Shown here: piece by piece, positions 1-64,000 of the stretch | Layout: every line of letters begins with the position of its first letter | How positions within the stretch are numbered: position 1 is the stretch's first letter | Translations under genes and position numbers: made by a program | The notes under the pieces: model-generated | What the model saw: the letters and a program-made list of their open reading frames with translations, nothing else | Told to the model about the DNA's origin: nothing | Database searches by the model: none | NCBI GenBank assembly: GCA_964036195.1 | Contig: OZ038455.1 | Coordinates: 29,128,323 to 29,192,322, forward strand | DNA from: Sphaerolaimus hirsutus | Taxonomy: Eukaryota; Nematoda; Chromadorea; Monhysterida; Sphaerolaimidae | Reading direction: 5' to 3' | DNA: 64,000 nt

Positions 1-238
1 CTACATCACATCAGAACATAAGAGTGAACTATCTTTTAATGATTTGCTGCTGTTTTTGTCTCAGTAAACTCAGCGCAACAATAAAAAATATCAAAGTGAG
101 TTTATCATAAGCCTGGCTAATTATGGTGGCATTTTCAAATTAAGAACTCGCTAACAAACTTACACATTTGTCTTTGAATATCACTAAAAGGTTTTTAAAT
201 ACAGAGTCTGCTGTCTGGGTATGCAATACAATACAAGC
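1..238. other. AT-rich sequence, no feature seen
   Basis: No open frame, repeat end or RNA signal was recognised here. It is the left flank of the hAT-F element that starts at 239. Confidence 0.4.
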
Positions 239-709
239 CAGAGTTGTGAAAAGTACCGAACTGTTATCAAAGTATGCGTATGTGTAAAGTATTTGGTTTT
301 TACTCACTCCCAAGTACAGAAAGCGTAAAGTAAAATATTTTAACTTTTACTTGCAAGTAAATGAAGGTAAAATACTTTTTTTCTCCCAGAAAGCATAAAT
401 GCGAGTATTTTTTTCTCAGAAAATCGATAAAGGGCTAAAATTGCCTCTTGTGAGAAAGGAGAGAGCTTCTCTTCTTTCTGAGAAATGTAGAAGAGATCAT
501 TATGAATGTTAATAAGTATTCTTTATGTTATTGAATAGCACAAATACTCTTTCTGTATTCGCAAAATTATTATACTGTACCTGAGTACTCCCAAAAAGTA
601 AGCGTACATGTGAGTACAGATACTTGTTCAAAGTATGCATATGCGTATTCACTCGGTACTCAGGTATGTGTACTTTTTGAGTTAAAGTAAATACACATTA
701 ACAACTGTG
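239..709. mobile_element. hAT-like MITE, family hAT-F (CAGAGTTG ends)
   Basis: The left end is CAGAGTTGTGAAAAG and the right end CAACTGTG, the inverted-repeat pair seen in better copies at 5678-7523, 18132-26332 and 50375-51158. Flanking 8-mers ATACAAGC (231-238) and ATGCAAGA (710-717) match at 6 of 8, so this is an older insertion. The interior is made of GTAAAAGTGAGTACTTTT-type blocks on both strands. No coding sequence. Confidence 0.6.
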
Positions 710-734
710 ATGCAAGATAGTAAGCGTCACACAC

Positions 735-1045
735 TGGAAAAAATTGTATACCATATTTATTGTAATACTAGTATGTATTCTATTTTTTGTTAACTTTTCT
801 ACCATGTAAACTTTTTTGGCTTCTAATAGAATGGCATACCTCCAATAGAACGGCAGGTTTTGGCACGTTTTTGCGCTCACGAAAACAATAGAACGGCAGC
901 CTCTTATAGAATGGCACCTCCAATAGGATGACAGGCTGTCATCGTATTGGACGTGCAATTCTATAGGAGGCTGCCGTTGTATTGGAGCTGCCGTTTTACT
1001 CGAGGTATGACTTTCTATTAGAAGAAATACGGTATTGTGTTGGTT
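735..1045. repeat. Inverted-repeat element with CTCCAATAGAACGGCAG motif
   Basis: The block CTCCAATAGAACGGCAG and its close variants occur several times in both orientations between 835 and 1000. The right end AGAAATACGGTATT resembles the terminal CCGTATTTC of family TA-1. A diverged relative with similar wording lies near 50920-51010. Boundaries are approximate. The remaining sequence to 1322 shows nothing recognisable. Confidence 0.5.
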
Positions 1046-1322
1046 GAATTATTTTAGATGGAACTTATTTACATTTTTATCAAATTTGCAAAGTTGTTCA
1101 TCTGTCGATGTCACTTTTTCTGCATTTAGATAGGTATGTGCTTAAACAGCATACTTAAAACCAACATTCCGGTGACATCATTCAACAATATATGGTATAT
1201 CCGATTGCAAAGTACACCCACAGTGCATAATAAATACTCAACAGATTAGCCGCGCATTTACCTAAATACATTTCTACTAAGTAAAAGAGAAAATGTGAGA
1301 TGTGAAAGCATCGAATTCATTA

Positions 1323-1858
1323 AGCGGGAATTAGAGCTCAGCGTCGATTCGACGTGAAATGACGACGTGAAATAACGTCGTGAAATTAATTACACGAGTG
1401 TGGATCATGCTACGGGTCTACAATTTTCTAAGGATAATATATGAATCAATACCTTAATCGTGTCCAATACTGGGTGTTATCAGCCACAACTAGAGCGAAT
1501 TGAAAAATTCAATTTTTATCATTCCACGTCATCATCATTTCACGTCACAGTGTCAGGGAACAACTTGACATTTCACGTCAGACTGCTGCTTGCAAAAGTC
1601 TGACGTGAAATGTCAAGTTGTTCCCTGACACTGTGACGTGAAATGATGATGACGTGAAATGATAAAAATTGAATTTTTCAATTCGCTCTAGTTGTGGCTG
1701 ATAACACTCAGTATTGGACACGATTAAGGTATTGATTCATATATTATCCTTAGAAAATTGTAGACCCGTAGCATGATCCACACTCGTGTAATTAATTTCA
1801 CGACGTCATTTCACGTCATCATTTCACGTCGAATCGACGCTGAGCTCTAATTCCGGCC
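1323..1858. mobile_element. PIF/Harbinger-like palindromic MITE, family PIF-1, copy 1
   Basis: A 536-bp near-perfect palindrome. The arms start AGCGGGAATTAGAGCTCAGC and run about 260 bases to a small centre near 1590-1600. It is flanked by TTA on both sides (1320-1322 and 1859-1861), the target size of PIF/Harbinger elements. The motif GACGTGAAAT repeats along both arms. A second, more diverged copy lies at 33705-34107 with TAA flanks. No coding sequence. Confidence 0.8.
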
Positions 1859-1861
1859 TTA

Positions 1862-2791
1862 GGGGCGAAGTGCTTGTGGCTACTACGTGTCAACTTTCCG
1901 TTTTTCATAGCAGAGTTGTTAAAATTACTAAACTTTTTTTCAATGTTTAGGTAGATGTTATATGTATAGGTAAATATATGTATAAAATGTCTATAAAGTA
2001 AATGTATGTATATGTATGAAATACTGTTTTAATCACGCCAGAGTACAGACAGTGTAAAAGACTCACCCTGGCATGAGTACATGTGAGTGGGGAAATTACT
2101 TTTTTTAAGAAAATGTAAACACAAGTACTTCTTTCCAGAAAAGTGTAGAAGAAAACACTTTTCCAGGAAAATGTAAAAGTGAGTACTTTTCTCATAGAAT
2201 ATGTAAATGTGGGTACTTTGTTACGACACCAAAAAATGCCAAAAGCAGTGATTAAAGTATTCCTGTAAATTCCTCTTAGTGATTTTTTTCAAGCGGAACT
2301 GGTCCCGTTAGCGGGATGATGTAATGTAGCCTTCTATTTCTCATTTTTATTTTTTCTGTGACGCTATAACTTGGGATATTGCCGTGATATTTGGATACCA
2401 TTTGCGGCACGCACGCGCACGCGCACACGTGTGTCAGTCAACTGATCAACTACTACACTTGGCATGTAACCCGCTTGGCATGTAGACCCGTTGCGGGGGT
2501 CCCATGGGAGGGCTGCTCAGCTAGTTATCTATTCCGTGGCTACTATCCCCTGATATCTCCATAAATCGCTCAACTATCTGGGTATCTATGTGGAGCAAAC
2601 TTTGAGCAGATTTCCCCAGTTTGCTCTAACAATCGCTAAATTTTGCTCCATTTTGTCAATTTTGCCAAGTATACATATCATATATATTTTAGCCTCAGCA
2701 GGCCCCCAAATTAATTTTCAGCTAGGTATCTATACTTCCGGCGGAGGGATTTGCTATCTATGAAGCCCCCGCGATTGTCAAAATTTGGAAA
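1862..2791. other. Non-coding; one-ended hAT-F fragment plus unassigned sequence
   Basis: A hAT-F left end (GCAGAGTTGTTAAAATTAC) begins near 1911 and its GTAAAAGTGAGTACTTTT blocks run to about 2220, but no right end with a matching duplication was found. From 2220 to 2791 I see no gene. TGGCATGTAACCCGC near 2460-2490 resembles the motif clusters at 62085-62190 and 63460-63620. Confidence 0.45.
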
Positions 2792-2799
2792 CCCCTGAT

Positions 2800-3791
2800 T
2801 AGTGATGGAAAAAGCGCCAGGCTTTTAGCGCCAAGCGTCAAAAGCGCCATGGCGCTTTTCCGATCCACGGCGCCAAGCGCCAATGGCGCCAGAGCGTTTT
2901 AGCGCCAAGCGCCAAAAGCGCCATGGCGCTTTTCTGGACCACGGCGCCAAGCGCCAATGGCGCCAGGAAGCTATAGCGCCAAAGGCCAATGGCGCCAGCG
3001 CCAAAGTGAAAACGCTTTTTATTATGCCGCACGATGTCCCAAACAGCCTCCTCCAGAAAATTTTTTTCCAGCTATCTACACAACCTCCGCGAGAGTCAAA
3101 ATCAAGGGGGTTGGATTGGGTAGATACACTCATTTTCGGTGGGTGCATCTCAAGGGGAGAGTATTATTTCTATAGCTCACTCAGACCTGGCTGAATTTCA
3201 AGGGGTAAATACGAAGTGGTAAATTTCGAGTGGGTAGATTGAAAAAACCCACCTTGAATAACACCCACTCGAATAACACCCACTTGAGTAACTTCCCCTC
3301 CAAAACTTACTGACGAAATTATAACTCACTGGGGTCCTATTCGAGGATACACGGTAGCTGAAATTGTGAGTAAATGAGGAGCAATTTTGGACACCCTACC
3401 TATGCAACATTTCAATTTTTTTAGGGTACTCACAGTGATCAAATTTAACAGGGCTTGGGAACAAAAATTTTGTCAGGTGCAAGAAGTCATTAAGTCCACT
3501 TGTTTACTTGACTTCTTAATGGAATTTTTTTAATAATGGTTGGCGCTTTTTGGCGCCATTGAAAATGCTGGCGCCAGGCGCCAATCGCGCCGCCAGATCA
3601 TGGCGCCAAGCGCCAAAAGCGCCATGGCGCTTTCTCAGATCCCGGCGCCAAGCGCCAATGGCGCCAGAGCATTTTAGCGCCAAGCGCCAATGGCGCCAGA
3701 GCATTTTAGCGCCAAGCGCCAAAAGCGCTATGGCGCTTTTTGCTTTGGCGCTAGCGCCAGGCGCCAGCGCCATGGCGCTTTTCCATCACTA
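2800..3791. mobile_element. hAT-like MITE, family hAT-A (GGCGCC arrays), copy 1
   Basis: Ends are TAGTGATGGAAAAAGCGCC and its inverse TTTTCCATCACTA. It is flanked by a perfect 8-bp duplication CCCCTGAT (2792-2799, 3792-3799), the hAT hallmark. Both arms are arrays of AAAAGCGCCATGGCGCTTTT and GCGCCAAGCGCCAATGGCGC. The AT-rich middle (about 3100-3360) carries a diverged CTTGAATAACACCC block related to TA-1. Open frames through the arrays are by-products of the stop-free repeat. Confidence 0.9.
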
Positions 3792-3843
3792 CCCCTGATC
3801 CGTCGTCGACATGCCAAACGGTTTACATGCCGACAGGTACAGG

Positions 3844-4261
3844 TAGGGTTCAAACGGGATCCCGATCCCGATCCCGGATCCCGTGAAATTCCGGGATTTA
3901 GCAGTCCCGATCCCGATCCCAAAAACTTTCAATTCCCAATCCCGAGAAACTCCAAAGTCCGGGATCCCGATCCCGGAAAAATTAGTGGAAATTATCAAAA
4001 GTGAAAAAATGACGTTTTTGCATGCAAAAATGTGAACGCAAACCCCCAGCGTTCATTTTATGCCACTTTTCTGGCATCCAACAGTGTTTTGAGACCTTTA
4101 TGAACAACTGTGAACGCCAGAACATTGGCCAAAAGCTCTATCCCAATACCCCAATCCCGATCCCGAAAAAATGTCAATTCCGACCCCGATCCCGATCCCG
4201 TGACCCCAATCCCGGCCAATCCCGATCCCGATCCCGAAAACTCAATCCCGTTTGAACCCTA
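3844..4261. mobile_element. hAT-like MITE, family hAT-C (GATCCC arrays)
   Basis: The ends are TAGGGTTCAAACGGGATCCC and its inverse TTTGAACCCTA, flanked by a perfect 8-bp duplication GGTACAGG (3836-3843, 4262-4269). The interior consists largely of GATCCC repeats in both arms around a unique centre. A right-end fragment of the same family lies near 42690-42752 inside another element. Confidence 0.88.
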
Positions 4262-4272
4262 GGTACAGGCCC

Positions 4273-4445
4273 GTGTCAACTGGTTTGTTTCAACTCAGAT
4301 TTCGGCTTCACGAGTCGCACAAAGTTCTGTGCACAAATGCACAATGTTGAAGACTGAATGAATGAAAATGCAGGTGCATTTGGAGATAGCTGTGCGACAC
4401 CTCTGTGCGAAGCCGAAATCTGAGTTGACAAACACCAGTTGACAC
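4273..4445. repeat. Short foldback repeat
   Basis: GTGTCAACTGGTTTG and CAACTCAGATTTCGGCTTC at the left are repeated in inverse at the right, so about 55 bases of each arm can pair around a short centre. No target duplication was identified. Confidence 0.6.
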
Positions 4446-5634
4446 ATTGTCCCTCACCAGTTCAATTTCTCCTCTGTCTGATGGTTAAAACTGGGATGCT
4501 TGGAAGCTCCAGGCGAAAACTCTAGCTAATGCTATGTTCACATAAGCGCATGAATCCAGTATGCAGTAAAGTAAACACAAAATAAATAGGTAGGATAGTG
4601 TTTACTCTGATGTATGCACTATATATCAAACTTGCTAGTCGGCTGAATGTAAAAAAGCAGAGTACTAATGATGATTACCTTTGCCTTCCGACAGGAGTCT
4701 CCAAGATTTTTACCATCTGGGGGGTTGGATAGATAGAAAATCGCCCCTCCGGATAGATAGATAGCTGGAAAAAATTGGGGGGCATGCGGGGGTTCGATAT
4801 AAAGGTGGGGGTTCAGGGGGTAGGAGCGAAAGGTATACATAGATAGCTGTCGGTTTGGGGAGTTACCCCCAACCCCCCTCCCTCCACCCCCATTGAAGTT
4901 ACTGTAAACGGTGGATCGGGCATGTTCAGATTGGACACGATGTAGAGATGGATTATTATTGTATCCACTTTTACGCAATAAATTTCGCGGTAAAATTGTG
5001 TGCTTCAATAAATTCCAGCTTACCGTATTTCCTCGAAATACCCCCTTCACCCCGAAATACCTCCTCAAAATGGCCACTATGACTGTAAAGCCCCCAATTT
5101 GAGTGTAAATCAAAAAAGCTGCGGTCTCAGCATAGTTGTTGAAACGTATTTACGTTTACTCGATAAATACGGATACTCGAGTACTGCATAAATACGTTTA
5201 CGTTTTCTCCCGAAAAAGATACCGGTACGCACTTACTCGCGTACTTTTTGAAAGTACGCGAATACCGAAAACGCATTTAAGCGGTACATAGAAGACAACC
5301 TTTTGACAGACAGAAAGTGACAAAAATAGAACATTTTCCTAAAAATTAGTTATCGGGTTAAAAACCCCCACATATTTGATGTATTCTAGAGTACAAATTG
5401 GCTAAATTTCTGATTTTTACGTTTTCTGGAAGAAAAATACTCACTTTAACATTTTATATGAGAAAAATACCCATTTTTACATTTTTTGTGAGAAAAAATA
5501 CTCAGTTTTATGTTTTCTCTGAAAAAAGTAGTTTACTCACAGTTTACACAGTGTAAAAGTATTTAAAAAATACTTTACGTTTTCTGTACTCAGGGTTGAA
5601 TAAAAATAAAATACTTAAATAAAATCATATATAC
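4446..5634. other. Non-coding; remnants of TA-1 and hAT-F elements
   Basis: A single TA-1 end (TACCGTATTTCCTCGAAATA) sits at about 5022-5045. A diverged hAT-F copy begins near 5128 and runs to about 5600, with GTAAAAATGAGTA blocks but weak ends. G- and C-rich sequence at 4720-4900 is not assigned. No gene was found. Confidence 0.45.
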
Positions 5635-6005
5635 CCCGGGTATAACCCCACTGATCGTCCATGACTCTCCAATGCGACAGAGTTGCAAAAGTGTATTTAC
5701 ACTTACCCAAAATACCCGGGTAAATGGGTATTTATATTTACACTTACACTTACACTTTCATAAAATACCCATAAACTTTTTTTACACTTTCCTGAGCAAA
5801 ATACCCGGGTACAGAAAGTGTATTTTTTTCTTTCAGATGGCCCTGTTTTATGCTTTTGAGAAAGCATAAAATAGGGTCATGTACATAAAATAACTGCACA
5901 GTGCACACATGCAGTTATGCATTGAATGTTGAAAATATGACAAATGTACAAACTAGCCTTTGATCTCCAACCTTTCATCAGTACTTATGGTATTCTACAG
6001 TTCAT

Positions 6006-7056
6006 TGTTGGGATTCATGATGTTTGTTCTGTGCAACTATTTCCCATTTGATTCAATATAGCTGTTTGATAGCAGTCACTGAAGGAACACTATGAAGTAC
6101 TAACCAACCAAAACCACTCAACCCTCAAATCCAACATGGTGGACGACCTAAACCGTTTTCAATGCAGAGGGGATGGCTGCAGCATTGCTGCATGGCTGTG
6201 CTGACCTGCCAAGCTCTTCATTGGCACCTGCTCACCCATCCGCTGGGCACACAGCAGACCAGTGCCAACAAGCTGCTTCTATCCAGCTTCAAAGGAACCT
6301 ACACCTACAGCACCTGCTCACCCATCCGCTGGGCACACAGCAGACCAGTGCCAACAAGCTGCTTCTATCCAGCTTCAAAGGAACCTACACCTACAGCACC
6401 TGCTCACCCATCCGCTGGGCACACAGCAGACCAGTGCCAACAAGCTGCTTCTATCCAGCTTCAAAGGAACCTACACCTACAGCACCTGCTCACCCATCCG
6501 CTGGGCACACAGCAGACCAGTGCCAACAAGCTGCTTCTATCCAGCTTCAAAGGAACCTACACCTACAGCACCTGCTCACCCATCCGCTGGGCACACAGCA
6601 GACCAGTGCCAACAAGCTGCTTCTATCCAGCTTCAAAGGAACCTACACCTACAGCACCTGCTCACCCATCCGCTGGGCACGCAGCAGAAACGCTTCACAG
6701 GTGGGAAAGAGGTCTCCTTCAGTGCTGTCAGCTCGCGGTGTCCACTGTCACACCGGAGTGATCCAGACAAACAAAAGGGCACACTGGCAAGGGAGGTACC
6801 AGTCAGTTGCTTTCAGTGGTCTCGCCAGAGAGAGTGAAAGTGTGATGGTTTTGGTTCACCCTGTTCTTCCTTAACTTAACTTATCCCTAAAATTATCATT
6901 TTCTTAAGGGAGAAAAGGGGGAATATGTTGGGATTCATGATGTTTGTTCTATGCAACTACTTCCCATTTGATTCAATATAGCTGTGTGATAGCAGTCACT
7001 GAGAGAACACTATGAAGTACTAACCAACCAAAACCACTCAACCCTCAAATCCAACA
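6006..7056 (+). mobile_element. TRIM-like miniature LTR retrotransposon
   Basis: Two direct 131-bp terminal repeats (6006-6136 and 6926-7056) begin TGTTGG and end CCAACA and differ at about five positions. A primer-binding-site-like TGGTGGACGACC starts immediately after the left repeat at 6137. A polypurine tract, AAGGGAGAAAAGGGGGAA, lies just before the right repeat (6905-6922). TCAT flanks both sides (6002-6005, 7057-7060). The interior is only 789 bp and has no gag or pol domain, so it must depend on a helper. This is the terminal-repeat retrotransposon in miniature layout. Confidence 0.85.
6225..6689 (+). repeat. 86-bp tandem repeat inside the TRIM element
   Basis: The unit starting CACCTGCTCACCCATCCGCT recurs at 6225, 6311, 6397, 6483, 6569 and, partially, 6655. 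The full units look identical, so expansion is recent. As 86 is not a multiple of three and no plus-strand frame has a stop, all three frames stay open and encode the same 86-residue super-repeat in different registers. No known domain was recognised. Confidence 0.9.
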
Positions 7057-7834
7057 TCATCATACTTTTGAAAAAAAGGACAAGATCAATGGAAATTCAC
7101 CAGCTGAACACAAAGTCAACTGGCTTTTGCATTGACATTTGCTGCATGTCCATTCTTGAATTTAAACAGTGTGTATCGCATTGCTTAATCAGTAAAATAT
7201 CAACACTGAAAAAGTGCCATTATTAGGGAACTTCATACCACTACAGTATTTGTTACAGTATGAAATGTTTCATAAAATGCAGTAAAATGTGAAATAATGC
7301 ATGAAAATGACAAATAAAGTGATCTAAAGGTGAAAACAGTGGTGTTTTTTAATGCTCAACAGTGAGAGCTCTTTCTAAAAAAATTTTTACACTTACACTT
7401 TTTTACACTTTCCTAGGTATTTTTAAAATACCTTACACTTTTGGTATCCATACTCAAAATTTGGAAAGTGTATTTACACTTACACTTACACTTTCCAAAA
7501 ATACCGGTATTTTAACAACTCTGCAATGCGAGACGATCCTGAAATGGAAAAAACTTTCCCGACATACCAAAATTTACCTGCTTTGGAAAAGACGGAATAG
7601 AATAACAGAATTGTGTCTAAATTGCTAGGCGAGATATCGTCAGCAAAAAGACAAAATAACGTTGAAAATACAACGCGACTGCAAATTGACCCCTACAATG
7701 TGAGGCGAATAATTGTTTGTTTCCTGGCACCTACTTGACGAATACACCAACAAATAATTGCTACTCGCGTGTACATCCAAAGCGCGAGGGCAGCTCCGGT
7801 GAAAATCGGCAGAAACCCCGTCCATAATGCGAAG

Positions 7835-8240
7835 CCAGTTCCGCAAATTGAGAAGTGAGAAGTGAAATGGCAAAGGCGAAGTAAAAGCGCAAAGGCCAAG
7901 TGAAACGACAAGTGAATTGGCAAAAATGAAGTAAAATCAAATTAAAACAAAAAGTAATTTCTCTTTGCCGTAAGTAAGTTTTTGCTATTTAACCTGCCAG
8001 TTCCACAAATTAAGAAGTGAGATATAATGGCAAATGCTAAGTGAAATGAGAAGAAAATAGGCAGAAGCAACGTGAAATGGCAAGTAAATTGGCAACAGCG
8101 AAGTAACAACATAAAAATAAAAAGTAATTTCCCTTTGCTTTTGCCAATTTCCTTCTCAATTCAGTTCTCACTTCTCGTTTTACTTCGCATTCGCCATTTT
8201 ACTTCTCACTTCTAAATTTGCGGAACTGGCCCAGGGGCCA
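7835..8240. repeat. Compound repeat, GAAGTGA motif, ends CCAGTTCCGCAA
   Basis: CCAGTTCCGCAAATTGAG begins at 7835, recurs as GCCAGTTCCACAAATTAAG near 7998, and appears inverted as TTTGCGGAACTGG at about 8217-8229, immediately followed by another CCAGTTCCGCAAG. The blocks between repeat GAAGTGAAATGGCAAA. A related single end occurs at about 36310-36330. No target duplication was identified. Confidence 0.6.
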
Positions 8241-8346
8241 GTTCCGCAAGTTGACAAGTACTTTACTCTTGACTCTTGACCAGACTCTTAACCAGAGTTG
8301 GTTTGAGTAAAATTATTTTTACTAAAATTGTATTTTGTGCTGTAAC

Positions 8347-9721
8347 TAGGGCTCGAACTCGACTCGACTCGACTCGTGACTCGAGGGTGAAATGGGGTGC
8401 CGACTCGACTCGACTGACTCAACTGGAAAAATATGGCCCTGACTCGAGAGTCGAGGTTTTTGCCTGACTCAACTCAAAAATTCAGCAAATTTCGAGTCGG
8501 GGTTTCCCATTGAATCATATAAAAATATCAATTTTAATATGACTTTTAAACATATTTTTCAAAAAATTTTGCGCGCAAGCACACATTTCCGCAATGCATG
8601 CAGCATATCTAATTGCTTGTCATATCTATTCAATAATGTCTAAAGTCAAGTTTCTCAACTCAAGTTGCGATACAATTCTACAGAATGAAACACACACACC
8701 ATGTCAAATACATTCCACAATGTTGGCACTGACCCAAAAATATGTAATGTAGTATATTTAACTTCACTATTGGATTTGAATGAATGAATGAATATGAATA
8801 CAACAATGTCTAGGCAGTATGTGTCTTTGTCACCTTCTCCCGACACTTTGCATGACATTTCACATTTTACAGGGTCACCAGCCTCTGTAAACAAACACTC
8901 CCATTTAAATAGGTATAACTGGAAAAATCTCTGCTATTAAAAAACCAGGTCATTGAAAGATATTGTTTTCCATCCCCAGGCTGGTTTCATTTTTGTTTGT
9001 GGCAACAACAAGAAAGTGAACAGGGATGGTCCGGCCGTAAAGTAAACCCGGCCGTAAAGTAGAGGGTGCTACTTTAGTTTTTTACCTAGGAAAATGTAAA
9101 AATGAGTATAGGTGAAAGCGAGTCATCGCTATCCCTACCCATCGCGAATTATATTATTTCCGCTGTTATTTTACGCTATTTTTTCAGCCGTTTATATCCA
9201 TGGGAGTGATTTTTTGCTTTTTATGCACTCAAAAAATGTTCTCAATCACGTTTTCTGTACCCGCATACTTTTTCACGCGAGTAAGTGAGTACCGGTATTT
9301 TTTCGGGAGGAAACGTAAACATAATTACGCAGCACTCGAGTATACGTATTTATCGAGTAAACGTAAATACGTTTGTACAACTATGCCTTACGGCCAGATT
9401 TACTTTACGGCCGGGTTTACTTTACGGCCGAGTTCTCGCCAAAGTGAACATGTGTGACAAAATGTTATATTTTTGCTTAATCTTGATATTAAAATCAACT
9501 GTTGGCATTAGAGTGTGTGTGAAAACATTGGTTGAAGAACCTGTATCTGAAATTTCTGCAAGTATCATGTGAAAAAGTAATGCATCCGACTCGACTCGAG
9601 ATTTTTGCCTGACTCGACTCGACTTTTCACTGAATCACCCGACTCGACTTGCTGACTCGACCGGAAAAATTTTGGGGTTGAGACTCGAACTCGTTTGAAA
9701 AAAATCGAGTTTCGAGCCTTA
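8347..9721. mobile_element. hAT-like element, family hAT-D (GACTCG arrays), copy 1
   Basis: The ends TAGGGCTCGAACTCGACTCG and TCGAGTTTCGAGCCTTA are flanked by a perfect 8-bp duplication GCTGTAAC (8339-8346, 9722-9729). Direct GACTCGACTCG arrays lie next to both ends. The centre includes a fragment of the TGTCA family near 8835-8880 and a nested inverted repeat at 9033-9433. Confidence 0.9.
9033..9433. repeat. Inverted repeat with GGCCGTAAAGTAAACCC ends
   Basis: GGCCGTAAAGTAAACCCGGC at the left is matched by its inverse at the right, each with the motif doubled. The interior carries hAT-F-like GTAAAAATGAGTA and CGTAAATACG blocks. It interrupts hAT-D copy 1. Its duplication was not resolved. 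Confidence 0.6.
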
Positions 9722-9829
9722 GCTGTAACACTCCATAAAATAATAATTGATTACCTTACTTGAAACCAATTAACACTTGAGCAGATCAATGTTCATTAGC
9801 ACTTCTCCATGGCAAATTTCAATGATATA

Positions 9830-10249
9830 CCGTATTACCTCGAATTATCCCCCCCCTTGAATTAACCCCCCCTCGAATTAACCCCCCCTCAAAATGGGCT
9901 GGGGAAATAATAAACCCCCCCCTCGAAATACCCCCCCTCCGGAATGATGTACGTCATGTATGCAATGTACATGATGTATTTATTACTACTTATTTGCATC
10001 GCAGCTACTCTTATACGCTCATTTGTGTACAGATGTACATCTATAGCCACAATATAACCTATATTCTCACATTTATTACCGTTTTTGTGTAAGAAATAGC
10101 GTATTCTTTACTACAAATTCCACGAAATTTTCTGGCGAAATAATAAAACCCCCCCTCGAATAAACCCCCCCCCCCCCTTGAATTAACCCCCCCTCAAATT
10201 TTGCTGGCGAAATAATAAACCCCCATGGGGGTATTTCGAGGTAATACGG
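9830..10249. mobile_element. TA-target MITE, family TA-1 (CCGTATTACCTCGAA)
   Basis: 420 bp between TA dinucleotides. Ends CCGTATTACCTCGAA and inverse CGAGGTAATACGG. Runs of CTCGAATTAACCCCCC follow both ends. The closest relatives are 13665-14089 and 27530-27964, which share the centre with GATGTACGTCATGTATGCAA. The relative at 27530 has an empty site in the duplicated segment, which fixes the TA boundary for the family. Confidence 0.88.
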
Positions 10250-10627
10250 TACATTTATCCATCTTTTAGAAAGCAATAAGGGTGAACGAGTTTTTTACTT
10301 TTGTTCAAGCAGCCTCACTAGAGTATGGAAACGTGCGTGAAGCAGTTAAATAAAATTGTGGAATGCATCAATTGAAGAACGCCACCTCACGAGTGGGATA
10401 AAATAAATCTCAGTATGATGGGAGTGGAACTGGCAGTGATTGTTTGTGGTTAGCGTTCGAAAAATATTGGGATATTTATATATTTTTAAATATAAGACAA
10501 TATTACAAAATCTTACATTTTTTATATTTTTTCCTGGTTTTCTTCTGAGAGATTTCAATCTAGGTATTTGTTTTGTGAGGAGAAAATAGTTAAAATAGGA
10601 AAATATAAAATATAAAATACATAAATA
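10250..10627. other. No gene seen
   Basis: Unique AT-rich sequence between two TA-1 elements. No exon, repeat end or RNA signal was recognised. Confidence 0.4.
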
Positions 10628-11182
10628 CCGTATATCCTTGAATAAGACCCCCCCCTCGAATAATACCCCCCCTTGAATAACACCCCCCTGTTGGCCATGT
10701 GAGGAAAAAATAACGCCCCCCCTTGAATAACTCCCCCCTCTTGAATAAGTCCCCCCTCTGGGTAAAACGATCGATGAGCAACACACGAAAATGAAACCGA
10801 GACAAGCAGAAAAATAAAGCTATGTCTGGGCTGATTCATCGAATGCAAATGGGGTCTGGTGTGTGAAACGAAAAATACAAAAGAATGTTAGCCGACGGCC
10901 GAGACGGCACAGCAGATACATTATGTGTACGCAGCGTATGCATACCTACACGCGGATGAACACAAATTTTAGGATGGATACGTTGTTTTTGTTATTGTTG
11001 AACTGGTCATTTTCTGCATTAGATGTGTTGACGGAATGCATACAAACAGTGAAAGTTTTCCTGGAAGTTCTGAGGAAAAAATAACTCCCCCCCTTGAATA
11101 GTACCCCCCCTTGAATAACGCCCCCCTCCAAAACCTCTGACGAAATAATAACGCCCCTGGGGTCTTATTCAAGGATATACGG
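10628..11182. mobile_element. TA-1 family MITE, TTGAATAA subtype
   Basis: 555 bp between TA dinucleotides, from CCGTATATCCTTGAATAAGA to TCTTATTCAAGGATATACGG. The motif TTGAATAACDCCCCC is repeated several times next to both ends, using the same bases as this copy's own terminal repeat rather than the CTCGAATT wording of 9830-10249. Confidence 0.85.
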
Positions 11183-11327
11183 TAGATTTAAAAATATATA
11201 TTTTTTATAGGTACATTTTCTCTGCGTTTTGCACAGATAAGTTTAAATTGTATACTATTTTTAAGAGTTTTCTGAGATTTTATTGAATTCCCTATATTGT
11301 TTTGTTCTGAAAAACACCAATTTTTGA

Positions 11328-12705
11328 CAGAGTTGTTGAAAGTATCGAACATGTTTTCAAGTAAAGATAAATGTAACTAGTGATGGAAAAGCGCCAGAAA
11401 AAAGGGCGCCAAGCGCCAATGGCGCCAAGCGCCAATGGCGCCATGGCGCCATTCGGAAAGTGGGCGCCAGGCGCCAAGGGCGCCACAGAAAAAGGGCGCC
11501 AAGCGCCAAGGGCGCCATGGCGCCATTCAAAAAGGGGGCGCCAGGCGGCAATGGCGCCACGGAAAGAGGGCGCCAAGCGCCAATGGCGCCATGGCGCCAT
11601 TTGAAAGTTAGGGCGCCAGGCGCCAAGGGCGTCAGGGTAAATAAGTGCATTCAATACCCTGTCTGTGCTAGAAGTGTTTTTCCAACACTGTATTGCACAA
11701 ATTCACTTCACTTACGTTCTCCAGGATGTAATCAACAAAAATCAACAAATCAACGACGAGCAACAATTTGTACTTGTAAAAGAATAAAATCGTACTTCCA
11801 CTTGACATTCACTTGACATGATGAAAATTTCCATTAGACAAAACAATGCATTCACTTCACATGGATTCGACATGGAAGTTGACGGAAATGGTATTAGACA
11901 ATTTGAATCCGTTTATTTATGAGTTTGCAAGTTTGATGGTTCATCATTCTTAGCTTCTGATAGGTCAAACGCTTCTGATAAACCGTTGGACAAAAAATTT
12001 CAATCCAATGTCACTACTTTGTCCATTTTTCTGGTGAATTTCCGTTATCCACTGACGCGCTTTTGTATTTTTTCTCATTTACAAGGCACTCACGTTGAAA
12101 GCCTGCTGGCGCCATTTTGGCGCCCTTCTATGGCAGGGCGCCAGGCGCCAAGGGCGCCACGGAGAAAGGGCGCCAAGCGCCAAGGGCGCCATGGCGCCTT
12201 TCAGAAAGTGGGCGCCAGGCGCCAAGGGCGCCACAGGAAAAGGGCGCCAAGCGCCAATGGCGCCATGGCGCGGCGCCCTTTGGCGCCCTCAAATGGCGCC
12301 AGCGCCATGGCGCCATTCCATCACTAAATGTAACGTATTTTATTTTTGCTCACCCCTGAGTACAGAAAACGTAAGTACCTACTTTTTAGTACTTTTATGA
12401 TGCGTAAAATGCGAATAAACGTAAATACCGGCATGTTTACTCAGTGAAAACGTAAAAGTAAAATACATTTTCGTTTTTGTATTTTGGAAGCTGTACAAAT
12501 GAGTACACGTGAAAGCCAGATTCGTCGCTTTCCGTACCGATCGTAAATTCCATCGTTTCCGCTGCCATTTTTGCAGTCGTTTTTATTCGTTTGATTGGTT
12601 TTTGCTTTTTATGCACCATTAAATTTTTGAAAATTACGTTTTCTGTACTCGCTTACTTTTTGAAAGTATTTATTGAGTAAACGTAAATACATTTTAACCA
12701 CAGTG
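11328..12705. mobile_element. hAT-F element hosting a hAT-A insertion
   Basis: The left end is CAGAGTTGTTGAAAG and the right end TTAACCACAGTG. Flanking 8-mers ATTTTTGA and CTTTTTGG share TTTTTG. The interior outside the nested element carries CGTAAA/TTTACG blocks. It is interrupted at 11378-12326. Confidence 0.65.
11378..12326. mobile_element. hAT-like MITE, family hAT-A, copy 2
   Basis: TAGTGATGGAAAAGCGCC at the left and CCATTCCATCACTA at the right are flanked by a perfect duplication AATGTAAC (11370-11377, 12327-12334). In this copy the repeated wording is AAGGGCGCC and GGCGCCATGGCGCC, unlike the AAAAGCGCC wording of copy 1. Confidence 0.92.
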
Positions 12706-13295
12706 CTTTTTGGAACACTACACGCGATTTCGAAGTTTTTAGTGCTTTTGAGTGCCGCGACGTCATGTCGGCTCTGAAGAAGTAACATATCATTGTTATG
12801 CGTGTGATATGTGTGCATAAAATTCCATCAAAACAATACTGATTTTAATCAATCATTTATTATCGTCTGGCATGAAGTTTCACAAAGAAAATGTTGAGGA
12901 ATGAGATTGAGATGACTAGCATATATAATTTCACGTTCCATAAATACACGTTCCAAAGTGCTTACCTATGCTATTTCCTGAAATAATGTAGCAAAATGTG
13001 AAATCTAGTACTTTTACCCCAGAGAATGTAAAAGCGAGTACTTTTCTTCATAGAAAATGTCAAAGTGGGTACTTTTTAATGGAAAATATAAAAGCTACTA
13101 CATTGTACACTGGAACAGATGTCATTTTTTAATGATTACCTATTTTGTATTTTAATAGGAAAATGGTATGATTTATTCAAGATATCAATTTTTCTGCAAC
13201 AAAAAAATGCAATTTTTAAATGTATGCATACGGGTGAATACAGGTAGCTTTTTATGGGTATATGTAAGTTTATCTACCCATTACTCAAGTAGGTA
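12706..13295. other. Non-coding, hAT-F-like fragment
   Basis: The stretch from about 13000 to 13090 has GTAAAAGCGAGTACTTTT blocks typical of hAT-F but no ends. The rest shows nothing recognisable. Confidence 0.4.
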
Positions 13296-13535
13296 CTGTA
13301 TTTCCACGAAATACCCCCCCCTCGAAATACCCTCCCTCAAAATGGGCACTATGAATTTGTGGTCCGGGAAATGCATAACAGACGTTCAAAACACTTACTG
13401 TGTTACGTCAGAACATCGTTTATACCATCTACATCCTTATATAATGCTGTAATTGTTGCATTTTTCACGTTTTTCTCTAAAAATTTTCACTCTGAAAAAA
13501 TAAACCCCCCTGGGGGGTAATTTGAGGAAATACGG
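13296..13535. mobile_element. TA-1 family MITE, short uninterrupted copy
   Basis: 240 bp from CTGTATTTCCACGAAATACC to TTTGAGGAAATACGG between TA dinucleotides. It is a close relative of 56281-57135 and contains a single TGCATAAC at 13372-13379, exactly where that relative is interrupted by a hAT-B element. It is thus the empty-site version. Confidence 0.85.
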
Positions 13536-13587
13536 TATATCTATTTTACAAGTAAATGTTAATACATTTGACCAATAGTGCTGCTTT

Positions 13588-13591
<4 letters not shown>

Positions 13592-13664
<73 letters not shown>
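13592..13664. repeat. (TA)n microsatellite
   Basis: About 73 bp of uninterrupted TA repeats. It continues as TATATA after the TA-1 element at 13665-14089, so that element inserted into the microsatellite. Confidence 0.95.
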
Positions 13665-13666
<2 letters not shown>

Positions 13667-14089
13667 GTATTACCTCGAATTATCCCCCCCCCCTTGAATT
13701 AACCCCCTCCCTCGAATTAACCCCCCCTCAAAATGGGCTGGGGAAATATAATAAACCCCCCCCCTTGAAATACCCCCCCCCCCTTCGGAATGATGTACGT
13801 CATGTACATAATAAATACGTCATGTACGCAATGTACATGATGTATATTACTGTTAATTGCATTGCAGCTACACATAGAGCAGTTTGTGTAGCTATCTACG
13901 TTTGTATGTCCAAATATATCCTGTTTGGACACATTTTTTACCTATTTTGGGTACGCAAATGCCTACTATTTACTACGATCCTTACGAAAATTTCTGACAA
14001 AATAATAAAACCCCCCCCTCGAATCAACCCCCCTCAAATTTTGCTGGCGTAATAATAAACCCCCATGGGGGTATTTCGAGGTAATACGG
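13665..14089. mobile_element. TA-1 family MITE inside a TA microsatellite
   Basis: 425 bp from CCGTATTACCTCGAATTA to CGAGGTAATACGG, with long C tracts of 7-9 bases inside each end. The flanks are TATATA on both sides, as expected for a TA-target element. Confidence 0.85.
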
Positions 14090-14123
14090 TATATATATAT
14101 ATAAATATATATTTATATATATG

Positions 14124-14750
14124 CAAGTTTACCAATTCTTATAAAAATTCTGGTATTAGAATAAATTTTTGTACAACCAACCCTGCCTATGATTAATTAT
14201 ATGGCAAAAAATTCCCAGAAAATTACACACCTGATATCTTTGTGCTTCATTTGTGCCGGCATGCTTCTCCTTCTGGCACAAGCTGCCGCATCTGATTCTT
14301 TTCTGCTTGCCATAATTTATAGCTTTTTTGTTAAATATAACTGAGTAATTTGTCACCAACTTGTCAATTTGTCCAAATAAAGTAACCTCCCTTGAATAAC
14401 TCCCCCACTGTTTTAGTTAGGAAAGCGAATTCCACTTGAATAAGTTTTCAGTATATTATCTTATTTAAACATATTTCCAACAAAACTATTTTAAGATTTA
14501 CCATTAGGTTAGATTGATTTGTGCATTAAGCATGGCTTGAGTGTATCGCTGCTGTGTAAGGGATGGTGATTTTTAACTGTGGTATTTTCATGCAAATAGT
14601 AAAAATCCAAGATCTGTGTACAATAGAGTGCTAATGATGCGTCTAACAAAAAAGCTTTAATAATCACGCTTTACACATAGGTAATTTTAAAAGTTTACTT
14701 ATGTTTGTAATTTGAATTTGATCAGATCTATTACGTGTTGTGCCAATTTA
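14124..14750. other. No gene seen
   Basis: AT-rich sequence. CCTCCCTTGAATAACTCCCC near 14385-14407 is a stray TA-1 block. No other feature was recognised. Confidence 0.4.
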
Positions 14751-15001
14751 CCGTATTTGCTTGAATTATCCCCCTGGGGGATTATTATTTCGTCAGACTT
14801 TTTTGAGGGGGGAACTAATCGAGGGGGGGAATTATTCGAGGGGGAGAATTATTATTTCGTCAACAATTTCAACCATGTTTCTATCAACTCATTTGATGAA
14901 ATATGCTTTATTCACACAAAAACGTGCCCTTTTTGTTTAAATTGGGCACAATAAATTGAGCAAATCTCTTAAGGGGGGGATTATGCGAGGGGGAAATACG
15001 G
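14751..15001. mobile_element. TA-1 family MITE, TTGAATTATC subtype
   Basis: 251 bp from CCGTATTTGCTTGAATTATC to GGGGGAAATACGG between TA dinucleotides. GGGGGAATTATTCGAGGGGG blocks are repeated inside. Confidence 0.8.
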
Positions 15002-15036
15002 TAGTACAACTTACTTCTGTGAAAACAAACCTAAGT

Positions 15037-16006
15037 ATACTCGGCGGACCGCAAAGTATGCGCCCAAAATTATTTATGTCATGGTCGATAACGCGTGAGC
15101 TGGATACTTATGTATGCACTTTTACAAAAAGAAAAAAAAAATTAAAAAGAAAAAGGCGGAGTCGCGTACAAACGGGAAATGTATTTTCCCGTTATGTTTT
15201 TTCTTTTTTTGCTAGAATTAGATTTATTTTATTAATGATGACGGGCTATTTACACAGGTCCCGGCCGGGGACCGGGACCCGGCAAAATTTTTTTCAAAAG
15301 TGAATAATTGGCGTGTATGGTTATTTGCATGTTAATAAGGTGAATTATCACCAAATTAGCATGCACAAAATTGTTTTGAGACGGTTACATGCGCTGATCC
15401 ATTTTATTTGGGGGAGTGTATAAATTTTTTTGGATTTGTCTGAATTTTGGCATGTGAGTACTCCTTCGTTTATTGAGTAAGCATGCCCAATTTCAGCTCA
15501 GCGCGGTTACTGGTTGTTATCTTATTTATACTTCAATTTTTTTTGATCACTGTATTTTTGTATAGTTATCGAAATCATGCCAGGGCCTGGTCCCCAGCAG
15601 GATTTTGATCACTATAGAAAAATACAGTGATCGAAAAAAATTAAAGTATAAATAAAATAAGAACCGGTAACCGCCCGGAGCTAAAATTTGGCATGCGTAC
15701 TCACTAAACAAAGGAGTACACGCATGCCAAATTTGAGACGAATTGGAAAAATTTTACACACCCGCCCAAAAAATATGCATCGGTGTGCGTAACCGTCTTG
15801 CAAAAATTTTGTACATGCTAATTTGATGATAATTCACCTAATTAACATGCAAACAACCAATACACGCCAATTATACACTTTTGAAAAAAAAATTTTTTTG
15901 CTGGGGACCGTTCCCCAGCCGGGACCTATGTAAATAGCCATGATGACGTCATGATGGAGTGTTTCCTTCAGAAAAATTCATAGCATGCGGTCTGTCGAGT
16001 ATACAT
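15037..16006. mobile_element. Inverted-repeat element (TATACTCGGCGGACCGCA ends) with nested palindrome
   Basis: TATACTCGGCGGACCGCA at the left pairs with TGCGGTCTGTCGAGTATA at the right. It hosts the palindrome at 15243-15939. Related sequence without that palindrome occurs near 32361-32625 (GACGTCATGATGGAGTGTT shared), and one end lies at about 56253-56280. Confidence 0.65.
15243..15939. mobile_element. Palindromic MITE with 8-bp duplication, family hAT-H
   Basis: A 697-bp foldback. The left GGCTATTTACACAGGTCCCG pairs with the right CGGGACCTATGTAAATAGCC, and pairing continues through most of both arms. It is flanked by ATGATGAC (15235-15242, 15940-15947). The centre repeats GGTCCCCAGC/GCTGGGGACC wording related to the ends. 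Confidence 0.75.
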
Positions 16007-16505
16007 ACTTTAGCTCAGTGCCAGTGTTTAGTTTTTTGTTTGAGCTAACACGCACTAATGATGTGATGCATATTTAATTGGACTGTTTCTCCTAGTATAA
16101 CTTTTTTAAATAATTTTTTAGCGATTTTCATTGGATGAACCAAGTATGATTGGAAATTGGTGGCAATTTTTATGAGATAATGTCATGACAATATGGTATT
16201 ATTTGTAACAGCTCAGGAATGATCATACAACTAATGTCTAGTAATAAATATTTGAATGATAAATAATACAACACATGACCGGCAATAAATAATGTTGACA
16301 CTATTTTGTGAAGTTTCTGATAAAGATGTCCAAATAAATTTGCAAGTTTCTGTAATGCATTTTCTGTACATGTGTACTTTTAAAATGTACAATAACAGTG
16401 CAGCTAGCTTCAAGTAGGTATATACAAATTGTGCCAACATCTAAATACATTATTTCTATTTTATCCACATTTTTTTATTTTAACTTTTTGAAAGCTATGA
16501 ATTTA

Positions 16506-16875
16506 CCATATTTGCTTGAATAATCCCCCTGGGGGTAATATTTTGTCGTCAGACATTTTTGAGTGGGGAACTATTCGAGGGGGGAATTATTCAAGGGGGG
16601 ATTAGTATTTCGTCAGAATTTTCAAGCATGTTTCTATCAACTCACGATTATTTCACGAAATATGCTTCAAAAACATAATAACGTGTCATTTTTGTTAAAA
16701 TTGGGTACAACCAATTAATCTTAATAAATCTTAACAAATTAACAAACAAATTACAACAAATCTTTAAAGGGGGGATTATTCTAGGGGGGGGGGGAATTAT
16801 TATTTTCTCGCAGGGGGGGGGGGGATTATTCGAGGGGGGAATTATTCAAGGGGGGAACTATTCAAACAAATACGG
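16506..16875. mobile_element. TA-1 family MITE, TTGAATAATCC subtype
   Basis: 370 bp from CCATATTTGCTTGAATAATC to CAAACAAATACGG between TA dinucleotides. It contains GGGGGGATTATTCGAGGGGG blocks with G tracts up to 10. The unique sequence before it, 16007-16505, shows no gene. Confidence 0.8.
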
Positions 16876-17030
16876 TATTTAGATTTAAGACTGTCGGCAC
16901 AGCACATTGGGTTCTCGCTAAAAGTTTAAAATGAATGAATGCAATCATGCACAAGGGAAAAAAGCAAAGCACTTACAGAAGGGAAGTAATTTGTGACCAT
17001 GGCATTTGTCATGGCGGATGTTTGCCCTTC

Positions 17031-17379
17031 ACAGGGAATAGTACCTCACTGACAACTCGCTGCCAGCTAGGAGACAACAAGCTGACAAGCAGTTGTTTAC
17101 ACTTGGCAGCGAGCTGGCAGCGTGCGGCAGCGAGCTGGCAGCGAGTTGTCAGCGTGCGGCAGCGAGCTGGCAGCTGGCTGTAAAAGGCTGCAGTGTAGTT
17201 GGCAGCGAGCTGTCAGCTTACTGAAAGCACCTATTTAATAAACACATTACAGCATTTAAAAAACATGTCAGCGAGCTGGCAGCGAGGTGCAAAAACGTTG
17301 TCAGCGAGCTAGGCCTGATTTTTGCTGCTTGGCAAGCGAGCTGGCAGCGAGTTGTCAGCAAGGTACTATTCCCTGTGCT
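17031..17379. repeat. Inverted-repeat element with GCTGGCAGCGAG arrays
   Basis: CACAGGGAATAGTACCT at the left pairs with AGGTACTATTCCCTGTG at the right. The interior is largely GCTGGCAGCGAG and its inverse. CTT flanks both sides (3 bp), too short to be sure of the target class. A one-ended relative lies at 54360-54515. Confidence 0.65.
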
Positions 17380-17586
17380 TATCGCGTAAAGTTGTCAATT
17401 CATTTTTAGTAACCATGTTTGGGTTATTTATGGGTTGGTGTTTTTATCTTGACCTTGGTAATGATTATATCTTTTTTGATTGCAGTAAAACTATTTTTAG
17501 ATCTTATTGTCAGACCTAATATGGCCTGCATGATCTATAAATAATAGGCAGCATATTTTATATGGGACTGACTGAATGTATAGGAT

Positions 17587-17874
17587 TAGGGTGTCAAACA
17601 ATTTTTATGGAAAACGGAAAGGGTAAAATTTTTCATCTGCCAGAAAATCCGTCCGGAAAACGGAAACGGAAAACAGAAAGATGCCAAAACTTCCACTCAA
17701 AAATTACCAACTGAAACACAGTGTAATTGAAATGAAGATTTAAAACCAGTGAATTGAACTTAAAAAATATTGAACAAAATTCATCCCCCACCTGCCAGCC
17801 AGCATCCACGTCGCACTAGAAAGCCTAGCTGTCGAAGCAGAATTGCTGCTTGAACTGGCCATTGTTTTCTTTTA
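17587..17874. mobile_element. hAT-B left end (TAGGGTGTCAA), truncated or interrupted
   Basis: TAGGGTGTCAAACAATTTTT followed by CCGGAAAACGGAAACGG blocks marks the left end of family hAT-B. The TA-1 nest at 17875-26536 interrupts the sequence, and GGAAACAGAAAGG wording continues after it. No matching right end or duplication could be confirmed. Confidence 0.5.
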
Positions 17875-19165
17875 CCGTATTTCCTCGAAATACCCCCCCC
17901 CCTCGAAATACCCCCCCCCCCCCTCGTTTGACCCCCCCCCCCTCTCGAGACCACTATGAAACAATCACCCCCCTCGAAATACCCCCCCCCAGATTGAGTG
18001 AAAAGAGAACGTACATGACAAATACTGCAGTTTGTGTTCTGCGTAGTGCAGAACACACGTTAAAACAATGTCGGAATCACCTCAGAGCAGTGTTTATACC
18101 ATCTACGTACTAATGTTAGTCTACAGGAGTCCAGAGTTGTTAAAAGGTACGTACGTTTACTCGAAAAAAACGCGTACGCGAGTACGCGGTAATTACATTT
18201 ACATATATTAGGTTGTAAACTAATGAAGTGTCTTTTTTCGATTTCATACAAATATACATTTGTGCATCCCACATTCTTTTGTACGTTGACCGATTTTGAT
18301 TCCATTTGAGTATGTTGGGGTTTGGGGTCTGGGCTATGAAGAAATGTTTTTGTTTCCTCGAATATTCCCCCAGTCCGAGATAAGGGGGTCTATAAAAAGG
18401 TGGTCATTTTGCATGGCCGATCTACACATTCACTTTGAACCTTACTCACTCAGCCATTTCTGGGCCAATTTGGATCGTTCGACACTTAAAATGATCAGCA
18501 CAACCAGTAGATTCCATTTTTGTGGTCGGATTAGTGATGTCTAAATTACGTATGCCGATTTGACCCAGTTTTTAAACACCAAAAATACATTTTTCTCAAC
18601 ATGCTATCATATACTTTAGACAATGGGGATTCATATACCAAAAAATTTTTTTCAATATCTCTTTCCAATCAAAAGTAATAGAACTTTAAACTTCCACCTC
18701 CCATACATGTAAATCACTAATCAAGAACGATGAATACAGATAACCTGAGCATAAAAATGAAACTTACAGGTTGTTCTGATCATTTTAAGTGTTCATTGGT
18801 GGAAATTGGCTGAGAAATGGCCGAGATATGGATTTCTGAAGTCACATGCATTTGCTCGTCATAAACAGCCGAAAATGTCATGAAAAAAGGAAAAAGGTGA
18901 GTTTCCCCCAAGGAGCGAAATTGTCGGATTGCGGTCGAATTAGGTCTTGCTTGCGGTCTGTGCACTTCCCCATTTTAGGGGCTGCATAGAAGCAAGTGTT
19001 GAGGAGAAGGAAGGAAGGGCGGGAGCTGTCAAGCACTCCAAACAGGACGCTTAATTGTTCCTGGAAGAGTGCCAAAAAACAGCAGCGACAAAGCACGGAT
19101 TTGACCCAGGGGCCTGGGTCAAACGTCAGCGTTCGTAAGGTGTCTTTAAACTACCTGAACAAACT

Positions 19166-20145
19166 GTGGACGAGTGCTCAAAACGTAAGAGGAATTCAAA
19201 TCGGACAAAAAACAGTGGAACAAAAGCCTACATCTGCAAAGCTGGGAAACCTAGTCACGGAATTATCAAGTGCACAGGCGGTCGGTTACGGCTATCACCT
19301 ATGGGGACAAACGTAACTATTTTGATAGTTACGTATGTAGGCGTGTACACTTTGTACACGCCTACATTCGCTGGCAACGGGCCAGTGATTGGCAACGTTC
19401 CAAACACTGTCGACGTGCCAAAATCAATAAAAATCTTCGCAGCGGCATTCGAGAGCAACGGAAATCGGCAAAACATCCGAAAATGCGCGATCGGCGAACG
19501 CAGCGGGGGAAAACGCGGCGGCGCATCAGAAAACGCGGTCAGTTATCGCGAAAGTTTGACGTTTCCGCGAATCCGGAGTAAAAATATGACGGATGTGCAA
19601 AACGCAGGCAGTGAATGGACAGCAGTCTGGATAGCTACGATTCGGCGCGCGATCAAGCCCTACTGCTACCAAGTGCCTCGGGAGTGTGCAGCGGTCAACC
19701 GGGAGGGAAATCGCCGTCTGAAGGAGAAGAAGCGGCTCTTTTGGCAGAGAGCCAAAACGCGGAGACGCCGGCAGTCGCGAGCAGAACCCGACGCCGATCG
19801 AAGGGTCAGGAGGTGCGGCGGGACCCAAAACAAAAGGGACGCACAGGGAACAAGCTGGATCAGGTCAAGGGGGGAGTTCGTTTTTTGGGGAGTTTTTTGG
19901 AGCGTGGAAAGGGTGTTCGGTGCGGGAAGCAGAAAGGGGGCGGAGCTAAGATGGTGGAGTGGGGCCGGAAACGAATGGGTAGCGGGATGTGGAGCCATAT
20001 CTTGTGGCTTGGATTATCAATATTTGAAACCCGACAATGTAGGAAGTGTGCTGTGACTTTATCAAACAAAAATGATAGGTGTGGCTGTAGGATTGTGCTT
20101 ATTACTGCGGGGATCAAAAAATGGAGTATTGACTATAGATGTTAG
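19166..20145 (+). other. Candidate ORF1 region of the LINE
   Basis: Two overlapping open frames lie upstream of the endonuclease. One, 19166-20056, is in the same frame as ORF2 and stops at 20054. The other, 19615-20145, contains a charged stretch rich in Arg, Glu and Ser (around TRRRSKGQEVRRDPKQKGR). Neither shows a recognisable esterase, RRM or zinc-knuckle domain, so which was translated, if either, is unknown. Confidence 0.35.
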
Positions 20146-23100
20146 TCTTCGCCGATGGCTTCCCGCCCTTGCCCTTTCGTGGCAAAAGGGCAGGAGACCA
20201 CTGGCGAATACTACATTAAGAGATATACTGCGTAGGATTTCTGAGAACAATCACCATTCTTCACAGTTACGGCGGCGGGAACCAGCAGGGAGGTGGTCGA
20301 GGTGCGTACCGACGCAGAGAATTTTCCCAATATCGAGGCGTGGGCGGCGGGCGCGGCCGCCCATACGGCGACTCTCAGCGCTAGCTCGTCGGCCCAGCAA
20401 CACTGGTATGTTGTTAGGACTGCTTGCGTTAGGGGGAATTTGGATATTTCAACAACACTTTGCAAAACCTCAAAAACCGCTTGGATCTGAATGGGATTGG
20501 ACAAAAATAGGATATCTGTTAAGGGGTAATTACTATGTAATTTCACTGTGCAGAGTGGCTATCGGGCGGAGTGCGGAAATGCGTGCAACATGGAGTAGAC
20601 GGTTGACAAAAGTGAGGCGGCAACTCTCATCTGGCGTTTGTGATACTATGGAATGGATAGGGGTATGTCTCTCAATATTATGGGTGATATGGAAAAGGGC
20701 TCTTTATACACACTGCAGTAGGTCCCGGAAAAAACCATATTCTGAGACAAACAATGTCAACAATATTGATGAGTCACACCAACTAATAACACATAGCACA
20801 GACACGGTAGGGATACAATCAGGTGAGGACACCTCTGCTCGCGGTCCGAGAACTAAAAAACAAAAAACTATATGTAGGATAACTGGGATCCTAAGGAAGA
20901 AAAAACCGGAGGTGAAGATAGGTAACGACAACAAAGAACGGAAAAACAAAAAGGGGGTGACCTGGGGAAATCAACTGAAACTGATCTACCAAAACGTGAG
21001 ATCGGCGCGTAATAAACACAAACAAATTCAAGAATTGTTAAGGAGTGAACGCTATGATGTTGTCATTTTGGGAGAAGCTAATGTAAGAACACGACTTGAA
21101 ACTACGGAGGCGGCAGGGTATGATCTCACACTCATACCCAAACCGGAAAACAATAACGGGGGATTCCTTGTATATATAAAGAGATCTATCTCGGCATACA
21201 TGCAGGGATCAATCACAGAGGGGGGCTTAGAGAGTAATACAGTCTCAATGACAATTTCAACACTTGCAGGGAAAGTGGATATCGTAGGACTGTATTTACT
21301 AGATTAAGGAAGGCTGCAAAGAGACAAAGAGCAGAAGGAATCAAATGCAAAAATTCTGGAGGCACTATCAGAGCAAATAACAGGCAATCAAAGCTCGGGT
21401 AGAGATACCATTGTGATTGGTGATTTCAATGCGTCGCTAGGACCGGATCTACTAGGAAGAGGTAGGTGTAGTGAGACTGTTAACAGCACGGGGAGATTAG
21501 TAAAAGGATGGCTGGGTGCAACAGACATGTCGGTTTTGGATGATGCAAATGGACAATGGTGGACCTTTGAGTCAGGCAGGACGAAAACAAGGATCGACTT
21601 CTGTATGATCGATAATCAGGCGACGACTGTGTATGCAAAGATGAAAAATCTTGGACATGGAGGAAGCCCCTTGACATCGGATCACAGTGCACTGGACATC
21701 AACATCACGATAGAATCGAGCGGAGGTGGATTAAGGGTGAATCAAAGGCAATCACCAAGGTGGTCGGTCAGAGGGAAAGACAAATCGACAAAATTCCTAT
21801 CAGAAATCGAGAAAATCCTGGAACAAAAAACAGCTCCGGACAACTACTCTGCCCTGCTTGATTTTTTGCAGCAATGGGCGGAGCAGTGGTTCGGAGTGAG
21901 GCAAGGGGACATGAAAGAGTCGAAGCACATCAAACAGATAAGAGAAACAAAGCAGATTTTGACCAGGAAACGCAGAGCGCTGCACGAGGGGAGAATAGGG
22001 TTGACGGAGTACAGAACCGCACGGAAAGCTGGACTGCAGAATATAAGGCAGATCGAACAATCTGCGAGAGAAGAAAAGAAGGACAGGGTATTAGAGAATG
22101 AGCTAAAATACGGAATTGAACACACAAATCTGTATAAGCTGGCAGCGAAGCTACGCGACTCGGACGTCAAATATCCAATGCTCAAGAACGGGTCAAGAGT
22201 GTGCAAGGACGATGAGGAACTGAAACAAGTGCTTGTGGAATTCTGGCAACAAATACAGTCTCCAAACATAGAGAAATCCGACTTTGACACAGATCACGGG
22301 ATGAAGGGTGTGATAGATAGAAATCTAGCCGAACGAATGGACAGGGAAATATCACAGCAAGAGACATTGGAGGCGTGCAGAAAATTGAAGCTGGGGAAAT
22401 CGGCAGGCACAACGGGGATATCTCATGAGATGATCAGAATGCCGGGAAGACATCTACTAGAAGCCCTAACAAACCAAATGAATCGGTGGTTCGACGGTCA
22501 GGAGGCTATTCCGGACAAAGCAAAAACATGCAAGCTCGTTTTACTGCATAAAAAGGGATCCAAGTCAGATGTGAACAACTATCGGATGGTGGGAATCCAG
22601 TGCAATATACTCAAACTGCATTGCTCAATCTTGAATAAGCGGCTAATGAATGCATTCGAAGTAAGCAACGCTTTTGGAGATATGCAGGCCGGCTTTAGAG
22701 CGAACAGAAGAACAACCGACAACCACGTGATTCTACAGGGCTGCCTAGCGGATACAAACAAACTGTCAGCCTGCTTCATGGATGCAGTCAAAGCCTTCGA
22801 TAGAGTGTACAGGAATCGCCTGTGGGTCAAATTGTGAGACTATGGGTATGGCAAGAAACTGTGTACGGCCATAAAAGGCACGTACACAGGTCAACAATGC
22901 TACTTACAATACAACGATGTTAGCACAGAAAACTTAGACTACCCTCTAGGGGTATGACAGGGTTGCTGCCTAAGCCCGACGCTATATGTCTTGTACATGG
23001 CGGACTTGCGGACCAAACTGGAACGACTAGGGATAGGAGCAAAATTAGGGGGTAGAAAAATACCGGCAGGTTTTTTTGTAGATGACGTCGTACTGATGGC

Positions 23101-24403
23101 AAACAACGATCACGATCTGCAGTGCGTAATGGACACGTTCACGGACTGGAGCTACGAGTGGGGAGTTGGGATAAGCGAACAGAAAAGTATGGTAATGCAT
23201 TTCAGAAGAAAGGCAGATCCAAACAGGAACTGGGAATTGGGGATTGGTCACGATGGGAAAAAACAAGTTATCAAAGAATGTGACGAAACAAAATATCTGG
23301 GAATAAAGCTGAGTAGCGGACGAGACCCTTTTCAGGCGCAAAAAAACGGCTACATGGACAAGCTTACAAAAGCCAGATTCTTGGCTAGGGAAGTTGGAAG
23401 ACACAGCAGACGGCAGATATGGGCGTTGAACATGCTCTGGGGGGCGTATGTGGCAAGTACAGTAATGTACGGCAGTGAAATAACTGGGATATCAAAAACG
23501 GCGCTGAAACAAATGACAGCCCTACAATTAGGGCTGTACCAACAGCTGGGCGGGGTGGGGAGAAACATTTCAAACAAGCTGTTAGGGATAGATTGGGACA
23601 TTAGAACCATGGAGTGTTGGTATAAGTACAATGTGATCAGATACAACGACTATCTAGAATCTAACAAAGCCTCGGAAACGACCAAACTAGCAGCAAGAAT
23701 ATGGGGGGCACAAAGTCAAAGGAAGAACGCGGGCTCAATGAGGAAAAATTCACCACGGGGCCGGGCGACAGGAGCAAAGAAAGAGGTAGGCTTAGAAAAC
23801 TTGCAAAACTGTTCCAAAAACAAGATACTAACCGCATGTAAACACTATGGCTGGGAAGTTGGCTTGAAATCTAGGACAACCGGACAACGAAGTGTGCAAA
23901 AAGAAAACCAAGTCTTAGACGAGATAACACCACTATTACCGGAAACAAATGAACACGCATGGTTCGCGGGAAGACATGGGTGGCTACCAAAAATACAACA
24001 ATTACGCTTTAGGCACAACAACACTAGGCAATAGATTAACTGTCCATTATGCGAAGCACTAGGGTGGTCATTTTGGATGACACTGTCCCATTACTTGGGA
24101 CAGTGCCAACATCCTATGGTGACACTCTGGCGCAAAGCTTGGGTGAGGTCGCTCAGTGAAGACTGCTGCAGCCGACAATGTGGAGAGATACTCTCTACAT
24201 CCGAGGCAGTGGCGGCTTTGAATTCACGACAAATTCCCCATAATATTGAGAGACAGATTCCTAGTAATGTGTTTGATGCCGCAGTGTGCCACAAAATGCG
24301 TATCCAAACATCGGAATATTTGGAGATACTGTCTGGTGTCCTCGCTGGGGAGGCAGAACGCTGTGACGGTTTATCGTTCGCAAGCGGGACGCCGCACCAG
24401 TGA
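20072..24403 (+). pseudogene. LINE ORF2: endonuclease and reverse transcriptase, four in-frame stops
   Basis: One frame runs the whole length. It is interrupted only by stop codons at 21305-21307 (TAA), 22835-22837 (TGA), 22955-22957 (TGA) and 24032-24034 (TAG); no frameshift was needed. Endonuclease motifs are visible: YQNVRS (about 20986), LGEANV (about 21068), GDFNAS (about 21419), RIDF (about 21592) and SDHSAL (about 21677). RT motifs include KLGKSAGTTGISHEMI (about 22385), AGFRANRRTTDN, the MDAVKAFDRV block (about 22780), QGCCLSP (22958 on) and the active site FVDD (aspartates 23081-23086). A C-terminal CPLC (24041) followed by HYLGQC resembles the finger of many APE-type LINEs. The N-terminal 290 codons before the endonuclease match nothing I know. 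Confidence 0.88.
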
Positions 24404-26825
24404 GGATAAGCCAGCAGATCTCAGCCACCATGGAAATGTACAAAGATGTAGCAATAGTGTAGATACATTCAAGTGGATACGAGTTTTGCGACACAATTTC
24501 TATGATTTGATCAATGATGTGACGGTGCGGTGTGAAACAGACAATGACGGGTAAACTTAGGAGATCTCCTGTAAATGATGTTCAATGAGGACATATAAAG
24601 TTCTGCAAACCCGTGCAAATGAGACTTCTTTTGGCAAATATTTGGAATTTTTGGAGAAATACAAAACTGGCAAGAGTACATACAAAAATCAAGGAATACA
24701 ATCTTTCACAAAATTTTGTGTGGACAGAAAACGTTTTCTCACTTTGTTTCACGGACAGCCCAATTAATCAAATTTTTGGAAAAATAGAGAATCTATCGGA
24801 AACCGGAAAGAAATAAAGGTTAAGGATTTGCGGACAATGTGCACATCTTCTGTATGATTCATCTTTTGTGAATGTACCTCTTTATTCTACACTTTTTTTT
24901 GCTTTTTTTTTGAAACAGTTATGTTGCTCAACGCTTTTATGAGCAGTTCAAACCCGGGTCGTGGGGTTCTAGAGTGTTTATTTCGGTGCTATTGGCAATG
25001 TTGTCTGCCGCGTTCCTTGTCAGTACTTAGGACATTTTAGACACTTGTAGTTTTCAATTCTCAAAACCACCATTCTCAAGTTCATATTAAGTCACTTAGA
25101 TGCCGCCGGCTGTTGGTAAATATGTGCTTATACGTCGTTCAAAACTCACCTGTGTAAGGCCGCAATGTAGGAGTAATCTATGGATGTACAATGTGTTGTG
25201 TTATTTACTTGCATTAGACTCTTGAGGTCCGAGCCGAGTAAACTTTATTTGATTTGATTTGATGCAGATTTTTCTATTGATTCTTGGGAGGCGAATGTTT
25301 AAAGTGATATAACTTTTGACTGGAGAGAGATATTGAAATAATTTTTTGGCCAGATATATTTTTTTGTCTATAGTATATGATAGCAACTTCAAAAAAATCG
25401 TCTTGAAAAATTATAATTACGATTATTTTTCATGTTCAAAAACCGGGTCAAATCGGCATACGGGATTAAGACATCACTGACTCGACCACACAAATTGAAT
25501 CTGCGGATTGTCCTGGTTTTTTTAAGTGTTGAACGATCCGAATCGGCCCAGAAATGGCTGAGTTATTAAGCTTCAAAGTCAATGTGCATATTGGCCACAT
25601 AAAATGACCACCTTTTTATAGACCCCCCTTATCTCGGGACTGGGGGATTATTTGAGCAAACAAAAACATATCATCGTAGCCCAGACCCCAAACCCCAACA
25701 TACTCAAATGGCATCAAAATCGGTCAACGTACAACACAATGGAAAGCACAAATGTATATTTGTATGAGATGGCGAAAAAAGACACTTCATTAGTTTACAA
25801 CCTAATACTTTTCAAAAACATACCGTACGCACTTGTACGCGTACACTTTCAGAGCGTACGCGTACGGAAAATGTATTTAATGAAAATTCAATGTTATAAA
25901 GTAACTACACTGCTATTTATGAATTTACAGAAGTGGTTCGATTGAATATTTTAGATATGCGGGTGTAGTGCCTTTAAAAATTTCAAAATTTGCAACCAAA
26001 TCGAAATGGTTGTGGAGACAATGGGTGTGGTAAACGAGTCGGGAGAACGATGATTTTATCTCCTAGAAAAAAGAGACCTTGAAAACTATATAATCTGTTA
26101 TTTGCTTATAGAAAAACATACGTTGTGCTGTACACATATGAAAAAGTGCCCACTTTTACACATTCTATGAAGAAAAGTAGTCGTTTCTACACTCACAAAA
26201 AGTACCCACATTTCCGCGTATGTACAAGTAAAAAAAAAGTATTTTACGTTTTCTATACTTTGTGGTGAGTAAAAAAAAATACTTTACGTTTACATATACT
26301 TTTAAAAAAGTTCAGTAATTCTAACAACTCTGCAGGAGTCTATACATGTCAGTTTTTGATGCATTTTTGTACCCCAGCACACATCACAGACAACGATTTT
26401 GTACCAGGTTTTCAAAAAATTTCTGGCGGAATAATCACCCCCCCTCGAAATACCCCCCCCCCCCCCTCGTTTAACCCCCCCCTCTCAGGAGCACTATGAA
26501 ACAATCACCCCCCGGGGGTATTTCGAGGAAATACGGTAATTATTTTTTCAATTTTTTTGGATACAGATAAAAGATGCTGAAGCCACACAATAACCAAGAA
26601 ACTGGGACTTGAAAATAGCATAGTGGAAAACGATAAAATACAGAGTTGAAAAATGCCAGGAATATTTGGCGGAAAAAGGATAAATTGTCTGAAAAAATGG
26701 AAACAGAAAGGGAAATTTTTTTTTGCTGAATTGGAGCATAAAAAAATCGGTGCTATTTACTTATCTGAAAACACCCTATATTCATTTACAACAACAAATC
26801 ACATTTAAGGGACAATGGAATTATA

Positions 26826-27114
26826 AACACCTTCCCGGTCACGTCCGGCAGCTATTTTTTGATTTTACTTCTTATATCCTATCCCCAGTTCTAGGGCGCC
26901 CCCGAGGCTGAAACTTGGGGGAGATATTGTCGCAACCCCCCTCTACTTCGCATGAATTGGGGGGGTCGCGGCGACCCCCCCAATTCATGCAAAGTAGACG
27001 GGGGTTGCGCCAATATCTCCCCCAAGTTTCAGCCTCTGGGGCGCTCTAGAACTGGGGATAGGATATAAGAAGTAAAATCAAAAAATGGCTGCCGGACGTG
27101 ACCGGGAAGGTGTT
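26826..27114. mobile_element. Palindromic MITE, family TA-2, minimal hairpin copy
   Basis: A 289-bp near-perfect palindrome with ends AACACCTTCCCGGTCACGTC and inverse GACGTGACCGGGAAGGTGTT, flanked by TA. Copy B at 38040-38041 reads GGAATTATACAATTCC with a single TA, which is the empty site. The full-length relative at 36529-37658 is 1130 bp, so this copy has lost its centre and become one long hairpin. Confidence 0.9.
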
Positions 27115-27529
27115 TACAATTCCAAGAGAGCGGATTCACATACCTAGTGTCAATACATCTGGATCTAGGTAGTGTCATACAGTGAGACTACATCTAACCA
27201 CAAATAAAAGTTAAAATGACAAATTTAGTAACATAAATTTTCAAATACAAAAGAATCCTCAGGGACATCAAGCCCTAAATCGACATTAACCCATGAGCAT
27301 CAACCGATATTGTGTATCTACAAATTAGGTACCCAAAATACTTTCTTTTAGTTTTCAAGATGTGAATTTTATTTTATCTCAAGATTTCATAATTTGTTGG
27401 CAAATCCAATGAAACATGTTTGAGAAATTGTGAAATCTTGACATAAAATTAATATTTTGAGAACTACATGAGCTACCTATTTGGATTATTTTTGGACAAG
27501 ATATAGATATCAGCCAGTAAAACAGATTA

Positions 27530-27964
27530 CCGTATTACCTCGAATTATCCCCCCTTGAATTAACCCCCCCCCCCCTCGAATTAACCCCCCCTCAAAATGG
27601 GCTGGGGAAATAATAACCCCCCCCCCTCGAAATACCCCCCCCCCTCCGAAATGATGTACATCATGTATGCAATGTACATGATGTATTTATTACTACTTAT
27701 TTGCATCGCAGCTACACTTATCCGCTCATTTGTGTACAGATGTACATCTAAGCCCACCATAAAGCCCCAATATAACCTACTTTCTCACGTTTATTACCGT
27801 TTTTGTGTAAGAAAAAGCGTATTATTTACTACGAATTTCACGAAAATTTCTGACGAAATAATAACCCCCCCCCTCGAATAAACCCCCCCCCCTCGAATTA
27901 ACCCCCCCTCAAATTTTGCTGGCGAAATAATAAACCCCCATGGGGGTATTTCGAGGTAATACGG
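27530..27964. mobile_element. TA-1 family MITE with proven empty site
   Basis: 435 bp from CCGTATTACCTCGAA to CGAGGTAATACGG. Copy B of the duplication reads GATTAGACC with one TA at 38444-38445 where this copy has TA-element-TA. The centre matches 9830-10249. Confidence 0.92.
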
Positions 27965-28144
27965 TAGTTCACACAAAGACTTAATAAAAAAACTTTTGAT
28001 TTGCACATGAACTTACTGGATTTAAAAAGCATTACTAGAACATAAACAATGTGGTACTCAAGGAAACTAATTACAACATCGAATTTATATTTTTTTTAAA
28101 CAATAAAAACCTCACCAAAAATTCAACCAATACAATGCCCATGA

Positions 28145-31100
28145 CTAAAATTTGCGCACATATACATTGCTTCCCTGTTTATCCATCATGTCACTACTTT
28201 CCACACTGTCTGGCACCTTGACAGCATACAATTGACAATTACTTCCATCAGTTTGGTTCAGATCCAGTGTAAAACTGAGACATCCAGAATTCTTCAAACA
28301 TTGAAATGCACACTGCCTTGGATTTGTGTGGGGAAATGCTGAAATTGGTTGAATTGAGGTGCTGTTAATTGCCCTGTCTGCATGTATGAGGCTGTAGTAG
28401 TTGCCTGGTCCAGCTGTGAGGGTAATTAATGTTAATTTTGTTCATTTTGTAGTTAAGCTCTGGAATATACCGTATTTACTCGAATAGTTCCCCCCACTTG
28501 AATAATCCCCCCCCTCGAATAGTCCCCCCCTGTGAGACGAGTGAGAAAAAAAATAATTCCCCCACTTGAATAATTCCCCCCGTCCCTAATGATGGAGCAA
28601 AGTTATCCTTAAAAACAATCAAAGAACTCAACTAAACAAACGATCTGTGTCTGGTTTGATTAATAAAATGCAAATGCAGCATATCCGGTGTGCAAAGATG
28701 CAATGGAATGTGCACTACCAGCGGAGACATAGACAAAATGTGTATGTAGTGTGATTAGCATTCGAAAAAATCACCGATTTTTGGGAAAATATATAAAAAT
28801 ATATCACTCCAATATTGGAAAAAATATAAATATATATAAATCACTCTAGGTCTCCAGAAAATATAATTAAATTACTGAAAAAATAACTCAAAGCTCAAAA
28901 AAAATCTCAAAAAATCACTTGCCCTTTATTTCAATTTCAAGCAATATTCTGGGCTTTATTTACCATTTGCAAGCACAAAAAATGTACTCTAAGATACCAC
29001 AGTCCATTTATAACCTTTCCACAAGCAGTATTCATTTATACAGTTTTTTACAAGTGAAAACATCAAGCAAATATCACAGAAAAATTCAACCTTCAGTTCA
29101 ACCTCAATGAAAACATCAAAAATATTTTGCACTGCAAATATTTAGCTCTCAACCTATAGCGCCTGGTTGTGGCAATGGACGTTTGACTAAATAGGTGCTC
29201 ATGCTCATCACTTTTGCATTGGTGATGTGCTGTGAAAACTCATTTTTGGGCACAAGGCTACATTTTGGCAACATTGTGATGACACTAGTGGCTCTGGTGA
29301 CACCATGGTGACAGTTTTCCAAAGTTGTTCCCAATATTTGACAACAGCTGACATTGTTGCATGTCACCAAGCATTGTCAGTTTTCAAATATGGTAAACTG
29401 AGCTTGCAAATACTGTAGAAAAATTTTGATCACATCAAATTGGTATTTTTTGATTCAAAGTCATGTTTTATTTCAGAAAAGTATGTTAAAAGATAGAGAG
29501 ATGCATAATACCTAAAACAACCATAGAATTCATAGCAGGATGACATAAATAAAAAGTTACTAAAACAGTTTACATTTTTGTCACATACAAAATGAAAACT
29601 AACTGATAGTGATGTCACCATTTGCCATCATTTGAGTTTGAGTCCTCAAATTACCCCCTGGGGGTTTATTTTTTCAGAGTGGAAATTTTGAGGGGGGTCA
29701 AACGAGGGGGGTATTTCAAGTGGGGGGGGGTTATCATTTTGCCAGAAATTTTTCAAATCCCATTACTTAATTGTTGTTTGAAATGTACACAAATGTCGAA
29801 AAATGCAACAAAAACCGCCATTTATAACACTCTATGGACTTACATATGTATGTACACAGTATATAACCAGTTCTAACATCACACAGTCATTGTTTTTAAC
29901 ATGTGTTCTGCATTTCCCAGATCACAAACCGCATTATGTTCTCTATTCAGTAAATTGGGGTGGGGTATTTCAACAGGGGAGGGGGGGTTATAAGCTCATA
30001 GTGCCCATTTTGAGGAAGGTATTTTGCGACAGGGGTGTTGTTTATAAGTTCATAGTGCCCATTTTGAGGGTGGTATTTCTCAACAGGGGGTATTTCGAGG
30101 GGGGGATGGGTATTTTGAGGAAATATGGTATATAGCATTCAGTAGTGGAATACTTGATGGAAACATGTCACCATTTTTGGCAATTTCAGTTTTCAAAAAA
30201 GTCAGGGTGAAAACTAATGTGTGTAGGCTAACAATATTTACCTGCTTCAAATACAATTTTAACCCAATAAAGCTCTACATGAAAAGAGAGATTTTCTGGA
30301 GAAAATCCTTGCAAATTTCTCTTGCACACATTGCATGTTTTAGTCATAAAGCGCAATCATTGCACCACAATGTATCAAGTATGAGTGATTTTCTCAGTGA
30401 TTTTTTTTCAAATTTAAAAAATATATATAAATATATCACTCAGAATTTGGAAAAAATATAAATATATATAAATGACGGGTTATTTATATTTATTGTGATT
30501 TTAGAAAATATAAATCACGGGTTATTTTTCGAATGCTAAGTGTGATAGATACACGTTTGAAAATTGTGATGAAATAATAATTCCCCCACTTGAATGATCC
30601 CCCCCCCCCTTGAACTATTCCCCCCTCAAAATCATCTGACGAAAAAATAATTCCCCGGGGGAATTATTCGAGTAAATACGGTAACTTTTGTCAGGGCGTC
30701 AATGGTATCTGTAGAGATATTCTACCTATACTGTATTTTCATAAATTCAATAGGAATTCTTGTCAGACAATTTGATGGAGTTGTTCACTGTGGTTTTACT
30801 TCAAACATTATACCGTTACTTTAAATCTTTGCACGCGTGGTTCCTGCTGGAAGCGTTCTTTCTAAACATGCGGTTTTTCTAAACATGCGATATTCATAAA
30901 AAAGTTTAAAAACAGTCACTCTATGTTATAAATAACAGTATACATTGTCTTATTTACGGCAATGATTTTTTCCATCTTTTATATAAAAATCGCATGCTTT
31001 ATCATCATTGGCACGCTTCCAACGTGAGACATAAATGAGTGCGAGGGCAGAGTATCATGTCCGCCACCGCCGAGTATTTATATACGTACATTGTCATTGA

Positions 31101-34100
31101 GTAAGATCATAAAATATTTACAATGAACTTAGTAATGCTGCTATTTTAGACATATGTATACGAACCAGACCAGGGGTCTCCAATGGGGGGTTGAGGTGGG
31201 GGGGGGGAGGATACTCGGCTCAGCTCAGCCCCATACCACTCAGCTATTAAACTATCCCGGAGTCAAAGTTTTGCCTACTTTACCCTTGATTGAACCCTTC
31301 CCCAAATCGGCAGCCATCTACATATCCGGAGCGATTAATGAGAAATTATACAAGTATTTTTACTAAAAATCACTAATTTTTATACTTTTTTTAGTACCCC
31401 TGATACCCGCCAACCAACCCCCCCCCAACATTTTTTTCTTCCTTTCTCAGCGATCTATCTCTATGGAGGGGTGATTTGCTATCTACCGTATTTCCTCGAA
31501 ATACCCCCCCCCCCTCGTTTGACCCCCCCCCTCTCGAGACCACTATGAAACAATCACCCCCCCCCCCCCCTCGAAATACCCCCCCAGATTGAGTGTAAAG
31601 AGAACGTACATGACAAATACTGCAGTTTGTGTTCTGCGTAGTGCAGAACACACGTTAAAACAATGCCGGAATCACGTTAGAACAGTGTTTATACCATCTA
31701 CGTACTAATATTAGTCTACATAACCTTATAAATAGCGGTTTTTGTTGTATTTTTCGACGTCTGCGTACGTTTCAGACGACAATTTCGTACTGGGATTTAA
31801 AAAATTTTCTTGTGAAACAATAACCCCCCCCCCTCGAAATACCCCCCCTCGTTTAACCCCCCCCCCCCTCTCGGGACCACTATGAAACAATCACCCCCCG
31901 GGGGGTATTTCGAGGAAATACGGTATGCAACCCCCAGATGGTCAAAATCTAGGATACCCCTGATACAAACGGTATAAATATATTGTAAACCACCTTTTGC
32001 ACAAAGGATGTTGCTCATTATAACAGAATTTTCATTGAAGAATGTAGACGATGTTGCATTGAACATTCCTTTGGCTTTGTCCTGGAATGCATTGTGTTAG
32101 AATTAACGATGGCAAACCCTCCAAAAAAAGTATTTAAATTTTTAAGTGTTTTTTCCAAAATGAATTTTCGAATTTTCGAATTTTTCCTGAAATTAATTTT
32201 CGAATTTCGAATTTAATTTTCGAATTTACGAATTTTCTAATCTTTTTTGGCAATTTTCAACTTTTTTTGGCTACTTTTCGAATTTTTTCAAATAATTTTC
32301 AAATTTTTTTGGAAAAATATTGAATCTGAAGCTTTAAACAGAGAATTTGGACTGTTTTGGAAGTGGCTATACTCGGCAGACGTGCTAATCTACAAATAGA
32401 TATGATTTATATCTCTGGCTGGCAGACAGCCAACTGAAAACTTGTGAACTGATTCACCACTGCACTCCATTTCATCCTGACTCCGAACCAGTTCAGTCAG
32501 CCGTAAGTTCACTGCGGACTGCGGTTATGACGTCATGATGGAGTGTTACCACCAGAAAAATGTAGGGTGTAATTTCGCCCAAGTATAGCACACTGAGCGT
32601 ACTCAGTGCATACAGTGCTAACTGCACGAAATATGGGTACTTCTCAAGCCAATACTCAAAACCACTCTTATACTCCAGCGACATTACACCTGCAATGAAA
32701 TCTACCATAACCCATCTGAATAAAAGAACAAACAAAAAATTTTACATCATTTTTATCAAAGCAATTTTTATATTTTTTTTATGATGAAAATTCTTTATGT
32801 TTGTTCTTTTATTCAGATGGGATATGGTAGGTTTCATTGTAAGGTGTCATGTCGCTGGAGTATATCTTTGATCACATCTCTTTTACTTATAAATATGTGC
32901 AGTTCCTCTGTGCAGTCCCAGACACCTGTAAAATGCTCTGTGAAATGTCAAATGTTATGCAAAGTGTCTAAAGTCATGGAAATGCTGTGGAAAATGGCAA
33001 ATATGTTTGCCATTTTTCCAGGGCATTTTCATAACTTTTGACACTTTGCATGACATTTCACATTTTACAGGGCAGTTTACATTTCAACGTTTTTGGACGT
33101 TTTTTCTGTTTTGTTTCGCTTTTTCATAAGCACCGCGTATCAATTGTTGTTGTATTTATATTCCAGCGACATTACACCTTACAATGACATATACCATATC
33201 CCATCTGAATAAAAAAACAAACATGAATTTTTCTCATCACATTTATCACATTGCATCTACTTTGGGTGAATTTGGTGCAGTTTTTATGTGATTTTATTCA
33301 TCAAAATATAGTATCATTCATTGTATGGCGATTTGTCTGTCCAGTTTAGTAGGTTGAACTTAAGAGTGCCTTGAATTGCCTGAAAAATTCGAAAAATATT
33401 TTCGAATTTTCGAATTTTTTAAAAAATAAATCGATGTTTAAGTGTTTTTTCTAGGGGTGAAATAAAAATTCGAAAATTCCGGAAAAATTCGAAAATGTTT
33501 TCGAATTTTCGAATCTTTTATTGCCATCGTTAGTTAGAATATAATCATGTTGCAGTAGAACATTGTATAATGGAACCAAACAAGTTAGTTTTCATGGTTC
33601 CAATTTGAAAACTCAGCCGAAATCTTGTCCATCTCCTAAAACAGTAGTTCATGGACTGATCATTTCCGTAAACTAATAATTGCATCCCAGTGCGCTGAGT
33701 CTAAAGCCGGAATTACAGCTCAGCGGCGTTTGACGTGAAATGATGATGTCGTAAAATTGATTACATCTAAATTTCAGATTTTGATAGTTGTAGTAACTGT
33801 GTGTAATGTCCTAAAAAAATTACCAAAATAATAATTTTTTAATAAGTTATTTATTTTATATCAAAATTAACACATTCTACGTCAACATTTCACGTCAAAC
33901 ATTTTACGTCACCAAAAAATTTTGACGTTAAATTCATAACTACTTAAATAATGATTATTTGATTAAATTTTTTTGGGACATTACACACAATTACTAGAAC
34001 TATCTAATTCTGAAATTTCAATGCTGTATCTTTTGTCTATTTTTGATGTAATCAATCTTACGACGTCATCATTTCACGTCAAACGCCGCTGAGCTGTAAT

Positions 34101-34330
34101 TCCGGCTTAAGTGCTCAGTTACGGGATGGTGGAAGCGTCAATCAGCGTTCGCGTTGCCATTCAGTTTTTGAACGAGTTTTCAAATTGGAACCACGCCAAC
34201 GTGGTGAACTCACATCTGTCAACTGGAAGATTGACGAGTCATCTGGCTGCTTGAGACCATCTGTGTACAACTGACTCTTAGAGGATACCTGAATGCCACA
34301 TGAAATTGTGCACAATGGTTTATGCATTGT
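28145..34330 (-). CDS. PAN-like module secreted protein, gene copy A (3' exons)
   Basis: Three minus-strand exons fit together. Exon X1 (34214-34330, 39 codons, contains GIQVSSKSQLYTDGLKQPDD) has a GTGAGT donor, phase 0. Exon X2 (31994-32081, 29 codons, MFNATSSTFFNENS, SNILCAK) starts in phase 0 and ends in phase 1 at GTGGTT. Exon X3 (28145-28413) opens in phase 1 after CCTCACAG and ends in TAG; it encodes GPGNYYSLIHADRA, then RQCAFQCLKNSGCLSF and SNCQLYAV. The spacing C-x3-C-x5-C-x-SF...C-x-L with an upstream Cys resembles PAN/Apple modules, usually extracellular binding domains. Exon lengths and phases are identical in copy B. X3 differs from B at only two residues in 88, X1 at eight in 39, X2 at seven in 29. 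The introns hold large insertions, and the upstream part is uncertain: a candidate first exon (ATG at 35649-35651) is split by the hAT-D insertion at 34612-35609. This copy may be dead or use another start. Confidence 0.62.
28470..30681. mobile_element. TA-1 family element with empty site, hosting hAT-G
   Basis: The ends CCGTATTTACTCGAATAGTT and AATTATTCGAGTAAATACGG lie between TA dinucleotides. Copy B has a single TA at 38944-38945 (GCAATATAACTTTTGTCAGG). Internal blocks use ACTTGAATAATTCCCC wording. It is 2.2 kb because hAT-G is nested inside at 28756-30538. Confidence 0.92.
28756..30538. mobile_element. hAT-like element, family hAT-G, copy 1
   Basis: The ends TAGCATTCGAAAAAATCACC and TTATTTTTCGAATGCTA are flanked by a perfect duplication AGTGTGAT (28748-28755, 30539-30546). 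Subterminal AAATATATATAAATATATCA blocks echo on both sides. The middle repeats GGTGACA and AGTTTTCAAA. A diverged TA-1 copy (about 29645-30128) is nested in it. The relative is 45755-47279. Confidence 0.9.
30810..31081. repeat. Insertion with GCACGCGTGGTTCC / GGCACGCTTCCAA, copy 1
   Basis: This 270-bp block is absent from copy B of the duplication (around 39072) and resembles 49533-49783. Shared text includes CATTGGCACGCTTCCAAC and GTGCGAGGGCAGAGTATCAT. The ends (TATACCG..., ...GCCGAGTAT) recall the TATACTCGGCGG ends of 15037-16006. Confidence 0.6.
31486..31923. mobile_element. TA-1 family MITE with empty site
   Basis: 438 bp from CCGTATTTCCTCGAAATACC to TATTTCGAGGAAATACGG. Copy B has one TA at 39378-39379 (GCTATCTATACAAACTCC). 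It carries two long C-tract clusters, with runs up to 13 C. It is the uninterrupted form of 17875-26536. Confidence 0.92.
32104..33532. mobile_element. hAT-like element, family hAT-E (TTCGAA arrays), empty site known
   Basis: The ends TAACGATGGCAA and TTGCCATCGTTA are flanked by a perfect duplication GTTAGAAT (32096-32103, 33533-33540). Copy B has a single GTTAGAAT at 39561-39568. Subterminal arrays of CGAATTTTCGAATTT occur on both sides. Nested inside are a TATACTCGG-type copy (about 32361-32625) and a TGTCA-family element (32911-33073). Confidence 0.93.
33705..34107. mobile_element. PIF/Harbinger-like MITE, family PIF-1, copy 2
   Basis: The ends AGCCGGAATTACAGCTCAGC and inverse GCTGAGCTGTAATTCCGGCT are flanked by TAA (33702-33704, 34108-34110). 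GACGTGAAATGATGA is repeated near both ends, as in 1323-1858, but the centre is more diverged. Confidence 0.8.
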
Positions 34331-34611
34331 CTGATGCAAAGGCATTGTGAGTAAAAAAGTTCAGTCACACCATTGACAATGACAGTGGATAAAATTTCAT
34401 CTTATTTATGACAATTTTACTTCATTTTTAACAACTGCTAACCAGTACCATTGAATAACACCAAAGTACAAGCCAAATGCAGAAAAAAATAATTTTTCCT
34501 TTGCATAAATCACACATCAATAATAAAGGCGAACAAAAAGTCAACTCTTTGAGCTACAGCAACAGCACTTTTGAACGATAGTTGAGACTTTCACCAATAT
34601 GCAAATGGGAG

Positions 34612-35609
34612 TAGGGCTTGAAACTCGATTTTTTCAAACTCGAGTTCGAGTCGCAACCCCAAAAATTTTCCGGTCAAGTCGGGCGAGTCAGTGAAAAGTC
34701 AAGTCGAGTCAGGCAAAAATCTCGAGTCTCGAGTCGAGTCGGATGCGTACGTTTTGGCATGACTCTTGGAGAAATTTCAGATTCTGCTTTCTCTACCAAT
34801 GTTTTCACACACACTTAATGAAGTTGAAATGCCAACAGTTCATTTTAATATCAAAATAAAGTGAACATTCAACTTACACTTTCACTTTCTTTATGTTGCC
34901 ACAAATAAAGTTGCAAAAATAAAATCAGCCTAGCAATGTAAATACAGCATCTCTTAATGATCTGGTTTTTATTATTAAAAACAATTTTTTTGTAGAAAAA
35001 CCATAGAAAAATACCATCTGTAAACCAGCTTGTAAATTACATGTAAAGCTAATGTCAGGCAATGATTCCTTTCCCTTGTCAGATACAAGTATTTTTTATA
35101 TACACAAAAGATGGGGGTACTTATCATACAAATCTGATCAGCTACAACCAGGGATTTATCCAGTATTTTTGAATGGGAGTGTTTGATTACCCTCCATAAT
35201 GGTGAATGCATGGTGGCGGCTCGCTTACCACACACACAAATGCCCATTTATAGGCACCACAACATGGCACCATTGGCAATAAGAAAGATAATTGTACATT
35301 GAGTTTTAACATCATTCAATACATATGCCAACTTGCAAGCCAATAAATGATATCTTGCATCTAGTGTGGAAATGCACACTTGTGTGCAAAAATTTTAAAA
35401 ATATGGCAAAAAGTTCATATCAAAATTGAATTTTTGGACATTATTCAATGGGAACCACAACTCAAAATTTGCCAACTTTTGAGTCGAGTCAGGCAAAAAC
35501 CTCGAGTCTCGAGTCAGGGACATATTTTTCCGGTTGAGTCAGGTGAGTCGAGTCGGTACCCAATTTTACCCTCGAGTCACGAGTCGAGTCGAGTCGAGTT
35601 CGAGCCCTA
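34612..35609. mobile_element. hAT-like element, family hAT-D, copy 2, empty site known
   Basis: The ends TAGGGCTTGAAACTCG and GTCGAGTTCGAGCCCTA are flanked by AATGGGAG and ATTGGGAG (7 of 8). Copy B reads CAGATGGGAGGCAG, a single site at 40051-40058. GAGTCGAGTC arrays lie at both ends. It is reversed in its middle part relative to 8347-9721. Confidence 0.92.
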
Positions 35610-35812
35610 ATTGGGAGGCTGCAATTCCACCACACTTTTGTTGCTTCCCATTCTGTTCTACCTTGCCCAATTTTGACACTGTTCAATTGTGTTGTGGTTC
35701 AGGAATAGGGACTACAACCCTAAAAAATACTCCAGTCCCAAAATATGGGGGCTCTATATAAATGCATGTATTCTACACGGCAAAATCAATTTGATGAATT
35801 AATCAATGAAAT

Positions 35813-36424
35813 TTAATGAATTAATAGTGAGGGTTATATCTTATGCATTTGTGATCGTATCATTTCGCGTTTATTTCATGGTACACACNNNNNNNNNNNN
35901 NNNNNNNNNNNNNNNNNNNNNNNNNNNNNNNNNNNNNNNNNNNNNNNNNNNNNNNNNNNNNNNNNNNNNNNNNNNNNNNNNNNNNNNNNNNNNNNNNNNN
36001 NNNNNNNNNNNNNNNNNNNNNNNNNNNNNNNNNNNNNNNNNNNNNNNNNNNNNNNNNNNNNNNNNNNNNNNNNNNNNNNNNNNNNNNNTCCACCAACTAC
36101 ATTTCATGATAATAAAAATGATTTGATCAGGTAACTCAAATGTGTTTCACACAGGTGTAAATTTTTTATGAGTTTACAAAATTTGCAGCAGTGCACGAGT
36201 GAACATGGACTAGGGATGGAAAAAACGTTGTTTTTCAATGACCGCGTTAAAAAACCAACATTTAAAAAGAGTGTTTTTTCAAATGGTTCCCAGATATAAT
36301 TATGAGTCAACATAGGTATACAGTGCCGGTTCCGCAAGTGGAAAAGTTAAGAGTAAAGAATTAAGAGCTGAGTAAAATGATAAATGATAAGTTAAGAGTA
36401 AAGTTAAAAGTTAAGAGTACCATA
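35813..36424. other. Spacer with assembly gap of 200 N (35889-36088)
   Basis: A run of exactly 200 N lies between the two duplicated segments. The flanking sequence (35813-35888, 36089-36300) shows no gene. Around 36310-36420, GTTCCGCAAG and GTTAAGAGTAAAG blocks resemble the compound repeat at 7835-8240. Confidence 0.9.
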
Positions 36425-37910
36425 GGCGGCGCAAGTGCTTGTACGCTTGTGAATGTCACAAGCGGAATTTTTGTGTCACAAGCAGAAATTTCAGTGTCAC
36501 ATTGTGACATTGACAAGCGTGTATTGTAAACACCTTCCCGGTCACGTCCGGCACCCATTTTTTGATTTTACTTCTTACATCCTGTCCCCAGTTCTAGGGC
36601 GCCCCAGAGGCTGAAACTTGGGGGAGATATTGGGGCAACCCCCCTCTACTTCGCATGAATTGGGGGGTCGCGGTGACCCCTCTCAGGGTGGGTCGCCCTA
36701 AGTGTTAACTTTTATTTGGCTTTTTTGGTGTCCCACAACAGGTCCGGCACCCGCTGATTTCCCAGCTGTGGGAGGGGTATAAACCTAAAATTTTGGGGTT
36801 GTGTTACTAACACCACCCCCCTACTATACACTATTCAATAATGTGAGATTAATGTGAAAAAAGTGTCCCAAAAATTTGCTTATTCTCTAAAAAACACCAC
36901 TCCCCAATAGATGGATGACAAAAATTCACTTTTTGGAATTTTTTATTTAGACACTTGAAGAGATGGTTTATTTACAATACTTTAAAGGGAAGGGTTTGAT
37001 GTTTTAAGTTATGTAAAGAACCATACCTCTAAAATGCCTGCATTGCAAAATTTACTTAGGGCGAACTTTATGACATCATAATGACATCATTGCAGGAACA
37101 AAAATTTCCAAAATTTACACTTTGAAATTCCCCCCAAGTTAATTTTGCAATGCATGCATTTTAGAGGTATGGTTCTTTACATAACTTTAAACATCAAACC
37201 GTTCTCTTTAAAGCATCGTAAACCAGCTCTTCAAGTGTCTAATAAAAAAGTTCCAAAAAGTGAATTTTTTGTCATCCGTCTATCGGGGAGTGGTGTTTTT
37301 TAGAGAAAAATAGAATTTTTTAGAAATTTTTCACATTTATCTCACATTATTGAATAGTGTATAGTAGGGGAGCGGTGTTGGTAACCCATCCCCAAAATTT
37401 TAGATTTATAGCCCTCCAGCAGCTCAGAAATCAGCGGGTGCCGGACCTGCTGTGGGACACCATAAAAGCCAAAAAAATTTGCATTTAGGGCGACCAACCC
37501 TGAGAGGGGTCGCCGCGACCCCCAAAATTGATGCGAAATAGAGGGGGGTTGCACCAATACGTCCCCCAAGTTTCAGCTTCTGGCGAGTCCTAGAACTGAA
37601 GATAGGGTGTCAATAGTAAGATCAAAAATAGGGTGCCGGACGTGACCGGTAAGGTGTTTACAAATGAGAGTGAAAGCTCAAAATTAGCTCAAAATCACTA
37701 AAATCAACTTTATTTTGCCAATTTTCACCTTTATAATCACAATATACATAGTTGTATACCTATTTTTAGCCAATTTTACCTATATTTACAGCGATTTTAA
37801 ATTTTTGGCTGGCTGCCAACTTCACATAAAAGCTCCAATAAAAAGTTGTCACAAGGTGAAATTTTGGCTAATGTGAAAATCACAAGCGCAAATTGGGACC
37901 TTGCGCCGCC
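36425..37910. repeat. Inverted-repeat element (GGCGGCGCAAG ends) hosting TA-2
   Basis: GGCGGCGCAAG at the left pairs with CTTGCGCCGCC at the right. The interior next to each end repeats GTCACAAGCG wording. The 1.1-kb palindrome at 36529-37658 sits inside. No duplication was recognised. Confidence 0.55.
36529..37658. mobile_element. Palindromic MITE, family TA-2, full-length copy
   Basis: 1130 bp between TA dinucleotides, ends AACACCTTCCCGGTCACGTC and GACGTGACCGGTAAGGTGTT. The arms of more than 500 bp can pair along their length, including GAGAGGGGTCGCCGCGACCC-type stretches and a central AAAGAACCATACCTCTAAAATG inverted pair. Confidence 0.85.
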
Positions 37911-38620
37911 GATGCTGGAAACAGAAAGGAAATTTTTTAGCTGAATTGGAGCAAAAAAACATCGGTGCTATTTACTTACCTGAAAACACCCTTGTATTCA
38001 TTTACAACAACAAATCACATTTATGAGACAATGGAATTATACAATTCCAAGAGAGCGGATTCACATACCTAGTGTCAATACATCTGGATCTAGGTACTGT
38101 CATACAGTGAGACTACATCTAACCACAAATAAAAGTTAAAATGACAAATTTAGTAACAGAAATTTTCAAATACAAAAGAATCCTCAGGGACATCTTGCCC
38201 TAACATTAACCCATGGACATCAACCGATATTGTATATCTACAAATTAGGTACCCAAAAAACTTTTTTAGTTTTCAAGATCTGAATTTTATTTTATCTCAA
38301 GATTTCAAGATTTTTGTTGGCAAATCCAATGAAACATGTTTGAGAAATTGTGAGATCTTGACATAAAATTAATATTTTGAGAACTACAGTAGCTATTTGG
38401 ATTATTTTTGAACATGATATAGATATCAGCCAGTAAAAGAGATTAGACCACACAAAGACTGAAAAAAAAACTTTTGATTTGCACATGAACTTACAGGATT
38501 TAAAAAGCATTACTAGAACATAAACAATGTGGTACTCAAGGAAACTAATTACAGCATCGAATTTATAAAAAAAAACAATAAAAACCTCACCGAAAAATTC
38601 CACCAATACAATGCCCATGA

Positions 38621-39749
38621 CTAAAATTTGCGCACATATACATTGCTTCCCTGTTTATCCATCATGTCACTACTTTCCACACTGTCTGGCACCTTGACAG
38701 CATACAATTGACAATTACTTCCATCAGTTTGGTTCAGATCCAGTGTAAAGCTGAGACATCCAGAATTCTTCAAACATTGAAATGCGCACTGCCTTGGATT
38801 GGTGTGGGGAAATGTTGCAATTGGTTGGATTGAGGTGCTGTTAATTGCCCTGTCTGCATGTATGAGGCTGTAGTAATTGCCTGGTCCAGCTGTGAGGGTA
38901 ATTAATGTTAATTTTGTTCATTTTGTAGTGTAGCTGTGCAATATAACTTTTGTCAGGGTGTAAATGATATAGTATGTTATGTTGATATTCAACCTATAGA
39001 GTATTTTGAAAAGTTAATAGGAATTTTGTCACACAATTTGATGGAGTTGTTCACTGGGGTTTTGTTTCAGACATAATGCATGAATGTACACATTGGATAA
39101 TATCATAAAACATTTACACTGAATTTAGTAATGCTGCTACTATGTACTCAAACCAGAGGTTTCCAATTTGGGGGGGGGGGTTGTGGTGAAGGGTAATACT
39201 CCAAATTGGCCTGCCGTCTACTCTATCTGGAGCGATTTATGATAACTTATACCCAAATTTTTGCTGAAAATCACTAATCTTCATTCCATTTTAAAATTTT
39301 TCACCTCCAAAATCACTTGTTCAAGTGTCTTACTGCCTATTTTCAGCTGTTTTCCTCCAGAGGAGTGATTAGCTATCTATACAAACTCCAGATGGTCAAC
39401 ATCCAGATGGTCAACATCTAGGATAACCCAAATACAAACAGTGAATATGGTAACCCACCTTTTGCGCAAAGGATGTTGCTCAATGTCTCAGAATTTTCGT
39501 TGAAAAATGTTGATGATGTTGCATTGAACATTCCACTGCGTTTCAACTGGAATGCACAGTGTTAGAATATAATAATAATTATGTTGCAGTAGGAAATCAT
39601 AAAAAATGGAGCTTCCATTTTGCTGAACTCACAGATGTGAGCTGGAAGGTTGATGGGTCATCTGGCTGCTTGAGACCATCTGTGTACAGCTGATCCTTAG
39701 AGGACACCTGAATGCCATATGAAATTGTGTAGAATGGGTTATGCATTGT
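38621..39749 (-). CDS. PAN-like module secreted protein, gene copy B (3' exons)
   Basis: Exons X1 (39633-39749), X2 (39459-39546) and X3 (38621-38889) have the same lengths, phases and splice dinucleotides as copy A. X1 follows TTTGCATCAG and ends at a GTGAGT donor; it includes ISYGIQVSSKDQLYTDGLKQ. X2 ends at GTGGGT and includes MFNATSSTFFNENSETLSN. X3 completes an Ala codon across the junction, carries RQCAFQCLKNSGCLSF and SNCQLYAV, and stops at TAG 38621-38623. Five of the seven base differences noted from copy A in X3 are synonymous, which argues for selection on the protein. The domain is PAN/Apple-like by cysteine spacing; ligand and role are unknown. The introns are short and free of large insertions, so this is the better candidate for a working gene. 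The 5' end is uncertain; a candidate first exon is listed at 40042-40092. Confidence 0.66.
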
Positions 39750-40041
39750 CTGATGCAAAGGCATTGTGAGTAAAAAAATTCAGTCACACCATTAACAGTG
39801 GATAAAATTTCATCTTATTTATGACAATTTTACTTTATTTTTGATAACTGCTATGCAGTACCATTGAATAACACCAAAGTACAGACCAAATGCAAAAAAA
39901 AATAATTTTTGCCTTTGCATGAATCAAGAATCAACACATCAAGAATTATGGCAAACAAATAGTCAAAATTTCAATTTCATTTTTTTTGCATCTTTTTGAG
40001 CTACAGAAACAGCACTTTTGAAGAATAGTTGAGACTTTCAC

Positions 40042-40092
40042 CAATATACAGATGGGAGGCAGAAATTCCACCACACTTTTGTTGCTTCCCAT
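40042..40092 (-). CDS. Candidate first exon of PAN-like gene copy B
   Basis: The minus strand reads ATGG in a strong start context (A at -3, G at +4), then 17 codons (MGSNKSVVEFLPPICIL) to a GTGAAAG donor in phase 0, compatible with X1. A TATTTATAG box lies about 100 bp upstream (40194-40202 on the plus strand as TATAAATA). The copy A counterpart is conserved but split by hAT-D. The hydrophobic core is weak for a signal peptide, so another upstream exon is possible. Confidence 0.3.
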
Positions 40093-40342
40093 GCTGTTCC
40101 ACCTTGCCCAATTTTGATGCTGTTCAATTATGTTGTAGGTCAGGAATGGGGCTAAAACCCTGAAAAAATACTTCAGTCCCAAAACAAGGGGGCTCTATAA
40201 ATACAATAATGCATGTATTTTACACGGCAAGATGAATTTGATGGATTAATCGATGAAATTGGAAAAAACTACAATTCATTCCAATGCAATTGTCAAAATT
40301 TTAATGCAATTTTAACAAAATGATTTCACAATGGTATGGGAT

Positions 40343-42065
40343 TAGTGATGGAATGGCGCCATGGCGCTGGCGCCCTTGAATGGCGCCAAAGGGCGTCAGC
40401 GCCATGGCGCCAATGGCGCTTGGCGCCCTTTTCTGTGGCGCCATCTGGCGCCTGGCGCCATTGTTTCAAATCGCGCCATGGCGCCCTTGGCGCTTGGCGC
40501 CATTTTCGCTGGCGCCATTATTTTGGATGGTGCCAAGAAATGGTGCCAAGATGCGGGGATGTACGGTTATTTTTTTCCTGTTCAACTGCCTTTTTCACCT
40601 GAATGGTATCTTTTAGGTGATATTTAACACATTCACATGTAATTTTTTGCTAGCACTGCAAGTTTTGGTTCATGTTGATTGTTTTATATTTACAACATGG
40701 ACTGAAAATCTTCAAATACGACTGACAATTGGAAAAACGTCGATATAAAATGATTTTTCCCAGCCCTTAGATCATTGATTACCTGCTTACAACGCACCGT
40801 ATTTCTTAAAAATACCCTCGGCTTCAGGGGTTTATTTTTTCAATGTTCGCTCATATCTGGGGGTACTTTGATGGGGTTTATGCGAGGAAACGCTGTAGGG
40901 GCGGTACGGTATAAATACATACTTATATACCATATTTGCTTGAATAATTCCCCTAGCGAATTGCTCTTTTGTCAGACCTTTTTGAGGGGAACTTTTCAAG
41001 GGGATGAATCCTTCAAGTACTTAAATACATTACGTCTGTACTTGAAGGATACACTAAAATACTTAAATACATTACGACAGTTATGCATCTCTGTTATGGT
41101 CGAATTTTTCGCCATCCGAACGTCTAAGTCTAAGTATGTATGTTACAAGCAATGAATAGTTGATGTCATAAAAGTTCTGGCGGAATAATAGACCCCCTTG
41201 AATAAGCCCCCTTGAATTAACCCACTCAAAATTTGCTCGAAATACAATATATTTTACTGTATTACATCGAAATACCCCCATGGGTATTCATGAGAAGACA
41301 AGTTTTGTAGCTAGTGTCGGCATCAGGGAAAGTGTATAGCGCGTAGCTCTTCCGTAAATGCTTCCGTGATGATTAGGGTGTCAACACAAACTTTTTGGCG
41401 GAAAACGGAAACGGAAACAGAAAAATTTTTGCACTTGCCGGAAAACGGAAACGGAAACGGAAAAAAATTTGCACTTGCCGGAAAACGGAAAACGGAAAAA
41501 TGAAAGGCCGGAAAACGGAAACGGAAACGGAAAAATTTACTGAAATTATGCCGGAAACGGAAAAAAATTTCTGAAATTTTGCCGGGTACGGAAAAAAATT
41601 TGCAGAAATTTATCCGGAAATAAAAAAATTTGCAGAAATCTTGCTAGAAATAGAAAAAAATCACATAATTGAGATTTTGCATGCATGTTTACCAGTTTGG
41701 CTGAAACAGAAAACAGAAAATTGAGCTGGAAAGTGAAAAAAAGTTGGCAAAACTGACAATTGAGCTGGAAAACGGAAAAAAGGCAGAAAAACTGAAAATT
41801 TAGCCGGAAAACGGAAAATGGGCCGGAAAAACGGAAACGGAAACGGAAAAAAAATTTAGCAGCCGGAAAACGGAAACGGAAACGGAAAAAAATTTGCCTG
41901 CGGAAAGCGGAAACGGAAAACGGAAAACGGAAAGTTGACACCCTAGTGATGATACACAGGCTATAACACTGAATTTTTGGTTGGCGCCATTTTGGCGCCC
42001 GGCGCCATTTTCTCTGGCGCCCTTTGGCGCCTGGCGCCATTTTTCCTGGCGCTTTTCGATCACTA
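40343..42065. mobile_element. hAT-like element, family hAT-A, copy 3, with nested elements
   Basis: The ends TAGTGATGGAATGGCGCC and GCGCTTTTCGATCACTA are flanked by TATGGGAT and TATGGGAA (7 of 8). GGCGCC arrays occupy 40343-40540 and 41975-42055. Between them lie two TA-1-like blocks (about 40797-40900 and 40930-41285) shared with the sibling copy at 49930-51823, and the hAT-B insertion at 41374-41945. CCCAGCCCTTAG at 40761 is the empty version of the hAT-F site in that sibling. Confidence 0.85.
41374..41945. mobile_element. hAT-like MITE, family hAT-B (GGAAAACGG arrays), copy 1
   Basis: TAGGGTGTCAA at the left and TTGACACCCTA at the right are flanked by a perfect duplication GTGATGAT (41366-41373, 41946-41953). 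Nearly the whole 572 bp is CCGGAAAACGGAAACGG and degraded versions of it, all on one strand. Confidence 0.92.
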
Positions 42066-42073
42066 TATGGGAA

Positions 42074-42392
42074 ACATTGCAGTTGAATCGTTTGTCAATT
42101 TTATCAATTTTTTATTTCATTTCATAAAATTTGTGCCGACAGATCGAACATTATATGGATTTATTTGCATTTTTCAGGCATGTCAGGCACACCTGCCTTT
42201 GTAATTAAATCTGCGCAAGGTAGTAGAAAACAGACTGACCCAATAAACATCCTCTTTCGCAGGGGAAAAATGTTTTGTTCTGAAGCCAACCCAGAGTTCC
42301 TGTGATATGTAAAAATATAGGTAACTTGAAAAACATGTCTTTCATTGCCATAATAAGTGCAGAAAGTTGCTGGTTCAAAGTGGTTATATGTA
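42074..42392. other. No gene seen
   Basis: Unique AT-rich sequence between two elements. Open frames are short and show no protein-like composition. Confidence 0.4.
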
Positions 42393-42952
42393 CTGGGTGC
42401 GGCAATTTAGACCAACGCTTTCGATTTTGAATAAGTTGACACTTGGGCGCCGGATGACAGTTAAATTTTAGGTGAACATTAACAACTAAATAGGAAAGCT
42501 TTCCACAAAATATGGCTGCGATCGCTTTACTAGTTCAAGAGTTTTTCAAGCAAATACCAATAATGGTCGCTTTACGACCGCCTTGCTTTAAACAAATTAC
42601 ACAAGCGTCTAGCGATTTCCTTATCGGTAAGGCGGATTGGTGGCGCGCGCGCCCGCATTTAGGCACACCAAAATAAAACGAGGAAAAAAACAGAAAAATA
42701 ACAATCCCAATCCCTATGCCGGTCCCGAAAAGTGTATCCCATTTGAACCCTATCACGAGGTGGTAGTAAGGTGACATTAATATTACCTATATATTTGCAT
42801 GAATAACTTGTGACAAGGTGACCCTATCGCCATATTTTGTGAAAAGCTTTCTTATTTAGTTGTTAATGTTCACCTAAATTTTGACTTTCATCCAGTGACC
42901 CAGTGTCAAGTTATTCAAAATCTCAAGCGTTGGTCTAAATTGCTGCACCCTG
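42393..42952. mobile_element. Inverted-repeat MITE with TA target, family TA-3 (CAGGGTGC ends)
   Basis: 560 bp between TA dinucleotides. The left CTGGGTGCGGCAATTTAGAC and the inverse of the right end, CAGGGTGCAGCAATTTAGAC, match for about 130 bp. Ends beginning CAGGGTG next to TA are typical of mariner-like elements. The centre contains a hAT-C right end (TTTGAACCCTA near 42742-42752). Confidence 0.75.
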
Positions 42953-42993
42953 TACTTCAATCATGAAAAGTTAATTTAATACTGGTGTTGAGA

Positions 42994-43123
42994 TCAAGAT
43001 CTGTGTCGTGAAACTCTTTCCTTTCGATCTGAATGTTTTATCCTGATTAGCCCATCTATGGTTGTATTTAAATTGTACTGATGCACATACTGGATAAATC
43101 CTTCACTGATACTAGACAAATCG
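42994..43123 (-). CDS. Exon-like sequence, unknown protein, ends in stop
   Basis: After a good acceptor (CACCTTTATTACCAG) the minus strand stays open in phase for 43 codons, with balanced composition (SISEGFIQYVHQYNLNTTID), to a TGA at 42994. It could be a terminal exon. No homology is recognised and no partner exon is proven. Confidence 0.25.
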
Positions 43124-43161
43124 CTGGTAATAAAGGTGAGTTGTAGAATCTTTCTCCAGAT

Positions 43162-44160
43162 CAGGGTTAGTTTATAAAAATTCATTTTAGTAAAATTGTA
43201 TAAAAATTGTATAAATTTTTTATTTATTTTATTCTTGTTTCATTTTATTTTATTTTATTCCCAAAAGTCATTAATAAAATAAAATGACACATTTTACAAA
43301 AATTTAACAAAAATTGTACAAAAAATTTACAAAAAATCATAATCATGCATGCAAGGGCAGAAAAATGTTATAATTAAACCTATACATGAAAAACCTGTGA
43401 CAAATTTGTCCCTTACTTTTCAAAAGTTGCATGCAGTATGTATTGTTAGCTAGCTGCAAGTGCAAAGTTACAATTATTGATAAGGAGTGGTTTGCATTTT
43501 CAGTAGAAGGACTAGTGGAGTGTGCTGGGCACATTTGTAAAATGTAATGCAATTTGTCAATTGTCATGACAAATGTAAAGTAAAGTGTCAATTGTCATGC
43601 AAAATGTCAAGTGTCATGTCAAATTTCAAGCAAAGTGGCAATTGTCATGACAAATGTCATGCAAAGTGTAAATTGTGTATCCAAATCTTGTGTTTTTTAT
43701 CCATAGTATGTTTTATATCCAAATCTTGCTTTTGTATCCAAATGTTCACATAAGATTTGGATTCAACAACAACATAATTTGGATACAAAACATAAGATTT
43801 AGATATAAAACATCTGCTTGGACACAATTTGCTTGACAATTGATATTTTATTTTTTACATGTCATGCCACTTTACCTTACATTTGTCATGACAATTGACA
43901 CTTTGCATGACATTTTACATGACATTTGACACTTTACACTTAGGACTGCTCCCACATCCATGAATAAACAGGAAGAAACTCAAGCAACGAGATAAAATTT
44001 TACAAAAAATATGAATTTTTATACAATTTTACAAAAAATTTACAAAAATTTGAATTTTTATACAATTTTTATTTTTATTCTTAAATTTTCCATTTTATTT
44101 TATTCTTGAATATCCCATTTTTTATTTTTCTATTTTTTTTCTGAAATTTTGCCAACCCTG
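43162..44160. mobile_element. hAT-like MITE, family hAT-J (AAAATTTTAC), with TGTCA-family nest
   Basis: CAGGGTTAG at the left and CCAACCCTG at the right are flanked by a perfect 8-bp duplication CTCCAGAT (43154-43161, 44161-44168). ATTTTACAAAAAATT and TTTTATTTTATTC blocks recur in both arms. The centre (about 43520-43950) is a TGTCA-family element with GTCATGACAAATGT and ATCCAAATCTT motifs, also seen in legumain intron 3. Confidence 0.88.
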
Positions 44161-44221
44161 CTCCAGATGTATAATTAGTAAAAAAGTTGTGTACCTCAAA
44201 TTTTTTATAACTGTGTAAAAC

Positions 44222-44403
44222 TCATGTAATATCGGTGCAACCAACTTTTCCTGAGAACCTGGCAGCAATATTTTGAATGACCTCACTTCCAATTACATGC
44301 GCCAGTGTTGCATTGTCCTGTGCATTTGTTGAAATTCCAGAATTATGTTTGATCAAAACAATTGATGTTTGATAAACATGTTTTGGCCATGTAGATTTCA
44401 TAG
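44222..44403 (-). CDS. Exon-like sequence, unknown protein
   Basis: The minus strand has an acceptor (AAAACATTTACCTAG at its 5' side) and then about 60 open codons from ATG 44399-44401 to TGA 44222-44224, with protein-like composition (SGISTNAQDNATLAHVIGSE, ARFSGKVGCTDIT). It could be a 3'-terminal exon, perhaps of a gene disrupted by the elements on either side. No family was recognised. Confidence 0.3.
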
Positions 44404-44769
44404 CTAGGTAAATGTTTTATTCCTCAATTTTTGTGATCTTTCCACCAAAAAAACTAGGGGTTGTTCCATCAGAAATGTAAAACTTAAGTTTCTGCTATGT
44501 ATCTACCAGGGAGACTGAAGATTCACATTTGAAGGCACCCAAGTTACCAAACCTGTTCACATCGATCCCATGCACCATCCCATTTAAACTGATCAGATCC
44601 ATTACCCGGTGAATAAATGCACCTGGTTCCAATCATATGACCACTGAGCAGATTCGAACATTCACTGCTCACTGGCTGCAGCAGGTCTGTTCAGTTCAAA
44701 GACAAAATATGACAAAGTAGAGGTAAAGAAGTTGATTAAAAGTAAATACCTTACCAACTAAAATATCAT

Positions 44770-47700
44770 TGTGGCCACACAAGCTGGTTTTCAATGTTCC
44801 TTTTTGAAAACTCTTCTGGGCGACGTGTCACTGTACGCTTTTCAAAAGTGTGCAATTTGCACTTTTATTTTTCAATAAGTGAAAGCATGTGTGAATATTG
44901 GTTTCAGCAAGTCACTTTTGCCTATCAAAGTTCACATTTGCAGAACATTTTTGAAAACTGTACGGCGACGCGTCGCCTCTGTAGTGGTGGTCGCCAACAT
45001 AATACTCTGAAGACAATTTTGAAAACTCAAAATAAAATAATGTAGCTTTCAAAAATGTACATTACAGTTTTCAAATTTGCAGAACATTTGTGAAAAGTGA
45101 GCATGGACGTTGATGTAGAGCGACGTACGGCGATGTCGCTGTACGTCGCTGTACGTCGCTGTACGTGCCAGTTTTCAATATATGTGCAACATATGTGAAA
45201 ATGTGTCGCTGTACATACCAAAAGTAGCAAAATCGTCGCCAGGCATCGCTAGTTTACGGATTTGCGCCAACTTACTCCAAAATCCTTTAAAAAACACTGG
45301 ATGGATGGGTTAATGTAAAATTAAGAGTGTACATGCAGTATATATGCTGCATGTAATGATGGGGTCATAGAAAACTTGGGATTCCTATAAAATAAAACAA
45401 AAATTGTGGTGATGTTTCAGGTGACAACTGCATGTGTCACCTGTTTCCATAAGATATTACCAATTATGAAAAGTACTTATAACATGACAGAATTCATAAA
45501 TTTATCAACAACACAGAATCTGGGACTTGGAACTACTGTTAATTAAATCAATCTTCCTGAAATTTGTGTGTACCATGCAATCGTTAGTAATGATCTTGCA
45601 TTAAAATATATATATATATATATAATTTTTCATTTCATTAATTGATAAATATTTGTGAAAGTGATTAATACATGCAGTTAGGTTGGTGCTCTGTACGATG
45701 GGCTAAATGAAATTTCAGATGCAAATCACAGGGATGAAACGCGAGATGCCTGGGTAGCATTCAAAAAAATCACCAATTGTTTGGAAAATATATATAAATA
45801 TATCACCCCAAACTTGTAATAAATATAAATATATATAAATCACTCAAGGCCTTCAGAAAATATAATTAAATCACTGAAAAAATAAAACTCTAAGCTAAAA
45901 AAAATCACAAAAAATCACTTGCGGTTTATTTCAATTACAAGCAAAATTGTGGGCTTTTGCAGGCTTAATTTACCATTTGCAAGCACAAAAATGTACTCTA
46001 ACATCCCACAATCTATTTATTATTGTTTCACAAGCAGTATTCATTTCATACAATATTGACAAGTGAAAATATCATGAAAATATCACAACAGGAAAATTCA
46101 ACCTACAATCTCAATGACAACTTCAAAAACATTTTGCACTGCAAACATGTTGCAGTTAGCCTATAGTGCCTGGTTGTGGCAGTGATGTTTGACTAGGTAA
46201 ATAGGTGCTTAGTACTTGCAGCAGTGCCAGGTATGCCGAGGAAGTTTAGTGCAAATTCACTTAACATATTTCCTCGAAATACCCCCAGGGGGTTTATTTT
46301 TTCAGAGTGAGAATTTTGAGGGGGGTTAAACCAGGGGGGGTTTATAAATTCAATAGTGTCCATTTTGAGGGGGGTATTCAGAGGAAATGCAGTAGTTCAT
46401 GCAATCATCTAGTGTTTTAAAAAGCTACTTTTTCAACAGTGGTGAGCTGTGAAAACTCAGGGCACACAACTACATGTTTGGCAAAATTTTGGTGACATTT
46501 TGGTGACACCATGGTGACAGTTTTCCACAGTTGTCCCCCATATTTGATAACTGGCAACATTGGTGGATGTCACCAAGTGTTGCCAGCTTTCAAAAGTGGT
46601 GAAGTGAGTTTTCAATTACTGTAGATCATTTTTGATGACATCAAAATGACACTAAAACGTGACAATACAATTCATAGCAGGATGACATAAAAAGTTACTA
46701 AAACAGTTTACATCTTTGTCACACACATAATGAAGACTAAGTGATGGTGATATCACCATTTGTCATCATTTGAGTTTTCACATTAGGTAAACACAGTGGC
46801 AAACTACTGACTAGCCAAAACAACCCCACTGAAATTCACGCTATATGTGAAAACTGAACATCTACAGCATTCTATTGTGGAAAACTGGATGGTGACATGT
46901 CACCATTTTTGGCCATTTCAGTTTTCAAAAAAGTCATGGTGAAAACTAGTGTGTGTAGGCACAATATTTACCTGCTTCAAACACTATTTTAACTCAATAA
47001 TGCTCTACATGAGCAGATGAGAGATTTTCAGGCAAAAATTCTCTTGCAAAATTCAAAATTCTCTTGCACAAATTACATGATTTAGTCATGAAGCGCAATA
47101 CTTGCACCACAATGTATCTAGTATGAGTGATTTTCTCAGTGATTTTTTTTGAATTTGAAAAATATATATAAATATATCACTCAGAATTTAAAAAATATAT
47201 AAATATATATAAATCACGGGTTATTTATATTTATTGTGATTTTTGAAAATATAAATCACGGGTTATTTTTCGAATGCTATGCCCGGGCCATCACAGAGAA
47301 ACTGAAAGACTGGTTTAGATGTGCTCATGGCAGACTTCCATGGATAGATCCAGATAACTTTTGAGTTTTCAAAAAGGTTCATGTTTATGTTAAATTTCAT
47401 GACAGATTTTAATATGAAATGAAAACATTTCTGAAAACAATGCAATAAAATTGTTTTTATTTTTTTGTGCTAGTGTATTGAATGTGAATTCACCGCAGTC
47501 AGTGTTCACTTGTTGTTCATTTTTTGGCTTTCATTTATATACAAAATCAGCTGTTTGAATTGCACTTGTGATTTTTAAAAAAATTATAAAGTTGATTGTA
47601 TAAAAATATCATTATTTGTTTTGCATAAATGTTATTGAATTCAGTTTTTTTTTGTTCGATGTGAAAAAATAAGGGCTTTTTACTGTGATTATGTGATAAT

Positions 47701-48190
47701 TACAGATACAGGGATTTAAAAAATTATTTAATGTTTTGTGCATCACAACAATTTCTCCATCATCTTTGAACTTCTATCGCAAAACATGGTATCAAATCAA
47801 AGAGAACAAAAAACTGGACATATATATGAGATGGATATCATCTACAATTTTAAACAGAATTTTAAAAAATATTTATAGTTAGAAAACAAATTAATTTTAG
47901 AAAAAATGTGTCACCGTGCTAAAAATATACAATACGGGTCCAAAAATCAAGCATAATTTTCTGCATCACATGCCGCTTACAGCTTGTCCTACAAATGCGT
48001 ACTTATTCCACAAAAAAACTATTTTGTCTGCAGCATTTTACCAGAGTTTTCAAATATGTGTTCTACCAGCGGAAAAACAAAGAAACAAAGATGGCGGCCA
48101 TTTTGCTGATTACACAGAGTGTTTAAATGAATTTGAAAACTAAATAATGGGTTTTCACATAGGCAACATTGAAAACCAGCTTGTGTGGTG
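44770..48190. mobile_element. Large inverted-repeat element (CACACAAGCTGGTTTTCAA ends)
   Basis: CCACACAAGCTGGTTTTCAA at the left is matched by TTGAAAACCAGCTTGTGTGG at the right. Both flanks of the interior repeat AGTTTTCAAA/TTTGAAAACT, and GTAC-GTCGCT runs at 45120-45170 repeat in tandem. It hosts hAT-G copy 2. No duplication or transposase was identified. Confidence 0.65.
45755..47279. mobile_element. hAT-like element, family hAT-G, copy 2
   Basis: TAGCATTCAAAAAAATCACC and TTATTTTTCGAATGCTA ends are flanked by TGCCTGGG and TGCCCGGG (7 of 8). The interior matches 28756-30538, including the GTGACACCATGGTGACAG block. A TA-1 relative with decayed ends (about 46263-46392) lies inside. Confidence 0.88.
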
Positions 48191-48249
48191 CCAATGTATT
48201 TGTGAAACAAAAAGAAATTTACCACTTGATGTTATTGTCAACTGAAATT

Positions 48250-48893
48250 AATTGAGGCTTCTAATTCTAAAAGTCGACAATTCCACAAAATGTGATTTTG
48301 AAAAAATCGCATTTTAAGCTTCAGGCTCAGCTTAAGCTCAGGCCCTAAGTGCGTGTCCAATCTGGCTCTCTCATGCTTTCCATTAAGTTCCATATGTTGG
48401 CAATAAAGTGTCAAATTTTCAGCCCCTAATCTCAACCTATATGTGAAAAATGGGGTGTCCATAAAATTCCATTCGGTCAAAGCAAAACTGTTTTGGGAGG
48501 ATAATAGACTTGTCGACTTCTTGCACGCGAGAACATTTTTGTTCCTGTCCGCGTTGGTCCTGCCTTATGGGAAATTTATGCACGTGTCGACTTTTAGAAA
48601 TCGGTGCCCATAGTGGACTTATCACATTTCTTGCGTTTTTTTTTCATTAAAAAAGGATGCGGAGGATGGACTTGTCGAGTTTTAGCCCAAAACTAAGTCG
48701 ACTTCTTGCCCAAATTATTTGCTTTTTCCCAAAAAATGTCAGATTTGGCACTATGCCATATGGGCATGTGAGGTCAAAAAATTTATGGAAACAGATGAAA
48801 CATGTGCGGAAGTAGCCCCAGATGACGTTTCCGGGCCTAACTCGAAATTTTCATATTTTGGACTTGTCGACTTTTAGAATTGGACTCCTCAAT
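48250..48893. repeat. Inverted-repeat element with AAGTCGAC motif
   Basis: TTGAGGCTTCTAATTCTAAA at the left pairs with TTTAGAATTGGACTCCTCAA at the right. GACTTGTCGACTT and close variants recur at about 48505, 48585, 48670, 48705 and 48865. The duplication was not resolved. Confidence 0.6.
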
Positions 48894-49532
48894 TGTGCAC
48901 TTCATAAAAGATGAATATTTTCATATCAGGATTCAGGCTACAGGTGATCACAAAAAAACTGTTAAAATGAAGGAAAAAAATCTGGATATGCCACCAGGGG
49001 TTAGTTAACCTGTCAAATTTGCAATTGGATATGGCTGTGGAAATGCTTGAATATAGCGGCAGGTTACGATGACCAAAATACAAATATATTTGAAATTTGC
49101 ACACATATGAGCCATTATAAATTTTGAAATATTTTTCAGGATATGTTATTTAGTTTGTGTCTATTTTTTGCTGTAAATATATGAGTTCCCTTTTTTCTGA
49201 AAATCCAACTTTGACCAGCAAATGATGAAAATCAAATGCCACAAAATACATTTGCTCTTGCTGCAAATGCATCTCACATTTGTTACCAAGTCATATCAGT
49301 TGCTTGGAAACGTAACCATGGGTGCTACATTGTCCATATCATTTCTGCAAAGAAAGCCATGTCACTACAATCCATGTAAGTGTACCGTGTTATGGTTAAA
49401 CACTGCCTTTGATAATTGATGGCTGATGGAAATGATAAGATTCAATTATAATTGTGGCAATTTATGCTGTGCAGCACATGGGATTATCATTGGAAGGAAG
49501 TGTGAAAAAAAACTTATACACAGGAATGTATA
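48894..49532. other. No gene established
   Basis: Mostly unique sequence. A 155-base open stretch at 49219-49373 has a possible acceptor and a GTAAGT donor but no supporting partner exon (see the rejected items). Confidence 0.35.
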
Positions 49533-49783
49533 CTCCGGTTACTTTACACCCTGCACGCGTTGTTCCCGCTGGAAGTGTGCCAACGATGGTTAACGCATGC
49601 GAGTTTCATAAAAAGATGACAAAACTGATTGTTGTTATAATGATATTCATTAACATATAAACATCGATGATTTTTTTTTATCTTTTTACGGAAATCACAT
49701 GATTGAATAATCATTGGCACGCTTCCAACACGAGACATAAATCAGTGCGAGGGCAGAGTATCATGTACGCCGAGTATACTCAG
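49533..49783. repeat. GGCACGCTTCCAA repeat, copy 2
   Basis: It matches 30810-31081: CACGCGTTGTTCCCGCTGGA, CATTGGCACGCTTCCAACAC and GTGCGAGGGCAGAGTATCAT are shared. The ends TATACTCCGG and GCCGAGTATA are weakly inverted. Confidence 0.6.
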
Positions 49784-49929
49784 GTGGTGGGTGTATGCTA
49801 CCGTATTTCCTCGAAATACTCCCGGGGGGTTTATTTTTTCAGAGTGAGAATTTTGAGGGGGGTTAAACGAGGGGGGGGGGGTGTATTTCGAGGGGGGGGG
49901 GGGTTATTAAAATTTTTAAATCCCAGTAC

Positions 49930-51823
49930 TAGTGATGGAATGGCGCCATGGCGCTGGCGCCCTTTAATGGCGCCTAAGGGCGCCAGTGCCATGGCGCCAT
50001 TGGCGCCTGGCGCCCTTTTCTGTGGCGCCATCTGGCGCCTGGCGCCATTATTTCGAATGGCGCCATGGCGCCCTTGGCGCTTGGCGCCATTTTCGCTGGC
50101 GCCAATTTGGCGCCCGGCGCCATTGTTTTGGATGGCGCCGGAAATGGCGCCATGATGCTGGGATACACGGGTATATTTTACCACATTCAACTGTGTTTTT
50201 TGCGGAATGATATACTTTAGGCGGTATTTCACACATTCATCTTTGTCATTTCTGCTAGCATTGAAAGTTTGTGGTAGTATTGATTGTTTTACTATACCAC
50301 ATATACTGAACGTCTCCAAATACGACCCACAATTAGAAAAATGTCAAACGAAATTACTTTTTCCCAGTCCTTACCAGAGTTGCAAAAACGTATTTACGTT
50401 TACCCGAAATACCCAGTTATTCGGGTCTTATACTTACGTTTACGTTTACGTTTACGTTTTCATAAAATACCGTTACGTTTTGTTACGTTTTCCTGACCGA
50501 AATACCCGGGTACCAGAGAAAACGTAAAAAACGTTGTGAGACCCAAAAATTTTCAGTAAAATGCAACTTCCGCCATAAATTTCTGACAACTTTAAAAAAT
50601 TTACGCGCCAGCGCACACTTTTCCTCCACATAAGCCGTATTTTCAAAATAGGTATATTCAATGTTCAAATTAATCCATAGTTTGACCCCACTTCAGTGCA
50701 GAGTATTATGTATTACGCCCAAACTCGAATTGTGCTAAATGCTTATAAAAAAAGTCAGCAAATGATGTTATTTAGTGGCTCTGGTGGATTGATTTTGTGC
50801 TATTTGAAGATCAAATGTTGAATCAACTCTATGAATCGCCATAATATAACTTTTTTGTGATATAACACTTGGGAAAACGTTGACAGAACGTGAAAAATTG
50901 ATTGAAAAACCGGCAAAAAAATAGAAGGGCAGCTTCCAAACGACGGCATCTCCATAATAGAAAATTGGTGAAAAATAGAAGGGCGCCCTTCCATTAGATG
51001 AAATATGGTAATAATTTTTTTTACGTTAAAGTTTTATTTTACTTTTCCCCAGGTATTTTAAAAATACCTTACGTTTTAGTATTTATACTTTCATTTTGGA
51101 AAAGGTATTTACGTTTACGTTTACGTTTTCCAAAAATACCAGTATTTGACCAACTCTGGTCCTTACATAATTGATTACCTAATACAATTCACGATAAATA
51201 TTTCCTCTAAGTACCCCCGGGCTCGGGGGGGGGGTTATTATTCCCCATCTCGCTCAGACCTGGGGGTATTTCGAGGATATTTGATCCAAGGAAACACGGT
51301 AGTTGCATAAGTAAGGGGCGCGGTCGTCTATACTTATATACCATATTTGCTTGAATAATTTTCCTTGGGATTCAAGCGGGGGGATTATTCAAGCGAGTAC
51401 TGTGTGTCTATAGATACTTATGTATCTCTGTTATCGTTGAATTTGTTCACAAGCAATGATAATATGATTTCATCAAATTTATGGCGAAATAATAGACCCC
51501 CTTGAATAAACCCACTTGAATAAGCCCCCTCAACATTTGTTGAGAAAATAATAGCCCCCTGGGGGTATTTCCAGGAAATATGGTGTATAATATTCATGAT
51601 TAGATGAGTTTGGTTCCTTGAGCCACCATCTGAAAAAAAGTATAACACGTTGCTCTTTTTTAAATGCTTCCGTGGCTTAAATATTGGATTTTATTGTTGG
51701 CGCCATTTTTGCGCTTGGCGCCATTGTTTCTGGCACCCTTTGGCGCCCGGCGCAATTTTTTCAGATGGCGCCATGGCGCCATTGGCTCCTGGCGCCATTT
51801 TTCCTGGCGCTTTTCCATCACTA
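49930..51823. mobile_element. hAT-like element, family hAT-A, copy 4
   Basis: TAGTGATGGAATGGCGCC and GGCGCTTTTCCATCACTA ends are flanked by a perfect duplication CCCAGTAC (49922-49929, 51824-51831). It shares the centre with copy 3 (40343-42065), including two TA-1-like blocks, so those insertions predate the spread of this subfamily. Confidence 0.93.
50375..51158. mobile_element. hAT-like MITE, family hAT-F, TTTACG copy
   Basis: CAGAGTTGCAAAAACG at the left and TTTGACCAACTCTG at the right are flanked by a perfect duplication GTCCTTAC (50367-50374, 51159-51166). The repeated unit here is TTTACG/CGTAAA. The sibling hAT-A copy 3 shows the uninterrupted site near 40761-40772. Confidence 0.93.
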
Positions 51824-52124
51824 CCCAGTACTAAAATATCGTCTGAAACGTACACAGACGTCGAAAAATGCAACAAAAATCGCCATTTATAAGTCTCTAA
51901 AGACATTTATAAGTGTGTAGACGTACAAACACTGTTCTCACATAACAGAGTCATCGTTTTTAACGTGTGTTCTGCATTGCCCGGATGACAAACCGCAGCC
52001 TTTGTCATTTACGTTCACTATACACTAAATTTGGGGGGTATTTCGAGGGGGGGGTTATAATTTCATAGTGCCCATTTTGAGGCGGGGGGAATTTTGAGGG
52101 GGGGTATTTCGAGGAAATACGGTA

Positions 52125-52815
52125 AATGCAATGCAGCCCCTCCTTCACTGGGGTAATGTGTAGGATGGGGATTTTTACATGCAAGCATTTAGGGATGGAA
52201 CTTGTTTTTTAAACAGATTTTTGTTTTGCTATTGTTTTTGAATAACAAGTTGGAAACTTATTTTACAAATCAAAACCAATATTGCTTGCCTCATAAGATT
52301 TTATGCATTTGTTATTTTCCAATACTCAACAGTAATTTTATTACCCCAGATAGTACACTCCTGGAAACAAGTCTTTATGTTCTTGAATGGAAGTAGATTT
52401 TTTGCTGTCCTCCTATTTGAAATGTGATAACAATTGTTGGCATTTATCTGGCATAAATACCACGTCCTAAGTCTAACCTAAGGTATCTTTGTGCAGCACA
52501 TCAATTTTCAGCTTCAATGCATCACTGCTTTTTAGTGCCTGTATAAAGTCAAAATTTGCATTGAAACAAGTCTTAAAAGATGTCATTCAGAACAATGCTG
52601 CAATGTTCTATGGAAAAGTGAGTTGCACAAATATTACATTGCTTTCAAACAGTTGCAAAAAGTACATCTGCATTCATTCTTTGCACACATAAATATATTT
52701 ATCAGTACATTTAGGGTTGTATTCAACAATATTCACAAGTTCACATAATAATTCATTTCAAATAAATCCGACAAAATACAATCTGCAATACTTGAATATC
52801 TATACCCCCTCAAAA
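52125..52815 (-). other. 3' flank and probable 3' UTR of legumain
   Basis: This lies downstream of the legumain stop codon. No canonical AATAAA was seen close by on the minus strand: a GATAAA variant lies near 52697 and an AATAAA near 52334, so the polyadenylation site is undecided. No other feature was recognised. Confidence 0.4.
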
Positions 52816-55800
52816 TCATTGCACATCATTCGGCTTGTCACTCAAATTGGAGCAGACATTTTCAATCGTGCTCACAATCGTCTCCGTTTGCAGACCCATT
52901 TCACACAGGTTCGACAGGACGAACGAGTATTTCATGGCGTATGGGTTCTGCGAGATAAATCGGGGATAAAATTATGAGTCATTAGATTCAGTTATGAGTC
53001 ATGACCAGTGACGGGAAAGCGCCATGGCGCTTTTGGCGCTTGGCACTGTGGGTCAGAAAAACGCAACGTCGCTGGGCGCCAAAGTCCTGGCTCTTTTCTT
53101 TTCGCTAGTCTCTTCACAAAGGTGCCATACGGAAGTGATAACATAAATGTGAAATACGCAGTGCTTTCACTGGGGGGGGGTACTTTCATGTTCTGTAAAA
53201 TTTCATGCAACCTTTTTATTTCATGGAACATTTTTACCAGCCATTTCACATTTTTCATGACAATTCAAAAAGTCATATAAAAAAACACATTCAAATTCGT
53301 TTTTTTCTCTAGGTTTCCCATCATTAATGATAATCCTTTCTCACACCGATTATGGCCATAAAGTCAAGTATTCAACAGAACGAACCTGGCTCAATTTGAA
53401 GCACTTTTGGCTGAAATTCAGCACGGCCGCCTTGTGGCACTGGACCTGGCTGAAAGTGGTCGGGTGCTGGCTCATGAGCACACTTGGCAGGGTGCCAAAG
53501 GACTGGTGCGGCACCAGCGCGTTCACGATCCAGCCGACCACGTTGTCCACGTAGGCGCGTTTCTGCGATGCCATTTATTTGATTGTGGATTTATGGTTGA
53601 ATTTATGCTGGCGTGCAGAGTGTTGTTTTTTGACGAACTTGTCCATTGTTCATTTCAAATCCCTAAATTTGGTTAAACTGTACGGTAAACTTACTGTATT
53701 ACCTCGAAATACCCCACATAAATGAGTGTAAAGATTATGTCATTTTCAAAGACTGCAATTTGTGATCTGACGAAATAACACCCCCCTCTAAATACCCTTT
53801 TCCTCGATTAACCCCTTCCTCAAAATTTTCACTCTGAAAAAAACTCTGGGTGTATTTAGAGAAAGTATTTACTTCAATAGTATTTCAAACTTACGTTGTG
53901 TAGGTTAGGTAGGTGATGTTTGCAAAAAAATTACGTGTGCAACTATTTTGTGCAAAAAAATTACCTGCTTCATCCAATTGATATCCTTGAGGATCTGTTC
54001 CTTCTCCGCCTCGTTTGAGCTCAATTCATACTTCTGTTTTAGGTAATGCATGTAAATGTCGCGCGACTCCACTGGTGATAGGTCGGCCTGTAAATTTACA
54101 ATGTGATGCACTGTGCATATTGAAAACGAAATGCGTGACGATTAAAAAAGTTATTGCTTGTGAACTACACAATTTGCACAAATCCCCATGAAACTGCCAC
54201 TGTGAGTAAAATTCCAATTCCTTTGGAAATTTTCTCTCTGTCGCTTTTGTGACAGTGGTTTTGTAGAGGGGGGGGGGGTACCTCCCCAAATCTGCCAGCT
54301 TTGGCTTCTATCCCCCACCCCCCCCCCCTAAATCGCCAGCGATCTAGGTATCTGGAGCTATTCTGTGTAGTGGACACAGTCAACAAGCTGACAGCTACAA
54401 TGGCACATTTAGAAGAGGCTGCAGCTCGTTGACAAAGCTGACAGATCGCTGACAACAGTAAACATATGATTGTCAGTTCACTGTCAGCTAACTGTCAGCA
54501 CTTTGGTGTTCCCTGTGCTAATACTGTTAAGGCCGTTGCCGCCGCAGCATGTCAACCTTTAATAATGACTAGTGATGGAAAAGCGCCATGGCGCTGGCGC
54601 CTGGCGCTAGCGCCAAAGCAAAAAGCGCCATGGCGCTTTTGGCGCTTGGCGCTAAAACGCTCTGGCGCCATTGGCGCTTGGCGCTGGGGTCTGAGAAAGC
54701 GCCATGGCGCTTTTGGCGCTTGGCGCCATTTTCTGGTGGCGCTATTGGCGCCTGGCGCCGACATTTTAAATGGCGCCAAAAAAGCACCAACCATGATAAT
54801 AAGAAATTGTTATAATACGGTGAAATCGACTGCAGTTTATCAATTTTGAGGCAACTGAATAAATATTGATTAATATTAGGGTAGATGTTATATAAATAGA
54901 TGCCTACATCGAATAAAAGCAGAGGTGTTAAAATCGAGGTAAATCCCCTTTTATGCTTTGCTCCCAATTCTTTCTTGCAGTCTAAATCAGGGGTTCAGTC
55001 TGGCGTGGGTTGGAGGGGGGTTACCCCCCAATCAATGCTCCAGCTATCTATCTATCCCCGGGGGCGCTCAGCCATCTATCTAACCTGAGGCTAAATTTTG
55101 GGCTACTATCCGCCGAGCCCCCCACCCCCTCAAATCGACCAGATATGTATCTCTCCAGAGCGATTATTTGAGAAATTTTGCCCTGATTTAGTGGTTGTTT
55201 GAGTGGGCAAAAGTTCAATAGACTACTATGACTTCAGCGGTACGTCACTCACAGTTATGCACTCATTTTTCTACCATAAAATTGTAGAACTAATTTTTTG
55301 GCACTGGCGCTATTGGCGCTTTGCGCCATTACCCTCTGGCGCCATTGGCGCTTGGCGCTGAGGTTCAGAAAAGCGCCATGGCGCTTTTGGCGCTTGGCGC
55401 CATTTTGCTCTGGCGCCATTGGCGCTTGGCGCCGGGGTCAGAAAAGCGCCATGGCGCTTTTGGCGCTTGGCGCCGAAAGCCTGGCGCTTTTTCCATCACT
55501 AATAATGACTACGCCGCCACTGTGGCGTGGTGGTTAGGGCGCTCGTTTTCTTTATGAGAGGTGTGGGGTTCGATTCCCACCTGTGGTGAGTGCAATTTTT
55601 GCACTATTTCTTTTTCTAAAAACGTCACACAATCAAACCTGCTGTCTGGCTTCAGCCGGGGCAGTGGGCGGAGTTTTCAAGCCTTGGAAGTCTGCCACGG
55701 GCTCCTTGGTGATGCTGAGATCCCCGTACTGCATCACGTGGCTCTTGTTCGTGCCCGATTTGACCAGTTCGTATTGTTTTTCCAGAGTTTCCGCTTTCAG

Positions 55801-58800
55801 GACCTCCTGTGGTGAGATGGAAAAAGATTGATGTGGGTTGGAAATTTAGTTTCTAGGCAATGCACGTACTGTATACACTGAGTAATGATCAGAGTGAAAG
55901 CGTACTTTCGCTTACCCGAAATACCCGGGTATATGGGTATTTTCACTTACGCTTACGCTTACACTTTCATAAAATACCAGTATTTTAACAACTTTGGTAA
56001 TCACCCCGACCCCCCCCCCCCCTGTTAAGAAGTCTGATAAAAAATCACCGCCGTGAGAGCATCATTCAAGTCTAAAGAGTACACGGTATAAAGACTTGGC
56101 GGAAATCACACTCAGTATGGAAACCTACCCTAAACCATCTGTATAATGAACCAACAATTATACAGTTTTTCATCACAATATTTCGCTTTAACTATGGAAT
56201 AATTAATTACGAAATTTTCACAAGACCTTATGCACAAGATTATGGTCGGATTCTGCGCCTACTTTGCGGTCCGCCGAGTACCGTATTTCCTCGAAATACC
56301 CAACCTCAAAATGGGCACTATGAATTTGTGGTCCGGGAAATGCATAACTAGGGTGTCAAAAAATTTTTTTACAGAAAACAGAAACGGAAACGGAAAAAAA
56401 TTTTCAGCGGGCGGAAAACGGTACGGAAAACGGGAAAAAAATTGCACTTGGTGGAAAACAGAAACGGAAATGGAAAAAAATTTCAGCAGCCAGAAAACGG
56501 AAAAAGAGGCCAGAAAAACGGAAACGGAAAAATCAAATTTGCATGGAAATGGATAAACTTAATGAATTTTTGCCAGAAAATGGATAAAATTTGCTGAAAT
56601 TTTGCTGGAAACAGAATAATTTTTACATCATTGACAAGCTGCATGAATTTTTACCAGTTTGGTTGATCAGAAAACAGAAAGTTGAGCCAGAAAAAGGTAA
56701 AATGAGGCGGAAAATGGAAAATTGAGGCAGAAAATGGAAAAAAAGGCAGAAAAACTGGATATTGAGGCTGAAAACGGAAAAAAGGCGGAAAAACTGAAAA
56801 TTTAGCCGGAAAAAGGAAAATGAGCCGGAAAAACGGAAACGGAAAAAAATGTTGCCGGAAAACGGAACGGAAAACGGAAAAAAAATTTCAGCAGCCGGAA
56901 AACGGAACAGAAAATGGAAAAAATTTGCCTGCGGAAAACGGAAATTTGACACCCTATGCATAACAGACGTTCAAAATGCTTACTGTGTTACATTAGAACA
57001 TCGTTTATACCATCTACATCCTTATATAAGGCTGTAAAAACTTATAAATGGTTATTGTTGCATTTTTCACGTTTTTCTCTCAAAATTTTCACTCTGAAAA
57101 AATAAACCCCCCGGGGGGTATCTGAGTAAATACTGTAGATGTGCAAAAGAACTGCGGTACAAACACACACTCACTTTGTCACTATCCTCCATCCACTTAA
57201 CACTAAACAAGTCACCCAGACAGGGCAGGTGCTCGGGGTTGGAACAATAGCAGCCCCACGAACTCTCGCTGGGATTGGACGCGGTCATGGCGTACACTGC
57301 GGGGGGGGGGGGGGGGTATATAGAGTGAGGGTTTTTACACTTTTACTCAGCCCCCGAGTACAGAAAGTGTAAATAATTTTTTTTTCATGAGTGAATGGAC
57401 TATTTCAGCTGGAAAACGTAAAAGTGAGTACTTTTGAGAAATGTCGTTAGTATACACATTGTCGACTACTAGGTATTCCCCTATTTTTGGCATGATTTTT
57501 TCCCCTTTTTTCTTCTACGCCTTGAAAACATCTAAATAAAAGCCTATCTGAAATACGTTTTCTGTACACGAGTACTTACAAAAGGTCTACATAGAATTAG
57601 TACATTAAATTTTTTCAGAGGTAACGTAAACGTATTTACTCTGTACTCGAGTGTACAAGTAAAGTAAAAGTAAATACCGTACTTTTCAATAACTACCGTA
57701 TATCCTCGAATAAGACCACCGGGGAGTTATTGTTTTGTCAGAGTTATTCAAGGGTGTGGAGTCATTCAACGGTGGGGAGTTATTCAACGGTGGGGAGTTA
57801 TTCAAGGGGGTCTTATTCGAGGATATTTTCGAGGATATATATTCGAGGATAGACGCACCGTTGATGTCGGTGGGCAAGAGCTCGTTGAACATGCTGCCCG
57901 ACTCGCAAGCTTCCATGTAGAACACGAGTTGGCTGAACTTTTTCGCCGCGTGCATCGACTTCAGCGCGCTGTTCAAATCGTCCGCGTGCAGCAACTGTGC
58001 GTATGTTTTTCCATGCAATTTTAAGGTGTTAAAAGAATGATCCCCTTCACAATTTATACACCGTATTCCCTCTAAATACCCCCCCCCCCTCGAAATACCA
58101 CTCCTCAAAATGGCCATTATGAATTTATTGCACCTCTCGCAATACCCCCCCCCCAAATCGAGTGTAAAGAGAACGTAAACGACAAAAGCTACAGTTTGTG
58201 ATCTGGACAATACAGAACACACGTTAAAAACAATGACTGTGTTATGTTAGAAACTTTCTTGGATTTTTTGATCAAATAAAAATTTCCCACTCAAAATATG
58301 CCCCCCTCGATAACCCCCCGTCAACTCAAAACCCAGTACAACAATACTACCACTAGAAATGTCAACTCAATGTCAACTCACATCTCCCATCGGGAATGCA
58401 ATGATGCCGGTGCCACCGTGATCTGCGAAATACACGAAAACTCTGTCGTTGGGGCCAGAGTGCAGCGTTTTTCCCGAGCCCACGCCCGTCATGTCTTCGC
58501 CTTGCATGATTTTCAGGAAATTTTCCGGTGTCACATCCTGTGAAATAGTGGGTTACTGGGTTTTTTTTTGGTTGATTGTGATAGTGTGTAACGTTCTAAA
58601 ATGGGTGTTTTTTCTGAAAATATTACATTTTGACATGGATTTGGATATGAAAGTACATGATATTTGGATACTACAGAATAAGATTTGGATACAATACTAT
58701 AAGATTTGGATCCACACGACGCTTTACAGGGTTTTTACATGACACCTGACATTCTACAGGGTCTTTTACATGACACCTAACATTTTACAGGGTCTTTTAC

Positions 58801-60769
58801 ATGACACCTGACATTTTACAGGGTCTTTTACATGACACCTAACATTTTACAGGGTCTTTTACATGACACCTGACATTTTACAGGGTCTTTTACATTACAC
58901 CTGACATTTTACAGGGTCTTTTACATGAAACCTGACATTTTACAGGGTCTTTTACATTACACCTGACATTTTACAGGGTCTTTTACATGAAACCTGACAT
59001 TTTACAGGGTCTTTTACATGACACCTAACATTTTACAGGGTCTTTTACATGACACCTGACATTTTACAGGGTCTTTTACATGACACCTAACATTTTACAG
59101 GGTCTTTTACATGACACCTGACATTTTACAGGGTCTTTTACATTACACCTGACATTTTACAGGGTCTTTTACATTACACCTGACATTTTACAGGGTCTTT
59201 TACATGACACCTAACATTTTACAGGGTCTTTTACATGACACCTGACATTTTACAGGGTCTTTTACATGACACCTAACATTTTACAGGGTCTTTTACATGA
59301 CACCTGACATTTTACAGGGTCTTTTACATTACACCTGACATTTTACAGGGTCTTTTACATGACACCTAACATTTTACAGGGTCTTTTACATGACACCTGA
59401 CATTTTACAGGGTCTTTTACATGACACCTAACATTGTACAGGGTCTTTTACATGACACCTGACATTTTACAGGGTCTTTTACATTACACCTGACATTTTA
59501 CAGGGTCTTTTACATGAAACCTGACATTTTACAGGGTCTTTTACATGAAACCTGACATTTTACAGGGTCTTTTACATGACACCTGACATTTTACAGGGTC
59601 TTTTACATGACACCTGACATTTTACAGGGTCTTTCACAGTGTCTGGGACTGCCCCCGGCCAGCACTCACACTGCCGACGTAGTCCTTGGGCGTGCCGGGG
59701 TACACGTTGGTGCCGTACGGTTTGTTGATGATGGTGCCCTTGGTCGGGTTCCTGCGTTTGGGGATTGTATTCGAGCAAACCTTGAAATTGTTGAGGGAGT
59801 GAACACGATCGAATTTTAGAGCGATTGTGCAGATTGTAGACGATTTGATTTGCTATTGTTTTTTAATCTAGGTAAACTTTTCCATTATATAGATTCTAAA
59901 GGCTATTTTCCACTGAAAATAGCTTATTTCTCACAAAATAGCTTCCTTCGAATACAGAGGACCCTGTATACCGTATCTCATAGAATATGTTCCCAGGGAA
60001 GTTATCTTTTTGTGAGAATTTTTTGACTGGGGGGTATTCGAAGGTGAGGAGTTAGGCATATTTTCTCTGAATATTGAGTGAAATGCATGAACAAAATATT
60101 CTCTGAAAGGTGCTAAATTCGTTGAATAAACGTTTGTAAGAATAAAATCCGATAAAAATTCCATCATTCATGCAATGAAAGACAGCGTATTTTTTTTACG
60201 TGGATGTCTTTCCCAACAACCAAAAAAGGGGGAGTTTTTCGAGGGGGGTTATAATTACCTCAGTCAGTTGGCAATTTGGTTGTTTGGGAGGGGCTTATTC
60301 CAACAAAAACAACCCACTGTGAATTTTCCGCAATGTCGTCATACATCATGACAACGATGTGGTCGTCGGGAATTCCATGAGCGCTCAGAATGTGGTACGA
60401 GTGGCAGATATCAGCCTGGTGGCACTCTCAGTCCCTGTAAAACGCCCTGTAAAATGTCAAATGTCATGCAAAGTGTCAAAAGTCATGGAAATTGCCCTGC
60501 AGAATGGCAACTCGGTTGCCATTTTGCAGGGCATTTTTCATGAGTTTAGACACTTTGCAAGACATTTTACATTTCACCGGGCATTTTACAGGGTCTGGGA
60601 CTGGCACCTGGTGCCTGTAGTTGTACCAGCCATTGGACCCTGCGACGAGCAGCGCCCAAATTTCGCCATTTTCCGCCCGCGCTTCTTGCTGCATCTGCTT
60701 CAAATTGGGCATGGCCCCAGCGATGGCAAGGCACGCGCTCAAAAGCGCCGCCAATTTGTAGAGGCTCAT
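52816..60769 (-). CDS. LGMN: Legumain (asparaginyl endopeptidase, peptidase family C13), complete
   Basis: Ten coding exons: 60608-60769, 60318-60415, 59670-59751, 58382-58537, 57859-57994, 57175-57296, 55639-55806, 53965-54087, 53386-53562 and 52816-52947. All junctions are GT-AG and the phases agree, giving 451 residues without a stop (the human protein is about 430). Residues 1-19 are a signal peptide ([14 protein letters not shown] core). The caspase-like fold spans about 37-290: [12 protein letters not shown] (43-54, with the substrate-binding Arg52 and His53 equivalents), [23 protein letters not shown] with catalytic His154, and EACESGS with catalytic Cys196 and Glu194. A conserved NKS glycosylation site lies near residue 272. 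The rest is the C-terminal stabilising prodomain, ending in a Cys-rich helical region. The enzyme cleaves after Asn (Asp at acid pH) in lysosomes or secreted digestive fluid and is made as a zymogen. The start codon was chosen because it directly precedes the signal peptide. Transposon debris was seen in all or nearly all introns, yet no exon is damaged. Confidence 0.94.
53005..53095. repeat. hAT-A-like left-end fragment in legumain intron 9
   Basis: CAGTGACGGGAAAGCGCCAT followed by GGCGCTTTTGGCGCTTGG resembles the left end of hAT-A, but no right end or duplication follows. The rest of intron 9 is unassigned. Confidence 0.5.
53694..53872. repeat. Degraded TA-1 element in legumain intron 8
   Basis: TACTGTATTACCTCGAAATA at the left and TGTATTTAGAGAAAGTATTT at the right are decayed TA-1 ends. 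CTCTAAATACCC and CTCGATTAACCCC blocks lie between them. Confidence 0.55.
54360..54515. repeat. GCTGACAG-motif repeat in legumain intron 7
   Basis: CAACAAGCTGACAGCT, GACAAAGCTGACAGATCGCT and CAGCTAACTGTCAGC, ending GTTCCCTGTGC, resemble the element at 17031-17379. Confidence 0.5.
54570..55501. mobile_element. hAT-like MITE, family hAT-A, copy 5, in legumain intron 7
   Basis: TAGTGATGGAAAAGCGCCAT and GGCGCTTTTTCCATCACTA ends are flanked by a perfect duplication ATAATGAC (54562-54569, 55502-55509). The arrays use AAAAGCGCCATGGCGCTTTT wording as in copy 1. The middle (about 54800-55280) is AT-rich with some C-rich sequence. Confidence 0.93.
55516..55588 (+). tRNA. tRNA-Arg(UCU)-like sequence, possibly a SINE head
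   Basis: 73 bases fold as a cloverleaf. The acceptor GCCACTG pairs with CTGTGGT (6 of 7). The A box is GTGGTGGTTAGG. The anticodon stem CTCGT/ATGAG closes the loop TTTCTTT (anticodon TCT). The T stem GTGGG/CCCAC surrounds the B box GGTTCGATTCC, and five T follow at about 55595. Oddities are a pyrimidine after the anticodon and an 8-base T loop. It lies antisense in legumain intron 7, seven bases after a hAT-A target duplication. A tRNA-derived SINE remnant is at least as likely as a working gene. Confidence 0.5.
55890..55996. mobile_element. Short hAT-F MITE (107 bp) in legumain intron 6
   Basis: CAGAGTGAAAGCG at the left and TTTTAACAACTTTG at the right are flanked by GTAATGAT and GTAATCAC (6 of 8). 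The repeated unit is CTTACG/CGTAAG, with CCCGGGTA in the centre, as in 5678-7523 and 50375-51158. Confidence 0.65.
56281..57135. mobile_element. TA-1 family MITE in legumain intron 6, interrupted by hAT-B
   Basis: CCGTATTTCCTCGAAATACC at the left and a decayed GAGTAAATACTG at the right lie between TA dinucleotides. It is a close relative of 13296-13535, which lacks the interruption. Confidence 0.85.
56349..56956. mobile_element. hAT-like MITE, family hAT-B, copy 2
   Basis: TAGGGTGTCAA and TTGACACCCTA ends are flanked by a perfect duplication TGCATAAC (56341-56348, 56957-56964). The relative at 13372-13379 has the single site. Most of the 608 bp is GGAAAACGG and decayed versions. Confidence 0.94.
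57319..57690. repeat. hAT-F-like fragment in legumain intron 5
   Basis: TTTTTACACTTTTACTC, GTACAGAAAGTGTAAA and GTAAAAGTGAGTACTTTT blocks are typical of hAT-F. Clear ends are lacking. The run of 17 G at 57300-57316, just upstream, adjoins exon 6. Confidence 0.5.
57696..57856. repeat. TA-1 half element abutting legumain exon 5
   Basis: CCGTATATCCTCGAATAAGA starts at 57696. GAGTTATTCAACGGTGGG is repeated, and TCTTATTCGAGGATAT closes it, but the final ACGG is missing and TTCGAGGATA is repeated up to the exon 5 donor at 57858. Confidence 0.6.
58060..58330. repeat. Degraded TA-1 element in legumain intron 4
   Basis: CACCGTATTCCCTCTAAATA, then CCCTCGAAATACC blocks and, at the far side, CCCCCCTCGATAACCCCC mark a decayed TA-1 copy within the intron. 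Confidence 0.5.
58724..59640. repeat. 31-bp minisatellite in legumain intron 3 (about 29 units)
   Basis: The unit TTTTACATGACACCTGACAT plus TTTACAGGGTC repeats head to tail. Variants swap TGACAT with TAACAT, and ATGACACC with ATTACACC or ATGAAACC, often alternating. The right end grades into CACAGTGTCTGGGACTG, the terminal sequence of the TGTCA transposon family (see 60428-60604), so the array looks like an expanded subterminal repeat of such an element. The left side (58600-58720) has the family's GATTTGGATAC motif. Confidence 0.92.
59968..60317. repeat. Degraded TA-1 sequence in legumain intron 2
   Basis: TACCGTATCTCATAGAATATG followed by GACTGGGGGGTATTCGAA and, further on, GTTTTTCGAGGGGGGTTATA are decayed TA-1 blocks. 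The ends are not resolved. Confidence 0.45.
60428..60604. mobile_element. TGTCA-family MITE filling legumain intron 1
   Basis: CAGTCCCTGTAAAACGCCCT at one end pairs with GGGCATTTTACAGGGTCTGG and GGACTG at the other. TGTCAAATGTCATGCAAAGT recurs inverted, and a central TGGCAAC/GTTGCCA hairpin closes it. Intron 1 is 60416-60607 (192 bp), so the element leaves only about 3 and 12 bases between itself and the splice junctions. Relatives are at 32911-33073, 43520-43950 and the intron 3 minisatellite. Confidence 0.75.
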
Positions 60770-60912
60770 ATTTGAGAAAAAAAATTTGCAAATTTTTTTT
60801 CCGGTGTGTCTTGTAAATGCCCGGCTGCTCGCGGGGTTTGGTTCCGAATTCGAATGTTTTCTGCGCGAGCGCCTGGTGCTAAATTGTAAAATGAGCCGTG
60901 ATAGCGGCAGAG

Positions 60913-60919
60913 TTTTATA
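60913..60919 (-). promoter_or_regulatory. TATA box of the legumain gene
   Basis: The minus strand reads CAATATAAAACTC, a TATAAAA box 144 bp upstream of the start codon; with the usual spacing, transcription would begin near 60885. GATA-type motifs flank it: TGATAG at 60899-60904 and TGATAAG at 60955-60961 (plus strand). GATA factors commonly drive gut genes in animals, which would fit a digestive legumain, but this is inference. Confidence 0.5.
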
Positions 60920-61025
60920 TTGACGGGAATCGTTCTGGCGGCTGACAGCCGCGGTGATAAGCGCCTGACGAGTCCGGCGATGTTTACGTTTGTCGTGATA
61001 CCGCAGCGGTATTTTTAAAAAATTA

Positions 61026-61113
61026 CCGTATTTCCTCGAAATACCCCCGGGGGTATCTTTCCATAGTGGAAATTTCGGGGGTATTTCGAAAGGTGTATTT
61101 CGAGGAAATACGG
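61026..61113. mobile_element. Minimal TA-1 element (88 bp) upstream of legumain
   Basis: CCGTATTTCCTCGAAATACC and its inverse TATTTCGAGGAAATACGG lie between TA dinucleotides with almost nothing else between, making a compact hairpin about 110 bp upstream of the TATA box. Confidence 0.88.
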
Positions 61114-61218
61114 TATGTATGCCATCAATGTATGTAGTGTGTAATGGTGAATAGCATCAGGTATGAAAATATATTTTGCTAAATTACTTTTGTATCAGGC
61201 TGTAAACTAAGTTTCTTA

Positions 61219-61687
61219 GGCAGTGTTTACACGGATTCTTTGTGACGACAAACATTGTGATTTTGTCAACCATGTTTTTGGGTGAAAACCAATAAGTAGA
61301 TAGATCGGACGCCTCAATTGATCATTATTTGATCGACCCCATTACATGGAACAATAATTAATTTTTATAGATTACGCAGTAATGCACAACAGATAATGTA
61401 TTTTTCTTGTTGTCGTAGCTTTGTTGGATGGTTTGTTCTACGCGGCCTCACTAGCTAGGCCGCGTAGAACAAACCCTCCGACAAAGCTACGACAACATGA
61501 AAAAAGTGTGATCTAATGTGCGTGATTAGGGAAATTATGGAATTTGATGTATGCCCCAGGCAGTGAAGCTGGCACAATCACGATCAATTGAGGTATCACA
61601 CATGTAATATATTTCTCGTTGATTCCACAAGAACAGTTATAAAAATTGCATTTTTTGTCGTCACAGCAAATCCGTGTAAACGCCGCC
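61219..61687. mobile_element. PIF/Harbinger-like MITE, family PIF-2
   Basis: GGCAGTGTTTACACGGATTC at the left pairs with AATCCGTGTAAACGCCGCC at the right, flanked by TTA (61216-61218, 61688-61690). The centre (61408-61496) is a perfect hairpin of about 40 bp built on TTGTCGTAGCTTTGTTGG and CGCGGCCT. Confidence 0.8.
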
Positions 61688-62084
61688 TTATATTTTTTGT
61701 GATCTCATAGAAATGCACATTACTGCGTCTAATTCTGTTGTACATTGGCCGATTTTGATGCCCTTCGAGTATGTTGGGGTTTGAGGTCTGGGCTATGACG
61801 AATTTTTTTGTTTGCTCGAATAATACCCCGGTCCCGAGATAAAGGGGATCTATAAAAAGATGGTCATTTTGAATGGCCGATCTGGTCATTGATTTTGAAG
61901 CTTTATAACTCAGCCATTTCTGGGCCGATTCTGATCGTTCAACACTCAAAATGATCAGGACAGCCTGCAGATTCAGTTGTTGCGGTCGGATTAGTGATGT
62001 CCAAATTCCGTATGCCGATTTGACCCGATTTTTGAACATGTAAAATAATCGAACGGCCAACCCAAACGAGTCTGCACCGCTCGG

Positions 62085-62190
62085 CATCTAAACCTGCATG
62101 GCATCTGGACCCGCGTGGCATGGATTTCTGCCTGCATGGCATCTAGACCCGCGTGGCATCTATCGTCCCATAGATGCCAAGCGGGCTGAA
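62085..62190. repeat. TGGCATCTAGACCCGC motif cluster, left
   Basis: TGGCATCTGGACCCGCGTGG and TGGCATCTAGACCCGCGTGG, then the inverse ATAGATGCCAAGCGGG. A mirror cluster follows at 63460-63620, so the two bracket the foldback at 62395-63465. Confidence 0.6.
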
Positions 62191-62394
62191 CCCCCCCCCC
62201 CCACACACACCCAGATGGTCTCATGGCTACTGTGCCTCATGGCGGGCTGTTGCATGTGCATGCGTGGTGTCCCAAAATGAATTCTGACAAAAAATGTTGT
62301 TTTTTTCATAAATTCATGCTGAACCTTTACTTGCACAGCTGAAATATTACTCGCTGAACCTGTCACCCTGCAACTTATTTTTATAGGAGTACAC

Positions 62395-63465
62395 CTGTTT
62401 ATCCAGTCCAGTGTATCATGTGCACAAAAAATATGAATTCAAAATGTCTAAAAATTTCAATGTTTTTCCCAATTATTGATTCAGATGTCAAGTGTCTCTG
62501 AATTTTTTTATTTAAATGCAAATATGAGTACTGTTTGAAATGGGAAAGAAGGTTAGATAAATACATGCATGCCCATGCAAATTCATACATACAATTCTTT
62601 AGTAACCCTGTAAGAGTGGCTACTAGAATAAATTTTTATCAAGCCATTTTTTTGTGGGAATTGCATTTTTGGACACCATGCATGTAAAAAGCCTCAGTGT
62701 TAAGGGGCAACTCTCAAATTGATTGATCATTTTTGGAAACAGCTTTGCAAACTTCCATGTGTATTGGGCCACCCTGTTCAAGTGGCTTTCAACATTGAGT
62801 TCCAGCAGTGTTCACATGGAATTTTATCTTATTTACAGGGTGGCCTACATTAGTGGATTCCTAGTTTCCCAGTTTAGTGCATATGGCTAAATTTCAATCA
62901 AACACAGTATTTGGATGAACACAACACTAAATATATTGATCAATATTTTATTTCAATTTCACATTTCAAATTGGCTGATTTTGAGAAAATTAAATTAAAT
63001 ATGATCCCTGAAAATCTGTTAAAAATATCTAATTTGACCATCCATTTCTAAGCGTTTCTAATCTGTGAACACTGCTGGAACTCAATGTTGAAAGCCACTT
63101 GAACAGGGTGGCCCAATACACATGGAAGTTTGCAAAGCTGTTTCCAAAAATGGTCAATCAATTTGAGTGTTGCCCCTTAACACTGAGGCTTTTTACATGC
63201 ATGGTGTCCCAAAATGCAATTCCCACAAAAAATGGCTTGATAAAAATGTATTCTTACAGGGTTACTAAAGAATTGTATTTATGAATTTACATGGGCATGC
63301 ATTTATCTACCCTTCTTCCCCATTTCAAACGGTACTCATATTTGCATTTAAATGAAAAAAATCAGAGACACTTGACATCTGAAAATAATAATTGGGAAAA
63401 ACAATGAAATTTTTACACATTTTGAATCCATATTTTTTGTGCACATGATACACTGGACATGTAGA
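62395..63465. repeat. Large foldback repeat (arms about 400 bp)
   Basis: Left-arm text such as CCAGTGTATCATGTGCACAA, AACCCTGTAAGAGTGGC, GTTAAGGGGCAACTCTCAAA and GAGTTCCAGCAGTGTTCACA recurs inverted between 63070 and 63460. The loop is about 62840-63065. The target duplication is unclear. Confidence 0.75.
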
Positions 63466-63620
63466 CCCCCCCTGCCCGCTTGGCATCTGGCCCTACCCGC
63501 CCGTTTGGCATCTATGCCACAGTCCACTTGGCATCCAGCATTGGATAGATGCTAAGCAGGTCTAGATGCCAAGCAGGCAGAAATCCATGCTATCCGGGTT
63601 CAGATGCCAAGCGGATTAGA
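63460..63620. repeat. TGGCATCTAGACCCGC motif cluster, right
   Basis: CGCTTGGCATCTGGCC, GTTTGGCATCTATGCC, AGGTCTAGATGCCAAGCAGG and CAGATGCCAAGCGGATTAGA mirror the cluster at 62085-62190. Confidence 0.6.
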
Positions 63621-63759
63621 TGCCATTTAGGCCTGACCCAACCCAAACCCCAACATACTCGAACGGCATCAAAATCGGCCAATGTACAACATAATGGGAC
63701 GCAGGAATGTGCATCACAGATCGCAACAAAATAAAAGAAACTTCGTTTACAGCCTGATA

Positions 63760-64000
63760 CCTTGACAAGAAACCAGAAATATTCGTTATGAACATACAGT
63801 GTTACTCTAATTAAATCAAATTTCATAAAAAGCAGTATACAAGAGCACATGAACTTATAAACAGATATTTAGATCCTGAAACTTATGTCCCACTTTAGCT
63901 TCTAAAACAAAAACTTCTAAGAAACCTCAACACTTGATAGTACCGTTTATGTCAATTACACCTCATCAGCCATTTCTGCCTGGATCATTTCTAAAAATTA
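63760..64000. other. No feature seen
   Basis: Unique AT-rich sequence to the window edge. Nothing was recognised. Confidence 0.4.

Follow-up and report, generated by a model that had tools for sequence, protein, structure and literature searches.

Subterminal word arrays in putative hAT-type elements of Sphaerolaimus hirsutus and a sister pair differing in the repeated word

The window analyzed here, a 64-kb stretch of Sphaerolaimus hirsutus DNA, contained 16 elements with terminal inverted repeats (TIRs) and 8-bp target-site duplications (TSDs), of which 13 were perfect and three (A3, D2, and F2) matched at 7/8 positions. The TIRs of the confirmed elements were about 8–17 bp long. The elements formed about seven groups; strands are given where assigned. 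Group A, with the word GGCGCC, comprised five copies: A1 at 2800–3791 (GGCGCC/AGCGCC; TIR TAGTGATGGAA, TSD CCCCTGAT), A2 at 11378–12326 (TSD AATGTAAC), A3 at 40343–42065 (TSD TATGGGAT/TATGGGAA), A4 at 49930–51823 (TSD CCCAGTAC), and A5 at 54570–55501 (AGCGCC/GGCGCC; TSD ATAATGAC). A higher-order period of 74 bp was observed in the A arms. Group B was represented by one plus-strand element at 3844–4261 (GATCCC/ATCCCG; TIR TAGGGTTCAAACGGGAT, TSD GGTACAGG). The C group included C at 5678–7523 (word AGTGTA/TTACAC; TIR CAGAGTTG, TSD CAATGCGA), C' at 50375–51158, nested within A4 (word ACGTA/TTTACG; TIR as in C, spacers like those of C, TSD GTCCTTAC), and an 8.2-kb relative with CAGAGTTG ends at 18132–26332, with the TSD CAGGAGTC on both sides and containing open reading frames of a non-LTR retrotransposon. 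No strong array was scored in this long element, and none of its five open reading frames examined matched a transposase domain. Two elements carried GACTCG, namely D1 at 8347–9721 on the plus strand (TIR TAGGGCTCGAA/TAAGGCTCGAA, TSD GCTGTAAC) and D2 at 34612–35609 on the minus strand (TSD AATGGGAG/ATTGGGAG). Both copies of family E, with the word GGAAAACGG, lay on the plus strand: E1 at 41374–41945, nested within A3 (TIR TAGGGTGTCAA, TSD GTGATGAT), and E2 at 56349–56956 (TSD TGCATAAC). The remaining elements were F1 at 28756–30538, with the AT-rich weak array AAATATATA/AAATCAC (TIR TAGCATTCGAA, TSD AGTGTGAT), F2 at 45755–47279 (TSD TGCCTGGG/TGCCCGGG), and G at 32104–33532, with a TTCGAA/AAATTCG array (TIR TAACGATGGCA, TSD GTTAGAAT).

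The initial annotation had proposed at least nine unrelated families with 8-bp duplications and arms built from their own motif. TSDs and TIRs were confirmed for A (five), B (one), D (two), E (two), F (two), and G (one), with C and C' also present. The layout does recur across several families, and the count fell to about seven groups. Not all of these are unrelated: C is kin to C', B to B', and the A subfamilies to one another, with words that differ. GGTCCC was rejected as a member of the set: six of its 14 sites surround a foldback, and no TSD+TIR turned up there. The status of TTTTAC is ambiguous. The large cluster at 58723–59638 is a minisatellite in which a 31-bp unit is repeated 29.6 times, while two small clusters of four (298–367 and 26154–26269) adjoin CAGAGTTG ends, and one of these may have been intended.

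A scan of 194 kb, comprising the window and 13 random 10-kb pieces, yielded 36 candidates with a TSD and TIR at the unshifted offset versus 0–7 at nine shifted ones; a few of the 36 look like chance matches. A TIR start of TA or CA was required in this and one other later scan, and not in the first element scan. The hAT superfamily is defined by a short TIR starting with TA or CA, and such TIRs were found here together with 8-bp TSDs. Seven of the 19 candidates in the random pieces had no strong array, which counts against the explanation favored below.

Twelve of the 13 elements scored had 14–37 copies of their most frequent 6-mer within the outer 200 bp. Among 500 control windows outside elements, the 99th percentile was 14 copies and the maximum 24, and shuffled sequence gave at most 11. 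None of the 500 controls reached the counts of A1, A2, A4, A5, or E1, and 3–6 did so for A3, B, C, D1, D2, G, and E2 (boundaries of A3 and D2 displaced by one base in this test). Arrays were strong in A–E and G and weak in F, the two-copy AAATATATA family, where the commonest 6-mer had seven copies, a count reached by 35 of 500 controls and not significant on this measure.

The arrays are subterminal: of 381 motif sites in 15 window elements of 418–1894 bp, 356 fell within 200 bp of an end and 379 within 300 bp. Only short copies are filled by them, so that the initial annotation's description of the arrays as often forming most of the element fits these copies only. In families A–F, C' included, a word lay no more than about 14 bp from one or both ends, inside or adjoining the TIR, and in G the words started 19 bp from the right end and 63 bp from the left.

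The motif had the same direction in both arms in 27 of 30 scored elements, although the TIRs are inverted; the word for each element in this count was chosen by the analyst. Outside the 30 were L008:7932–8466, L010:1852–2122, L013:6186–6435, and L015:7928–8408 (no clear array), as well as the 18132–26332 element, A3, the E copy in L002, and 20 fetched B copies. Adding A3 and the L002 copy of E, which follow the same rule, brings the count to 29/32, and in the fetched B copies ATCCCG, counted along the entire element, occurred 17–27 times on one strand versus 2–3 times on the opposite strand. The same word direction in both arms despite inverted TIRs is new here.

Family B has the properties of a MITE, being short (416–464 bp in 20 sequences, L037 excluded), free of coding genes, and present in many similar copies: scoring the best 40 of 2609 first-look candidates gave at least 39 genome copies beyond that of the window, with 92–96% identity. 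The array was present in all 20 genome copies fetched by similarity, a conservation that is biased upward because these copies rank with those most similar to the window B. Their TSDs were perfect in 15/20, had at most one mismatch in 17/20, and failed in 3/20. In 20 B sequences, differences from the consensus numbered 2/674 in the TIR, 33/2612 in the motif, 53/2241 in the arm spacers, and 84/2919 in the middle, forming a gradient in which the TIR varied less than the motif and the motif less than the spacer. The E array was present in 8/8 copies; of this set, L002 and L004 were located via the motif pattern, and L001 and L003, found in the same way, were excluded because one TIR was absent within one mismatch. 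The arrays are therefore old parts of the elements. An E element with the TSD ATCTATAC contained a 73-aa transposase remnant (L004, 1885–2106, minus strand) matching the Pfam domain Dimer_Tnp_hAT (4.7e-07, 29.9 bits, cut-off 21.4), which was the only match when transposase cores were sought by regular expression in the sequence then in hand. E is classed as hAT by this remnant. The proposed hAT-type nature of elements with subterminal arrays agrees with this remnant, the 8-bp TSDs, and the TA/CA TIRs.

C and C' have the TIR and much of the spacer in common. In the left arm, all seven sites had switched (GTGTA/ACGTA) to one new word and none was unchanged, while 16/104 spacer positions differed; the right arm was less clean, with an exact switch at 3/8 sites, another outcome at 5/8, and none unchanged. 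A second pair (L011, L015) had 6/8 sites changed, none unchanged, and 22/110 spacer differences. The repeated 5-mers that change jointly overlap AAGTGTAA. Such sisters, with a shared TIR, much shared spacer, and the word switched at 7/7 left-arm sites, are new here, and searches of open-licence PMC papers for co-evolving or concertedly changing subterminal repeats, or for turnover of binding sites, yielded no paper that combined these subjects. B and B' have 13 bp of TIR in common and differ in their words. Spacer sharing along their arms was rejected: shuffled sequences scored as high in 61 and 46 of 500 cases, wrong-arm pairings score equally well, and the likeness is limited to the TIR end.

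Subterminal arrays of hAT-type MITEs are a known kind. Maize Ac/Ds elements, which have 8-bp TSDs, are likewise hAT with a subterminal 6-bp word, and the family E word GGAAAACGG includes the AAACGG of Ac. Unlike Ac/Ds, several families with different words occur here in one genome. The word in the present elements is mostly one-directional across the arms. Ac has an 11-bp TIR and many transposase-bound copies of AAACGG, of which three suffice, and some Ds1 elements move without this word (PMC3260210, where direct orientation is named only in a reference title). The Hermes BED domain is described as binding subterminal repeats of AAGT followed by AT-rich DNA, with about 200 bp per end needed in cells; its ends, 449 and 464 bp long, hold 17 and 14 AAG(T/C) sites, and extra transposase binding at the inner repeats in cells is thought unlikely (PMC10368747). 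Here, unlike in Hermes, one 6-mer reaches up to 37 copies in two 200-bp arms. In Herves, the transposase is described as binding subterminal C[G/A]ATTCAT, and the left and right ends of both Hermes and Herves are reported as unequal. The present elements resemble these two in having subterminal repeats, which there are bound by a BED domain or transposase and here are predicted to be bound. In PMC8097297, four hAT proteins are described whose preferred words recur in the subterminal DNA of the elements they belong to, and DNA-binding domains of the CGGBP/hAT family prefer CGG, GCGC, or AT-rich words; the protein side was measured there, whereas here element pairs have the DNA side changed at many sites. 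Coral CMITEs are also invertebrate MITEs of unusual anatomy, but they are linked to piggyBac-like elements and have a conserved internal region, and their abstract does not mention motif arms (PMC2872659).

It is quite likely that the elements are mostly non-autonomous, MITE-like cut-and-paste transposons of the hAT type, whose subterminal word ladders are predicted transposase docking arrays; the ladder is probably the landing site of the transposase. The short TIR would serve as the cutting site, and the ladder in the outer 200–300 bp of each arm could dock the N-terminal DNA-binding domain (BED finger) of the enzyme. Words would be family-specific through each transposase lineage reading its own, and a change of transposase specificity would drive word replacement. 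We infer from sequence all three steps, namely words as binding sites, the BED finger as reader, and specificity change as driver. A more tentative proposal, which we hold to be somewhat less probable than its negation, is that the putative one-directional binding ladders have their word replaced site by site and in concert upon a change of specificity, with C/C', and perhaps B/B' and the A subfamilies, as paired before-and-after records, kept in one genome, of a DNA-recognition code in transition. Under the same proposal, the ladder could tell daughter strands apart after replication, since the word usually has a single direction across the two arms and usually includes a CpG. A distinction of daughter strands based on hemimethylation has reportedly been described for Ac. 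The need for long ladders is weakened by the published findings on Hermes inner repeats, Ac, and Ds1 cited above, and the near lack of an array in L008:7932–8466, described below, also counts against the docking reading.

Neutral growth, in which short repeats near the ends expand and homogenize by slippage or conversion with no binding function, is an improbable alternative, although 31 of 43 indels in the 20 B sequences equal exactly one 6-bp unit, the A arms have their higher-order period, and L008:7932–8466, an element in a random piece with the B TIR and a perfect TSD, is nearly arrayless (commonest word, five copies). The one-unit indels favor slippage, which the initial annotation had invoked, but slippage alone is insufficient for C versus C', in which scattered sites turned over and the spacer bases between them were mostly kept. 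The recurrence of the layout in several families, ending within 300 bp of the ends, also argues against neutral growth, as does the divergence of B motif columns, 1.26% versus 2.37% in neighboring spacers, an effect that unit conversion could produce likewise. Microsatellites arising within individual insertions, which the initial annotation had named as its own refutation, can be practically dismissed: the large TTTTAC cluster is indeed a minisatellite, but the same arrays occur at different sites in the 20 fetched B copies and the eight E copies, and the pattern of a plain microsatellite, independent of the element and missing in sister copies, was not seen in either family, the nearly arrayless L008 element notwithstanding.

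The word differences between sisters could also reflect mutation bias with no specificity shift, such as the decay of an ancestral GCGTA to GTGTA at its CpG, and GCGTA does occur at some sites of the L015 copies (two in L015_9324). We regard this as unlikely, since ACGTA to GTGTA requires two changes, ATCCCG to ATATCG retains the CpG, the CpG observed/expected ratio of the window is 0.80, and related ends carry ACGTA (window positions 5131, 9385, and 18132) or mostly AAGTA (239, 26332, and L015_7928) rather than GCGTA.

If predicted docking by word ladders holds as a rule, the binding words of hAT transposases would be readable directly from their elements. Families with a common TIR and spacers and a differing word are natural pairs for studying the joint change of a finger and a dozen sites, and the same-direction rule may be an anatomical clue to discrimination of left and right ends, and perhaps to chromatid choice.

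The window (G000:C7:29128323-29192322) belongs to a 29.3-Mb contig of the 348-Mb assembly and lies close to its end. A loose scan for exact 8-bp duplications flanking inverted 11-mers, which ignored the motif and the TA/CA start, returned 28 pairs in the window. All elements named in the initial annotation were among them, namely groups A to G of hAT-like terminal inverted repeat (TIR) elements, with markers TAGTGATGGAA (A), TAGGGTTCAAACGGGAT (B), CAGAGTTG (C), TAGGGCTCGAA (D), TAGGGTGTCAA (E), TAGCATTCGAA (F), and TAACGATGGCA (G). Shifted controls were just as high (10-34 pairs), so the loose scan by itself is weak proof. A strict scan required a TA/CA start, tolerated a single mismatch in the TIR and a single one in the target-site duplication (TSD), and filtered low-complexity sequence. 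Applied to 194 kb, made up of the window together with 13 random pieces of 10 kb each, it yielded 36 candidates at the true offset vs 0, 4, 7, 6, 3, 2, 1, 1, and 2 at nine shifted offsets. The window contributed 17 of the 36, a few of which, e.g., 1263-5699 and 2348-5500, look like chance pairings. C and the D1 copy, with more divergent ends, escaped the strict scan. Reading CAGAGTTG on both strands revealed C' (50375-51158), a sister of C that is nested in the A4 copy and flanked on either side by TSD GTCCTTAC, and an element of 8.2 kb (18132-26332) flanked likewise by TSD CAGGAGTC. Within the latter, non-LTR retrotransposon ORFs were found at 19139-24403 (RVT_1 reverse transcriptase, 1.3e-12; endonuclease matches weak, below the cut-off).

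Other features of the window included an 86-bp tandem repeat within element C (6224-6688, 5.4 copies, 99%), dispersed short arrays of the CCCCCCTCGAATAACCCCCC type at many places, and a 31-bp minisatellite (58723-59638, 29.6 copies, unit TTTACAGGGTCTTTTACATGACACCTGACAT), with similar words seen by eye in D1 and G. Long foldback or nested palindromic structures, the arms of which reach 268 nt, occurred at 1324-1857, 15318-15859, 36524-37663, and 62406-63458. Exons of a legumain-like gene were located on the minus strand at 57686-58246 (by eye) and 60476-61156, where Peptidase_C13 scored 22.2 bits, just below the cut-off of 22.8.

The commonest 6-mer in the outer 200 bp, TIR excluded, was present in 14-37 copies in 12 of the 13 scored elements. 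In 500 control windows taken outside the elements, the 95th and 99th percentiles were 7 and 14 and the highest count was 24; shuffles did not exceed 11. The proposal that many families have arms built of their own motif holds at its core, but the array of F is weak (7 copies, equalled by 35 of 500 controls). The 15 window elements examined held 381 word sites, of which 356 were no farther than 200 bp, and 379 no farther than 300 bp, from an end. The layout is not confined to the window, since the top word reached at least 14 copies in 12 of 19 random-piece candidates and fell below this in 7.

Family B (GATCCC/ATCCCG) had 39 near full-length matches besides the window copy, with 92-96% identity (40 scored of 2609 first-look candidates). 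Of 20 fetched copies, 15 had a perfect 8-bp TSD, 2 had one mismatch, and 3 failed (L019, L024, and L037). For a set without L037, the 3' end of which was badly placed, but with the window copy, the differences from the consensus were as follows: TIR, 2/674; motif columns, 33/2612; arm spacers, 53/2241; middle, 84/2919. These rates give direction, not strength, since the copies were retrieved for their resemblance to the entire window copy and lack independence. Half of the 18 deletions (9) and 22 of the 25 insertions were exactly 6 bp long. Both arrays were present in all 20 fetched B copies; likewise, all eight E copies, six detected without use of the motif and two (L002 and L004) through a motif pattern, carried the array, with 203 CGGAAA and no TTTCCG after orienting. 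The E element in L004 also holds a 73-aa remnant with a hAT dimerisation domain. The random pieces, not selected by similarity, contained five B-type TIR elements and one relative, B', with arrays in B' and four of the five. The exception, L008:7932-8466, has B-type TIRs, a perfect TSD, and a different, palindromic middle, but its commonest word occurs just 5 times and there is almost no ATCCCG array, which slightly reduces confidence in the main explanation. At about 2504-3187 of L008, a further TAGGGTTG element, again nested, was noted by eye; it carries a ladder of AAAAACGTTTTTT and is flanked by TSD GCCAGAAC.

Word orientation was compared as the majority strand in the left and right halves of 30 elements, with the word hand-picked for each. 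The halves agreed in 27 elements, disagreed in 2 (both F), and gave a tie in 1 (G); A3 and L002, at first omitted, were also same-direction. Six groups followed this rule (A, B with B', C with C', D, E, and CAGGGGTCTCC/AGATAG) and two did not. Strand bias was total in E and modest in A (e.g., A4, +10/-16 and +5/-6), and one arm of the AGATAG group often holds a single site. Since the TIRs are inverted and the words run in the same direction, the two arms do not mirror each other, and the ends are distinguishable to a direction-reading protein.

In one sister pair, and again in L011/L015, words were replaced in a coordinated way while the spacers were largely retained. C and C' start alike (CAGAGTTGCAAAAGTGTATTTACACTTACCC and CAGAGTTGCAAAAACGTATTTACGTTTACCC). 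In the left arm GTGTA/TACAC became ACGTA/TACGT at 7/7 sites, with 16/104 spacer differences; in the right arm 3/8 sites were switched and 5 were other, with 15/105. When L011 (C type) was compared with L015 (C' type), 6/8 were switched and 2 were other (TACGC), with 22/110; no site was unchanged in any comparison. A crude independence model gave 4.2e-12, 4.4e-4, and 1.1e-7, respectively. The jointly changing 5-mers, repeated at least four times, overlap AAGTGTAA. Among the best 14 5-mers of each pair, other repeated words were mostly unchanged in L011/L015 (ACCCG 4/5, ATACC 3/4, GGGTA 5/7, and CCCGG 3/4) and less clearly kept in C/C' (CCCGG 2/4). GTGTA may be the derived state, since related ends carry ACGTA (window 5131, 9385, and 18132) or mostly AAGTA (window 239 and 26332, and L015_7928). 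B' (L016:8310-9063) shares the B TIR start TAGGGTTCAAACG, but its array consists of ATATCG, with 32 copies in the arms, in place of ATCCCG. Outside the TIR and the adjoining GAAAAGTCA stretch, 61 and 46 shuffles out of 500 equalled the B/B' spacer scores, as did wrong-arm pairings, which limits homology to the ends by this test. A copies were either AGCGCC-rich (AGCGCC:GGCGCC of 26:13 in A1, 27:11 in A5, 30:10 in L007, and 25:8 in L009) or GGCGCC-rich (8:34 in A2, 5:17 in A3, 3:25 in A4, and 6:33 in L017).

The elements described here are most probably hAT-type elements with putative subterminal arrays of transposase-binding words, and the set is a real, well-populated example of an already known kind. 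Elements of this look are probably common in Repbase. A literature search of open-licence PMC papers found no description of coordinated word replacement or of the same-direction arm rule. Repeated subterminal words are bound by the transposases of Ac (AAACGG; parts of PMC3260210), Hermes (AAGT, through its BED domain; parts of PMC10368747), and Herves (parts of PMC3143072), and parts of PMC8097297 report that related DNA-binding domains differ in their word and that four tested hAT proteins match their own element ends. Against a need for long ladders, the same Ac source states that three AAACGG copies are enough and that some Ds1 elements are mobile without AAACGG, and a section heading of the Hermes paper considers extra transposase binding inside the ends unlikely in cells.

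Each word is probably the docking site of its own family's transposase. If a transposase lineage shifted its specificity, elements with matching sites would be moved best, and the word would be replaced site after site while spacers drift; slippage would gain or lose whole units. CpG occurs in seven of the ten words scored for orientation (A, B, B', C', D, E, and G) and is absent from those of C, F, and AGATAG; the CpG observed/expected ratio of the window is 0.80. Ac transposase favours one of two hemimethylated daughter elements, as a review states (parts of PMC3878927), and a one-directional CpG word might make all sites of one daughter alike. Same-direction arms would also place direct repeats at both ends, a substrate for internal deletion that may help produce short copies.
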